A stretch of DNA of 48,444 bases from NCBI RefSeq assembly GCF_013141825.1, contig NZ_RZNH01000043.1, positions 1 through 48,444 on the forward strand, in the 5' to 3' direction. Of the stretch, positions 1 to 48,444 are shown one piece after another; positions within the stretch are counted from its first letter, which is position 1, and every line of letters begins with the position of its first letter. A program made the translations under genes and the position numbers. The notes under the pieces are model-generated. The model saw nothing but the letters and a program-made list of their open reading frames with translations. It was not told the origin of the DNA and made no database searches. The stretch is from Marinifilum caeruleilacunae. Its GTDB lineage: Bacteria; Bacteroidota; Bacteroidia; Bacteroidales; Marinifilaceae.

Positions 1-75
1 ATCTGTTTGGATCTATAATAACAAGAGACCTCATTTGAGTTTGAATTATAAAACACCTAATTTTATACATCAAAA

Positions 76-101
76 ATCCAGTGAGGCTAGCCTCACTGGA
101 T
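76..101 (-). terminator. 26-bp perfect palindrome, likely minus-strand terminator
   Basis: The 26 bases form a perfect inverted repeat (arms ATCCAGTGAGGCT and AGCCTCACTGGAT) with no spacer. Five A on the left side give a T-run when read on the minus strand, as expected of an intrinsic terminator for leftward transcription. There is no T-run on the right, so it is unlikely to stop rightward transcription. It lies 56 bases beyond the stop of the small minus-strand reading frame at 157-315. Confidence 0.6.
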
Positions 102-156
102 CATATAATTAATTTATAAATGTGTCAACCTATTTTAGGACGACTCAGCAATTAAT

Positions 157-315
157 TTAATGTAGAGATTCTTCAAAGATTACAATCTTTTCCTCTTGAG
201 TGTTTTCAATAGAAATGGTGAAAAGTGGATCGTTAAGAGATTGTGCTACAGATTTTCCCCAAATTGTCCAATTTCTCCTCAATTTCTGATACTTATTCTG
301 TTCGGCTTTGAACAA
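157..315 (-). CDS. possible 52-aa small protein, TTG start
   Basis: On the minus strand a frame with a TTG start follows directly after an in-frame TAA-AAA and runs 52 codons to TAA. The product is hydrophilic and mixed, starting MFKAEQNKYQKLRR and ending IVIFEESLH, with no membrane segment or signal peptide. Support for a real gene is positional: a strong palindrome with a minus-strand T-run follows the stop, and an AACGTTTG box (one mismatch to TAnnTTTG) lies just upstream of the start. Against it are the non-ATG start and the short length. It could also be the remnant of a longer gene broken by the TAA at its left edge. Function is unknown; I do not recognise a family. Confidence 0.35.
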   Translation of the reverse strand: MFKAEQNKYQKLRRNWTIWGKSVAQSLNDPLFTISIENTQEEKIVIFEESLH

Positions 316-394
316 TTTTTAAATTACAAACGTTTTCGGTCTAAAATAAAGACTTTCAACTGTCTAAGTGCTTTTTTTATTAGAATTAATAAGA

Positions 395-402
395 TATTTT
401 TG
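395..402 (+). promoter_or_regulatory. gpmI promoter, -7 box
   Basis: TATTTTTG matches the Bacteroidota -7 consensus TAnnTTTG and lies 50 bases before the gpmI start. No good TTTG box is visible about 20 bases upstream, only a T-rich run, so the assignment rests on the -7 box alone. Confidence 0.5.
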
Positions 403-452
403 CATCACTAAGACCAAGTAAAAACAGAATTTAAGATATAAAATACTTTAAA

Positions 453-1982
453 ATGGCAGATAGCAAAAAAGCTTTATTGATGATCCTTGACGGATGGGGG
501 ATCGGAGACAAATCAAATTCAGATGTGATTTCATCGGTAGCAACTCCTTATATGGATGGACTATTGGAAAAATATCCAAACTCACAGTTGCAAGCTGCTG
601 GAAGATTTGTAGGATTGCCTGAAGGTCAGATGGGTAACTCAGAGGTAGGTCACCTAAATATTGGTGCCGGACGTGTGGTTTACCAGGATTTGGTAAAAAT
701 CAATATGGCTGTAGAGCAAGATACTTTAAAAGATAACGAACAAGTTGTTAAGGCTTTTACTCACGCTAAAGAGAATGGCAAAAAAGTTCACTTAATCGGA
801 TTGATTGGTGACGGTGGTGTTCACTCTTTGAGCTCACACGCTTTGGCGCTTTGTGATGCAGCAAAAGCATTTGGAGTGGAAGATGTATTTGTTCATGGTT
901 TAACAGATGGACGTGATACTGACCCAAAATCAGGATTGCAATTTGTAAAAACCTTTGTGAACGATATTACCAGCAAAGGAACTGCAAAATTTGCTTCTTT
1001 GATTGGTCGTTACTTTGGAATGGATCGCGATAGCAACTGGGATCGTGTAAAATTGGCTTACGATCTTTACACAAAAGGTGAAGGTAAGGCTACAACTGAT
1101 GTTGTTGCTGCAATCGAGGAATCATATGCAGAAGGTGTAACCGATGAGTTTATCAAACCAGTAGTGGTGGTAGATGAAGCTGGTGCTCCTTTGGCTAAAA
1201 TTGAAGCAGGCGATGTTGTAATCTGTTTTAATTTCCGTACCGACCGTTTGCGTCAGATGACGACAGTTTTCTCTCAGGAAGATAAGCAGGAATTTGGTAT
1301 GCACACAATGGATGTTGAGTGGTATACCATGACTTGTTACAACGCTAACTTTAAAGGTGTAAATGTAATTTACGATAAAGAGAACGTTCAGAACACAATG
1401 GGCGAAGTTGTTGCTGCAGCAGGTAAGAAGCAAATTCGTATCGCCGAAACTGAAAAGTATGCGCACGTAACCTTCTTCTTCTCGGGTGGTCGTGAAGATG
1501 AATTCGAAGGTGAAAGCCGTTTGTTGGTAGCATCTCCAAAAGTTGCAACTTACGATCTTCAACCAGAAATGTCGGCTCCTGAAGTGGCAGATAAAATTAC
1601 TGCTGAGTTGAATGCTCAATCGGCTGATTTTGTTTGTTTGAACTTCGCTAATGGCGATATGGTTGGACATACTGGAGTTTACGAAGCAATTTCGAAAGCT
1701 GTTCAGGCGGTAGATAATTGTGTTGAACAAGTTGTAGAGGCAGCCAAAGCAAATGCTTACGATGTAATTATTATTGCAGACCACGGTAATGCTGATTTCG
1801 CAGTAAATGCTGATGGTTCTCCTAATACAGCTCACTCATTGAATCCGGTTCCATGTATTTGGGTAACTGAAAATCCAAAACAATTGGAAGATGGTATTTT
1901 GGCTGATGTAGCTCCAACATTGTTGGATATCATGAACATCGAAAAGCCAGAAGATATGACAGGAAAATCTTTGATAAAATAA
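453..1982 (+). CDS. gpmI: 2,3-bisphosphoglycerate-independent phosphoglycerate mutase
   Basis: Interconverts 3- and 2-phosphoglycerate in glycolysis and gluconeogenesis in the cytosol, using two Mn ions and a phosphoserine intermediate. The 509-residue length is normal for the family. LILDGWG-type metal-binding N-terminus ([11 protein letters not shown], residues 10-20), the phospho-acceptor serine in QMGNSEVGH (Ser63), the GLTDGRDT and GRYFGMDRD blocks and the C-terminal DHGNAD metal site are all present. The ATG start is preceded by an A-rich leader and a TAnnTTTG box. It is a single-gene unit with its own terminator and is housekeeping in nature. Confidence 0.97.
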
Positions 1983-2007
1983 AAGATTGTAACCGTATAT
2001 AAAACAT

Positions 2008-2043
2008 TCCGTACTATCTTTGCGCGATGGTACGGATTTTTTT
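2008..2043 (+). terminator. gpmI terminator with embedded -7 box
   Basis: Arms TCCGTAC (2008-2014) and GTACGGA (2030-2036) flank a 15-base loop and are followed by seven T. The loop holds TATCTTTG (2015-2022), a perfect TAnnTTTG box that could start transcription of the next gene from inside the terminator of gpmI. Confidence 0.65.
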
Positions 2044-2077
2044 ATCCGTTTAAGGGATACATTTAAATAGGGAAATA

Positions 2078-2659
2078 GTGTTACAGATAGGAAAAGCCAT
2101 AGTCAGCCTCGATGTGATTGAGAAAAAGTTCATTTGCGACATTTCAAAATGTTGTGGAGCTTGTTGTGTTGAAGGAGATTCGGGGGCTCCGTTGGATGAG
2201 GAAGAGAAGCAAATCATCGAAGATATCTATCCTGATATTAAAGAATATCTTACCGAAAGAGGAATTGAAGAGGTTGAGAAACAGGGAACTTCGGTAATCG
2301 ATAATGATGGTGATTTGGTAACTCCAATTATTGATGGGAAAGAGTGTGCCTACACAATATTTGAAAATGGCAATGCCATGTGTGGGATAGAAAAAGCATT
2401 TTTCGATGGTAAGATTTCGTATCGCAAACCAATTTCCTGCCAGTTATATCCGATTCGAATTGATAAGTATGCTGAATTCGATGCAGTAAATTACAACAAG
2501 TGGGACATTTGCAAGCCTGCCAGAGAGTTAGGATTTAAGAATGGAACACCGGTGTATAAATTCCTGAAGGAGCCATTAATTCGCAAGTATGGCGAAGACT
2601 GGTACAAAGAACTGGAATATGCAGCCGAGAATATTGGCGAAATCATGAAAATGAGATAA
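2078..2659 (+). CDS. DUF3109 family cysteine-rich protein
   Basis: A 193-residue protein of the DUF3109 family, related to the YkgJ-type zinc/iron-chelating proteins. The sequence shows the family signature: FICDISKCCGACCVEGDSGAP near residues 17-37, with five cysteines in a C-x4-CC-x2-CC pattern, and further cysteines at KECAY, AMCGIE, ISCQLYP and DICKPA. Such clusters suggest bound Zn or an Fe-S cluster; the role is not established. The start used here is GTG, giving MLQIGKAIVSLDVIEKKF, which fits the usual family N-terminus; no ATG is available in frame. Stands alone between two terminators, in a cytosolic protein with no signal peptide. Confidence 0.85.
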   Translation: MLQIGKAIVSLDVIEKKFICDISKCCGACCVEGDSGAPLDEEEKQIIEDIYPDIKEYLTERGIEEVEKQGTSVIDNDGDLVTPIIDGKECAYTIFENGNAMCGIEKAFFDGKISYRKPISCQLYPIRIDKYAEFDAVNYNKWDICKPARELGFKNGTPVYKFLKEPLIRKYGEDWYKELEYAAENIGEIMKMR

Positions 2660-2683
2660 AAGAATAAGCTTACAATAATAGAG

Positions 2684-2714
2684 AAACAGTGACCTTTTGG
2701 GTTGCTGTTTTTTT
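2684..2714 (+). terminator. terminator after DUF3109 gene
   Basis: AAACAGTGACC (2684-2694) can pair with GGTTGCTGTTT (2700-2710) through two G-U wobbles, followed by a T-run. Confidence 0.6.
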
Positions 2715-2831
2715 GTGTAATGATTTGTTTGGTTGGAATTTGTAAATAATTCTGCACTTGGATATTTAAAATCTCGCGATCTATTGTATATTTACCTTCC
2801 GAAAATATTTAAATCCAATAAACACTTTAAT

Positions 2832-4205
2832 ATGGATAATCTTAAAACATATATCGAAGAGAATAAGCAAAGGTTCTTAGATGAACTTTTTGAATTAATT
2901 AGAATTCCTTCAATTAGCTCAAAGCCAGAGCATAAGGACGATATGTATCGTTGTGCTGAACTTTGGAAAAAGCTATTGATTGATGGTGGTGCTGATAAGG
3001 CCGTAGTAATGGAAACAGAAGGAAATCCTGTAGTATACGGAGAAAAAATTCTTGATCCATCTTATCCTACAGTATTGGTTTATGCTCACTATGATGTGCA
3101 GCCAGCTGAGCCTTTGGAGTTGTGGACTTCGCCACCATTTGAGCCAGAAATTCGTGACGGAAAGATCTTCGCTCGTGGAGCTGATGATGATAAAGGACAA
3201 GGTTTTATGCATACAAAAGCCTTCGAATATTTGGTAAAAACCAATCAGTTGGAGTGTAACGTAAAATTCTTGATTGAAGGGGAAGAGGAAGTAGGTTCTC
3301 CAAGTTTACCAAAATTCTGTGAAGACAATAAAGAATTGTTAAAATCAGATGTTATCGTTGTATCGGATACAGGAATGATTGCTCCTGATGTTCCTACAAT
3401 TACCACTGGTTTACGTGGTTTGTGCTATTGGGAAGTTGAAGTAACTGGCCCTAATCGCGATCTTCACTCAGGATTATTTGGTGGTGCAGTAGCAAACCCA
3501 ATTAACGTATTGGCTAAAATGATTACTCAAATGGTAGACGAGAATGGTCATATTACCGTTCCAGGATTCTACGATGATGTAATTGAAGTGTCAGACGAAG
3601 AGCGTGCATTAATGGCTAAAGCTCCATATAGCGAAGAAGAGTACAAAAAAGCATTGGATGTTGAAGAGTTGGCAGGAGAAAAAGGATTCTCAACCAATGA
3701 AAGAACCGGTATTCGTCCATCATTCGACATTTGTGGAATTTGGGGAGGATATCAAGGAGAAGGTGCAAAAACTGTATTGCCATCTAAAGCATATGCTAAA
3801 ATTTCTTCTCGTTTGGTTCCAGATCAGGATCATGAAAAAATTGCTGAATTATTCTGTAAGCACTTCGAGTCTATTGCACCTAAGAGTGTAAAAGTTAAAG
3901 TAGAGCATCTGCATGGTGGTCAGGCTTACGGTTGTCCAATCGACTTAACAGCATACAAAGCTGCCGAAAAAGCATTGGAAGGAGTATATGGAAAGCGTCC
4001 GGTTCCAGTTCGTTCAGGAGGATCTATTCCAATTATCTCTGATTTTGAAAAAATCTTAGGAGTTAAATCTGTATTAATGGGCTTCGGATTGGAAAGTGAT
4101 GCAATTCACTCACCAAATGAGAACTATCCATTGGAACAATTCTTTAATGGTATTAACTCAATTCCATTGTTTTTCAAGAATTATGCAGAAATGATGAAAA
4201 AATAG
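2832..4205 (+). CDS. M20 family dipeptidase/metallopeptidase
   Basis: A cytosolic zinc dipeptidase of the M20 (ArgE/DapE/CNDP-like) family. Metal-site blocks are visible: YAHYDVQPAE with His86, RGADDDKGQGF with the bridging Asp119, the EGEEEVGS glutamates, a SDTGM aspartate, and IHSPNENY near the C-terminus. The inserted dimerisation domain carries LHSGLFGG. A longer frame opens upstream with a TTG, but the ATG at 2832 (MDNLKTYIEENK) gives 457 residues, normal for this family, so I chose it. It may hydrolyse dipeptides released from peptidoglycan breakdown, given the following locus, but it is separated from it by a terminator and this is inference. Confidence 0.9.
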   Translation: MDNLKTYIEENKQRFLDELFELIRIPSISSKPEHKDDMYRCAELWKKLLIDGGADKAVVMETEGNPVVYGEKILDPSYPTVLVYAHYDVQPAEPLELWTSPPFEPEIRDGKIFARGADDDKGQGFMHTKAFEYLVKTNQLECNVKFLIEGEEEVGSPSLPKFCEDNKELLKSDVIVVSDTGMIAPDVPTITTGLRGLCYWEVEVTGPNRDLHSGLFGGAVANPINVLAKMITQMVDENGHITVPGFYDDVIEVSDEERALMAKAPYSEEEYKKALDVEELAGEKGFSTNERTGIRPSFDICGIWGGYQGEGAKTVLPSKAYAKISSRLVPDQDHEKIAELFCKHFESIAPKSVKVKVEHLHGGQAYGCPIDLTAYKAAEKALEGVYGKRPVPVRSGGSIPIISDFEKILGVKSVLMGFGLESDAIHSPNENYPLEQFFNGINSIPLFFKNYAEMMKK

Positions 4206-4228
4206 TTCGTTAAATGACTATAAATTAA

Positions 4229-4258
4229 GGGTATTTCTAATCGAAATGCCCTTTTTTG
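4229..4258 (+). terminator. terminator after M20 peptidase
   Basis: GGGTATTTC and GAAATGCCC pair (one G-U) around a 5-base loop, followed by six T. Confidence 0.75.
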
Positions 4259-4289
4259 TTGGAATTCACATTTTGGTATGATAACTTTG
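4259..4289 (+). promoter_or_regulatory. promoter upstream of the FadR-type regulator
   Basis: TTG at 4259-4261 is followed after 20 bases by TAACTTTG at 4282-4289, a full match to the Bacteroidota promoter pattern. It is about 235 bases before the regulator start. Confidence 0.5.
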
Positions 4290-4525
4290 TATCCTGCTAT
4301 AAAGTATGTAGTATTCTTTACATTATGGAGAAAATAATTATTATATTTCCTTTGTGATATGGTTTAAAAATCTGATATGTGTTGATATTATTGGATTTAC
4401 TAGTATTTATAGCTAAATTAGTGTTGTGTCTTTATGTGTGATTTAAACCATGCTTTATCTTCAATTAATGCACAAAAGCATGATAGAATATCAGAGATCA
4501 TACAAGTTGAAGTAAATTTGAATAC

Positions 4526-5242
4526 ATGGACGAAATATTTGGAAAAATTGGTACGGCTCAAACTCTCAGTCAAAAAATAGAACGTAGAATTGAAGAGGCA
4601 ATCCGACAGAAAAAATTACTGGTAGGAACTAAGCTGCCTTCGGAGCGTGAGCTATGCGAAATGTTTGCTGTAAGTAGAACAGCATTGCGTGAAGCTTTAC
4701 GTCGATTAAGCGCCCGAGGATTAATTCAAATCAAGAAAGGGAGCGGAATGTTTGTGAGTGAGCTAAAAATCGAGGATGCAATTGAATCTTTAAATCTATA
4801 CTATGATTTAAGTTTCGATAGCGACCTGATTTCTCAGATTATTGAAGTTCGAAGAGTTTTTGAACCCGAAATTGCAAGAATTGCCGCGGCAAACAGAACC
4901 GATGAGGATTTGGCAGCCTTGAACCGAAATATTGCGGACCTTGCAGACTGTGATCCAGATAATACGCAGATGGAAGCCGATATCATTAACAAATTTCATT
5001 TGAATGTTGCAAAGGCAACAGGGAATAAAGTAATGATTATCTCAATGGAACCGATCTATTCTTTGCTGCCAAGAATGCGTAATTTAATTTATGCCAATGT
5101 TGATGGTGAAAAAGATTTTACCGTAAAAGCACATCGCGCAATTTATGAAGCCATTCGCGATAAAGAAGGCGAACAGGCTTATAAGGAAATGGCCGGACAA
5201 ATTGATCGTACATTAGAAATATACACTCAATATTTGAAGTAG
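4526..5242 (+). CDS. FadR-type GntR family transcriptional regulator (FCD domain)
   Basis: A 238-residue DNA-binding regulator. Residues about 12-76 form the GntR winged helix (KLPSERELCEMFAVSRTALREALRRL, then the wing GSGMFVS). Residues about 95-235 are an all-helical FCD ligand domain; His158 in KFHLN and the histidine in KAHRAIYEA are likely metal ligands, as in FCD proteins that bind acidic sugars or carboxylates. It faces the murQ operon tail to tail and sits at the edge of the peptidoglycan genes, so it is the natural candidate to control them; its ligand could be an amino sugar, MurNAc-6-P or a carboxylate. FadR-family operators read TNGTNNNACNA, and a near match lies in two promoter regions of the locus (7193-7210, 27025-27042). 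Direct control is inferred. Confidence 0.9.
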   Translation: MDEIFGKIGTAQTLSQKIERRIEEAIRQKKLLVGTKLPSERELCEMFAVSRTALREALRRLSARGLIQIKKGSGMFVSELKIEDAIESLNLYYDLSFDSDLISQIIEVRRVFEPEIARIAAANRTDEDLAALNRNIADLADCDPDNTQMEADIINKFHLNVAKATGNKVMIISMEPIYSLLPRMRNLIYANVDGEKDFTVKAHRAIYEAIRDKEGEQAYKEMAGQIDRTLEIYTQYLK

Positions 5243-5262
5243 TTCTCAGGTTTTGAGAAAGT

Positions 5263-5302
5263 GAAAAGCGGAGTTGAAAATAATTTTCAGACTCCGCTTT
5301 TC
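5263..5302. terminator. bidirectional terminator between regulator gene and murQ
   Basis: A long hairpin: GAAAAGCGGAGT (5263-5274) pairs with ACTCCGCTTTTC (5291-5302), and the 16-base interior is itself nearly self-complementary. A-rich and T-rich flanks allow it to serve the two convergent genes. Confidence 0.8.
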
Positions 5303-5324
5303 GTATTTACGTGTGTGGTATCTT

Positions 5325-6161
5325 TTAAGCCTTTTTGTAGGCTTCTATTGCTTTCTTTACAGATCCATGTTCAAGAAGTAATGATTTCGATGTTTCTTTA
5401 TCAAGTTTTAACTCATCCATGATCATTAATGTGCCTCGCTCTACCAATTTTTTGTTGGTAAGCTGCATGTTTACCATCTTGTTGCCTTTCACTCTTCCCA
5501 ACTTAATCATCAAACTGGTTGTAATCATATTCAGGATCATTTTTTGAGCAGTTCCCGCTTTTAGTCTTGTACTACCTGTTACAAATTCGGGTCCTACAAT
5601 GGCTTCAATTACAATCTCTGCCTCTTTCGATACCGGAGCATCTGGATTGCAGGTAATGCATGCAGTTAAAAGTCCATTTTCGCGTGCTTTTTTAACGCCT
5701 CCAATTACATAAGGAGTAGTTCCCGAAGCCGCAATTCCTAAAACTGAATCATTTTCATTGATATCGTAATCCTGTAATTCCTGCCATGCCTTTTCAGGAT
5801 CATCTTCGGCAGATTCAACAGCGCTTCTTAATGCTTTTTCTCCACCCGCTATCAATCCAATTACAATATTGGCAGGCACACCAAATGTAGGAGGCAATTC
5901 AGAGGCATCCAATACTCCTAATCTTCCACTAGTTCCTGCTCCCAGGTAAAACAATCTTCCTCCAGCCTTAATTCTGTCAATTAAACGACTAACAAATTTT
6001 TCTATTTCTGGAATTGCTTTGTTTACAGCCAAATGAATTTGTCCATCTTCCTGATTAATTCCATTCAATAGTTCGCATACCGACATCTTTTCCAGGTTGG
6101 AGAAATTTGAAGGTGCTTCTGTTATTTTGTTATCGGTTTTCTTGTTTGGTGTGTTATTCAT
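5325..6161 (-). CDS. murQ: N-acetylmuramic acid 6-phosphate etherase
   Basis: Removes the D-lactyl group from MurNAc-6-phosphate to give GlcNAc-6-phosphate, the entry of muramic acid into amino-sugar catabolism (cytosol). The 278 residues form a SIS domain: GAGTSGR (74-80), LDASELPPTFG with the likely catalytic Glu88, and the acidic ESAEDDPEKAW helix (116-125), which corresponds to the second active-site glutamate of MurQ. Slightly shorter than E. coli MurQ (about 298). It lies 10 bases downstream of the kinase gene, so the two are one operon: kinase first, then etherase, as in the Tannerella forsythia MurK/MurQ pathway. Confidence 0.96.
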   Translation of the reverse strand: MNNTPNKKTDNKITEAPSNFSNLEKMSVCELLNGINQEDGQIHLAVNKAIPEIEKFVSRLIDRIKAGGRLFYLGAGTSGRLGVLDASELPPTFGVPANIVIGLIAGGEKALRSAVESAEDDPEKAWQELQDYDINENDSVLGIAASGTTPYVIGGVKKARENGLLTACITCNPDAPVSKEAEIVIEAIVGPEFVTGSTRLKAGTAQKMILNMITTSLMIKLGRVKGNKMVNMQLTNKKLVERGTLMIMDELKLDKETSKSLLLEHGSVKKAIEAYKKA

Positions 6162-6171
6162 GATTCAAATT

Positions 6172-7002
6172 TTATTCTGCAATATGGAATTCAACCAATC
6201 CTTCAAGTGGACTTTTGATGATTTTTCCAGTTTGTAAGTTTAATTTCTCAGCCACTTTATTTAATTCATTCTTAAAATAGTATGCGATACTACCAATAAA
6301 ATGAATAGGAAGCTGTGAGTGATCATTGTATTGTTTGATGTTTCGCTCAAAGAATTTAGTGAACTCTTCCTGTAATAGGTTCGAAACATATGGATGCTCG
6401 ACGTTTTCAGAAAGAAAAACAGTAAACTGAGCAAGGAAACGACTTGGAGCTTCTTCTCGATATACCTTATTAATAATATAGCCGTATTCCAGGTCGTGTT
6501 TTGTATAAAAAGCTTTTGTGATATCTTCCGGAGCTACTCCTTTTAAAATATCAGCAATAAGTCTTTTACCCAGGACAGCACCACTTCCTTCATCTCCCAG
6601 GATATATCCCAACGGACGAACATTGTGAATGATATCTTTTCCATCATACAAGCAAGAGTTTGATCCTGTACCTATAATGCAGGCAATTCCTTTTTCTCTT
6701 CCACACACCGATCTTGCAGCAGCAAGTACATCGCTATGAATTTCACATGTGGCAGAAGGAAATACTTCCAGTAATGCATCTTTCACTTTCTGTTTGGTTT
6801 CAACAGTAGCGCATCCCGCTCCATAAAAATAGATTTGCTCAACGGAGTTGAAATTCTCCAGTGATCTTACATTATCAATAATTGAACTGATGTCCTGGTG
6901 AAAAGGATTTATTCCTAAAGTTTGTTGTTGCTTTAGGATTTTGCCCTCCTGCAATAGAACCCAATCGGTTTTTGTTGATCCGCTTTCGGCAATTAAAATC
7001 AT
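6172..7002 (-). CDS. amino-sugar kinase of the BadF/BadG type (MurK/NagK-like)
   Basis: Predicted ATP-dependent kinase for N-acetylmuramic acid and/or N-acetylglucosamine, of the ASKHA fold. Motifs: phosphate-1 loop ESGSTKTDW (6-14), catalytic Asp91 in HSDVLAAARS, phosphate-2 loop GTGSNS (111-116) and LGDEGSGAVLG (135-145). The 276-residue length fits short Bacteroidota members. First gene of the minus-strand operon with murQ, which supports MurNAc as a substrate; GlcNAc is the alternative or second substrate, as in MurK enzymes that accept both. Transcribed divergently from the nagB-PIG-L operon over a shared control region. Confidence 0.88.
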   Translation of the reverse strand: MILIAESGSTKTDWVLLQEGKILKQQQTLGINPFHQDISSIIDNVRSLENFNSVEQIYFYGAGCATVETKQKVKDALLEVFPSATCEIHSDVLAAARSVCGREKGIACIIGTGSNSCLYDGKDIIHNVRPLGYILGDEGSGAVLGKRLIADILKGVAPEDITKAFYTKHDLEYGYIINKVYREEAPSRFLAQFTVFLSENVEHPYVSNLLQEEFTKFFERNIKQYNDHSQLPIHFIGSIAYYFKNELNKVAEKLNLQTGKIIKSPLEGLVEFHIAE

Positions 7003-7019
7003 ATCCGCTTTTGTTTTTA

Positions 7020-7034
7020 TAACATGTATGATGA
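7020..7034. promoter_or_regulatory. TAACATGTATGA element next to the kinase start
   Basis: TAACATGTATGA (7020-7031) recurs at 23978-23989 between namZ and the transglutaminase gene. It shares TAACATGTA with the 18-bp element at 7193. It lies in the 5' leader of the kinase gene. Possible weak operator half-site. Confidence 0.35.
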
Positions 7035-7153
7035 GTGTTGCAGAAAAATAAAATTACATTTTAAAGAAGAGTTTGTAACAAATATTGCAATCTGTTTTTT
7101 AAAATCAATCGCATTGAAAACCCTGTATTAAAAGGAACTTTATTTTCATGATA

Positions 7154-7161
7154 CAAATATA
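7154..7161 (-). promoter_or_regulatory. kinase-murQ promoter, -7 box
   Basis: Read on the minus strand, this is TATATTTG, a full TAnnTTTG match, with a TTTG box 17 bases upstream (7179-7182). The spacing is a little short for the class. Confidence 0.5.
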
Positions 7162-7192
7162 GAAAAATAAATCCCATTCAAAAAGTATTATA

Positions 7193-7210
7193 TAACATGT
7201 AATACCAATT
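7193..7210. promoter_or_regulatory. 18-bp operator candidate, nagB/nagK divergent region
   Basis: TAACATGTAATACCAATT is identical to 27025-27042. Read on the other strand it contains TGGTATTACAT, which fits the FadR-family operator TNGTNNNACNA at all but the last base. It abuts the -33 box of the nagB promoter (7210-7213) and lies upstream of the kinase promoter, so a protein bound here could control both directions. Confidence 0.55.
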
Positions 7211-7241
7211 TTGGTTTTTTTAAATTTCTGTTCTATTTTTG
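7210..7241 (+). promoter_or_regulatory. promoter of the nagB-led operon
   Basis: TTTG (7210-7213), 20 bases, then TATTTTTG (7234-7241): an ideal Bacteroidota promoter, 34 bases before the nagB start. Its upstream box overlaps the end of the operator candidate, which suggests repression. Confidence 0.75.
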
Positions 7242-7274
7242 ATGCGAAAGTAATTTAAATCAGGAGTTAGCAAT

Positions 7275-9257
7275 ATGGAAAATCAAATATTACAATTTAG
7301 AGAAGAGCTGGATGAAGCTAAGTTGTATTACCAACCATCGGATGAATTCGATAAAACGGTAAAAACAAGATATGAGAAAATGCCTGCTGATATTTTTGCT
7401 ACAGCTGAGAAGGGTGCAAAGTGGGTGGCTCATGAAATCGCAAACCTAATCAAAGACAAGGCAGAGCAAAATAGTCCTTGTGTGCTTGGCCTGGCTACTG
7501 GTGCAACACCATTGGGGGTATATGCAGAATTGGTGCGACTGCATAAAGAAGAAGGTCTATCGTTCAAAAATGTAATTACATTTAATTTGGATGAATATTA
7601 TCCAATGACAAATGAGAGCGCACAGAGCTATAACTACTATATGGACGATGTTCTTTTCAATCATATTGATATTCCTCGCAATCAGATTAATGTTCCGAAT
7701 GGAGAGGTGAGTAAAGAAGGAATTTTTAATTACTGTTCCGAATATGAAGCCAAAATCGATTCTTTTGGTGGACTTGATATGCAAATATTAGGAATTGGTA
7801 GGACAGGACATATTGGTTTTAACGAGCCGGGTTCACAGTTAGATTCGAAAACTCGTTTAATCATGCTCGATTCCTTAACCAGGCGTGATGCTGCAAAGGA
7901 TTTCAACGGTTTAAATAAAGTGCCAAAAGCTGCAATTACAATGGGAGTTGGCACCATCTTTAAAGCAAAGCGTGTGATTTTGATGGCATGGGGCGAAGGA
8001 AAGGCTCCTATTGTTAAGAAAGCATTGGAGGAAGGACAGAGCGATTCAGTTCCTGCAAGTTATTTGCAGCGCCATAATGATGTGCAGTTTGTATTGGATG
8101 TACCTGCGGCAGGAGAACTGACAAGAGTAAAAAAACCTTGGCTTGTTGGTAGTGTTGAGTGGGATCGATACTGGATTCGTAAAGCTGTGGTTTGGCTTTG
8201 TAATAAATTGGAGAAACCGGTTTTAAAACTCACCAACAGAGATTATAACGATAATGGCTTGAGTGAGCTGCTTGCCTGGTATGGATCGGCATATGAAGTA
8301 AACATCAAGGTATTTAACGATTTACAACATACCATTACCGGTTGGCCGGGAGGTAAACCAAATGCCGATGATTCAAATCGTCCGGAAAGAGCTGAGCCTG
8401 CTCAGAAAAAAGTCCTGGTATTTAGTCCTCACCCTGATGATGATGTAATATCGATGGGGGGAACACTAAAAAGATTGGTTGATCAGAGTCACGAAGTACA
8501 TGTTGCTTATCAAACTTCGGGAAATATCGCGGTAGCCGATGACGAAGCAATTCGTTATTTGTCTTTCGTAAAAAGTTTTGCGCAAACGCATGACACCAAC
8601 GAAGGAAACCTGCCAAGCGTGATTGAAGATATTCGTAAATTCTTATTGGAGAATAAAGCTCCTGGCGAAATGGATACGGTTGAAGTTCGTAGAATGAAAT
8701 CACTAATTCGCAGAGGAGAGGCAAAAGCTGCTTGTCGTTTTGTTGGTCTGCGTTCTAAGAACCTTCACTTTCTTGACCTTCCTTTTTATGAAACGGGTAA
8801 GGTAAAGAAGAATCCACTTGGAAAGGAAGATGTTCAAATCATTGTGAACTTATTAAGAAAGGTGAAGCCACAACAAATTTTTGCTGCTGGAGACTGGTCA
8901 GATCCACACGGTACACACCGAGTTTGTTGGGAAGGCATTTACCAGGCACTTCAGATTGTAAAAGATGAAAAATGGATGGAAGACTGCTATGTGTGGTTGT
9001 ACAGAGGTGCTTGGCAAGAGTGGGATTTGGATGAAATTCAAATGGCAGTGCCAATTAGCCCTGAAGAATTGCAACACAAAAGAAATGCAATTCTGCGTCA
9101 CCAATCGCAAATGGAAAGTGCTCCATATATGGGTAACGATTCAAGATTGTTCTGGCAAAGATCGGAAGCAAGAAACAGGGCGACCGCAAATTTATTTAAT
9201 AAATTAGGCTTGGCAGAATATGAAGCAATCGAAGCTTTTGTCAGGTTTATTGTTTAG
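7275..9257 (+). CDS. nagB: glucosamine-6-phosphate deaminase fused to a PIG-L deacetylase-like domain
   Basis: A 660-residue fusion. Residues about 30-290 are NagB (isomerase fold), converting glucosamine-6-P to fructose-6-P and ammonia: catalytic base Asp106 in LDEYYP and the GRTGHIGFNEPG loop (175-186) with His179 and Glu184. Residues about 380-640 are a LmbE/PIG-L zinc hydrolase: H386-P-D-D-D390 and a second histidine pair in DPHGTH (His545, His548). PIG-L enzymes remove N-acetyl groups from GlcNAc-type sugars, so the C-terminal half may supply deacetylated substrate to the N-terminal half; no nagA is seen in this window. The fusion is widespread in Bacteroidota, while its second activity is inferred. 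First gene of a 14-kb operon. Confidence 0.93.
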   Translation: MENQILQFREELDEAKLYYQPSDEFDKTVKTRYEKMPADIFATAEKGAKWVAHEIANLIKDKAEQNSPCVLGLATGATPLGVYAELVRLHKEEGLSFKNVITFNLDEYYPMTNESAQSYNYYMDDVLFNHIDIPRNQINVPNGEVSKEGIFNYCSEYEAKIDSFGGLDMQILGIGRTGHIGFNEPGSQLDSKTRLIMLDSLTRRDAAKDFNGLNKVPKAAITMGVGTIFKAKRVILMAWGEGKAPIVKKALEEGQSDSVPASYLQRHNDVQFVLDVPAAGELTRVKKPWLVGSVEWDRYWIRKAVVWLCNKLEKPVLKLTNRDYNDNGLSELLAWYGSAYEVNIKVFNDLQHTITGWPGGKPNADDSNRPERAEPAQKKVLVFSPHPDDDVISMGGTLKRLVDQSHEVHVAYQTSGNIAVADDEAIRYLSFVKSFAQTHDTNEGNLPSVIEDIRKFLLENKAPGEMDTVEVRRMKSLIRRGEAKAACRFVGLRSKNLHFLDLPFYETGKVKKNPLGKEDVQIIVNLLRKVKPQQIFAAGDWSDPHGTHRVCWEGIYQALQIVKDEKWMEDCYVWLYRGAWQEWDLDEIQMAVPISPEELQHKRNAILRHQSQMESAPYMGNDSRLFWQRSEARNRATANLFNKLGLAEYEAIEAFVRFIV

Positions 9258-9274
9258 ATTTATCATTACAATTT

Positions 9275-9298
9275 TTGGGCAGAAGAAATTCTGCCCAA
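9275..9298 (+). other. perfect hairpin with GAAA tetraloop between nagB and amidase gene
   Basis: TTGGGCAGAA and TTCTGCCCAA pair over ten bases and enclose GAAA, a GNRA-type tetraloop. No T-run follows, so it is not a normal terminator; an mRNA stability or processing element, or a partial attenuator, fits better. Confidence 0.6.
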
Positions 9299-9338
9299 TG
9301 GTATATAATCAGATAAAATTGCATTGAATATTAGGAAT

Positions 9339-12300
9339 ATGAATTCTCTATCGAACACACTTTTAAAGTCGACTTTACTGGTCCTATTTTCTTTTTTATT
9401 GCTGAGCTATAGTGTTCAGGCGGCTGAAAAATCAAATCGCTTAAACAGGAAAGCCGAAAAGGCAGCGCTTGAATTTTTAAAACAAGCCTCTCAAGAGTTT
9501 GTGTATCGCTTTAAGCTGGATAGCCTTGACCTAAATGCAGATAAGAAGCAAATAGTGGTATATGTAAATTCAACTTTTTCATATGTGCCTTTCAGACCAA
9601 ACACTGTAAAGCAATATCAATCTGATTTAAAGGAAATTCTTGGGCGGAAATTCAGAAATTACGATGTGCGAATTGAGTGTATGGGGATGGAGATTGGTGA
9701 ATTGATTCCTAATTATTATAGAGATGATTCTTTCCCTTTGGCAAAAAATCGATTGTCGGTTGAAGGCGATGCAATAAAACCATTGGTAAGGAAGCCTGGA
9801 GATGAAAATTATCAGTTTGGATTAGAAAATAAGCACATTGCCTTGTGGCATTCGCATGGTTGGTACTACGAAAATACACTGGACCGTTGGGAATGGCAAA
9901 GGGCCAGGGTATATACTACAGTTGAGGACATGTGGACCATGGAATTTGTGGTTCCTTATATTGCGCCTATGCTCGAAAATGCAGGTGCAAACGTTTTATT
10001 CCCAAGAGAACGGGATGTTCAAAGCAATGAAGTAATTGTGGATGCTGATTGGTGTTCAATTCAGTCCGACTATCAGGAAACAGGAAATTGGGAAACCAAC
10101 ACACAAGCAGGATTTACGAATAAGTATCCTTTTTACATCGAAGGAGAAAATCCATTCGAAATGGGAAGTAGTAAACAGACTGAAGCAGTTTCGTCTGAAA
10201 CAGCTAGAGTGGAATATACGCCATTTATTCCCGAAAAAGGGGAATATGCTGTTTATGTATCTTATTCGGTGGATGATGATAATGTTAGCGATGCTCATTA
10301 TTCGGTTTATCATGCTGGTGGAAAAACGGATTTTCTTGTAAACCAGAGTATGGGAGGAAATACCTGGATTTACCTGGGGACCTTCCTGTTTGAGCACGGA
10401 AAAAATCCGACAAGGGGTAAAGTTCTGCTTACAAACGAAAGTAAGGAAGAGGGCAATTGGGTTTCGGCCGATGCTGTTCGTTTTGGCGGAGGAACCGGAA
10501 ATATTGCAAGAGGTACGATTGAAGAATTGGAGGAGTTGGCCAAAGAAAGAAACCAATTGGGTTTTGCGATGGATTCTTCAAAGTGGCAAAAATATACAAG
10601 TAATCGTCCGAGGTATCACGAAGCTGCCCGCTACTATTTGCAGTATGCAGGAATGCCCGATTCTATTGTGTATAGTATCAATAAAGATTATAAGGCAGAT
10701 TATAGCAATCGTGGAAAAGATGCTGCCAAGTTTCAAAAGCGTGAAAATGGGAAAGACGATTATAAGGATGATTACATGTCGCGTGGTGAATGGGTAGATT
10801 ATTTAATTGGTGCTCCCAATGGTCCTACAAAACATGTAAATGCAAAAGGACTGGGAATTCCTGTTGATATGGCATTGGCATTTCATACCGATGCCGGATT
10901 TACACCCAACGATTCCATTATTGGGACTTTGGCAATTTATAATACAACCAGGGATGGTAAGGATCGATTTGTAAATGGACAATCGAAATGGGCAAGTCGT
11001 GATTTAACGGACATTGTGCAAACGCAGGTTGTAGAAGATATTCGAAAACTCTTCGAGCCAAAATGGACAAGAAGAGGAATGTGGAACAAGCAATATTCCG
11101 AAGCATATCGACCTAAAGTGCCTACCATGTTGTCTGAAATGCTGTCGCATCACAATTTTGCAGACATGTACCAGGGAATGGATCCGAAATTTAAATTCCA
11201 CATTAGTCGTGCTTATTACAAAGGTGTGTTGAGATTCTTAGCTTCCCAGGAAGGAAAGGATTATGTGGTGCAGCCTTTGCCTGTCGATCATTTTAGAATT
11301 GATGAAAAACAGAATGGAATCAGACTGAGTTGGAAAGCGGTAGTTGATCCACTGGAAGAAAGTGCACTAGCTAAAAAATACAAAGTATACACCAGGTTGA
11401 ACAATGGCGGATTTGATAATGGCGTATTGGTAGACAAAGCAGAATTGATACTTGAAAACTTGAGTTCTGAAAATATCTACAGCTTTAAAATTACAGCCCT
11501 GAATGAAGGAGGTGAAAGTTTTCCTTCGGAGATTTTGTCCTATCGCAAATCCCAAAATGGAGAAAAACCTGTTTTAATTGTAAATGGTTTTGACAGAATT
11601 GCTTCTCCACATGGATTTGACGATGGCAGTTTTGCCGGCTTTAACAGTGCTGTTGATGAGGGAGTAGCTTACGTTAGAAATATTGCCTATGTTGGTGATC
11701 AGTACGATTTCGATAGAAAATCGCCTTGGTTGGACGATGATGCTTCGGGTCACGGTTCAAGTTATGCCGACCAGGAAGAAAAAATTGTTGCAGGAAATCG
11801 TTTTGATTACCCTTATGTGCATGGTGAAGCGATTCAAGCCGCAGGATACGGTTTTGTGTCGATGAGCGATGAGTCTTTTGAAAAAGGGAATTGGGAAGTT
11901 TCGGATTACGCAGCATTAGATCTGATTTTTGGTGAGGAGAAAACTACTCGAAGACTATACGGAAAAGAGAATAAAGATTTTACGATTTATACACCTGGAA
12001 TGGTAAAGGCCATCAGAAAATACATTCAATCGAAAGATGCAAAACTGATTCTTTCGGGAGCCTACCTGGGAACAGATGTTGTGGAGTGTGGTGATACTTT
12101 AATGAAAGATTTTACCGAAAAAGAACTTCACTTCCTGTTCAGAACCAATTATGCGAGTAAATCGGGTGCCGTTTCTCATCCGAATGAGGTAAGAGAAAAT
12201 TTTACTGGAAATTACCAGTTCGAAACAGGATATCATAAAGATATTTACAAAGTAGAAGCTCCTGATGCCATCGAACCTGTGGGTAAGAACGCAAAGGTGT

Positions 12301-12461
12301 TTATGAGATATACAAACAATACCAAAAGTGCTGGTGTTGTTTACGATGGAGATTACCAATCAATTATTTTAGGATTTCCTTTTGAAACGCTAAAAACAAA
12401 GGAAGATCGAAATGACTTGATGCGTAAAATCTTTCGATTTTTTAATGAAGAAGAAAAATAA
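9339..12461 (+). CDS. secreted N-acetylmuramoyl-L-alanine amidase with golvesin-like insert, Fn3 and C-terminal domain
   Basis: Cleaves the bond between MurNAc and the stem peptide (predicted). The frame can open at a TTG at 9324, but ATG 9339 is directly followed by a signal peptide (hydrophobic LLVLFSFLLLSYSVQA, cut near residue 28), so I chose it (1040 residues). Zinc ligands typical of Amidase_3 are seen in split form: His171 in WHSHGWYYE, Glu196 in TTVEDMW, His516 in AFHTDAG; a catalytic Glu600 lies in TMLSEMLSHHNF. Between the first and second halves (about 250-400) sits a beta-rich golvesin C-terminal/xanthan-lyase-like domain. Residues about 650-735 look like fibronectin III, and the rest like a Rossmann- or GATase-like domain of unknown use. 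Often named xanthan lyase-like in this phylum; the amidase residues and neighbours argue for peptidoglycan. Confidence 0.82.
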   Translation: MNSLSNTLLKSTLLVLFSFLLLSYSVQAAEKSNRLNRKAEKAALEFLKQASQEFVYRFKLDSLDLNADKKQIVVYVNSTFSYVPFRPNTVKQYQSDLKEILGRKFRNYDVRIECMGMEIGELIPNYYRDDSFPLAKNRLSVEGDAIKPLVRKPGDENYQFGLENKHIALWHSHGWYYENTLDRWEWQRARVYTTVEDMWTMEFVVPYIAPMLENAGANVLFPRERDVQSNEVIVDADWCSIQSDYQETGNWETNTQAGFTNKYPFYIEGENPFEMGSSKQTEAVSSETARVEYTPFIPEKGEYAVYVSYSVDDDNVSDAHYSVYHAGGKTDFLVNQSMGGNTWIYLGTFLFEHGKNPTRGKVLLTNESKEEGNWVSADAVRFGGGTGNIARGTIEELEELAKERNQLGFAMDSSKWQKYTSNRPRYHEAARYYLQYAGMPDSIVYSINKDYKADYSNRGKDAAKFQKRENGKDDYKDDYMSRGEWVDYLIGAPNGPTKHVNAKGLGIPVDMALAFHTDAGFTPNDSIIGTLAIYNTTRDGKDRFVNGQSKWASRDLTDIVQTQVVEDIRKLFEPKWTRRGMWNKQYSEAYRPKVPTMLSEMLSHHNFADMYQGMDPKFKFHISRAYYKGVLRFLASQEGKDYVVQPLPVDHFRIDEKQNGIRLSWKAVVDPLEESALAKKYKVYTRLNNGGFDNGVLVDKAELILENLSSENIYSFKITALNEGGESFPSEILSYRKSQNGEKPVLIVNGFDRIASPHGFDDGSFAGFNSAVDEGVAYVRNIAYVGDQYDFDRKSPWLDDDASGHGSSYADQEEKIVAGNRFDYPYVHGEAIQAAGYGFVSMSDESFEKGNWEVSDYAALDLIFGEEKTTRRLYGKENKDFTIYTPGMVKAIRKYIQSKDAKLILSGAYLGTDVVECGDTLMKDFTEKELHFLFRTNYASKSGAVSHPNEVRENFTGNYQFETGYHKDIYKVEAPDAIEPVGKNAKVFMRYTNNTKSAGVVYDGDYQSIILGFPFETLKTKEDRNDLMRKIFRFFNEEEK

Positions 12462-12482
12462 CAAAAGCCTAATTATAAAAGA

Positions 12483-13937
12483 ATGAGTGCAAAAATTACA
12501 TGTTTTCTGCCTTTTGGAACAAAAGAAGAAACAACGATTACTGTAAGTGAGTTAAGAAAATCAGAATTGGTATCTAACATTTTTATTGTTGGGAACAATG
12601 CTGAAGAAATTGAGGGTGCAGAAGTTTTGAATTGCGAAGCTTTATCGAATGGAAAAACCATTCAGCTAATTGCGGAGAAATCGGATTCGGACTATGTTTT
12701 GATTTACACAAAAACAAGTGCATTAACCCTGGGCCAATTGGCGGTTGAACGTTTTTATCAAGTGGCAACTGATACCAATAGCGGCCTGGTTTATTCGAAC
12801 CACCGTGCCATTAAAGAGGGTAAAGTAGAAAACCTACCTGTTATCGATTACCAGGAAGGTAGTTTGAGAGACGATTTCAACTTTGGATCGGTTCTTTTCT
12901 ACGATGCTACTGTGTTAAAAGAAGCAGTAAAAGATGTTGATGCTAAATACGAACATGCAGGTTTGTATGCATTGCGTTTGGCAGTAGCCGCTCGCTCTGA
13001 ATTTATGAGAGTGCCAGAGGTATTGTACACCGAAGAAGAAATGGATACAAGAAAATCGGGAGAAAAGATTTTCGATTATGTAGATCCAAAAAACCGTGCT
13101 GTACAAATCGAAATGGAAGAAGCTTGTACCGAGCACCTGAAAAGAATTGGTGCTTATTTAGAGCCTAAATTTGCCGATGTTGCTTTTAATGAAGGCAATT
13201 TTAAAGTAGAAGCTTCGGTTGTAATTCCGGTTCGCGATCGTGTAAAAACAATCGAAGATGCAATCAAATCGGTTCTTTCTCAGAAAGCAAATGTAGATTT
13301 CAACTTAATTATTGTTGACAATTACTCAACCGATGGAACTACCGAAATTATTGTAAAATATGCAGAGCAGGATGAACGATTAATTCATGTAATTCCTGAA
13401 AGAAAAGACCTGGGAATTGGTGGTTGTTGGAACGAAGCTGTAAATCACGAAGCTTGTGGTAAGTTTGCCATCCAGTTGGATAGTGATGATTTGTATGCCG
13501 ATGAAACAACAATTCAGCAAGTGGTAGATGCATTCTACAGAGAAAACTGCGCAATGGTTGTTGGTACTTACCAAATGGTAAATTTCAAATTGGAAGAAAT
13601 TCCTCCTGGAATTATCGATCACAGAGAGTGGACTCCAGAAAATGGTAGAAACAATGCACTTCGCATTAATGGTTTGGGTGCTCCACGTGCTTTCTATACT
13701 CCGGTGTTGCGTAACAATCCAATTCCAAATGTGAATTATGGTGAAGATTATGCATTAGGTTTGGCAATTTCTCGTAAATATCAAATTGGAAGAATTTACG
13801 ATCCAATTTACCTGTGTCGTCGTTGGGAAGATAACTCGGATGCTTCTTTGGATATCGAAAAAATGAATGTACACAACACCTATAAAGATAGAGTTCGCAC
13901 AATTGAGCTAAAAGCTAGAAAGTTATTAGTGAAATAA
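12483..13937 (+). CDS. two-domain GT2-like glycosyltransferase, cytosolic
   Basis: A 484-residue protein without signal peptide or membrane segment. The C-terminal half (about 240-484) is a canonical GT-A family 2 domain: VEASVVIPVRDRVKTIEDAIKSVLSQ, VDNYSTDGT, and the metal/nucleotide-sugar motif QLDSDD (D333-S-D335-D336). The N-terminal half (1-235) has a related layout with no clear DxD motif, so it looks like a degenerate second GT-A domain. It starts 21 bases after the amidase gene and so shares its mRNA. A soluble sugar transferase inside a degradation/recycling operon is unexpected; it may build a glycoconjugate from salvaged amino sugars, or the fold may serve another nucleotide-sugar reaction. 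Substrate unknown. Confidence 0.8.
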   Translation: MSAKITCFLPFGTKEETTITVSELRKSELVSNIFIVGNNAEEIEGAEVLNCEALSNGKTIQLIAEKSDSDYVLIYTKTSALTLGQLAVERFYQVATDTNSGLVYSNHRAIKEGKVENLPVIDYQEGSLRDDFNFGSVLFYDATVLKEAVKDVDAKYEHAGLYALRLAVAARSEFMRVPEVLYTEEEMDTRKSGEKIFDYVDPKNRAVQIEMEEACTEHLKRIGAYLEPKFADVAFNEGNFKVEASVVIPVRDRVKTIEDAIKSVLSQKANVDFNLIIVDNYSTDGTTEIIVKYAEQDERLIHVIPERKDLGIGGCWNEAVNHEACGKFAIQLDSDDLYADETTIQQVVDAFYRENCAMVVGTYQMVNFKLEEIPPGIIDHREWTPENGRNNALRINGLGAPRAFYTPVLRNNPIPNVNYGEDYALGLAISRKYQIGRIYDPIYLCRRWEDNSDASLDIEKMNVHNTYKDRVRTIELKARKLLVK

Positions 13938-13958
13938 ATTAGAATAGTTAAGCTTAAT

Positions 13959-13993
13959 GAGGAATCGGGGGTTTGCTCTCCTGGTTCCTTTTA
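13959..13993 (+). terminator. weak terminator or attenuator inside the operon
   Basis: AGGAATCGGGG can pair imperfectly (with G-U) with CTCCTGGTTCCT, followed by TTTTA. It lies in the 93-base gap between the GT2 and DUF1460 genes and may lower expression of the distal genes. Confidence 0.4.
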
Positions 13994-14030
13994 TAGCATT
14001 TGGAATTTTTATCGATAAAAAACTAAAATT

Positions 14031-14915
14031 ATGAGACGATTGAGTATTCATTTATTGATTCTTTTGTTTGCTGTAGTGGCCTGTAAAGGGAAAGTTGTTC
14101 AACAGAGTGAACCCAATAAATTGGTTCAGTTTTCTGATACTCTTGATCAGTCAATTTTTAATTCGATAAAAAATTTGGCAAGGCAAAATTCTTTTGCCCA
14201 GCTCGAAAATGCCGATCGAATTCTGGAAGTAGGTAAATTGTTTTTGCAAACTCCTTATGTTGGAGGAACCCTCGAAAGTGAAGGTGGCGAGAAACTGGTG
14301 GTGAATTTAAGAGAGTTGGATTGTACTACATATCTTGAAAATGTGGTGGTGCTTTCTTCAATTGCCAGGCAGAACGACTTTAGCGAAAATGATTTTTTAC
14401 ACAAACTAAAGAAGCTTCGTTATCGAAAAGGTGAGCTTAGCGATTATTCATCCCGATTACACTATTTCTCTGATTGGATTTTTGAAAATGAGCAGAAAGG
14501 AATTGTGAAGAATGTAACAAGGGAGATTGGAGGCGTAGCATATCAAAAAGAGATCAATTTTATGAGCAATCATGTTGATTCTTATGCAGCCCTAAAAGCA
14601 GACTCTTCATTGATTGTATCGATCAGAAATACTGAAAATGCAATCAATGAGCGTGATCTGTTTTACATCCCTGAAGATGAGGTTCACAGTGTGGAAAATA
14701 AAATTCATAACGGAGATTTAATTGCCATTACAACGAAAATTAAAGGCCTGGACATTTCTCATGTAGGAATTGCAATTCATGTAGGTGATCGTTTGCACCT
14801 GATGCATGCCTCGAGCCTGGCCAAAAAAGTGGTGATTTCAGATATTCCTTTGGCTGATATCTTAAAGGAAAGCAAATTGCAATCGGGGATCATGGTTTCG
14901 CGAGTGATCGAATAA
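14031..14915 (+). CDS. DUF1460 lipoprotein, NlpC/P60-like amidase
   Basis: A 294-residue lipoprotein with a lipobox ending FAVVAC (Cys18), so it is anchored outside the inner membrane. The rest is DUF1460, a papain-like fold related to NlpC/P60 and described as N-acetylmuramoyl-L-alanine amidase-like. The probable triad is Cys98 in ELDCTTYLENV, His244 in SHVGIAIH and His259 in LMHASS; the His residues follow the NlpC/P60 pattern. It would release stem peptides from muropeptides in the periplasm, or cut within the peptide. The gene sits between the GT2 and DUF4922 genes in the same direction. Confidence 0.85.
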   Translation: MRRLSIHLLILLFAVVACKGKVVQQSEPNKLVQFSDTLDQSIFNSIKNLARQNSFAQLENADRILEVGKLFLQTPYVGGTLESEGGEKLVVNLRELDCTTYLENVVVLSSIARQNDFSENDFLHKLKKLRYRKGELSDYSSRLHYFSDWIFENEQKGIVKNVTREIGGVAYQKEINFMSNHVDSYAALKADSSLIVSIRNTENAINERDLFYIPEDEVHSVENKIHNGDLIAITTKIKGLDISHVGIAIHVGDRLHLMHASSLAKKVVISDIPLADILKESKLQSGIMVSRVIE

Positions 14916-14948
14916 ATGCCAAAATAATTGTAGGAAGATTATAAGAAA

Positions 14949-15935
14949 ATGAATACAGCTAGCATAGATAGAATTGAAGATCTGCTGAAAGAAAAATCGT
15001 CAGTAGAAATATTAAGTGATTTCCTGAACCAGCAAGTGAGAGATTGGCCTCTTGCCAATGGAAACTTTAAAGGATTGGAAAAAGTAGAGGAGAAAGAGTT
15101 CGCTTTCGACGGATTTAGAATGAAAGTTCAGTTTAATCCGGAAAGAATTCGCTCGTCGGCTGCCAAAGTAGACAAGAAGAGCATTGAGAATCGTGCATGT
15201 TTCTTGTGTTTGGATAAATTACCAGCTGAACAAGGGGGAATTGCACAGGGTAAGGAATACGTTATTTTGGTAAACCCATTCCCAATTATTCCTCAGCATT
15301 TCACCATTCCTAAGGTCGATCATGTCGATCAATCCTTCATGGACAATTTGGAAGGCATGCTATCACTGGTAAAGGATATGCAAGGATATACTTTGTTCTA
15401 TAACGGACCAAAGTGTGGCGCTTCGGCACCCGATCATATGCACTTCCAGGGAGGAAATAAAGGATTTATGCCTGTAGAGCAAGAGTATTTCTCTTTGAAA
15501 GAAAAGGCTGATTTATTATTGAAATCGGAAGATTTGGAAGTTCGTGCATTCAATCATTACTTAAGAAAAATGATAAGTGTTGAAACTGCCAATGCAAGCG
15601 AACTGATTGCGGTGGTTGCCAAATTCTACGAAGCATTTGCGGCCATGCAAGCAGAAGAAAAAGAGCCAATGCTGAATGTGATCTGCTCCTATGTCGATGG
15701 CAAATACATCATGCATTTGTTTCCAAGAAAACTGCATCGTCCGACTCAATATTTTGCCGAAGGCGATGATCAGTTGCTAATAAGTCCTGCATCAGTCGAT
15801 TTTGGTGGTGTATTTATTACCCCACGAAGAGAGGATTTTGAAAAAATTACAGCTGCCGATATCGAAGATATGTTCAAACAGGTGTGCGTTGATGAGGAAG
15901 TTTTTGCTGCACTTTGTGAAAAGATAGCAGGATAA
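14949..15935 (+). CDS. DUF4922 protein, GalT/HIT-like nucleotidyl transferase or phosphorylase
   Basis: A 328-residue cytosolic protein of the DUF4922 family. It shows the hallmarks of the GalT/Ap4A-phosphorylase branch of the HIT superfamily: a CxxC pair (Cys84, Cys87) early on that could bind Zn, NPFPIIPQHFTIP as in GalT/HIT nucleotide pockets, and the catalytic HxHxQ motif as H163-M-H165-F-Q167 within CGASAPDHMHFQGG. GalT-type enzymes move a nucleotidyl group between a sugar-1-phosphate and a nucleotide sugar. In this operon the natural proposal is nucleotidylation or phosphorolysis of an amino-sugar derivative, perhaps linked to the GT2 and GNAT proteins. That is inference; no activity is known to me for the family. 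Confidence 0.82.
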   Translation: MNTASIDRIEDLLKEKSSVEILSDFLNQQVRDWPLANGNFKGLEKVEEKEFAFDGFRMKVQFNPERIRSSAAKVDKKSIENRACFLCLDKLPAEQGGIAQGKEYVILVNPFPIIPQHFTIPKVDHVDQSFMDNLEGMLSLVKDMQGYTLFYNGPKCGASAPDHMHFQGGNKGFMPVEQEYFSLKEKADLLLKSEDLEVRAFNHYLRKMISVETANASELIAVVAKFYEAFAAMQAEEKEPMLNVICSYVDGKYIMHLFPRKLHRPTQYFAEGDDQLLISPASVDFGGVFITPRREDFEKITAADIEDMFKQVCVDEEVFAALCEKIAG

Positions 15936-15985
15936 TCGTAGCAAAATACTCAAAAAATAAATCTCTATTATCTCAATACTCATTT

Positions 15986-16903
15986 ATGAAAATGAATTGT
16001 ACCATTCGTCAATACCAGGATTCCGATTTCGACCAGGTATTAAAATTGTGTCAGAAAAGCTACCATTTAGATGTAATTAGCGAGGAATTACTTCGCGAAA
16101 AGATCTATAAAGATCCTTTCTATGAACAAGATTTGGTATGGGTAACTTGCGATCAGGACAAAGTAGTTGCTTTCCTGATGGGAACTTGTCGCATGGATAT
16201 TCGTGGGGTGAACTATGGATATGTAAAAATGATGGCGGTTGATGAGGCATACCGACGAAACCGAATTGCACGATCGATGTATGAGCTTCTGGAAACAGAG
16301 CTGAAACAAAGAAAAGTAGATGTAATGCGTTTGGGTGATGTGCCCATGAACTATTTCATGCCTGGAATTGATCCGAGATATACGCCGGCGCTTTGCTTTG
16401 CCATCAGAATGGGCTTCGATCGTTTTATGGATACCTCAAATCTTTTGGTAGATCTTGATGATCGTGAATGGAGCGATAAAAAGAAAATTGAAGCCTTAAA
16501 GGCAGATCAGATCGAAGTTTGCCGGGCAAAACCGGAAGACAAGCAAGAGTTGATGGATTTTGTAGAAGATGAATGGAAGTTGTGGCAATACGAGTTGGAA
16601 ATGGCTTACCAGGCTGAACCAATAGGAATTCATATTGCAAAACTAAATGGTAAAATTCGTGCTTTCTCGGCACATTCGGCCAATAATAAAGGCTTGCCTT
16701 GGTTTGGCCCAATGGGAACTCATCCCGATTTAAGAGGTAAAGGCATGGGAAAGGTTTTATTGTATCATTGTTTAGAAGATTTAAAAAACCTGGGATACGA
16801 AACTGCAATTATACCTTGGGTTGGTCCAATCGATTTCTATTCGCACCATACTGGCGCAGTGGTAGAAAGAATTTTTTGGCGATACGAAAAGAAATTGAAC
16901 TAG
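15986..16903 (+). CDS. tandem GNAT-family acetyltransferase
   Basis: A 305-residue cytosolic protein with two GNAT-type domains. The first (about 1-135) starts CTIRQYQDSDFDQVLKLC and contains VKMMAVDEAYRRNRIARSMYELL, an acetyl-CoA loop of the RxxxxA type. The second (about 165-300) contains HPDLRGKGMGKVLLYHCLEDLKNLGY, a full Q/RxxGxG/A motif. Only the second has the canonical glycine pattern, so the first may be regulatory. Its acceptor is unknown: an amino group on a salvaged sugar such as glucosamine or muramic acid, or a peptide amine, would fit the neighbours. 50 bases downstream of DUF4922. Confidence 0.83.
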   Translation: MKMNCTIRQYQDSDFDQVLKLCQKSYHLDVISEELLREKIYKDPFYEQDLVWVTCDQDKVVAFLMGTCRMDIRGVNYGYVKMMAVDEAYRRNRIARSMYELLETELKQRKVDVMRLGDVPMNYFMPGIDPRYTPALCFAIRMGFDRFMDTSNLLVDLDDREWSDKKKIEALKADQIEVCRAKPEDKQELMDFVEDEWKLWQYELEMAYQAEPIGIHIAKLNGKIRAFSAHSANNKGLPWFGPMGTHPDLRGKGMGKVLLYHCLEDLKNLGYETAIIPWVGPIDFYSHHTGAVVERIFWRYEKKLN

Positions 16904-17020
16904 AAGAATAATAAAACAAAACTGGCTCAAAATATCCGAACAGGAATACAGAATGAGCTCATAAAAACAGATTACTGCCCTTGCCATTGGTGAGGGTCGC
17001 ATATCAAACATCTAATCATT

Positions 17021-18343
17021 ATGGAACCACAATTACGAGTTGGAATCATGTACGAAAAGGAAATTTCCTTTCAGCTGAATGGAACCTACGTGCTTCAACA
17101 AAATGGAAAAGAATACACAGGAAAACAGCAGGCAAAATATATCGATGGCAAAATCTCTTTTGATGGTATCATTGAAGAGGAGATGATTTTTAATCCTAAA
17201 GAATACGAAACAGGGAACTTTGACCTGTTCGGTGTTACCATCGGAATTAAGTTCCACTGGGAGCGTAAGGAGGATCAGCGATTTAAAGGAAGCCTTCATT
17301 TTATCTGCGAAGATGAGAAGTTAACGGCAATAAACGTACTGTCGCTTGAGGATTACCTGGTGAGTGTAATTTCTTCAGAAATGAGTGCAACCAGCAGTTA
17401 TGAATTGCTAAAAGCACATGCCGTTATTTCCCGTTCATGGTTAATGGCCCAGGTGATTAAAGGGGAAGAATTACAAAAATCTAACACCCAATATCAAAGT
17501 ATTGTAGAAACTGAAGATTCGTTTATTCGTTGGTACGACAGGGAAGACCATGTGAATTTTGATGTTTGTGCCGATGATCATTGCCAGCGTTACCAGGGAA
17601 TGACCAAGCAATCGACTCCTTTGGTAGTTGATGCAATTAACGAAACACGTGGTTTGGTATTAACCAGTGAAGGAAAAATTTGCGATGCAAGATTTTCAAA
17701 ATGTTGTGGTGGTGTAGCCGAAACTTTCGAGAATGTTTGGGAACCGGAAAATCACAAGTACTTGCAGGCAGTAATCGATAATCCACAAGCTCCCGAAGGA
17801 TACGATATGGATTTGACCAAAGAGGAAGCTGCAGATCGATTTATTCGTACTTCGCCAGATGCATTCTGTAATACCACCGACAAGGAAATCTTGTCGCAGG
17901 TTCTAAACGATTACGATCAGGAAACCATGGATTTCTATCGCTGGAAAGTGGAGTATACACAGGATGAAATTGCTGAATTAATCGAAAGAAAAACAGGAAA
18001 AGAATTTGGGCAGATTTTAGATCTTATCCCACAGGAGAGAGGAGAATCGGGAAGATTAATTACCCTTAAAATTGTAGGAAGCAAGCGTTCTTTAACCATT
18101 GGAAAAGAGCTTGAAATTCGCAAAGTACTTTCCGAATCGCATTTGTACAGTTCAGAATTTGTGGTAGACAAATTGGATGTTGTGAATGATATTCCTTCGA
18201 AATTTGTATTGATTGGCGCAGGTTGGGGACATGGAGTTGGTCTTTGCCAAATTGGTGCTGCTGTAATGGGAGCGAAAGGATACAAATACAATGAAATTTT
18301 GCTTCACTATTTTAGAGGAGCCGATTTAGAGAAAAGATATTAA
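17021..18343 (+). CDS. SpoIID/LytB domain protein without signal peptide
   Basis: A 440-residue protein. After an N-terminal beta domain, residues about 100-240 show the SpoIID signature: LEDYLVSVISSEM with the likely catalytic Glu120, then SSYELLKAHAVISRSW, and RFSKCCGGVAETFENVW; the C-terminus has GAGWGHGVGLCQIGAAVMGAKGY. SpoIID enzymes are lytic transglycosylases that act on glycan strands stripped of peptides. The N-terminus (MEPQLRVGIMYEKEISFQ) has no signal peptide and no longer start is available in frame, so it should stay in the cytosol, which is unusual. It precedes the AmpG gene, so it could cleave disaccharides or short glycans that AmpG brings in, replacing NagZ. A sequence error at the 5' end that hides a signal peptide cannot be excluded. 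Confidence 0.88.
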   Translation: MEPQLRVGIMYEKEISFQLNGTYVLQQNGKEYTGKQQAKYIDGKISFDGIIEEEMIFNPKEYETGNFDLFGVTIGIKFHWERKEDQRFKGSLHFICEDEKLTAINVLSLEDYLVSVISSEMSATSSYELLKAHAVISRSWLMAQVIKGEELQKSNTQYQSIVETEDSFIRWYDREDHVNFDVCADDHCQRYQGMTKQSTPLVVDAINETRGLVLTSEGKICDARFSKCCGGVAETFENVWEPENHKYLQAVIDNPQAPEGYDMDLTKEEAADRFIRTSPDAFCNTTDKEILSQVLNDYDQETMDFYRWKVEYTQDEIAELIERKTGKEFGQILDLIPQERGESGRLITLKIVGSKRSLTIGKELEIRKVLSESHLYSSEFVVDKLDVVNDIPSKFVLIGAGWGHGVGLCQIGAAVMGAKGYKYNEILLHYFRGADLEKRY

Positions 18344-18439
18344 AATTGGAAAGTATCACTTCAAGTGAAACTCTCATTAGAATCATATATTGGTACTCTT
18401 TACTGGAAGTGAGAATGCCAAAATTCAAAACTCAATAAA

Positions 18440-19729
18440 ATGAAATCAAAAACTCGCTCGCCCTGGGCATGGATTCCATCCTTGTATTTCGCCGAGGGAA
18501 TTCCATATGTTGTTGTGATGACAGTTGCTGTAATCATGTACAAACGATTAGGAATTTCAAATACCGATATTGCCTTGTACACATCTTGGTTGTATTTGCC
18601 TTGGGTAATCAAACCTTTCTGGAGTCCATTGGTAGATATTTTAAAAAGCAAACGCTGGTGGATTGTTACCATGCAGTTGTTTATTGGAGCAGGCTTGGCC
18701 GGAGTGGCTTTTACCATTCCAACTACCCTGTTTTTCCAATCTACATTGGCATTTTTCTGGTTGCTGGCCTTTAGTTCGGCTACCCACGACATTGCTGCCG
18801 ATGGTTTTTACATGTATGGAATGGACGACAGTCAGCAAGCCTATTTTATTGGCATACGAAGTACCTTTTATCGTTTGGCAATGATTGTTGGGCAGGGTGC
18901 TCTGGTTTACCTTGCGGGGATTTTTGAAACCTCTAACTTGTTTGGAGAAGGAGAAAATATTCCAATGGCCTGGTCGATGATTTTTGTGATTTTGGCCGGA
19001 TTGTTCCTTTTGTTCACCTTCTATCACAAGTTTGCCTTGCCACATCCTGCCGAAGATGAGGAGAGAGAAATGAAAGGATTTGCCAATGTGTTTTCAGATT
19101 TTGCAGAGACTTTCACAACATTCTTTTTCAAAAAGGACATCTGGTTAATTTTGGGCGTACTCTTAACCTATCGTTTGGGAGAATCACAATTGGTTAAAAT
19201 GGCTTCACCATTCCTATTGGATGGGAGAGAGCTTGGCGGATTAGGCTTATCTACCAGCGATGTTGGGATTGTGTATGGAACAATCGGGGTTTTATTCTTA
19301 ACCATTGGGGGAATTTTAGGAGGATATGCAGCTTCACGAAAAGGCTTGAAATATTGGTTGTGGCCTATGGTAATTGCCATAAACCTTCCTAACCTGGTAT
19401 ATGTTTACTTGTCTTATGTATTGCCAGAGTCATTTGTATTGGTTTGTGCTTCAGTTGCAGTAGAGCAGTTTGGTTATGGATTTGGATTCACGGCTTACAT
19501 GTTATATCAAATCTATGTTTCAGAAGGAAAACACAAAACAGCACATTTTGCATTTTGTACCGGTTTAATGGCTTTGGGAATGATGGTTCCAGGTATGATT
19601 TCAGGATGGATACAAGAGATGATTGGTTACCAGCATTTCTTTGTTTGGGTAATCCTTTGTACCATTCCAAGTTTTATCATGGTGAAGTTGATTAAGATCG
19701 ATCCTAAATTCGGCATCAAAAAGAAATAA
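18440..19729 (+). CDS. ampG: AmpG-like muropeptide permease (MFS)
   Basis: An inner-membrane symporter with about 12 transmembrane segments in 429 residues, shorter than E. coli AmpG (491, 14 segments). Family blocks: SLYFAEGIPYVVVMTVAVIM near the start, SWLYLPWVIKPFWSPLVD and the AATHDIAADGFYM-like SATHDIAADGFYMYG. AmpG imports GlcNAc-anhydroMurNAc with or without peptides in Proteobacteria; in Bacteroidota similar proteins are tied to amino-sugar and muropeptide uptake. It follows the SpoIID gene and precedes, by 3 bases, the SGNH esterase, so it is central to the operon. The exact cargo (disaccharide, MurNAc or peptide form) is not visible from sequence. Confidence 0.9.
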   Translation: MKSKTRSPWAWIPSLYFAEGIPYVVVMTVAVIMYKRLGISNTDIALYTSWLYLPWVIKPFWSPLVDILKSKRWWIVTMQLFIGAGLAGVAFTIPTTLFFQSTLAFFWLLAFSSATHDIAADGFYMYGMDDSQQAYFIGIRSTFYRLAMIVGQGALVYLAGIFETSNLFGEGENIPMAWSMIFVILAGLFLLFTFYHKFALPHPAEDEEREMKGFANVFSDFAETFTTFFFKKDIWLILGVLLTYRLGESQLVKMASPFLLDGRELGGLGLSTSDVGIVYGTIGVLFLTIGGILGGYAASRKGLKYWLWPMVIAINLPNLVYVYLSYVLPESFVLVCASVAVEQFGYGFGFTAYMLYQIYVSEGKHKTAHFAFCTGLMALGMMVPGMISGWIQEMIGYQHFFVWVILCTIPSFIMVKLIKIDPKFGIKKK

Positions 19730-19732
19730 AAA

Positions 19733-20260
19733 ATGAAAAAACTGGCATTTCTGGGCGATAGCTTGACTCATGCAGGAAGATGGGATGAATTCTTTCCTGC
19801 ATACGAGGTTTCCAATCATGGTGTTCCGGGTGAGAAATCGAATGAAATTCTACAGCGTTTGCCTGGAGTGCTAAGCGAAAATCCTGATGTTCTATTCGTA
19901 ATGATGGGTATCAATGATTTGGGAGATGGCATTGATGAGGCAAGCATTATTGAAAATTATTCAAAACTGATTGCACAGGTGATCAGTAAGATTGATATCA
20001 AAATGGTGGTGCAGTCTGTTTTACCTGTCAATTTTCAATTGTTTCCGACCAAAGAATTCAATTCGGAAAAAATCAGACTTATTAACAAGCTGTTGATAAA
20101 CCTGTGTAAAGAGGAAAATATCACTTTCGTGGATTTGTATGCCTCTTTATCGACCTACTCCAATGAGTTGATGAAAGAATATACCTACGACGGACTTCAC
20201 CTGAACGAAGCCGGCTACAGGATTTGGCACAATTGTTTACAATCGGAAAAATTGATATAA
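19733..20260 (+). CDS. cytosolic SGNH/GDSL esterase
   Basis: A 175-residue single-domain SGNH hydrolase. Block I is LAFLGDSLT with the nucleophile Ser (residue 9), block II has the Gly in NHGVPGEKS, block III is MGINDLGDG, and block V is DGLHLNEAGY with the Asp/His pair. No signal peptide, so it acts in the cytosol. Three bases separate it from the AmpG gene and four from the next gene, so co-translation is likely. A fitting job is removing O-acetyl groups from imported 6-O-acetyl-MurNAc so that the kinase can phosphorylate O-6; sialic acid or acyl-sugar esterase are alternatives. The substrate is inferred from context only. Confidence 0.85.
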   Translation: MKKLAFLGDSLTHAGRWDEFFPAYEVSNHGVPGEKSNEILQRLPGVLSENPDVLFVMMGINDLGDGIDEASIIENYSKLIAQVISKIDIKMVVQSVLPVNFQLFPTKEFNSEKIRLINKLLINLCKEENITFVDLYASLSTYSNELMKEYTYDGLHLNEAGYRIWHNCLQSEKLI

Positions 20261-20264
20261 GATT

Positions 20265-21374
20265 ATGGCAAAATCACAAAGATTAATGGCCTTGGATGCC
20301 TTTCGGGGATTAACCATTGCTGCAATGATAACGGTAAATACACCGGGTAGCTGGAGTCATGTTTATGCACCACTATTGCACGCCAAATGGAATGGTTGCA
20401 CGCCAACCGATTTGGTTTTTCCTTTCTTCCTGTTCGCAGTAGGTGTGGCCATGTTTTTTGCATTTGGAAAATTCAATCATGAATTGAGTGCCGATGCAGG
20501 GAAAAAAATCCTGAAAAGAACTGTACTGATTTTTGGAATTGGCTTGTTGATGAATGCATTTCCATTTGTACACATCAATATCGAGAATCTAAGAATTATG
20601 GGCGTTTTGCAGCGCATTGCTCTGGCCTATGGTTTGGGAAGTTTGTTGTGCCTCACTTTTAGCAAAAGCAGGCTGCTCATTATTTCCGGGCTTATTCTTT
20701 TTGCCTATTGGGGATTAATTCATTTCCTTGGCGGTGATAATCCATACAGTTTGGAAGGCAATGTAACTACCGCTTTCGATGCTGCCATTTTGGGCGAAAG
20801 TCATTTGTACCAGGGCTTTGGAATTCCCTTCGATCCTGAGGGATTATTCAGTACTCTTCCAGCCATAGTTACCGTTGTATTAGGTTACCTTACCGGGAGT
20901 TTAATTTCCTCTTCCGAACGAAAAATGATTGTTCCTAAACTGTTCCTGTTCGGAGCCATTGGTGTAATCGCAGGCCTGATCTGGAATCTCGGGTTTCCAA
21001 TAAACAAGCCAATCTGGTCGAGTTCATATGTTCTGTATACAGCGGGATTGGCACAGTTGGTAATGGCAGTAATGATCTTTTTAATCGATATGATGGATTA
21101 CAAAAAATGGGCACATCCTTTTTTGGTATTCGGCATGAATCCACTCTTTATTTATGTGCTTTCCATTGTATGGGTAAAAGTAATTATTTACCTGGTTCAC
21201 TTTAGCGATGCATCGGGGAAGTCAATCACCGGATATGCCTGGCTGTATAAAAATGCATTTGCATCCTGGGCCGGACCACTAAATGGTTCCTTGTTTTTTG
21301 CCCTTTCGCATATTGTGGTGTACTGGCTCATTGTATTGTTCCTGTATCGAAAACGCATTTTCATTAAGATATAA
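20265..21374 (+). CDS. NagX-like (DUF5009, heparan-alpha-glucosaminide acetyltransferase-like) membrane protein
   Basis: A 369-residue membrane protein with about 10 helices. The N-terminus has the family signature RLMALDAFRGLTIAAMITVNTPGSW, a conserved His in the first loop (SHVYAPLLHAKWNG), and TPTDLVFPFFLFAVGVAM. Relatives are human HGSNAT, which acetylates the amino group of terminal glucosamine across the membrane, and NagX of bacterial GlcNAc-utilisation clusters. Here it is the last gene of the long operon, four bases after the esterase gene and followed by a strong terminator. It may acetylate or transport an amino sugar at the inner membrane. Which one is unresolved. Confidence 0.88.
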   Translation: MAKSQRLMALDAFRGLTIAAMITVNTPGSWSHVYAPLLHAKWNGCTPTDLVFPFFLFAVGVAMFFAFGKFNHELSADAGKKILKRTVLIFGIGLLMNAFPFVHINIENLRIMGVLQRIALAYGLGSLLCLTFSKSRLLIISGLILFAYWGLIHFLGGDNPYSLEGNVTTAFDAAILGESHLYQGFGIPFDPEGLFSTLPAIVTVVLGYLTGSLISSSERKMIVPKLFLFGAIGVIAGLIWNLGFPINKPIWSSSYVLYTAGLAQLVMAVMIFLIDMMDYKKWAHPFLVFGMNPLFIYVLSIVWVKVIIYLVHFSDASGKSITGYAWLYKNAFASWAGPLNGSLFFALSHIVVYWLIVLFLYRKRIFIKI

Positions 21375-21375
21375 A

Positions 21376-21405
21376 AAGAAAGCTTCGGAATCCCGAAGCT
21401 TTTTT
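21376..21405. terminator. terminator ending the peptidoglycan operon
   Basis: AAAGCTTCGG and CCGAAGCTTT pair around AATC, with six T after and A-rich sequence before; it can serve the plus operon and the convergent minus gene. Confidence 0.85.
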
Positions 21406-21435
21406 CATTGAATGATATGTCGATCAATTATTTCT

Positions 21436-22362
21436 TTACAGGATTTCAATAATCACCTCTTCTACATTTGTGGTGTTATCTGCACTTACCTCTTTGGTCT
21501 GTACCGAGTAAATTATCCAACCCGAACCATGAATTCTCGAAGCGGTCCATGTGTTATTCGATACGGGCGGAATGTCCTCCTTTTTTGGAGCAGGACCGCC
21601 CATATTTTCTGCAAGTTTGCAAATGTATGCAAACACAGCGTCGCTCAACTGATTTTCATCGATACTTTGCTCTGTTCTTAAAATAAAATTATTGTTCTCC
21701 TCATTAATTTCATCGAGGTAAACAGTTATGTTCGAATCAAATGGTTCGCCACCATATATGTTTGGCGCTTTTAAGTTGGCGTTGTACTTCTCGCCAAGTG
21801 TATATTTTGCACCATGAAAACTGTAATATTGTTTGATTTCGTTAATTGCAGCTGCTTCAATAACTTCTTTAGAGCTGAACATGGTTTTCACCTGGTTTAA
21901 GACTTTATCGATATTGGGAATTTCTTTAAACTTTTCCTGTAGTACCACAACCGCTTCCGAAACCAATGATCTAATATCTTCCCAGTTTACCACTTCCTGC
22001 AACATTCCAAGTTCATCGGTTTTAATTACCACACGAAGACTGTCGGTGATCGATACCAATTCTTTCGTTATTTCATTATCGGTATCAATATTATAATCGT
22101 GATAAAACCATTCGATTGTGTAGCTGTTGGCGGTAGAATCGAGTATGGTGATATCAACATCGTAGCTTGAAAACTCTCGCGAAATGGTATCGGTTTCTTT
22201 GATTTTAATTTTTTCTTCTTTTACCGAATAGCTCTGTTTTTCGTTTAAATTCCAATAGCCAATCACCTGGGCCGAAGAATCAGCCATGTTGATTTGTGCG
22301 TATGCTGATTGAGCCAATGAAAAAATAAAAAATAGCAGGCTAATCTTTACGATTTGTTTCAT
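21436..22362 (-). CDS. unknown secreted protein, possible DUF6263-like
   Basis: The frame extends upstream to 22407, but the ATG at 22362 (MKQIVKISLLFFIFSLAQSAYAQ) begins a clean signal peptide with an AYA cleavage site, so I take 308 residues. The mature part is beta-rich and hydrophilic, with no catalytic motif that I recognise; acidic stretches (LDEINEENNN) and a C-terminal NTTNVEEVIIEIL strand are seen. Its layout recalls uncharacterised secreted proteins of Bacteroidota of the DUF6263 kind, but I am not sure. It lies between the two peptidoglycan units and is transcribed alone in the same direction as namZ; a role in the pathway is not shown. Confidence 0.75.
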   Translation of the reverse strand: MKQIVKISLLFFIFSLAQSAYAQINMADSSAQVIGYWNLNEKQSYSVKEEKIKIKETDTISREFSSYDVDITILDSTANSYTIEWFYHDYNIDTDNEITKELVSITDSLRVVIKTDELGMLQEVVNWEDIRSLVSEAVVVLQEKFKEIPNIDKVLNQVKTMFSSKEVIEAAAINEIKQYYSFHGAKYTLGEKYNANLKAPNIYGGEPFDSNITVYLDEINEENNNFILRTEQSIDENQLSDAVFAYICKLAENMGGPAPKKEDIPPVSNNTWTASRIHGSGWIIYSVQTKEVSADNTTNVEEVIIEIL

Positions 22363-22521
22363 AAGTATAGGTTTAGTTTTGAGCCCTAAAAATAGAAAAA
22401 TATACACTCGATCTGATGAAATAATTCATAAGATTATGATGGGATGAAAGGCATGACTCTTTCGGGGGAATAGGAGGGCAAAAACTTTTTACGCCGAAGG
22501 AGCAATAAAATTATAGTGATC

Positions 22522-22578
22522 GCAAAAAGTTGCGGTAGTGATTGCAAAAAGTTGCGAACCTTATCGCAAAAAGTTGCG
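22522..22578. repeat. three copies of GCAAAAAGTTGCG at a 22-bp period
   Basis: GCAAAAAGTTGCG occurs at 22522-22534, 22544-22556 and 22566-22578, each step exactly 22 bases. In two copies the flanking base extends it to the inverted repeat CGCAA-AAAG-TTGCG. A similar start (GCAAAAAC) occurs 44 bases before the first copy. It sits upstream of the secreted protein gene and just after the namZ terminator. Confidence 0.85.
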
Positions 22579-22584
22579 GTAAGC

Positions 22585-22613
22585 ATAAAAAAAGGCCGCT
22601 ACAAAGCGACCTT
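22585..22613 (-). terminator. namZ terminator
   Basis: On the minus strand AAGGTCGCT pairs with AGCGGCCTT (one G-U) around a 4-base loop and is followed by a T-run. Confidence 0.75.
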
Positions 22614-22621
22614 AACATGTA

Positions 22622-23896
22622 CTAGTACAACCAGTATTTTTTCGATTTTTCTTTAAAATCTTTGGCAGGATTGTTCCATAAATCTTCAATGTCTTTCACC
22701 AAAAAGTTTTTAGAAAACTCCGTTCTGATTTTTTGATCGCCACACACAAGGTCGAACATTTTAAGGTGAGATGCTTCGCACATTTCAAAAACATTCTTTT
22801 CAGGATACAATTGGTGTAATTCCTGAAGAATATAGAATTGAACCAAAGACAGATTTGCTTTTTTTACATCCGTAAAATGAGCTTGTACACCATGAATCAT
22901 TTCTCCTTTACTTACCGAATAGTATGGTTTGTAATGTACAGGTCGGAAAATAATTCCCGGAAGCGATAATGCATTCAGGCGGGCGGTCAGTTTGTCGGCA
23001 TTGATCCATGTGGCTGCAAATAATTCAAATGGCTGAGTGTAGCCAACGCCAATAGATACCGTGTAAAGCTCTCCTAAAATTCCTGAAATGGCATAGTAAA
23101 TGGCGGTATTGGAATTTGGAATGTGCGGCGATGTAGGCACCCATGGCAAGCCGGTTTCTTCAAAAATCATATCTCTTTCCCAGCCATTCATTTCGATCAC
23201 AGTAAGTTTGCACTTCTTGCCATCTTTTAATAATCCTTCTTCGTTTAAGTAGTTGGCAAGCTCGCCACAGGTTAATCCGTATACATAAGGTACAGGGAAC
23301 TGACTCACAAATGAAATGTAGTCTGCTTCAACCAATCCGCCTTCAACTTTTAAACCACCAATCGGATTAGGACGATCCAAAACAATCAATTCAATATCAT
23401 TTTCCTGGCAGGCTTCCATAGCCAATCCCATTGTACTGATGTAGGTGTAAGAACGAACGCCAATATCCTGTATGTCGTAAATCAGGGCATCTAAGCCTTT
23501 AAGCATTTCGGCATTGGGTTTTTTATTTTTCCCATACAGCGAATATACTGTTAGGCCGGTTTTTTCATCGGTGTATGTTCCCACTTTTGCCCCGGCAGCA
23601 TGATCTCCCCTAATTCCATGTTCGGGACTATACAAAGCTTTTACCTCAACATTTGGTGCTTCGTGAAGCAAATCGATTGTTGATACAATATTTTGATTCA
23701 CTCCTGTAGGGTTGGTGATAATACCAAGCTTTTTACCTGCCAGGATTTCGAAATTGGATTTTTGTAGTACATCTATCCCGGTTTCTACCCTTTGGGCATT
23801 TGTATTCGCTTGAAATAGTCCGAAAATCAGCATGAATATTACAAGTCCTCGTAAACTTATGCTTTTCGTTCGCATCATTTTGTTGTTCAGTTTCAT
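22622..23896 (-). CDS. namZ: exo-beta-N-acetylmuramidase, DUF1343 family
   Basis: Removes MurNAc from the non-reducing end of peptide-free peptidoglycan strands, the activity shown for Bacillus subtilis NamZ. Length 424 residues. The first 35 hold a signal peptide (SLRGLVIFMLIFGLFQANTNAQ). The body shows the DUF1343 blocks GIDVLQKSNFEILAGKKLGIITNPTG, ALYSPEHGIRG, YSLYGKNKKP, YDIQDIGVRSYTYISTMG, VLDRPNPIGG and GLPWVPTSPHIP. The product would be periplasmic or surface-exposed and release free MurNAc for uptake, kinase and MurQ. Divergent from the transglutaminase/GHL10 operon across a 113-base region carrying a motif shared with the nagB and SusCD control regions. Confidence 0.94.
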   Translation of the reverse strand: MKLNNKMMRTKSISLRGLVIFMLIFGLFQANTNAQRVETGIDVLQKSNFEILAGKKLGIITNPTGVNQNIVSTIDLLHEAPNVEVKALYSPEHGIRGDHAAGAKVGTYTDEKTGLTVYSLYGKNKKPNAEMLKGLDALIYDIQDIGVRSYTYISTMGLAMEACQENDIELIVLDRPNPIGGLKVEGGLVEADYISFVSQFPVPYVYGLTCGELANYLNEEGLLKDGKKCKLTVIEMNGWERDMIFEETGLPWVPTSPHIPNSNTAIYYAISGILGELYTVSIGVGYTQPFELFAATWINADKLTARLNALSLPGIIFRPVHYKPYYSVSKGEMIHGVQAHFTDVKKANLSLVQFYILQELHQLYPEKNVFEMCEASHLKMFDLVCGDQKIRTEFSKNFLVKDIEDLWNNPAKDFKEKSKKYWLY

Positions 23897-23951
23897 AGTA
23901 TCGATAACGGTTTTAACAATTTAGAATGTTGTTTTTTACATTTTTTCATTG

Positions 23952-23959
23952 CAAAACTA
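23952..23959 (-). promoter_or_regulatory. namZ promoter, -7 box
   Basis: Read on the minus strand this is TAGTTTTG, a full TAnnTTTG match, 56 bases before the namZ start. The TAACATGTATGA motif would occupy its -33 region. Confidence 0.5.
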
Positions 23960-23969
23960 ATAAAATTTC

Positions 23970-23977
23970 TATTTTTG
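23970..23977 (+). promoter_or_regulatory. transglutaminase-GHL10 promoter, -7 box
   Basis: TATTTTTG, full match to TAnnTTTG, with TTG 18 bases upstream (23949-23951). It overlaps the namZ promoter back to back. Confidence 0.55.
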
Positions 23978-23993
23978 TAACATGTATGACATC
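23978..23993. promoter_or_regulatory. TAACATGTATGACATC, possible operator between namZ and transglutaminase gene
   Basis: Shares TAACATGTATGA with 7020-7031 and TAACATGTA with the 18-bp elements at 7193 and 27025. It starts directly after the rightward -7 box and overlies the -33 region of the leftward promoter, a position from which both could be repressed. Confidence 0.4.
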
Positions 23994-24009
23994 TTAATGG
24001 AATGCTGAA

Positions 24010-25443
24010 ATGATAAAAAACCTAACCCACTATTTAATTGTTGCCATTGCGCTACTGTTTTTTGCCTGTGATTCAAAGGATCAGGAAAATGGCAAGTTAA
24101 GTCTTTTAATTGAAAGAGGTGACTTTGTGATTGCTTCTGGCATGATCAAAGACAAATTAGAAGATGAATTTCTTACCGAAACACAAAAAAGAGAATTTTT
24201 GCATCAACTGGATATGATGCGACGAATTGAAAGAGAATTCTCTCTTACCGAAGCAGATGTAATTGATCGTTTAAGTGAATATTTCGGAGATTCAACTACA
24301 GTTTATATGCCTAAATGGGAAGCAGATAAATCTTTGGAATATAGATTGATTAATGGTCAGAAGAGGTATTTCAAAAATGGCGTTTCCAATTTGTTTAGAG
24401 TGAGTCAATTCGCCAAGGCCAGAAAGGAAGAATTAAAAGGAGCGTATATCGATCCGCTAATTGCCTACTGTTTGGAACATACTACCGATTTGGTACAGCA
24501 TACAAATGGTGAAGGTGAACTAATCAATCCGGTAAATAACTTTTTCGATTACACCATAACGGTAAAAGCTGATGCTGTACCTGCAGGCGAAACCATTCGT
24601 TGTTGGATGCCATATCCGAAAGAAAATCATGCAAGGCAACAAAATGTGGAATTGATTTCGATTAATACTGAACATTATATCATTGCGCCCGATTCTTTGC
24701 AACAGCGCAGTATTTACACAGAAAAAGTTGCCCAAGCCGGCAAAGAAACCATCTTTAATGTCAAGTTTAAAACAACTTCGTTTGCCCAGGTTTTTTATCC
24801 TGAAAAGATGAACTTGAAAGCCTACGACAAAACCACTAAAGTCTATAAAGAGAATACAAAGGAGAGAGCTCCGCAGATTGTATTTACCGACCAGATTAAA
24901 AAATTGGCCGATGAGATTTGTGGTGAGGAAACTGATCCGTTTAAGCAGGTTGATTTGCTGTACAACTGGATCGATATCAATATTCCCTGGGCAAGTGCAC
25001 TGGAGTATGGAATCATGCCTCAAATTCCTGGTTATGTTTTAGATAATATGCATGGCGATTGTGGGATGCAAACCTTACTTTTTATGAGTATGGCGCGTTA
25101 CAGGGGAATTCCTGCCAAATGGCAGTCGGGGTTTATGTTGCATCCTGGCCTGGTAAATCTTCACGATTGGTGCGAGGTGTATTACGAAGGAATTGGTTGG
25201 GTACCGCTCGATCAATCATTCGAGATGCAAAAAAGTGAAAACGATTATGTACGTCATTTTTACAAAACTGGAATTGATGCTCATCGTTTGATTGTGAATG
25301 ACGATTTCTCAAGAGAATTTTATCCAAAGAAAGATTGGCCACGAAGCGAACCTATCGATTTTCAGCGTGGTGAGTTGGAATGGGAAGGTGGAAACCTGTA
25401 TTTCAGCGATTGGTCCTATAAAATGAAAGTTAGCTACGAGTAG
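24010..25443 (+). CDS. transglutaminase-like lipoprotein
   Basis: A 477-residue lipoprotein: lipobox LLFFAC with Cys20. The C-terminal half is a transglutaminase-like (papain-fold) domain with a complete triad: Cys351 in HGDCGMQ, His385 in LHDWCEVYY and Asp401 in VPLDQS. The part before it is an extended N-terminal region with beta segments (INPVNNFFDYTITVKADAVPAGETIRCWMPYP) typical of Bacteroidota members. Such domains act as cysteine peptidases or amidases in bacteria rather than crosslinkers. Co-operonic with a GHL10 glycosidase (one base gap), so it may cut peptides from cell-wall material; this is inference. Confidence 0.87.
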   Translation: MIKNLTHYLIVAIALLFFACDSKDQENGKLSLLIERGDFVIASGMIKDKLEDEFLTETQKREFLHQLDMMRRIEREFSLTEADVIDRLSEYFGDSTTVYMPKWEADKSLEYRLINGQKRYFKNGVSNLFRVSQFAKARKEELKGAYIDPLIAYCLEHTTDLVQHTNGEGELINPVNNFFDYTITVKADAVPAGETIRCWMPYPKENHARQQNVELISINTEHYIIAPDSLQQRSIYTEKVAQAGKETIFNVKFKTTSFAQVFYPEKMNLKAYDKTTKVYKENTKERAPQIVFTDQIKKLADEICGEETDPFKQVDLLYNWIDINIPWASALEYGIMPQIPGYVLDNMHGDCGMQTLLFMSMARYRGIPAKWQSGFMLHPGLVNLHDWCEVYYEGIGWVPLDQSFEMQKSENDYVRHFYKTGIDAHRLIVNDDFSREFYPKKDWPRSEPIDFQRGELEWEGGNLYFSDWSYKMKVSYE

Positions 25444-25444
25444 T

Positions 25445-26908
25445 ATGAAAAGAATAGTATTAGTAAGCATATTACTCATCATGGCAGTTGGGGTATTTGC
25501 GGAAAAGAAATCGCCCAAAAGGGAAATGCGTGCGGTTTGGATTGCAACGGTTGATAATATCGACTGGCCATCAAAACCGGGTTTAAGTGTTGAGGAGCAA
25601 AAGAAGGAGTTGATTACGCATTTGGATCAGCACAAAAAAAATGGAATGAATACGGTAATTTTCCAGGTTCGTCCTGCTACCGATGCATTCTACAAATCGG
25701 CTTACGAGCCTTGGTCGCAGTGGTTAACAGGTGAACAGGGCAAAGCTCCTGATCCAATCTACGATCCATTGCAATTTGCAGTTGAAGAGTGCCACAAAAG
25801 AGCCATGGAACTGCATGCATGGATGAATCCTTACCGAGCTGTGTTTTTGTACAAGAATGCCAAGACCGATCCCAATCATATTAGCAATACAAGACCAGAA
25901 TTATTTCTGACCTACGGAAAGCACAAATATTTTAATCCCGGATTGCCGGAAACAAGAGATTATGTGTCGAAAATTGTAGGGGATGTTGTGCGCAGGTACG
26001 ATATTGATGCCATCCATTTCGACGATTATTTCTATCCATATAAAATAGAGGGTGAAGCTTTCCCCGATTCTGAAAGCTTTGAGAAACATGGGGGAAAGTT
26101 TTATCCAAATCAGGTTGACGATTGGAGAAGGGAAAATGTAAACCTGGTGATCAAGCAAATTAATGATACCATAAAATCGATTAAGCCCTGGATGCCTTTC
26201 GGGATTTCACCATTCGGAGTGTGGAGAAATAAGAGTATGGACAAAAAAGGATCCAGAACTCAGGCCGGTCAAACCAATTACGACGATTTGTATGCTGATG
26301 TTTTATTGTGGTTGAAGAAAGATTGGATTGATTATGTAGCTCCACAAATTTATTGGCACAGGGGTAAAAAAGTAGCCAACTATAAAGTTATTGCAAAGTG
26401 GTGGAACAAGAATTCCTATGGTAAACCATGTTACATTGGACAAGGTGCCTACCGATTGAATCCCGAATCGAGCATTAAAGCATGGCATAGTGCCGATGAA
26501 ATTGTTCAGCAAATTAAACTAAACCGTAGGTTAAAAGCTGTTGATGGAAGCATGTTCTTTTCTGCGAAAAATTTTGTTGAGAACAGGCTTGGGATTAACG
26601 AAGCACTTTCACTAGAAGTGTATAAAGTTCCGGCTTTGCACATTCAGAATGCGCTATTTAAAGGAATGGTTCCTGCCAGTCCTGAATTAAAAAAGAAAGG
26701 TTCCAAACTTGAATGGACAAAGCAGGAAGCTGCTACTTACTATGTAGTCTATAAAAAAGAGAAAAAATCACACAAGAAAGTATTTTGTATTACAAGTTTC
26801 TGTGAATTGGATCTAAATGCGAAAGAAAATGGTGGTGAATATTCTGTGGCTGCAGTAAACAGAGGTCATGTAGAGAGTGTGGAAAGTAACAGGATAAAGA
26901 TAAAGTAG
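25445..26908 (+). CDS. GHL10/DUF187 glycosidase, DigH-like
   Basis: A 487-residue secreted protein with a short signal peptide (IVLVSILLIMAVGVFA). Residues about 25-390 form a glycosyl-hydrolase-like TIM barrel of the GHL10 (DUF187) family: REMRAVWIATVDNIDWPSKPG, NTVIFQVRPATDAFYKSAYEPWSQWLTG, ELHAWMNPYR, and DIDAIHFDDYFYPY, whose Asp residues are active-site candidates. The C-terminus (about 410-487) is an Fn3-like domain. E. coli DigH of this group hydrolyses denuded peptidoglycan glycans, so this enzyme likely makes glycan fragments for NamZ and AmpG. Begins one base after the transglutaminase stop. Confidence 0.9.
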   Translation: MKRIVLVSILLIMAVGVFAEKKSPKREMRAVWIATVDNIDWPSKPGLSVEEQKKELITHLDQHKKNGMNTVIFQVRPATDAFYKSAYEPWSQWLTGEQGKAPDPIYDPLQFAVEECHKRAMELHAWMNPYRAVFLYKNAKTDPNHISNTRPELFLTYGKHKYFNPGLPETRDYVSKIVGDVVRRYDIDAIHFDDYFYPYKIEGEAFPDSESFEKHGGKFYPNQVDDWRRENVNLVIKQINDTIKSIKPWMPFGISPFGVWRNKSMDKKGSRTQAGQTNYDDLYADVLLWLKKDWIDYVAPQIYWHRGKKVANYKVIAKWWNKNSYGKPCYIGQGAYRLNPESSIKAWHSADEIVQQIKLNRRLKAVDGSMFFSAKNFVENRLGINEALSLEVYKVPALHIQNALFKGMVPASPELKKKGSKLEWTKQEAATYYVVYKKEKKSHKKVFCITSFCELDLNAKENGGEYSVAAVNRGHVESVESNRIKIK

Positions 26909-27008
26909 TTGCTTTTCTGGAATTAGATTATTTAAAGATGTTTACTTGTATTACAAATATGTGTTTTTAAACATGTGTGTGTTACCCAATAAATTAACTG
27001 ATCTGTTT

Positions 27009-27016
27009 TAAATTTG
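27009..27016 (+). promoter_or_regulatory. promoter of the NlpC-epimerase-SusCD operon, -7 box
   Basis: TAAATTTG is a full TAnnTTTG match 42 bases before the start codon. No clear -33 TTTG is visible, which is common for regulated promoters. The 18-bp operator candidate starts eight bases downstream. Confidence 0.5.
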
Positions 27017-27024
27017 GGATCATG

Positions 27025-27042
27025 TAACATGTAATACCAATT
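27025..27042. promoter_or_regulatory. second copy of the 18-bp operator candidate
   Basis: TAACATGTAATACCAATT, identical to 7193-7210. It lies just after the predicted transcription start and 16 bases before the NlpC/P60 start codon, a classic repressor position. Confidence 0.55.
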
Positions 27043-27058
27043 AGAGAAGAGAATAAAA

Positions 27059-28234
27059 ATGAAATATACTTATTATATACTGTTGATTTTTATTGCATTT
27101 GCTTGTAGCAATGATAAGAATGTATTGCAGAAAGCAGAGCAGATATCACAGAAAGTGGGTAATGATTTTGCGCCAGATAGTAGAGAGGCAATTTATACTA
27201 CAAATTTTACTGTAGCTACTAATGGTAATCTGGTGGTTAGTGGAGAAACATCTTTGCCGAAAGCTAAGTTAGCGTTGTTTTCAAATTTGGAAGGATTAAA
27301 AATTCATTTGGTAGATAGTTTGGTTGTACTTCCAGCAAAAAAAATGGGTGATAAGGTTTGGGGATTGATAAATTTAAGTGTTGTAAACCTTAGGTCTCAT
27401 CCAAAGCATTCGGCAGAGCTTGTTTCGCAAGCTATCATGGGAACTCCAGTTAAAGTTTTAAATCAAAAAGGATCCTGGTACCAGGTGCAAACGCCAGACA
27501 AATACATTGCCTGGGTCGATCAGGCAGCAGTAAATCTTCGCAACAAGACCGAAATGGATCTTTGGAGAAATTCAAAACGTATTGTTTTTCTTCCGGATTT
27601 TAAGATTGCCAGGGGCGAAGATGGAAAACAAACTGTTACCGATTTGGTGGCAGGATCGATTTTACAAGTCGAGAAGGAAGAGAAAACTTTTTATAAGCTG
27701 ATATTACCTGATTTGAGAAAGGTTAAAGTGGAGAAATCTTTTTGTAAGGATTTTGACCTGTGGAAATCGACTCAAATTGAAGATGCTGCAATTTTAACCG
27801 CTACCGCAAGAGAGTTTATGGGACGACCATATTTATGGGGCGGAACATCATCAAAGGGTGTTGATTGTAGTGGTTTTGTGAAGTCGGTTTATTTTATGAA
27901 TGGAATTATACTAGCGCGTGATGCTTCATTGCAGTTTCTTCATGGAGACACCATTTCTCCTGAACAAGGGTTTACTAAGTTAGTAGAAGGAGATTTGGTG
28001 TTTTTCGGAAGAAAAGCAAGTGAAAACAAAACTCAGAAAGTAACACACGTTGGAATGTATATAAAGGATGGCGAGTTTATTCATTCTTCAGGTCGGGTAA
28101 AACTAAATAGTTTCGACCCAAAAGCAGAAAACTATAGCGATTACAGAACTGTAAGTTGGTTAGGTGGCCGCAGAGTACTAACCCGTATTGGGGAAGAAGG
28201 AATGATTAAAGTTTCTGAACATCCTTGGTATTAA
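27059..28234 (+). CDS. NlpC/P60 lipoprotein with SH3b domain, gamma-D-glutamyl-diamino acid endopeptidase-like
   Basis: A 391-residue lipoprotein (lipobox IAFAC, Cys16). Residues about 100-165 are a bacterial SH3 domain (LSVVNLRSHPKHSAELVSQ, then WYQVQTPDKYIAWVDQ), and a second, weaker one may follow. The C-terminal NlpC/P60 domain has Cys270 in GVDCSGF, His330 in THVGMY and His342 in FIHSSG. The architecture resembles YkfC, which cuts the gamma-D-Glu to diaminopimelate bond of free stem peptides and releases L-Ala-D-Glu. The next gene encodes an epimerase for that dipeptide, which supports this specificity. Confidence 0.9.
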   Translation: MKYTYYILLIFIAFACSNDKNVLQKAEQISQKVGNDFAPDSREAIYTTNFTVATNGNLVVSGETSLPKAKLALFSNLEGLKIHLVDSLVVLPAKKMGDKVWGLINLSVVNLRSHPKHSAELVSQAIMGTPVKVLNQKGSWYQVQTPDKYIAWVDQAAVNLRNKTEMDLWRNSKRIVFLPDFKIARGEDGKQTVTDLVAGSILQVEKEEKTFYKLILPDLRKVKVEKSFCKDFDLWKSTQIEDAAILTATAREFMGRPYLWGGTSSKGVDCSGFVKSVYFMNGIILARDASLQFLHGDTISPEQGFTKLVEGDLVFFGRKASENKTQKVTHVGMYIKDGEFIHSSGRVKLNSFDPKAENYSDYRTVSWLGGRRVLTRIGEEGMIKVSEHPWY

Positions 28235-28247
28235 GATTTAAGTAAGA

Positions 28248-29390
28248 ATGACAATAGATAGAAGAAAATTCCTGGGGAATAGTGGTTTGTTGGCGGGAGC
28301 AGCTTGTTTGCTTCCTCTGATTAGTGGTTGTGAAGGCCAAAAAGGAAAACCGGAATCAACCTATACCGGATCTGGTCTAAAATTGAGTTTCGAACCTTAC
28401 GATCTGCAATTAAAGCATGTCTTTACAATTGCATCTTTTTCGAGAACCACTACACCGGTAATGTTGGTGAAGATTGAGTGGGGAGGATTTGTTGGTTATG
28501 GAGAAGCTTCCATGCCGCCATACCTTGGCGAGTCTCATAAAACGGCTGCTAAATTTTTAAGTTCCCTGAAATTGGATCAGTTTACCGACCCTTTTAGATT
28601 GAACGAAATTTTGTCATATGTAGATGGTGTTGCCGAAGGAAATTGTGCGGCCAAAGCATCGGTTGATATTGCTTTACACGATTTGATTGGAAAGATTGTG
28701 GAGAAGCCTTGGTACCAGATATGGGGATACAACCAGGAAGATACACCGGTAACCACTTTTACAATTGGAATTGATAAGCCAGAAGTTGTAAAGGAAAAGG
28801 TGATTGAAGCATCGCCTTATAAAATGTTGAAGGTGAAAATTGGTCGTGGAAGCGATGAAGAAATGATCAATACCATTAGAAAGGTTACTGATATTCCTTT
28901 GTGTGTAGATGTAAACCAGGGGTGGAAGGACAAGCAGGAAGCACTGGATAAAATTCACTGGTTAAAAGAACAGGGAGTTGTGTTTGTTGAGCAACCGATG
29001 GACAAGTACGATTTAGATACAATGGCCTGGTTAACTCAGCATAGTCCGCTACCAACAATTGCCGATGAAGGAATTCAACGACTAGCTGATGTTCCGAAGC
29101 TAAAGGGAGCATATTCAGGAATCAATATCAAACTAATGAAATGTACTGGTTTGCGCGAAGCACATAAAATGCTGAATGTTGCCAGGGCTTTAGATATGAA
29201 AGTCATGATTGGCTGTATGACAGAAACTTCTTGTGGAGTGAGTGCAGCTTCTCAATTATCGCCTATGGTCGATTGGGCCGATTTGGATGGAAACTTGTTA
29301 ATTTCTAACGATCCATATAAAGGAGTAACAGTTCAGGATGGTAAGGTATTGCTCCCAAGTCGTCCTGGAATAGGAATAATTAAATTGTAA
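28248..29390 (+). CDS. L-Ala-D/L-Glu (dipeptide) epimerase with Tat-type lipoprotein signal
   Basis: A 380-residue member of the enolase superfamily. Catalytic residues: Lys195 and Lys197 in LKVKIG, metal ligands Asp221 (VDVNQGW), Glu248 (VEQP) and Asp273 (IADEG), and Lys295 in INIKLMK. It would turn L-Ala-D-Glu from peptidoglycan into L-Ala-L-Glu, which common peptidases can split. Unlike the cytosolic E. coli YcjG, the N-terminus reads DRRKFLGNSGLLAGAACLL followed by LISGC, a twin-arginine motif plus a lipobox (Cys28), so it should be folded in the cytosol and then exported as a lipoprotein. It lies 13 bases after the NlpC/P60 gene and 34 before susC. Confidence 0.92.
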   Translation: MTIDRRKFLGNSGLLAGAACLLPLISGCEGQKGKPESTYTGSGLKLSFEPYDLQLKHVFTIASFSRTTTPVMLVKIEWGGFVGYGEASMPPYLGESHKTAAKFLSSLKLDQFTDPFRLNEILSYVDGVAEGNCAAKASVDIALHDLIGKIVEKPWYQIWGYNQEDTPVTTFTIGIDKPEVVKEKVIEASPYKMLKVKIGRGSDEEMINTIRKVTDIPLCVDVNQGWKDKQEALDKIHWLKEQGVVFVEQPMDKYDLDTMAWLTQHSPLPTIADEGIQRLADVPKLKGAYSGINIKLMKCTGLREAHKMLNVARALDMKVMIGCMTETSCGVSAASQLSPMVDWADLDGNLLISNDPYKGVTVQDGKVLLPSRPGIGIIKL

Positions 29391-29424
29391 CTAAAGATAA
29401 ATTTGCTAATCTAAATTTAACACT

Positions 29425-32400
29425 ATGAGAAAAATTGCATGCTTAGCGTTAATTATGCTACTTGGCTGGCAAGTATCCTGGGCACAGGATGCGTTGGTTA
29501 AAGGTGTAGTTACCGGTGCAGAAGACGGGCTTACTATCCCGGGTGTTTCGGTTGTAGAAAAAGGTACAACCAACGGAACAACTACTGATTTTGATGGTAA
29601 GTATCAAATCAATGTTGGAACTGATGCGGTATTGGTATTCAGTTATATTGGAATGAAAACGTTTGAGGTAGCAGTAGGTACCCAAACTGAAATTAATGTA
29701 AAACTAGAAGCCGACAATGTAGCAATGGATGAAGTTGTAGTTGTAGGTTATGGTGTTCAGAAAAAGAGTGATGTAACTGGTGCAGTTGCTTCTGTTGATT
29801 TTGAAGATTTGGAGTCACAACCAATTAACTCTGTAAATGATGCAATCAAAGGTAGAATTGCAGGGGTTCAGGTGATGTCGAACAGTGGATCTCCAGGGGG
29901 ATCAATTTCTATTCGTGTTCGCGGTATTGGTTCGGTTAATAATTCAGACCCTTTGTATGTAGTTGATGGTGTGCCCACATCAGATATTAACTTTTTAAAT
30001 CCTAACGATATTGCATCTGTTGAGGTGTTGAAAGATGCTTCTTCATCTGCAATTTATGGATCCAGAGGTGCGAATGGAGTAGTTCTTGTTACTACTAAAA
30101 GTGGAAAAACAAATACATCTCCAAGAGTCGAAGTTGATGCTTATTATGGCGTTAAGGAGGTATTGAACAATTGGGAAACTACATCGGGTTCAGAATGGTA
30201 TGCTATTCAGGAAGAAATGAATAAAACCAGAACATCACCTATTGATTTATCGCAGGTTGACCCTGCCGTAAATACGGATTGGTTTGATGAAATTACTCGC
30301 TCCGCAACCGTTCAGGATTATAATGTAAGCGTTTCAGGAGGTAGTGATAAGCTAACATATATTATGGGTGCTGGGTTCTATGATGAAGAAGGGACAGTTT
30401 ATGGTTCCGACTATGAAAGAATCAATGCACGTTTAAAAACAGATTATCAGGCAAAGGATTATTTAAAGATAGGAACCAATATAAATATTCAAAGTAATAA
30501 ACGTCATTCAATTACGGAAGGAAGTTATCATACTGGTACCATAAATACTGCGATCAAATTAGAGCCAGTTGTTCCTGTTTGGAAAAATGAAGCAGAAGGA
30601 ATATATGATTATTCAAAGTTTACAGATTACCCAAATCCGGTTGCTCAAATTGAATATGATAATTATAGAACTGAACAGTTTAGATTGTTAGGTAATGTAT
30701 ATGCTGAGCTTGAAATTATTAAAGATTTAAAATTTAAAACAAGCTATGGTTTAAATAGAACCGTTACTGATACTTATAACTTTACGCCAATTTATTACGT
30801 GAATAATAATCAGCGTAATGATATTAATAATGTGTACAGAGGATATAGTAAATCAGTATATCAAACCTGGGAAAATACATTATCATATCATAAAACCATT
30901 GAGAAGCATGATATTGTAGCACTTGCTGGTTTTACCAAAGAAAAGAGCCGTTCTGAATGGATGTCGGGAAGTAAGAATAATATCCCAAATGAAGATGAAG
31001 CTCTTTGGTATTTAGATTCAGGTGCTGATGGTGATCTGGCTTCAGGTTCTGCTTCAGAATATACCCTAATGTCTTATTTAGGTCGTGTAAATTATGCATA
31101 TGATAATAAATATCTGTTGACTGCAAGTTTCCGTGCAGATGGTTCTTCAAGATTTTCAGATGGCAATCGTTGGGGATATTTCCCATCGGTAGCAGTAGGA
31201 TGGAAAATGTCAGAAGAAGATTTCCTAAAAGATATTGAATGGTTGTCCATATTGAAACTTCGTGGTGGTTGGGGACAAATTGGTAACCAAAATATTGGTA
31301 CATACCCATATCAAACTACCATGGATGGAAATTCACAGTATCGATATATTTTTGGAGTAAACGAGGATGTTTATCAGGGTTATGTGGTGAATGCCATGAA
31401 AGATGAAAATATTCAATGGGAAACTGTTGAGTCTTTGAATATTGGTTTTGATGCTGCTTTGTTTGATGCTAGGTTGGAAGTTTCATTTGACTGGTTTGAT
31501 AAAGACACAAAAGATATGTTATTAAGTATTCCAATTCCTTATTATTATGGATACGAAAGTGGTCCTACAGTAAATGTTGGGGAAGCGAATAATAAAGGTG
31601 TTGAAATGTCTTTTAACTGGAGAGATCAAATAGGATCTGATTTTAGCTATAGCATTGGTTTGAATGTATCAACCTATAAAAATGAAATGGTTAGCCTTGG
31701 ATCAGGAGAGCCAATTACAGGTGGATCATATTATTTGGGTAGCGCAACACGCACCGAAGAAGGAGAAGCGATTGGTTACTTCTATGGTTATAAAACAGAT
31801 GGAGTTTTTCAAAATCAGGCAGAAATTGATGCTCATGCTATTCAACAAGGTGGTGATAACTCAGGATTGCAACCTGGAGATATGAAATTTGTTGATGTAA
31901 ATGGCGATGGTACAATTAATGGTGATGATAGAACTAAAATTGGCGATCCAAATCCTGATTTTACATATGGGATAAACCTTGGGGCTCAATATAAGAATTG
32001 GGAAGTCAGCGCATTCTTCCAAGGATCAAAAGGAAACGATGTATTTAACGCCATGAAAACACATTTGTACAAGTTTGATGAAACGAATAAACATAAAGAT
32101 ATGTTAAATTCGTGGACGCCAACGAATACCAATACAAATATGCCAAGATTATCTGGTTATGATGTAAATGATACCAATCGTACTTCTGATAGATTTGTTG
32201 AAGATGGTTCATACATGCGTTTGAAAAACTTAATGGTAGCATATAATTTCCCAAAACGATTGTTAGATAAAGTGAAACTTACTTCAGCTAAATTATATTT
32301 CTCGGGTCAAAACTTATGGACGATCACAGATTATTCTGGTGCGGACCCTGAAATTGGACAAGTTTCTTCTACCAATTATTTGAGTCGTGGTGTAGATATT

Positions 32401-32454
32401 GGTACTTATCCACAGGCTAAAACTTATGTAGTAGGTGTTAAACTAGGCTTCTAG
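29425..32454 (+). CDS. SusC-like TonB-dependent outer-membrane transporter
   Basis: A 1009-residue outer-membrane receptor. Signal peptide MRKIACLALIMLLGWQVSWAQ, then a carboxypeptidase-D regulatory-like domain (about 24-100: VKGVVTGAEDGLTIPGVSVVEKGT, DGKYQINV, FSYIGMKT), a SusC-type plug (DEVVVVGYGVQKKSDVTGAV to NGVVLVTTKSGK) and a 22-strand barrel ending TYVVGVKLGF. It pairs with the SusD gene 19 bases downstream. Neighbours that act on stem peptides suggest that this pair takes up muropeptides or di-/tripeptides, not polysaccharide. The relatively short length (1009) is within the range of peptide-type SusC proteins, but the cargo is inferred from context. Confidence 0.95.
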   Translation: MRKIACLALIMLLGWQVSWAQDALVKGVVTGAEDGLTIPGVSVVEKGTTNGTTTDFDGKYQINVGTDAVLVFSYIGMKTFEVAVGTQTEINVKLEADNVAMDEVVVVGYGVQKKSDVTGAVASVDFEDLESQPINSVNDAIKGRIAGVQVMSNSGSPGGSISIRVRGIGSVNNSDPLYVVDGVPTSDINFLNPNDIASVEVLKDASSSAIYGSRGANGVVLVTTKSGKTNTSPRVEVDAYYGVKEVLNNWETTSGSEWYAIQEEMNKTRTSPIDLSQVDPAVNTDWFDEITRSATVQDYNVSVSGGSDKLTYIMGAGFYDEEGTVYGSDYERINARLKTDYQAKDYLKIGTNINIQSNKRHSITEGSYHTGTINTAIKLEPVVPVWKNEAEGIYDYSKFTDYPNPVAQIEYDNYRTEQFRLLGNVYAELEIIKDLKFKTSYGLNRTVTDTYNFTPIYYVNNNQRNDINNVYRGYSKSVYQTWENTLSYHKTIEKHDIVALAGFTKEKSRSEWMSGSKNNIPNEDEALWYLDSGADGDLASGSASEYTLMSYLGRVNYAYDNKYLLTASFRADGSSRFSDGNRWGYFPSVAVGWKMSEEDFLKDIEWLSILKLRGGWGQIGNQNIGTYPYQTTMDGNSQYRYIFGVNEDVYQGYVVNAMKDENIQWETVESLNIGFDAALFDARLEVSFDWFDKDTKDMLLSIPIPYYYGYESGPTVNVGEANNKGVEMSFNWRDQIGSDFSYSIGLNVSTYKNEMVSLGSGEPITGGSYYLGSATRTEEGEAIGYFYGYKTDGVFQNQAEIDAHAIQQGGDNSGLQPGDMKFVDVNGDGTINGDDRTKIGDPNPDFTYGINLGAQYKNWEVSAFFQGSKGNDVFNAMKTHLYKFDETNKHKDMLNSWTPTNTNTNMPRLSGYDVNDTNRTSDRFVEDGSYMRLKNLMVAYNFPKRLLDKVKLTSAKLYFSGQNLWTITDYSGADPEIGQVSSTNYLSRGVDIGTYPQAKTYVVGVKLGF

Positions 32455-32473
32455 TCTGCAAAATTTGAATAGA

Positions 32474-34012
32474 ATGAAAGTATATATAAAATCAATAAGT
32501 AAAGTACTATTGGTATTGGCTTCGGGATTGTTGCTTACCAATTGTAGTGATGATTTTCTTGATCAGGATAAATTAGGAGAGGAAACTTCTGATGTATATT
32601 TCAACAGTCAGGAAAAAGCGGTGGCATCTTTAACTGCAGCCTACTCAGATTTGAAAGACTACCGTTTTGGCTGGTTTTTCTGGGCATTTGGTGAAACTTT
32701 AAGCGATAATGCTGTTTATAGCGGAAGCGATGGTGATAACGCAGGTTTTGAACCATTAAAAACTTTTAATGGAACGGCTGACGCTTTCCAGGTTCGACTT
32801 AAGTGGCAATTGTGTTATAGAGGGATAAATAAGTCAAGTCAGACAATTGAAGGAACTGAAGCGATGGATGATGAATTGTTCGAATCAGGAATGAAGGCGA
32901 GAATTATTGCTGAAGCGAAGGTTTTGAGAGCTTTTTATCATTTCGAATTGGTTAGAGCTTATGGTAGAATCCCTGTATTAGATCACCTAATTAGAACAGC
33001 CGATGAGAAAATTGGTCAGTCAGAAATTGACGATGTTTATACATTTATTATTTCTGAACTTGAAGCTGCAGAACCTAATCTTCCTGTAAAAAGTTCTTAT
33101 GCTGCAAGTGATCTGGGTAGAATCACTAAAGGATTTGCACAAGGATTGTTGGCTAAGGTTAATCTATATGCTGAGAATTATGATGCCGCAAAAACTTGGG
33201 CTAAAAAAGTAATGGATTCAAATGAATATGAATTAGATCCTGATTTTGCTCATATATTCTCATTTGATGGAGAAAATGGTATTGAATCTGTTTTTGAAAT
33301 TGACTTTATTGAATCTGATACTGAAACATCAGCATTTAGAAATAATGGAAACTTTCAGACTTTGTTTCAATTACCAAGAAATATCACATATGGTTATGGT
33401 ATTAATCAGCCAACTCAAGAATTAGCTGATGCTTTTGATGCGGCAGGTGATATAATAAGAAAAGAAGCAACTCTATTAACAACAGATGAGGTATATGCAA
33501 ATGAGATTCCGCAAGAAGTTTGGGATTGGTATAATGTGCAAACAGACATGACGGTCGCTAATGACTCATTGGATCAGTGGAAAGCTACTTTAACTTTCAA
33601 CAGAACGGGTTACTATCAGGAGAAGATTTATGTTGCTCCGGAAAATCGTGCTGCTTCAATTCGAAACAATGCAAATAACACTAGAGTAATGCGTTATGCA
33701 GAAGTCTTGTTGATGTATGCTGAAGCTTGTGCCCAAACTTCTGATGATGAAAATGCAAGAGTTGCATTAAACGAAGTTCGCAGTCGCGCAGGCTTATCAG
33801 ATGTAACTGCTTCGGGTTCTGCTTTAATTGATGCAATTTATGCTGAACGCCGTTTAGAATTGGCTGGTGAGAATGATCGTTACCATGACCTTGTACGTAC
33901 AAATCGTGCTAACATTCTTCCTTATTGGACAGAAGCTAAAAAATACTGGCCAGTACCACAGGCCGAAATTGATAACACCACTGGCGAAATCATTCAAAAC
34001 CCTGGTTATTAA
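32474..34012 (+). CDS. SusD/RagB-like surface lipoprotein
   Basis: The ligand-binding partner of the SusC protein. An upstream TTG at 32465 is in frame, but ATG 32474 (MKVYIKSISKVLLVLASG) is the better start, giving 512 residues. The lipobox LLTNC places the lipid on Cys24, followed by acidic SDDFLDQDK, a surface-export-like signal. The body has the SusD features: an N-terminal segment with TPR helices (YRGINKSSQTIEG, AEAKVLRAFYHFELVRAYGRIPV), and the C-terminal MRYAEVLLMYAEACAQ and LNEVRSRAGL, ending with PVPQAEIDNT and NPGY. Last gene of the operon, with its own terminator. Confidence 0.95.
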   Translation: MKVYIKSISKVLLVLASGLLLTNCSDDFLDQDKLGEETSDVYFNSQEKAVASLTAAYSDLKDYRFGWFFWAFGETLSDNAVYSGSDGDNAGFEPLKTFNGTADAFQVRLKWQLCYRGINKSSQTIEGTEAMDDELFESGMKARIIAEAKVLRAFYHFELVRAYGRIPVLDHLIRTADEKIGQSEIDDVYTFIISELEAAEPNLPVKSSYAASDLGRITKGFAQGLLAKVNLYAENYDAAKTWAKKVMDSNEYELDPDFAHIFSFDGENGIESVFEIDFIESDTETSAFRNNGNFQTLFQLPRNITYGYGINQPTQELADAFDAAGDIIRKEATLLTTDEVYANEIPQEVWDWYNVQTDMTVANDSLDQWKATLTFNRTGYYQEKIYVAPENRAASIRNNANNTRVMRYAEVLLMYAEACAQTSDDENARVALNEVRSRAGLSDVTASGSALIDAIYAERRLELAGENDRYHDLVRTNRANILPYWTEAKKYWPVPQAEIDNTTGEIIQNPGY

Positions 34013-34039
34013 TCCAGGTACATTGTAGTAGTAGTGTAA

Positions 34040-34068
34040 CAGGAGCTCGAAAGGGCTCCTGTTTTTTT
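34040..34068 (+). terminator. terminator after susD
   Basis: CAGGAGC and GCTCCTG pair, followed by seven T. Confidence 0.85.
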
Positions 34069-34256
34069 ATCCTTATTATTCTATAAATATTTTAGTAACT
34101 TCATGGACACATATCTTCTGTTCGATTTCGTGCGTTAATTTGTAATGCTTTCGAACAATTTTGTTTTTCCAAATGCTTGCCGAATTTTGGTTTAGTTTTT
34201 GATTTAAAGAAAACTATACAGAATGGTCTTTTGTTTGATATATAAAAATCGATTGT

Positions 34257-35444
34257 ATGAATTCAGTTCAACATTTTAAATACTTTACCTTATTAGTTTG
34301 TATTTGTACGCTTTTTCCGAGCTTTGGGCAGAAGAAAAAGTTAAGTTCAGGTGCATTCTCTAAATATGATAAGGTATTTAGAGGAAATGTTGATGATATT
34401 AATTTACCTGACTATTTAGATGGGCCTCATTTCTCATGGATCGATTCAAAGGAAGTAAGAATGTGGTATATCGAGCACTTGCACGAAGGAAATACAATCA
34501 GTATAAAAGAAAAAAGGGTAAAGGTAAAAAGCGATTCCGTTTTGGTGAAAGGACTAAAAGGGGATAAGAATAGATATTGGCTTCGAAAAGGAGATTATCC
34601 GATTCAGAAGGCTGAGTTTTCGGGAGTAGATAAAATACTGGTGGTTGGGGATGTTCATGGAGAGTATGATTCACTGGTGAAACTCCTAAAATCGGCTCAA
34701 GTGATCGATGAAGATTTGAATTGGTGTTGGGATGATGGTCATTTGGTATTTATTGGAGATATTTTCGATAGGGGAGATAAAGTAACTGAAAGTCTTTACC
34801 TGGTAAAAAAATTACAACGCCAGGCGAAAGAAAATAAGGGTAGGGTGCACCTCTTGTTGGGGAATCATGAAATCATGGTTTTGATGAACGATGCAAGGTA
34901 TATTGCACCAAAGTATAAGAAAATGAGTAAGCGATTGATGATTAATTACTCACGTTTCTTTAAAGAAGATACAGAATTGGGCAAATGGCTCAGATCGCTC
35001 AACTCTGCTGTTAAATTAAACGACCTACTTTTTGTTCATGCGGGAATTTCGCCGGAAATGATCGAAAAAGATATGTCATTAAATCAGATTAATGAGGAGA
35101 TAAGAATGAGCCTGAAGCCAGATCATGGTAAAACGCAGGCTGAATTAATGAAAGATATATACTTCCCTGGTAACCCGCTTTGGTATCGTGGATACCTTAT
35201 GAAAACAAGGAACTATTCTATTATTACAGATGAAGAACTTGATAAGGTTTTAAGCTATTATGATGTAAAAAGAATATTTTTTGGACATACCGAGGTGGAA
35301 GCTATCAGGTTTTTGAAGAATGGGAAATTGGTTGCTGTAAATGTTCCTATGGGATACGATGAAATAAAACCACAAGTGTTGATGATTAAGGATGGTCAAT
35401 ACTATCGCACCTTCAAGGATGGTACAAAAGAATTAATGAAATAA
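34257..35444 (+). CDS. secreted calcineurin-like metallophosphoesterase
   Basis: A 395-residue exported protein (signal peptide YFTLLVCICTLFPSFG). The phosphoesterase metal site is complete: GDVHG (Asp132, His134), GDIFDRGD (Asp168, Asp171, Arg172), GNHE (Asn203, His204), and VHAG and GHTEVEA later. The DRG and GNHE spacing resembles serine/threonine phosphatase-like enzymes of the Shelph type. It is followed 17 bases later by a kinase-fold gene, so the pair may control phosphorylation outside the cytosol. Substrate unknown. It stands apart from the peptidoglycan genes by a terminator. Confidence 0.88.
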   Translation: MNSVQHFKYFTLLVCICTLFPSFGQKKKLSSGAFSKYDKVFRGNVDDINLPDYLDGPHFSWIDSKEVRMWYIEHLHEGNTISIKEKRVKVKSDSVLVKGLKGDKNRYWLRKGDYPIQKAEFSGVDKILVVGDVHGEYDSLVKLLKSAQVIDEDLNWCWDDGHLVFIGDIFDRGDKVTESLYLVKKLQRQAKENKGRVHLLLGNHEIMVLMNDARYIAPKYKKMSKRLMINYSRFFKEDTELGKWLRSLNSAVKLNDLLFVHAGISPEMIEKDMSLNQINEEIRMSLKPDHGKTQAELMKDIYFPGNPLWYRGYLMKTRNYSIITDEELDKVLSYYDVKRIFFGHTEVEAIRFLKNGKLVAVNVPMGYDEIKPQVLMIKDGQYYRTFKDGTKELMK

Positions 35445-35461
35445 ACATTGCTGTAAAGAAA

Positions 35462-36556
35462 ATGAAGTACGGAATAGTAAAAAACAGTTTAGTGAACAGA
35501 GTATTGTGGTTATTCTTTTGGATATGCATAGGAAATGGAGTATTGGCAAATCCGCTTACAGCAAAAGAACGAGATAGCCTTCTAAATTTGCCATTGTTTA
35601 AAAATGAACACCTTCTTAAAATCGAACTTAAAACCGATTTGACAACTCTTATAAATGATATAGCTGAAAAAAGAGACTATCACGAAAGTGATTTGCTTGT
35701 ATTAAATGAGGGCGCTGAGCAGGTTCAATTAAGTGTGAAGGTGAAAACAAGAGGAAACTTTCGCCGCAGAAAACAAAACTGTAATTTTCCACCTTTGCGA
35801 TTTAAAATTCCTGCCAGGGAAGCAAAAGGAACCGAGTTCGAAGGTCAATCTAAATTGAAATATGTAAGCCACTGTCAATCTTTTATTGAAGATTACGAAC
35901 AGCATACAATCGAGGAATATCTCATTTACAAAATGTATAACCTGGTCTCAGATCATAGTTACCGTGCACGCTTGGCTCAGGTTTCTTTTATTGATACAAA
36001 CACCTCTGATACCATTAAGAAATTTGGCTTTTTTCTCGAAGATAAAGATGATGTTGCTTTAAGGAATGGAAAACAAATTCTAAACTACAAGAACATGAAG
36101 CAATACGAAATTCTGAGAGAAAATATGGTGATGCTCTCATTGTTTCAATTGATGATTGGAAATGCAGATTGGGATGTTGGAAGGCTGCATAATATCGATA
36201 TCATGTCGGTGAGCGACCATAGTATTCCTGTTGTGGTTCCATACGATTTCGACTGGTCTGGTATCATTAATCATTCATACTTTACGCTTTCTCCAAAAAT
36301 TGCACCCGATGCCAAATACAAAAGATTGTATAAAGGGATGCGATGGAGTCAGGAAGAATTACAACAGGCTTTTGCAAATTTTAATGAGCTAAAACCGACA
36401 TTTTTGGAGCTTTTAAATGGATGTGAATACCTAAAAGAAACCAATCGATATAAGCTCCTGGGTTATATCGAAGAGTTTTACCATTTAATTAACACAAGAA
36501 AGGATGTGAAAGAGGTAATCGAGAAAAAAGCACCAAAAATTCCTAAGACTCGATAA
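35462..36556 (+). CDS. CotH-like/atypical kinase-fold protein, exported
   Basis: A 364-residue protein with an N-terminal hydrophobic segment (VLWLFFWICIGNGVLA), so likely exported. The middle has a basic beta segment, QLSVKVKTRGNFRRRKQNC, and then a stretch like the catalytic core of CotH/HipA-type atypical kinases: IGNADWDVGRLHNIDI with Asp236 and Asn244 as possible catalytic loop residues, and VVPYDFDWSG with Asp262 or Asp264 as a possible metal ligand. I see no known family name with confidence; CotH-like is my best reading. It partners the phosphoesterase upstream in one operon. Confidence 0.6.
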   Translation: MKYGIVKNSLVNRVLWLFFWICIGNGVLANPLTAKERDSLLNLPLFKNEHLLKIELKTDLTTLINDIAEKRDYHESDLLVLNEGAEQVQLSVKVKTRGNFRRRKQNCNFPPLRFKIPAREAKGTEFEGQSKLKYVSHCQSFIEDYEQHTIEEYLIYKMYNLVSDHSYRARLAQVSFIDTNTSDTIKKFGFFLEDKDDVALRNGKQILNYKNMKQYEILRENMVMLSLFQLMIGNADWDVGRLHNIDIMSVSDHSIPVVVPYDFDWSGIINHSYFTLSPKIAPDAKYKRLYKGMRWSQEELQQAFANFNELKPTFLELLNGCEYLKETNRYKLLGYIEEFYHLINTRKDVKEVIEKKAPKIPKTR

Positions 36557-36597
36557 AAATTGTAGTTTTTTTAGAAAAAACTTAAAAATATTAGCGC

Positions 36598-36650
36598 AAT
36601 CGATAAAAAACTGGGGTTCTTGCCAGGTTTTTATCGATTTTTTTTATCAA
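36598..36650 (+). terminator. strong terminator before glnN
   Basis: AATCGATAAAAA...CTGG (36599-36614) pairs with CCAGG...TTTTTATCGATT (36623-36639), one mismatch, followed by a T-rich tract. Confidence 0.85.
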
Positions 36651-36675
36651 TAACCCCTTAAATGAGAGGAGTGGT

Positions 36676-36706
36676 TTTGCAGAAAGTAAAATTTTTCTCA
36701 TTTTTG
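36676..36706 (+). promoter_or_regulatory. glnN promoter candidate
   Basis: TTTG (36676-36679) is followed after 19 bases by CATTTTTG (36699-36706), one mismatch to TAnnTTTG. Confidence 0.5.
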
Positions 36707-36711
36707 TACTA

Positions 36712-36773
36712 TATCAAAATGGGGGTATTGAGTGAAAAACAACTAAATTTTACTGAATACCCCTATCAAAATA
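36712..36773 (+). promoter_or_regulatory. paired repeats in the glnN 5' leader
   Basis: Direct repeats TATCAAAAT (36712-36720 and 36765-36773) enclose inverted repeats GGGGTATT (36722-36729) and AATACCCC (36756-36763). It lies downstream of the predicted promoter and 38 bases before glnN. It may be an RNA stem in the leader or a regulator site for nitrogen control. Confidence 0.45.
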
Positions 36774-36810
36774 AAGACAATATTAACTATTAACTAAAAT
36801 TTTTAAGTTT

Positions 36811-39000
36811 ATGGCCACCATTAGATTTCAAGCGTTGAGTGAATTGCTGTCGAGACAGCCGAAGTCGGTGTCGTTGCCTTCTAATAAGGTGACAGACTAT
36901 TATGCCGATTTAGTTTTTAATGTAGAATCCATGCGAAAGTATCTTTCAAAAGATGCTTTTAAAGCAGTTATGACTGCGAATCAAAAAGGAGGATCGATCG
37001 ACCGAAAAATGTCGGACGGTATCGCTTTGGGAATGAAATCCTGGGCGATTGAAAAAGGTGCAACTCACTATACTCACTGGTTTCAACCTTTAACAGATGG
37101 TACTGCAGAAAAACACGATGGTTTTATCGACTATGGTGATGGTGGTAATATGATTGAAAATTTTTCAGGTAAATTATTGGCTCAGCAAGAACCTGATGCA
37201 TCATCTTTCCCTTCGGGAGGTATTCGTCAGACTTTTGAAGCTCGTGGATATACAGCCTGGGATGTTTCTTCACCTGCTTTTATAATTGGAACAACACTTT
37301 GTATTCCAACCGTGTTTATTTCGTACACAGGAGAAGCACTTGACTATAAAACTCCTCTTTTAAAAGCATTAAATGCAGTGGATGAAGCTGCGGTTGAAGT
37401 TTGTCAGTTTTTCGATAAAAATGTAACCAAGGTAAATGCAAATTTAGGTTGGGAGCAGGAATACTTCCTAATCGATGAGGCATTGTACCAGGCTCGCCCA
37501 GATCTGGCACTTACAGGTCGTACCTTAATGGGACACTCTTCTTCTAAAGATCAGCAGTTGGATGATCACTACTTTGGTTCTATTCCAGAGCGTGTTTCTA
37601 AATTTATGATCGACTTGGAATTGGAATGTCATAAATTGGGTGTTCCGGTTAAGACTCGTCACAACGAGGTGGCTCCTTCTCAGTTCGAGTTGGCTCCAAT
37701 TTTCGAAGAGGCTAACCTGGCGAATGATCACAACCAGTTGGTGATGGATGTGATGAAGAGAGTTGCTCGTAGACATAAATTCCGTGTTCTTTTCCACGAA
37801 AAGCCTTATGCAGGTGTTAACGGATCAGGTAAACACAATAACTGGTCATTAAGTACCGATACAGGAGTTGTGCTAATGGCTCCAGGAAAAAATCCAAAAG
37901 GAAACATGCAATTCCTTACTTTCGTGGTAAATACTTTAATGGCTGTATATAAGAATCAGGATCTGCTTCGTGCATCAATTCTAACAGCCTCGAATAGTCA
38001 CCGTTTGGGAGCTAATGAGGCGCCACCTTCAATTGTTTCTGTTTTCCTTGGTGATGAAGTATCAAGAATGTTAAAGAAAATTGTTGAGGAAGTTGGAGAG
38101 AAAAAAATGACTCCAGATGAAAAGACAGCCTTGAAATTGGGTATTGGTCGTATTCCTGAAATTATTTTGGACAATACCGACCGTAACCGTACCTCTCCTT
38201 TTGCTTTTACAGGAAACCGATTTGAGTTCCGTGCTGTTGGATCTTCTGCTAATAATGCAGCAGCAATGACTGCCTTAAATGCAGCAATGGCTGTTCAGTT
38301 GAAAGATTTTAAAGCGGCAGTAGACAGATTGGTAAATGAAGGAATTAAAAAAGATGAGGCCATTTTCCAGGTGCTTAAGAAAATGATTATTGAATCTGAA
38401 CCAATCCGTTTTAATGGTGATGGTTACTCAGGAGCTTGGGTGATCGAAGCAAAAAAACGAGGTTTAACAAATATTACAAGTGTACCTGAATCTCTATCTA
38501 AATATCTTGACGCACCAGCTAAAAGATCTCTGATCGAAAGTGGTGTAATGACAGAGAAAGAGCTTGAAGCTCGTGTTGAGGTGGAAATGGAAAAATTCAC
38601 CATGAAAATTCAAATCGAAGCTCGTGTATTGGGTGATTTAGCAATCAACCACATTGTACCAACTGCAGTTGCGTATCAAACCAAGCTTATCCAAAACGTT
38701 CAGGGATTAAGAGATATTTTCTCTGCTGATGAATTTGAAGAATTAGCTGGCGCAAGAAAAGAGTTGATTAAGGAAATTTCAGGACATATTTCTTCTATTA
38801 AAGCAAAGGTGAAAGGTATGGTTGAAGCACGTAAAGAATGTAATGTGATCGAAGATGGTCACAAAATGGCATTTGCATACGACCAAAAAGTTCGTCCTTT
38901 CCTTGAGGATATTCGTTACCATATCGATAAGCTTGAGCTTGTTGTAGATAATGAAATGTGGCCATTGCCGAAATATCGCGAATTGTTATTCAATAACTAA
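36811..39000 (+). CDS. glnN: glutamine synthetase type III
   Basis: Makes glutamine from glutamate, ammonia and ATP in the cytosol; GSIII is typical of Bacteroidota and cyanobacteria. The 729-residue length is standard for GSIII. Family blocks: SDGIALGMKSWAIEKGATHYTHWFQPLT in the first third, NLGWEQEYFLID and HNEVAPSQFE at the metal site, KPYAGVNGSGKHNNWSL for ATP/ammonia binding, and NRTSPFAFTGNRFEFRAVGSS. Monocistronic, between terminators. It can capture ammonia freed by the NagB reaction, though no direct link is seen. The leader carries a repeat arrangement that may regulate it. Confidence 0.97.
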   Translation: MATIRFQALSELLSRQPKSVSLPSNKVTDYYADLVFNVESMRKYLSKDAFKAVMTANQKGGSIDRKMSDGIALGMKSWAIEKGATHYTHWFQPLTDGTAEKHDGFIDYGDGGNMIENFSGKLLAQQEPDASSFPSGGIRQTFEARGYTAWDVSSPAFIIGTTLCIPTVFISYTGEALDYKTPLLKALNAVDEAAVEVCQFFDKNVTKVNANLGWEQEYFLIDEALYQARPDLALTGRTLMGHSSSKDQQLDDHYFGSIPERVSKFMIDLELECHKLGVPVKTRHNEVAPSQFELAPIFEEANLANDHNQLVMDVMKRVARRHKFRVLFHEKPYAGVNGSGKHNNWSLSTDTGVVLMAPGKNPKGNMQFLTFVVNTLMAVYKNQDLLRASILTASNSHRLGANEAPPSIVSVFLGDEVSRMLKKIVEEVGEKKMTPDEKTALKLGIGRIPEIILDNTDRNRTSPFAFTGNRFEFRAVGSSANNAAAMTALNAAMAVQLKDFKAAVDRLVNEGIKKDEAIFQVLKKMIIESEPIRFNGDGYSGAWVIEAKKRGLTNITSVPESLSKYLDAPAKRSLIESGVMTEKELEARVEVEMEKFTMKIQIEARVLGDLAINHIVPTAVAYQTKLIQNVQGLRDIFSADEFEELAGARKELIKEISGHISSIKAKVKGMVEARKECNVIEDGHKMAFAYDQKVRPFLEDIRYHIDKLELVVDNEMWPLPKYRELLFNN

Positions 39001-39022
39001 TTCCCACAATAATATTTATAGA

Positions 39023-39058
39023 AAAAGGATGTTCATATATAATGGACATCCTTTTCGC
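39023..39058 (+). terminator. glnN terminator
   Basis: AAAAGGATGTTCAT and ATGGACATCCTTTT pair (one G-U) around a short AT loop; T-rich tail. Confidence 0.8.
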
Positions 39059-39123
39059 TTTTGATAGGTTGCCAATAGAATAAAATATTTATTTTTATAC
39101 TTTATAATCGAACATATCATCTG

Positions 39124-41481
39124 ATGAAAATTCATTCTTTAACAGGATTACTCTGTATCATAGGCTTATTAATTTCGTGCTCTTCTCAATCATACGTAAA
39201 TCGTGGAAATAAAATGTTGGAATCTGGCAGGTATTTCCATGCGCAGACTATGTATGAAAAAGCATATAAAAAGGAAAAAGATAGAGAACGAAAAGCTGAA
39301 ATTGCATTTATGAATGCCAATTGTTTTGATGAGATCAATCGACCTCGAAAAGCAGCTTCGTGGTATCGGAAAGCAATTATGAACAGGGATACCTTTGTTG
39401 ATGCAGTGAAAAATCTGGGATATGCCGAGTTGAAAAATTACAGACTGGAGGAGGCAGAGGAGAATTTCTGGGAGTATCTGGATTTAAAACCGGAAGCAGA
39501 ACAGGATGATGATGCAGCCAAAATTTTGAAAAGAATTTCGTACTGGGAAGAATTTCCAGGAAGATATAAAGTAGAAATTTTAAAGGAATTTAGTTCTGGA
39601 TCCAGCGATTTTGCTCCTATATATATGGGACAGGATACCAATGTGATCTTTTTTACATCGGATCGAAAACTGAAAGATAAACTTAGAAAAGATGGTGTTA
39701 CCGGTGAGTATTACACCAACATTCTGGAATCGCATTATTCAAACGAAGTAGTTCGTAAATCAAGAAAGAAGAAGGGAAGAAAAGCCAAAACTCGTAAAGT
39801 TTTAACCGATACATACCAATGGAGCAAGCCTTCGGGAATAGGTGATACCATTAACACGGAATGGAACGAAGGAGCAGCCTGCTTTAGCTCAGAAGGAGAT
39901 ATTTTCTATTTTACCTCTTCTCAAAAAGTGAACAAGAACAACCAGGGAACAAAGATTTTTGCAGTGCAAAGACAAAATGGTGAATGGGGAAGAGTGGCGC
40001 TTCAGGAACTGGTTCCAGATTCTTTATCTGTTGGTCATCCCTCCATATCAGCTGATGGCTCAATTTTGTATTTTGTTTCCGATATGCCGGGAGGTTATGG
40101 AGGAAATGACATCTGGATGAGTAAGAAAAGTGGGAGTGGATGGACCGAACCTCAGAACCTTGGTAAGCCAATCAATTCAGAGAAGGACGAACTCTTTCCT
40201 CATATCCGTGACAACGGGAAACTTTATTTCGCTTCCGATCGTGATGGTGGAATGGGAGGTTTGGATATCTATATGGCAAAAAGAACTGAATCCGAAGTGT
40301 GGGAAGTTGACAATATGAGATATCCGATTAATTCAACTGCCGATGATTTTGCAATTCATTTTCAACCAAATAATGAAAAAGGGATGTTTTCTTCCTCTCG
40401 TAAAAAAGGAAATGATGATATCTATCGATTTGATTATGTGCCACTGCAGTTCACCTTTTTAGGCCAGGTTGTAGACTCAGAATCGAAAGAACCTGTTGAA
40501 AGAGCAAGTATCAACCTGGTTTCGACCGATGGTGAGCAAGTGCAGGCAAAAACTGATGATCAGGGAAACTTCCACTTTGAATTGAAACCTGATTTAGAAT
40601 ACATTGCTATGGTTTCGAAGGATGGTTATTTGAATGGAAAAGAGCAGGTTAGTACTGTTGGAATACAGGTGAGTAGAAATTTTAAATCGATGATTGGTTT
40701 AAAACCGATCGAAAAACCAATTGAATTGCCAAATATTTTCTACGATTTTGGAAAGTGGAGCTTGCGCGAAGAGTCGAAAGAAGCTTTGGACGGATTGGTA
40801 GAAACTTTAAACGATAATCCTAAAATTACAATAGAGCTGGGATCGCATACCGATTTTGTGGGCAGCGAAGCTACGAACAAAAGTCTTTCTCAGAAAAGAG
40901 CTCAGTCTGTAGTAGATTATTTGATAGACAATGGCATTTATTGGGATCGCCTGGTGGCCCATGGTTATGGAGAATCGCAACCAAGAGTGGTGAGTAAAGA
41001 TATTTCTGAAGAATATGATTTTCTGGCAGAGGAAACAATTCTTAGTGAAAAAAATATTTGGCAACTGACCTCGGAACAGAAAGAAATTGCCAATCAATTG
41101 AATAGAAGAACAGAGTTTAAAGTTTTATCAACCAACTACGTACCAGGGCCAAATTCTAAGATAAAACCTGGCTCCTCACCAAATCAGTTGGGAAATACTT
41201 TAATCAAAGATTTAAATAAAGTGCAAGGTGTTTTTTATACTGTGCAGATAGGAGCTTTTAGCAAAAATACTGTTCCTGGTGTTATTCAAAACTTCAAGGT
41301 TGTTTTCAAAGCTCCGGTTAATGAAAAAGCCGTAAGATATACCACTGGTATATATGATTCTTACGAAGAAGCAAAAGTGGAATCACAAAAGATCAGTAAG
41401 AAAGGAATTAAAGCATTCGTAATCGCATACTATAAAGGGAAAAAGATTACCTTTGCCGAAGCTAAAAAATTGAAGGAGTAA
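39124..41481 (+). CDS. PorE-like OmpA family lipoprotein with TPR, PD40, CarboxypepD_reg and SPOR domains
   Basis: A 785-residue lipoprotein (lipobox LLISC, Cys20). In order: TPR-like helices (about 25-130), a PD40/WD40-like beta-propeller (about 155-440; NTEWNEGAACFSSEGDIFYFTSS, GHPSISADGSILYFVSD, DELFPHIRDNGKLYFASDRDGGMGGLDIYMA), a carboxypeptidase regulatory-like domain (about 440-520), an OmpA_C peptidoglycan-binding domain (about 540-670; GSHTDFVGSEATNKSLSQKRAQ), and a SPOR domain at the C-terminus (FYTVQIGAFSKNTVPG). Porphyromonas PorE (PG1058) has the first four parts and belongs to type IX secretion; the SPOR tail, which binds denuded glycans in other proteins, is an extra. Likely links the outer membrane to the wall. 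Confidence 0.87.
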   Translation: MKIHSLTGLLCIIGLLISCSSQSYVNRGNKMLESGRYFHAQTMYEKAYKKEKDRERKAEIAFMNANCFDEINRPRKAASWYRKAIMNRDTFVDAVKNLGYAELKNYRLEEAEENFWEYLDLKPEAEQDDDAAKILKRISYWEEFPGRYKVEILKEFSSGSSDFAPIYMGQDTNVIFFTSDRKLKDKLRKDGVTGEYYTNILESHYSNEVVRKSRKKKGRKAKTRKVLTDTYQWSKPSGIGDTINTEWNEGAACFSSEGDIFYFTSSQKVNKNNQGTKIFAVQRQNGEWGRVALQELVPDSLSVGHPSISADGSILYFVSDMPGGYGGNDIWMSKKSGSGWTEPQNLGKPINSEKDELFPHIRDNGKLYFASDRDGGMGGLDIYMAKRTESEVWEVDNMRYPINSTADDFAIHFQPNNEKGMFSSSRKKGNDDIYRFDYVPLQFTFLGQVVDSESKEPVERASINLVSTDGEQVQAKTDDQGNFHFELKPDLEYIAMVSKDGYLNGKEQVSTVGIQVSRNFKSMIGLKPIEKPIELPNIFYDFGKWSLREESKEALDGLVETLNDNPKITIELGSHTDFVGSEATNKSLSQKRAQSVVDYLIDNGIYWDRLVAHGYGESQPRVVSKDISEEYDFLAEETILSEKNIWQLTSEQKEIANQLNRRTEFKVLSTNYVPGPNSKIKPGSSPNQLGNTLIKDLNKVQGVFYTVQIGAFSKNTVPGVIQNFKVVFKAPVNEKAVRYTTGIYDSYEEAKVESQKISKKGIKAFVIAYYKGKKITFAEAKKLKE

Positions 41482-41580
41482 TATAACGGTAAGATTGGAA
41501 GTACTTGTGAATGTTGCCTTTGGTGAAATGAAGAACTTTTGATTTTGTTGATTTGCTTTTACATTTTATTCTAAACAACC

Positions 41581-42750
41581 ATGAGAAAAGACGAAAGATA
41601 TAATCTTAGAGGCGTATCGGCTTCGAAAGAGGATGTGCACAGTGCAATTAAAGATCTAGATAAGGGTCTGTTTCCTAATGCCTTTTGCAAGGTAGTTCCT
41701 GATTATTTAACCGGCGACGATGAATATTGCAACATCATGCACGCCGATGGTGCCGGAACCAAATCATCATTGGCTTACATGTATTGGAAAGAAACTGGCG
41801 ATATTTCTGTTTGGAAAGGAATTGCCCAGGATGCATTGATTATGAATATCGATGATTTGCTTTGTGTAGGTGCAGTTGATAATATTCTATTGTCTTCTAC
41901 AATTGGTAGAAACAAAAATTTAATTCCGGGAGAAGTGATTTCTGCCATTATCAATGGGACAGAAGAACTGCTGGCGGAATATGCAAAACTTGGAGTAAAT
42001 ATTCATTCAACCGGTGGTGAGACTGCTGATGTTGGAGATTTGGTGAGAACTATTATTGTTGATTCTACCGTTACTTGTCGTATGAAGCGCGAGGATGTAA
42101 TTACCAACGAGAAAATTCAGGCAGGAGATGTAATTGTTGGTCTCTCTTCTTCGGGTAAGGCAACGTACGAAACAGAGTACAATGGTGGAATGGGATCGAA
42201 TGGATTGACCTCGGCACGTCATGATGTATTCTCGAAATATTTAGCAGAAAAATATCCTGAAAGTTTTGATAATGCAGTTCCTGAAGATTTGGTTTATTCG
42301 GGAAATTGCAAATTGACAGATTCGGTTGAAGGTGTTGATATTGATGCTGGAAAATTGGTTTTGTCAGCAACAAGAACTTACGCACCGATTGTTAAAAAAA
42401 TACTTGATAAATACCGCACTCAAATTCATGGAATGATTCACTGCTCGGGTGGAGCGCAAACAAAAGTGATGAATTTTGTTGATAATCTGCATGTTGTTAA
42501 AGACAATATGTTTGATGTGCCTCCATTGTTCAAGCTGATTCACCAGCAAAGTGGAACCGCATGGGACGAAATGTATAAGGTATTTAATATGGGTCATCGA
42601 TATGAGTTGTATGTTCCTCAGGAAATTGCTGAAGATATTATTGCAATTTCGAAAGAATTTAATGTAGATGCGAAAATTGTTGGTAGATGCGAAGCATACG
42701 AAGGCAAGAAATTAACGATTAAAAGCGAATTTGGTGAATTCGTTTACTAA
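41581..42750 (+). CDS. purM: phosphoribosylformylglycinamidine cyclo-ligase, Bacteroidota type
   Basis: Forms aminoimidazole ribotide (AIR) from formylglycinamidine ribotide in purine synthesis, with ATP. 389 residues, longer than E. coli PurM (345), as usual in this phylum. The AIRS fold blocks are present: RYNLRGVSASKEDVHSAIKDLDKG, HADGAGTKSSLAYMYW, MNIDDLLCVGAV, and HSTGGETADVGDLVRT, and a C-terminal MGHRYELYVP. Followed by prfA and pyrF with one small minus-strand gene between; the order purM-prfA-pyrF occurs widely in the phylum. Ends at a strong bidirectional terminator. Confidence 0.92.
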   Translation: MRKDERYNLRGVSASKEDVHSAIKDLDKGLFPNAFCKVVPDYLTGDDEYCNIMHADGAGTKSSLAYMYWKETGDISVWKGIAQDALIMNIDDLLCVGAVDNILLSSTIGRNKNLIPGEVISAIINGTEELLAEYAKLGVNIHSTGGETADVGDLVRTIIVDSTVTCRMKREDVITNEKIQAGDVIVGLSSSGKATYETEYNGGMGSNGLTSARHDVFSKYLAEKYPESFDNAVPEDLVYSGNCKLTDSVEGVDIDAGKLVLSATRTYAPIVKKILDKYRTQIHGMIHCSGGAQTKVMNFVDNLHVVKDNMFDVPPLFKLIHQQSGTAWDEMYKVFNMGHRYELYVPQEIAEDIIAISKEFNVDAKIVGRCEAYEGKKLTIKSEFGEFVY

Positions 42751-42767
42751 TCGATAATCACGACATA

Positions 42768-42803
42768 TAAAAAAATACCACTCAACTTGAGTGGTATTTT
42801 TTT
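42768..42803. terminator. bidirectional terminator between purM and the small gene
   Basis: AAATACCACTCAA and TTGAGTGGTATTT form a near-perfect hairpin with A-rich left and T-rich right flanks, serving the two convergent genes. Confidence 0.88.
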
Positions 42804-43135
42804 TATTCATTTATTTCGAAGCCCCATTCCTTAATCACTTTGGGCTCGTCAGGATAAACAGCAAGAAGTAGATTCCTAATGCTGCGAATTTCACTTGAGA
42901 TAAACTTTAAATCATTGTTCTTTGAGCGATCAAAAGATTGTTTTTTTGCACTTGGTTCTGATTCCAGATCTTTAAAATTTCTGATTTTTTTAGATTTTTC
43001 AACTAGGCGATCCATGTTAACAGCTCCATTCAAAAGACTCTTTTTCTTATTGCATTCGTGCCTTTTGTTAATTTTTCCTAACAATCCCAATAATTGATCT
43101 TCGTTCCGGGGTATTCTAACTTTAACCATAAGCAT
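42803..43135 (-). CDS. unknown 110-aa basic protein
   Basis: A lysine-rich, soluble protein (MLMVKVRIPRNEDQLLGLLGKINKRHECNKKKS...). No signal peptide, membrane segment or recognised domain. The C-terminal half (SEIRSIRNLLLAVYPDEPKVIKEWGFEINE) is likely helical. Convergent with purM and sharing its terminator, which supports expression. An internal ATG two codons later would change little. It might be a small DNA- or RNA-binding protein because of its charge, but this is only a guess. Confidence 0.6.
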   Translation of the reverse strand: MLMVKVRIPRNEDQLLGLLGKINKRHECNKKKSLLNGAVNMDRLVEKSKKIRNFKDLESEPSAKKQSFDRSKNNDLKFISSEIRSIRNLLLAVYPDEPKVIKEWGFEINE

Positions 43136-43546
43136 TAGATTAGGCGGTGATAACTAATCGAATAATAAAATTCAAAAAATTGTTGTTACAGATAAAATTA
43201 GAAGTTGCAATTTGCCCTTTTGGCAAATGTGATATCCGGTAAAACCATTCTGGTTAAAGGGTATTTGGTTTTGTAAATAGATTTACCGAATTGCTTCTTC
43301 TTCTCTATAAATAAAATTAGTTTTTGATCTTTAAAAAGTAAATAGGCAGATTAAAATTTTCTCAATTTAAATTCATGATAATTTAAGCTTGTATCAAGCC
43401 AATATTAAGATTTTGGTAAGCTTTTTGTTTCATCTGAATTTTCCTAATCTGATCTAATTTAAGTAGCTAATGAACTATAATTTCCTACTAAAGCTTCAAA
43501 GTCGTTTTATTTTTCTAATTTTGTGCAAAATTTAGAATATTGTAGC
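43136..43546. other. intergenic region upstream of prfA
   Basis: 411 AT-rich bases without a convincing gene. It holds a perfect small hairpin at 43210-43228 (ATTTGCC, 5-base loop, GGCAAAT) near the start of the minus-strand gene, and the prfA promoter near its right end. No RNA family was recognised. Confidence 0.6.
43516..43523 (+). promoter_or_regulatory. prfA promoter, -7 box
   Basis: TAATTTTG fully matches TAnnTTTG, 23 bases before the prfA start. No clear -33 box. Confidence 0.5.
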
Positions 43547-44632
43547 ATGAGCAATAATTTGATCCTAGATAAATTAGAAGGTGTCTTCATCAGATTTAAA
43601 GAGGTTGGTCAATTGATTACCGACCCTGAGGTGATGGGAGACATGAAGCGCTTTGTAAAATTAAGCAAAGAATATAAAGAATTGGAAGCAGTAACCGAAG
43701 CTGCCAAAGAATATAAGAATGCTGTTGATACAATTGCCGAGTCGAAAGATATCATTGCAAATGAATCTGACGAAGAATTGAGAGAAATGGCGAAAATGGA
43801 ATTAGAAGACTTGGAAGTGAAACTTCCGGGTATGGAGCAAAATATTAAGCTTCTACTTGTTCCTGCTGATCCTGAAGACTCTAAGAATGCAATTCTTGAA
43901 ATTAGAGCAGGTACTGGTGGTGATGAGGCAAGTATTTTTGCTGGTGATTTGGCAAGAATGTATACCAAATATTGTGAGGCCAGAGGATGGAAAGTTTCGA
44001 TATCGAGCTTTAGCGAAGGAACTTCGGGTGGTTACAAGGAGATTGTAATGAATGTTAACGGTGATGGTGTATATGGTGTACTGAAATACGAATCGGGTGT
44101 GCATCGTGTGCAGCGTGTTCCTCAGACAGAAACACAGGGACGTGTTCATACCAGTGCAGCATCTGTAGCAGTATTGCCAGAGGCGGAAGAGTTTGATGTA
44201 GACGTAAAGGAAAGTGATATCCGTAAAGATACTTACTGTTCTTCCGGACCTGGAGGTCAGTCGGTAAATACAACTTATTCGGCTATTCGTTTAACCCACA
44301 TTCCAACCGGTATTGTCGTTACATGTCAGGATCAGAAATCGCAGTTGAAGAACCTTGCAAAAGCGATGGTTGAGCTTCGTTCACGTATTTATGCAATGGA
44401 GCATCAAAAATACCTTGACGAAATTTCATCGAAACGTAAAACTATGGTTTCAACAGGTGACCGTTCTGCTAAGATTAGAACTTACAATTATCCGCAGGGG
44501 CGTGTAACCGATCACCGTATCAATCTTACTCTATATAACTTGTCGGCAGTCATGGATGGCGATGTTCAGGAAATTATAGATAAGCTTCAAATTGAAGAAA
44601 ACGCAGAACGACTTAAAGAAAGTGGTTTATAA
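43547..44632 (+). CDS. prfA: peptide chain release factor 1
   Basis: Ends translation at UAA and UAG codons. 361 residues from ATG 43547 ([13 protein letters not shown]); the frame opens 24 bases earlier with a TTG that lies inside the -7 box, so I used the ATG. The GGQ motif (GPGGQSVN, Gly236-Gly237-Gln238) and the stop-codon recognition part of RF1 ([17 protein letters not shown] before it) are seen; there is no RF2-type frameshift site. Housekeeping gene in the purM-prfA-pyrF cluster, with its own terminator. Confidence 0.97.
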
Positions 44633-44639
44633 AGATATT

Positions 44640-44666
44640 GGCAGTGGTGTTACCGCTGCCTTTTTT
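44640..44666 (+). terminator. prfA terminator
   Basis: GGCAGTGGT and ACCGCTGCC pair (one G-U) around GTT, followed by six T. Confidence 0.85.
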
Positions 44667-44695
44667 GTATTAACTAGTAAACAACCAATAGTAAC

Positions 44696-45523
44696 ATGAA
44701 TTATCAGGCATTATTTGAACAAATCAAGAAAAAGAAAAGTTTCCTTTGTGTGGGTTTGGATAGCGATATTAAAAAAATTCCAGCACACTTGTTAGATTCA
44801 GAGGATCCGGTGTTCGAATTTAATAAAGCAATTGTGGATGCAACAGCCGATTATACAGTTGCCTATAAGCCAAACATTGCTTTTTATGAGTGTCGAGGTG
44901 CCCAAGGGTGGATTACTCTTGAGAAAACAGTAAATTATATCAAGGAAAAATACCCTGAAATTTTCTTGATTGCCGATGCAAAAAGAGGTGATATCGGAAA
45001 TACATCAAAAATGTACGCAAGTGCATTTCTTGAAAATATGCCTTTCGATTCTATTACAGTTGCTCCTTATATGGGTGAAGATTCGGTAACTCCATTTTTA
45101 GAGTATGACAACAAATGGGTAATCCTTTTAGCCTTAACCTCTAATAAAGGTGCTTTCGATTTACAGTTTTTCCAGGAAGGAGAGCAAAAATTGTTCGAAA
45201 AAGTGCTGGAAAAATCACAAGATTGGGGAACCAAGGAAAATATGATGTATGTAGTTGGTGCTACCAAAGCAGAAATGTTGGGTGATATTAGAAAAATCGC
45301 TCCTGATCATTTCTTGTTGGTGCCTGGTGTAGGTGCACAAGGTGGTAGTTTGCAGGAAGTGGCAAAATATGGAATGAATCAATCATGTGGTTTATTAGTG
45401 AATTCATCGCGAGGAATTATTTTTGCTGACACTTCTGAAAATTTTGCAAGTGTTGCAGGACAAAAAGCCAAAGAGCTTCAATTGGAAATGGAGGATTTGT
45501 TGAAAGAAAAGTCAATTTTGTAA
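44696..45523 (+). CDS. pyrF: orotidine 5'-phosphate decarboxylase, subfamily 2
   Basis: Decarboxylates OMP to UMP, the last step of pyrimidine synthesis. The 275-residue length is that of the longer bacterial subfamily. Active site: FLCVGLDSD at the start and [17 protein letters not shown] (the Lys/Asp catalytic array), with VAPYMGEDS and [10 protein letters not shown] loops. Preceded and followed by terminators; third gene of the conserved purM-prfA-pyrF order. Confidence 0.96.
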
Positions 45524-45544
45524 GAAAATCAATCTATTATAAGT

Positions 45545-45575
45545 AAGCGACGTTTGTATAAGCGTCGCTTTTTTA
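45545..45575 (+). terminator. pyrF terminator
   Basis: AAGCGACG and CGTCGCTT pair around ten bases, followed by a T-run. Confidence 0.85.
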
Positions 45576-45631
45576 TTGTCTTTTTCTATATGAATTGTTA
45601 AATTAGATGCTTTGCGATAAAATATTATTGT

Positions 45632-46921
45632 ATGACTGAGGAATTTTTACAATTTATATGGAATCATAAGCTATTCGATAAGCAGAACTTATATTCGACA
45701 AAAGGGGATCGGATTGAAGTGCTTGATGTTGGCAAGCAAAATCGCGATGCTGGTCCAGATTTTTTCGATGCACGAATTCAAATCAATGGCGTATTGTGGG
45801 CGGGAAATGTAGAAATTCATATCAAATCTTCCTTGTGGTACCAGCACAATCATCAGCAAAATTCTTCATATGACAATGTGATTCTGCATGTAGTTTACGA
45901 AGAGGATATTGATGTGACAATAAATGAAGGCAGGAAATTACCTTGTTTGCTTTTGAAATTCGATTTAAACCTGCTGGAAAACTACAACTACCTAATGCAT
46001 TCCTCAAAATGGATTCCTTGTTATGATGAAATTACCTCTGTAGAAAAATTCTTTGTTCGAAACTGGCTCGATAGAATGATATTTGAGCGACTCGAAAGAA
46101 AATCTGAAGATGTAAAGAAAGTTTTAGAGTTGAATAAGAATTCCTGGGAGGAAACATTTTACCAGGTGCTTGCCCGGTATTTTGGAATGAGAGTGAATGC
46201 AGATCCCTTTCAGCAGTTGGCGCAGGTGTTGCCTCTAAAGATTTTAGCAAAACAAAAGAATTCATTGTTTCAAATTGAAGCATTACTATTTGGCCAGGCA
46301 GGAATGTTATTCGATTCTATCGATGATGATTACTATATAAAGCTACAAAGTGAATACCAATTTTTGTCCAATAAATACAAACTCAGGCCATTACCTGCAC
46401 ATCGGTGGAAATGGTTACGATTAAGGCCTGGAAACTTCCCAACGATTAGGATTGCGCAATTGGCGGCATTGATCCATAACTCATCAGCCCTTTTTTCGAA
46501 GGTGTTGGCAGGTGTTGAAGTGCAGGATCTTATGAGATTATTTAATGTAGAAGTTTCAGTTTATTGGAAAACTCATTACCAGTTTGGGATAGAGTCCAAA
46601 TTTCAAAACAAGAATTTGGGAAAAATGACCATTCATACTATTCTGATTAATGCAGTGGTACCATGCTTATTTTGCTATGGAGAAATAAACCGCAACGAGG
46701 ATATAAAAGAAAAGGTTCTGAGCTTATTGGAAAATATCCCTTCGGAAAAGAATTCGATTATCAATCAGTGGAAGAGTTGTGGTGTAGAAGTGAAGACAGC
46801 ATGGCACTCACAAGCCTTGTTGCAGCTTAAACTCAATTATTGCGATCAATCAAAATGCCTCCATTGTGAATTTGGGAATCGAATCATCCGTATGAAAAAT
46901 GATTCGGCTTGCCATAAATAA
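45632..46921 (+). CDS. DUF2851 family protein
   Basis: A 429-residue cytosolic protein found mainly in Bacteroidota. The N-terminal third carries the family signature RDAGPDFFDARIQINGVLWAGNVEIHIKSSLWYQHNHQ and YDNVILHVVYEED; the acidic and His residues there look like an active site or metal site, but no activity is known to me. The C-terminus has a cysteine cluster, CDQSKCLHCEFG, that may bind Zn. No operon partner; the TrkA channel gene follows after 64 bases. Confidence 0.85.
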   Translation: MTEEFLQFIWNHKLFDKQNLYSTKGDRIEVLDVGKQNRDAGPDFFDARIQINGVLWAGNVEIHIKSSLWYQHNHQQNSSYDNVILHVVYEEDIDVTINEGRKLPCLLLKFDLNLLENYNYLMHSSKWIPCYDEITSVEKFFVRNWLDRMIFERLERKSEDVKKVLELNKNSWEETFYQVLARYFGMRVNADPFQQLAQVLPLKILAKQKNSLFQIEALLFGQAGMLFDSIDDDYYIKLQSEYQFLSNKYKLRPLPAHRWKWLRLRPGNFPTIRIAQLAALIHNSSALFSKVLAGVEVQDLMRLFNVEVSVYWKTHYQFGIESKFQNKNLGKMTIHTILINAVVPCLFCYGEINRNEDIKEKVLSLLENIPSEKNSIINQWKSCGVEVKTAWHSQALLQLKLNYCDQSKCLHCEFGNRIIRMKNDSACHK

Positions 46922-46985
46922 ATTTTCACTTCTATCGCTCATTTGAGGATATTGTTTATCTTAGTTTAATATTGATATTACCGGT

Positions 46986-48020
46986 ATGAATAGACAAAAG
47001 CTCTGGGAAGAAAATATCCGAACCTTAAGTATTGCCATGTTTTTTCTGGTGCTGACGGTATTTGTTGGTACTGCTGGTTTTATGTATATCAATGAAGCTT
47101 ACAGTATTGTCGATGCCTTATACATGACAGTGATTACCATCTCTACTGTAGGATTTCAGGAGGTTCACCCGCTTTCTCAATCGGGGAAAATTTTTACCGT
47201 ATTTTTAATATTCATAAGCTTTGGGATTTTTGGTTACCTGGCTTCGGCCATAACCAGGTTCATTTTAGATGGTGTATTTCGTAGAAATTTAAAAGATTAT
47301 AGGATTGTGAGGAAAATAGAAAAGTTAAGTGGTCATGTAATTGTTTGTGGTTTCGGTCGTAATGGAAAACAAGCTAGTATTGAATTAGTGGAGCATGGAG
47401 AAGACGTTGTTGTTGTAGATTCTAACGAATCGGCAATTGATAGGATTCGTACATTTTCTGATTTACTGTTTGTTCAAGGTGATGCCACCATGGAAGAGGT
47501 TCTTGATATGGCTAATATATCAGAAGCTAAAGCACTTATTACCGCCATTCCAAACGATGCAGAGAATGTGTATGTAGTATTAACTGCTCGTGAAATGAAC
47601 CCTGGCCTAAAGATTATATCTAGATCATCTAATAGTCAATCAGATAGTAAGTTAAAAAGAGCTGGTGCTGATAATGTGATTATGCCAGATCGATTAGGTG
47701 GCCAACAAATGGCAAAGCTGGTTGCGCAGCCTGATGTCATCGAGTTTTTGGATAATATCCTGCTTCAGCCAATGAAAGGTGTTAATCTCGAAGAGGTTAG
47801 TTGTCAAAATCTCTCTGAGGGTTTTGTCGGGAAATCAATAAAGGATTTAAATGTGCGTAATTTATCGGGTGCAAATATTATTGGATTGAAAGATGAACAA
47901 GGAGGGTATGTGTATAATCCTTCACCTGAATTGGTGTTACAGAAAAACTATCATCTTTTTGTATTGGGGAATAAAGAACAGTTGAATAGTTTGAAAGAAT
48001 TACTACTAAATGGAACTTAG
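46986..48020 (+). CDS. potassium channel with TrkA-N (RCK) and TrkA-C domains
   Basis: A 344-residue inner-membrane K+ channel of the two-helix (Kch/MthK-like) type. TM1 is about residues 14-34 (LSIAMFFLVLTVFVGTAGFMY), then a pore helix and the filter ITISTVGFQEV, TM2 about 65-88 (FTVFLIFISFGIFGYLASAI). The cytosolic part has an RCK domain with the Rossmann GFGRNG (HVIVCGFGRNGKQ) for NAD(H) or nucleotide, and a TrkA-C domain from about 255. The filter reads TVGFQE in place of the usual TVGYGD. Gating would follow cell redox or Ca/nucleotide levels; single gene with a terminator after it. Confidence 0.92.
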   Translation: MNRQKLWEENIRTLSIAMFFLVLTVFVGTAGFMYINEAYSIVDALYMTVITISTVGFQEVHPLSQSGKIFTVFLIFISFGIFGYLASAITRFILDGVFRRNLKDYRIVRKIEKLSGHVIVCGFGRNGKQASIELVEHGEDVVVVDSNESAIDRIRTFSDLLFVQGDATMEEVLDMANISEAKALITAIPNDAENVYVVLTAREMNPGLKIISRSSNSQSDSKLKRAGADNVIMPDRLGGQQMAKLVAQPDVIEFLDNILLQPMKGVNLEEVSCQNLSEGFVGKSIKDLNVRNLSGANIIGLKDEQGGYVYNPSPELVLQKNYHLFVLGNKEQLNSLKELLLNGT

Positions 48021-48050
48021 TTTTATCATGTTAAAATAGCTTAGTATTCA

Positions 48051-48077
48051 AATCACAATATAATTGTGATTTTTTTA
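48051..48077 (+). terminator. terminator after the channel gene
   Basis: AATCACAAT and ATTGTGATT pair around three bases, followed by a T-run. Confidence 0.85.
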
Positions 48078-48129
48078 TTGTTGTAAATCAAGCCTTTGTG
48101 ATTTTTCTTCGATTTTTCTTTAAAAAATG

Positions 48130-48162
48130 TTTGGAAGTTTGCCTTCGTGTCTATTATATTTG
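48130..48162 (+). promoter_or_regulatory. strong promoter followed by a hairpin
   Basis: TTTG (48130-48133), 21 bases, then TATATTTG (48155-48162): full consensus. The predicted transcript begins near ATCCACT...AGTGGAT, an inverted repeat at 48164-48187. No protein gene follows; a small RNA or leader is possible. Confidence 0.55.
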
Positions 48163-48311
48163 CATCCACTTTCAACGGAGAGTGGATTTATAAAATGGTT
48201 GTTTAGTAGTATTTTATAGGCAGTGGTAGGGTGGTCGTAGGAATCTTTTTTATGATTGTTTACACCTACTAAGCATCCAATTTTATTTTTTTTTAATTTT
48301 TTCAAAAAAGT

Positions 48312-48344
48312 TTTGGATTTGTAAAAATAAAGTGTTTATCTTTG
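48312..48344 (+). promoter_or_regulatory. strong promoter near the right edge
   Basis: TTTG (48312-48315), 21 bases, then TATCTTTG (48337-48344): full consensus, followed by CAGCCGC and a purine-rich leader. Of the kind seen before highly expressed operons in this phylum, such as rRNA. Confidence 0.6.
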
Positions 48345-48444
48345 CAGCCGCTTTTGTAAGAGAGAAGATTCTTTGGAGCACTAGTATCTATGAGGCTTTC
48401 GGGAGAATCTAGCTTGAAAAAAAGTTAAAAAAACATTTGCAAGT

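Follow-up and report, generated by a model that had tools for sequence, protein, structure and literature searches.

In Escherichia coli, cell-wall recycling comprises AmpG import, MurQ, NagA and AnmK, which phosphorylates 1,6-anhydro products, and among the Bacillus ykf/dpp murein-peptide genes a dipeptide epimerase lies beside a YkfC-like NlpC/P60 endopeptidase, with a Dpp-type ABC importer. In the Bacteroidota, Tannerella forsythia carries the operon ampG-namZ(ybbC)-murTKQ (Tanf_08345-08385), the accessible parts of whose description name no SusCD (PMC5388701). Sacculi serve T. forsythia as a MurNAc source, according to the accessible sections of a second paper (PMC7670621). In the accessible text of a survey of polysaccharide utilization loci, GH23, GH24, GH25 and GH73 are strongly under-represented and present in several loci (PMC6499787). 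Our literature search, covering open-licence papers, returned no SusCD importer for peptidoglycan among the matches listed.

Organization of the locus

The window, that is, the whole stretch of DNA analysed, comprises 48,444 nt of Marinifilum caeruleilacunae (contig NZ_RZNH01000043.1, positions 1-48,444, forward strand). The segment 5325..34012, which extends from the murQ stop to the stop of the SusD gene, holds 20 genes in three tight runs (Table 1), and the three linked units proposed in the initial annotation were borne out by the gene calls. Unit 1, on the minus strand, consists of the MurQ and MurK-type kinase genes. Unit 2 comprises ten plus-strand genes (7275-21374) with intergenic gaps of 3-117 bp, including GT2, DUF4922, GNAT, GDSL, SpoIID and NagX/MurT-family genes that had previously gone unnamed. 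Unit 3, also on the plus strand (24010-34012, gaps of 1-150 bp), runs from the transglutaminase-like gene through GHL10, NlpC/P60, the epimerase and SusC to SusD; the genes within each run may be co-transcribed. Between units 2 and 3, the minus strand carries the gene of a 323-aa protein without family, followed by NamZ. Family assignments are far above chance, for example for MurQ, NagB-PIG-L and SusC (Table 1). Scans of the window with Rfam and for tRNAs yielded no RNA family and no match, respectively.

Table 1. Genes of the 5325..34012 segment and the neighbouring regulator candidate
Feature	Position	Strand	Family or supporting match
GntR/FCD regulator, NanR/LldR-like, candidate	4526..5242	+	PF00392, PF07729
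MurQ, MurNAc-6-phosphate etherase	5325..6161	-	NF003915 367 bits; TIGR00274 above cut-off
MurK-type MurNAc kinase	6172..7002	-	solved relatives 8oqw, 8ow9, 8oqk, 8ow7
NagB-PIG-L fusion	7275..9257	+	NF002557 1056 bits
Exported Amidase_3-like protein, golvesin and fn3 domains	9324..12461	+	Golvesin_C
GT2-like protein, no export signal	12483..13937	+	PF00535
DUF1460 (AmiA-like) NlpC/P60-type amidase, lipoprotein	14031..14915	+	PF07313 2e-55; lipobox
DUF4922, GalT/Ap4A-phosphorylase-like fold, no export signal	14949..15935	+	PF16269
Double GNAT acetyltransferase	15986..16903	+	PF00583, two stretches
SpoIID/LytB-domain protein, no signal peptide	17021..18343	+	TIGR02669 171 bits
AmpG-family muropeptide permease	18440..19729	+	TIGR00901 8e-53, 179.5 bits
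GDSL/SGNH hydrolase, no export signal	19733..20260	+	PF13472 1e-27
NagX/MurT family membrane protein	20265..21374	+	NF046061 158 bits
323-aa protein, no family	21436..22407	-	hydrophobic N-terminus
NamZ exo-beta-N-acetylmuramidase	22622..23896	-	PF07075 and PF20732 (NamZ_N 2e-85)
Transglutaminase-like lipoprotein	24010..25443	+	PF01841
GHL10 glycoside hydrolase, exported	25445..26908	+	PF02638 1e-80; N-terminal hydrophobic core
NlpC/P60 endopeptidase with SH3 domain, lipoprotein	27059..28234	+	PF00877
Dipeptide epimerase	28248..29390	+	solved relative 3iji/3ijl/3ijq, 495 bits
SusC TonB-dependent importer, type A	29425..32454	+	TIGR04056 7e-292
SusD lipoprotein, type A	32465..34012	+	PF07980, PF14322

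Domain families, the closest relatives of solved structure and synteny all back peptidoglycan salvage as the shared theme of these genes. The claim that nearly all of them can be placed in this process went too far: 5 of the 20 (GT2, DUF4922, GNAT, GDSL and the 323-aa protein) have no assignable role, and the transglutaminase-like protein and SusCD are assigned to salvage by gene context only. Nor does the locus contain the regulator attributed to it, because the sole regulator-like gene nearby, encoding the GntR/FCD protein, falls outside the segment. The best NCBIfam relatives of this protein are NanR and LldR, both below cut-off, and its gene occupies the same position in G001, G003, G004, G010 and G016. 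Family searches revealed no HTCS, SusR or ECF sigma/anti-sigma among the 20 locus proteins and no hybrid histidine kinase within the locus. The 323-aa protein was rejected as a regulator or locus member, since it has no convincing family at E-values up to 1 and a hydrophobic N-terminus, and a search of 20 contig stretches did not turn up its gene.

Sugar arm and amidases

Motif conservation was counted over distinct sequences. The DASE motif of MurQ is present in 30 of 31 sequences. For the MurK-type kinase, two uncharacterised chains, 1zbs and 1zxo, rank ahead of 8oqw and 8ow9 ('putative novel MurNAc kinase'), 8oqk and 8ow7; at the place of Ser-Pro-Leu in 1zbs, the kinase has Arg-Pro-Leu, which, as mapped by motif, may correspond to the lactyl pocket described previously (PMC10465942). 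The NagB-PIG-L fusion, with motifs HPDD and PHxTH in 17/17 sequences, is a candidate GlcNAc-6-P deacetylase and GlcN-6-P deaminase. Such a dual activity would explain why full-length NagA did not turn up in the genome, where we found partial matches only (<=26 bits). Among the matches listed by the literature search, none dealt with the fusion by title or abstract.

The AmpG-family and NagX/MurT proteins score below the curated cut-off of 350 for TIGR00901 and the cut-off of 480 for NF046061, respectively. The histidine motif of the NagX/MurT family is conserved in all 22 sequences, and a homologue is located between NamZ and MurK in Bacteroides fragilis (L142). NamZ has a solved relative (4k05, 523 bits) and a hydrophobic N-terminus. 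Elsewhere, the genome encodes MurB and a GH3 protein that bears the motif KHFPGHG and whose N-terminus is export-like, and AnmK was not found in this genome. GH92, a family unrelated to the locus, has ten matches in the same genome.

Amidase_3 was matched in 17/17 homologues of the 1045-aa protein of unit 2, with a best E-value of 4.9e-5, and in the window protein at 0.0025 (18.3 bits versus a cut-off of 27); His178, Glu201, His521 and Glu605 are invariant. Golvesin and fn3 domains lead the fold search with a weak model of this protein (mean pLDDT 68.8), and no amidase is among the 50 matches listed. The DUF1460 protein has the solved relatives 2p1g, 4h4j, 4q5k and 4q68. The DUF4922 protein was modelled with pLDDT 92, and Foldseek returned Apa2 as the best match (9e-11, TM 0.51-0.55), followed by GalT (1e-5). 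Together with the HxHxQ motif (75 of 76 sequences), the predicted fold places the protein in the GalT/Ap4A phosphorylase branch of the HIT superfamily. GT2 lies near DUF4922 in 68 of the 80 named loci. In the SpoIID protein, the motif S[SA]E[MI] is found in 53/56 sequences and CxxxHC, a pattern written from the window protein, in 56/56. We rejected SpoIID as an exported enzyme: the N-terminal hydrophobic core is missing in 59 of 61 sequences, a count including near-duplicates because several named L loci are from the same genomes as G handles. A protein devoid of an export signal is a poor fit to a wall-degrading role. The GDSL/SGNH hydrolase is possibly a 6-O-acetyl-MurNAc esterase.

Peptide arm and conservation of the locus

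The solved relatives of the NlpC/P60 endopeptidase are 3pvq/4r0k, 3npf and 3h41, and none was found for the transglutaminase-like protein. The dipeptide epimerase displays the KxK motif in all 21 sequences and has an export-like N-terminus with Arg-Arg and a lipobox. No inner-membrane peptide transporter was detected by family searches among the 20 locus proteins. In 71 epimerase loci outside the family, NlpC is encoded within 9.5 kb in 40 and the transglutaminase-like gene is close by in 12.

Nine related genomes (G001, G003, G004, G010, G012, G013, G016, G024 and G026) retain the gene order over the extent of the retrieved stretches; of these, G012, G013, G016, G024 and G026 have lost the transglutaminase-like gene or keep a remnant of it, and G012 has lost GNAT. 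A strong epimerase match is missing in 22 of the 34 family genomes searched. The neighbourhood comparison across Bacteroidota that had been proposed showed that the sugar core, consisting of the eight genes with Tannerella counterparts, recurs in Bacteroidia and matches the B. fragilis locus L142 by sequence. Furthermore, loci joining the core and unit 3, with varied internal order, were identified in the Marinifilum group, Prolixibacter, L236, L239 and L158, and NamZ is joined with unit 3 in G283.

SusCD pairs linked to peptidoglycan genes

In the window, the SusC and SusD genes, 10 bp apart, sit between the epimerase and a metallophosphatase gene, the start of SusC being 34 bp behind the epimerase. 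The pair closely follows NlpC/P60 and the epimerase in 10/10 full copies of the collinear locus in relatives, each with 43-55 bp between the epimerase match and the start of SusC. This slot is occupied by three SusCD types: A in the window and B and C in relatives. The type A SusD is 88% identical in G001, 82% in G016 and 63-64% in Prolixibacter, where type A is part of a single compact salvage locus. A genome-wide comparison in two Prolixibacter genomes ranked the SusC of this locus first (63%, the next being 41%), its neighbours being GT2, GHL10, NagX, NagB-PIG-L, MurK, MurQ, SusD, the Amidase_3-like protein, NlpC, the epimerase and the transglutaminase-like protein. The window SusC forms a clade with the Prolixibacter salvage-locus SusC with 100/100 support, and in three clades of the SusC tree most members are salvage-linked; three sequences (both G283 SusCs and G048) were entered twice, under the salvage and the background label, which left the topology unaffected but makes the label counts (23 versus 24) and the shuffle test unusable. 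In other families, types A and B are again found next to peptidoglycan genes and type C-like pairs adjoin the epimerase; further cases of SusCD linked to salvage genes are Paludibacter L198 and G283, plus G048. The SusCD-peptidoglycan link, at first a guess based on a single genome in which the genes are adjacent, gains strength from the comparison across relatives, Prolixibacter and the SusC tree.

Fifteen SusC neighbourhoods below 46% identity contain no other gene of the locus, some of them being on short contigs (L189 is only 7 kb), and the 20 kb around the clade A SusCD in L199 are likewise free of locus genes. Fisher's test over 20 neighbourhoods gave 0.001, with four of them (L198-L201) coming from genomes chosen for a SusC near the core, and we rely on the collinear loci and the tree rather than on this value. 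Across the order, SusCD is the exception, lying directly downstream in 4/71 epimerase loci, and within the family, in G008, the epimerase (55% identity) has no SusC that we could find nearby. We rejected the idea that SusCD generally partners the epimerase, because it occurs within 9.5 kb in 9/71 loci outside the family versus 3/18 random stretches, drawn from ten genomes. The nearest solved SusC and SusD belong to other SusCD systems and, accordingly, lend no support to a cell-wall ligand.

The types also differ in their company. AnmK is encoded near the epimerase in relatives and co-occurs with type C, often along with a phosphodiester glycosidase (NAGPA), a sodium symporter and a beta-lactamase-like hydrolase, whereas in the Marinifilum family types A and B, where present alone, are without AnmK (6/6 versus 0/5, p 0.002, with shared ancestry ignored). 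In G002, AnmK is on another contig, and Prolixibacter G058 combines type A with AnmK elsewhere.

Proposed function and alternative explanations

The locus is probably a system for the nutritional salvage of peptidoglycan, into which exchangeable outer-membrane importers of cell-wall fragments have been recruited. This reading draws on protein families, active-site motifs, gene order, the recurrence of SusCD clades with peptidoglycan genes and the failure to find full-length NagA or AnmK, all directly observed. From these, we infer a route in which, outside the cytoplasm, the DUF1460 and Amidase_3-like amidases would split the peptide from MurNAc, GHL10 and NamZ would degrade the glycan left behind, and cleavage of the stem peptide after D-Glu would fall to the NlpC/P60 enzyme. 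Cell-wall fragments, the presumed SusD ligand, would be carried across the outer membrane by the type A SusCD, whereas AmpG and the MurT/NagX protein would take sugars and muropeptides across the inner membrane. MurK and MurQ would then convert MurNAc to GlcNAc-6-P and D-lactate in the cytosol, and the NagB-PIG-L fusion would deacetylate and deaminate GlcNAc-6-P to fructose-6-P.

The SusCD pair might instead be a neighbour with another job, such as a general glycan or oligopeptide importer, with only the remainder of the locus devoted to salvage. SusC is common in these genomes and, within 9.5 kb of the epimerase, no commoner than in random stretches, and the nearest solved structures also point that way; however, three separate SusC clades fill the same slot and, in several families, accompany salvage genes, the pair in Prolixibacter, although orthologous, is located elsewhere in the salvage locus, beside murQ, and the 15 more distant SusC neighbourhoods are free of other locus genes (with the reservation on short contigs), so that we regard a mere neighbour as unlikely. 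Similarly improbable, in our judgement, is that the locus recycles the cell's own wall during growth, SusCD merely recapturing shed fragments: AmpG, MurK/MurQ and DUF1460 are recycling-type functions, and with MurB the cell can make its own MurNAc, but a TonB-dependent outer-membrane importer, hydrolases that are secreted and a pathway ending in catabolism (MurQ, NagB) argue for use as food, and AnmK was not found in the genome.

We also doubt, if less strongly, that MurNAc catabolism (units 1-2) and peptide handling (unit 3) are independent systems that are neighbours in some lineages. Most NlpC-epimerase pairs do lack the core within 9.5 kb (DUF4922, SpoIID and AmpG are found in 2/71 epimerase loci), and the epimerase is present in 1 of the 80 named core loci, although the 10-kb flanks used there are too short and would miss the window's own epimerase. 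Joined loci with differing order, and the link between NamZ and unit 3 in G283, speak against such independence.

A more elaborate version of the salvage system is offered tentatively. NlpC/P60, epimerase, SusC and SusD might form a modular uptake cassette in which the enzymes stay constant and importers from three clades replace one another, each clade suited to its own class of fragment; type C, given the company of AnmK, NAGPA, the symporter and the beta-lactamase-like hydrolase, would import 1,6-anhydro or teichoic-acid-bearing fragments. NagB-PIG-L might replace NagA, and cytosolic SpoIID, the GalT-like protein and the glycosyltransferase might constitute an undescribed muropeptide branch.

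Peptidoglycan is an abundant bacterial polymer and, if the salvage system is real, cell walls would be a food polymer handled like other glycans. Such loci may then be overlooked, because GHL10, NamZ, NlpC/P60 and the epimerase all fall outside GH23, GH24, GH25 and GH73. The locus provides named genes in cultured marine genera for asking how Bacteroidota feed on dead bacterial walls, and the exchange of importers next to an unchanging pair of enzymes amounts to a natural experiment on SusCD specificity.

Comparison with described systems

The Marinifilum locus shares AmpG-type import and MurQ with E. coli recycling but differs in that neither AnmK nor full-length NagA was found in the genome. 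As in Bacillus ykf/dpp, the dipeptide epimerase adjoins an NlpC/P60 endopeptidase (compare the solved 3iji and 3pvq); however, SusCD takes the place of a Dpp-type ABC importer, and the N-terminus of the epimerase is export-like. The SusC-SusD pair, exported hydrolases (GHL10, NamZ) and downstream catabolism are reminiscent of Bacteroidota polysaccharide utilization loci, from which the locus departs in its predicted substrate, peptidoglycan, and in having no linked HTCS, SusR or ECF sigma/anti-sigma.

Eight of the 20 genes have counterparts in the T. forsythia operon, compared via annotation only and on the accessible parts of its description (PMC5388701): 'xanthan lyase' (the Amidase_3-like protein), glycosyltransferase, LytB/SpoIID, AmpG, YbbC (NamZ), MurT, MurK and MurQ. 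By family and annotation, the last six, linked here, represent a Tannerella-type salvage set. The T. forsythia type is transcribed as a single unit controlled by a hybrid two-component regulator of the GppX type, whereas the Marinifilum genes are split into runs on both strands, which makes a single transcript impossible, and no hybrid histidine kinase was found within their locus. MurNAc auxotrophy, unlike in T. forsythia, is not expected, given MurB. The description of the locus as more complete than the textbook pathway holds against E. coli or Bacillus and is overstated for Bacteroidota, given the match to the T. forsythia operon. The Marinifilum locus adds NagB-PIG-L, DUF1460, GNAT, GDSL and an entire peptide arm with SusCD; the sugar arm is already described in T. 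forsythia, and unit 3 is the new part.

Locus layout and family assignments

The locus lies in a genome of 5.27 Mb and its 20 genes are arranged as three runs. In the DUF4922 alignment, the nearest named relatives among the best 80 of at least 509 confirmed stretches were Marinifilum spp., followed by Labilibaculum and Ancylomarina.

Coordinates and content of the locus and its flanks
Feature	Position	Strand	Content
Whole locus	5325-34012		20 genes, three runs
M20 dipeptidase and GntR/FCD regulator	2733-5242		upstream; dipeptidase 2733-4205, NF006053 above cut-off
Unit 1		minus	MurQ, MurK-type kinase
Unit 2		plus	NagB-PIG-L fusion (7275-9257), 1045-aa golvesin/fn3 protein, family-2 glycosyltransferase (GT2), DUF1460, DUF4922, double GNAT, SpoIID/LytB (17021-18343), AmpG, GDSL hydrolase, NagX/MurT-family protein
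GT2 and DUF4922	12483-15935		within unit 2
Between units 2 and 3		minus	323-aa protein (21436-22407), NamZ
Unit 3		plus	transglutaminase-like lipoprotein, GHL10, NlpC/P60, dipeptide epimerase, SusC, SusD
Region compared with L082	29425-34012
Metallophosphatase and 364-aa protein	34257-36556		3' of the SusCD region

MurQ and NagB-PIG-L exceeded the curated NCBIfam cut-offs; AmpG (179.5 bits versus 350) and NagX (158 versus 480) remained under theirs, with nearly the whole model covered. Solved relatives were found for the epimerase (3iji, 495 bits), NamZ (the NamZ-like 4k05, 523 bits), NlpC/P60 (3pvq/4r0k and 3npf), DUF1460 (2p1g/4h4j) and the MurK-type kinase (MurNAc kinases), and the search with the transglutaminase-like protein returned none. 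Among distinct homologues, characteristic motifs were retained in NlpC (DCSG, 16/16), DUF1460 (DCTT, 19/20), the epimerase (KxK, 21/21; NIKL, 19/21), PIG-L (17/17), DUF4922 (HxHxQ, 75/76) and NamZ (DIQDxG, 25/28). The kinase carries Arg-Pro-Leu at the site of Ser-Pro-Leu in its relative 1zbs. According to PMC10465942, the lactyl pocket is Ser-Pro-Leu in Tannerella forsythia MurK and Arg-Ala in the paralogue K1058, lacking the Glu or His present in further homologues; mapped by motif, the Arg-Pro-Leu can be read as this pocket.

The M20 dipeptidase and GntR/FCD regulator, which adjoin murQ likewise in four relatives (G001, G003, G004 and G016), may be part of the system. At the other end, the exported metallophosphatase and the 364-aa secreted protein without known family are retained in 9/9 collinear relatives regardless of SusCD type. 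The secreted 323-aa protein belongs to no family and had no counterpart in the relatives searched; near its position, G010 has a histidine kinase-like gene (judged by eye) and G016 a ThrE-type exporter gene.

Variation of the SusCD pair within the family

An epimerase match with E < 1e-100 was detected in 11 of the 34 family genomes (G000-G033); G002 has two matches, both cut at contig ends. The collinear locus is kept in nine of these genomes besides the window, G002 carries it in pieces, and G008 has an epimerase (55% identity) with neither the locus nor SusC nearby. SusC begins 43-55 bp 3' of the epimerase match in 10/10 full copies in these loci (10/11 counting G008).

The SusCD pair behind the epimerase varies among collinear loci. 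Type A, that of the window, recurs in G001 and G016 (SusC 81-85%, SusD 82-88% identity), type B is found in G002, G003, G004 and the second G024 copy (SusC 46-47%), and type C in G002, G010, G012, G013, G026 and the first G024 copy (SusC 28-29%), the two G024 copies forming tandem NlpC-epimerase-SusCD modules. The best SusD match was PF07980 in the scanned types A and B and PF12771 in the two scanned type C proteins (G012 and G026). When the window was compared with L082, the G016 locus, SusC and SusD were 85/82% identical, NlpC 66% and the metallophosphatase 68%, but the epimerase 83%; window SusC clusters with G016 and not with same-genus G001 (support 95/90). Because the pair is closer to G016 than several flanking genes are, and SusC groups accordingly, these comparisons suggest lateral exchange of the SusCD pair.

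In the type C loci of G010, G012, G013, G024 and G026, the interval separating GHL10 from NlpC encodes a sodium:solute symporter, a beta-lactamase-family protein and AnmK; these were assigned by domain scan in a single copy each and otherwise by position and likeness, AnmK being established in 5/5. Eleven family genomes carry the locus, and AnmK occurs in 6/6 of those with a type C pair and 0/5 of those without (Fisher 0.002, shared ancestry ignored), a contrast repeated inside two genera (G002 versus G000, G001, G003 and G004; G026 versus G016). Outside the family, G058 combines type A with AnmK elsewhere in its genome, and AnmK was sought in G048 and G061 and found in neither. A NAGPA phosphodiester glycosidase lies behind type C SusCD in G012 (3' of SusD; L076:11893-13128) and in stretch L232, with look-alikes in G010, G013 and G024; it could act on the linkage of teichoic acid to MurNAc.

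SusCD beside the epimerase outside the family

The two Prolixibacter genomes each have their top genome-wide match to window SusC (63%, next 41%) within one compact locus (L200, L201), together with GT2, GHL10, NagX, NagB-PIG-L, MurK, MurQ, SusD, the 1045-aa protein, NlpC, the epimerase and the transglutaminase-like gene. SusCD pairs also adjoin the epimerase and NlpC in one Paludibacter genome (L198, 48/42%) and lie close to the epimerase and GHL10 in G048 (46/40%). G283 (L190) carries a type B pair (73/77%) with the epimerase, NlpC, the transglutaminase-like gene, NamZ and an FAD/iron-sulfur oxidase, then a type C-like pair. The oxidase is read as of the D-lactate dehydrogenase type, which fits the locus because MurQ releases D-lactate. 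Of 20 SusC neighbourhoods fetched, these four (L190, L198, L200, L201) contained other genes of the locus and 16 did not, the latter including two short contigs (L189, L191) and a type A clade member (L199).

In the SusC tree (47 rows, 44 different), full support unites the SusC of the window with those of G016, G001 and Prolixibacter, and this clade is joined by L198/L199 (100/99) and G048 (83/94). Types B and C form two further groups: type B (100/100) includes G283 and L191, and family type C (100/100) is joined by L232 with the second G283 SusC (98/95), by L220 (99/97) and, less surely, by L223/L224 (88/86). L208, another SusC of the window's genome, falls elsewhere.

In a sample of 393 genomes from the order, the epimerase was found in 70. 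Within 9.5 kb of it, the 71 loci outside the family had NlpC in 40, the transglutaminase-like gene in 12, SusC in 9, and NamZ and MurQ in 5 each; 18 control stretches chosen at random from ten of the sampled genomes had SusC in 3, SusD in 1 and salvage genes in 0. A same-strand SusC directly downstream (within 1.2 kb) was present in only 4/71 (L220, L223, L224, L232) versus NlpC nearby in 40/71. Thus NlpC-epimerase is the stable pair, and recruitment of SusCD is confined to certain lineages.

Export signals and the predicted pathway

By a simple hydrophobicity test on the N-terminus (counts include near-duplicates), a hydrophobic core is present in NamZ (33/33), DUF1460 (25/25), the transglutaminase-like protein (7/7), NlpC (14/15), the 1045-aa protein (28/30) and GHL10 (14/17), and absent from SpoIID (59/61), DUF4922 (80/81), GT2 (74/75) and GNAT (15/15). 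The epimerase is mixed (13/20 with a core). Its Arg-Arg, lipobox-like N-terminus in collinear loci suggests that it may act outside the cytoplasm, which would set it apart from the textbook epimerase.

No full-length NagA was found in the window's genome (TIGR00221 gave partial matches only, at most 26 bits). Deacetylation of GlcNAc-6-P can therefore most naturally be ascribed to the fusion's PIG-L half, as a candidate function, NagB-PIG-L being a likely non-orthologous replacement for the deacetylase. Near-full-length NagA matches occurred in 2/14 genomes (G026 and G058). MurB is present in the window's genome.

In the most likely pathway, wall material would be broken down on the cell surface and within the periplasm by GHL10, NamZ, NlpC/P60 and the exported amidases, SusCD would import the fragments, AmpG and the MurT-family protein would hand sugars inward, and MurK, MurQ and NagB-PIG-L would finish catabolism; the upstream M20 dipeptidase could perform the final step on the dipeptide. 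The NagX/MurT-family protein is a candidate for either a MurNAc transporter or an acetyltransferase; PMC9007349 notes NagX/MurT kinship and argues that NagX is a transmembrane acetyltransferase.

Comparison with known systems

According to PMC5388701, T. forsythia Tanf_08345-08385 is a single, GppX-activated transcript encoding a xanthan lyase, two glycosyltransferases, lytB, ampG, ybbC, murT, murK and murQ, which provides counterparts, matched by annotation, for 8 of the 20 genes. Bacteroides fragilis (L142) has, in order, the 1045-aa protein, GT2, DUF4922, SpoIID, AmpG, NamZ, a NagX-family protein, MurK and MurQ. Searches of 80 named DUF4922 loci by tblastn with window proteins gave lower bounds, flanks being 10 kb and many loci ending at contig ends: GT2, a frequent partner of DUF4922, 68; SpoIID and AmpG, 53 each; MurK, 37; MurQ, 31; NamZ, 26; the 1045-aa protein, 23; NagX, 19; NagB-PIG-L, 18; DUF1460, 15; GHL10, 12; SusC, 8; and the epimerase, 1. 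The GT2-DUF4922 pair also occurs on Ignavibacteriales contigs, with no further core gene seen in the fetched stretch.

The SpoIID/LytB-domain protein, which lacks an export signal and lies near AmpG in many Bacteroidia loci, has conserved motifs, and the predicted structure of DUF4922 resembles Apa2/GalT. This wall-enzyme domain beside nucleotidyltransferase-like and glycosyltransferase-like proteins is conserved from Marinifilum to Bacteroides, and the predicted cytosolic branch (SpoIID, DUF4922, GT2) may be the most original part of the locus. Among the papers listed in searches of open-licence PubMed Central, none dealt with a peptidoglycan SusCD importer. The sugar arm is a system already known; the new variant lies in its being joined to a SusCD cassette that can be exchanged.
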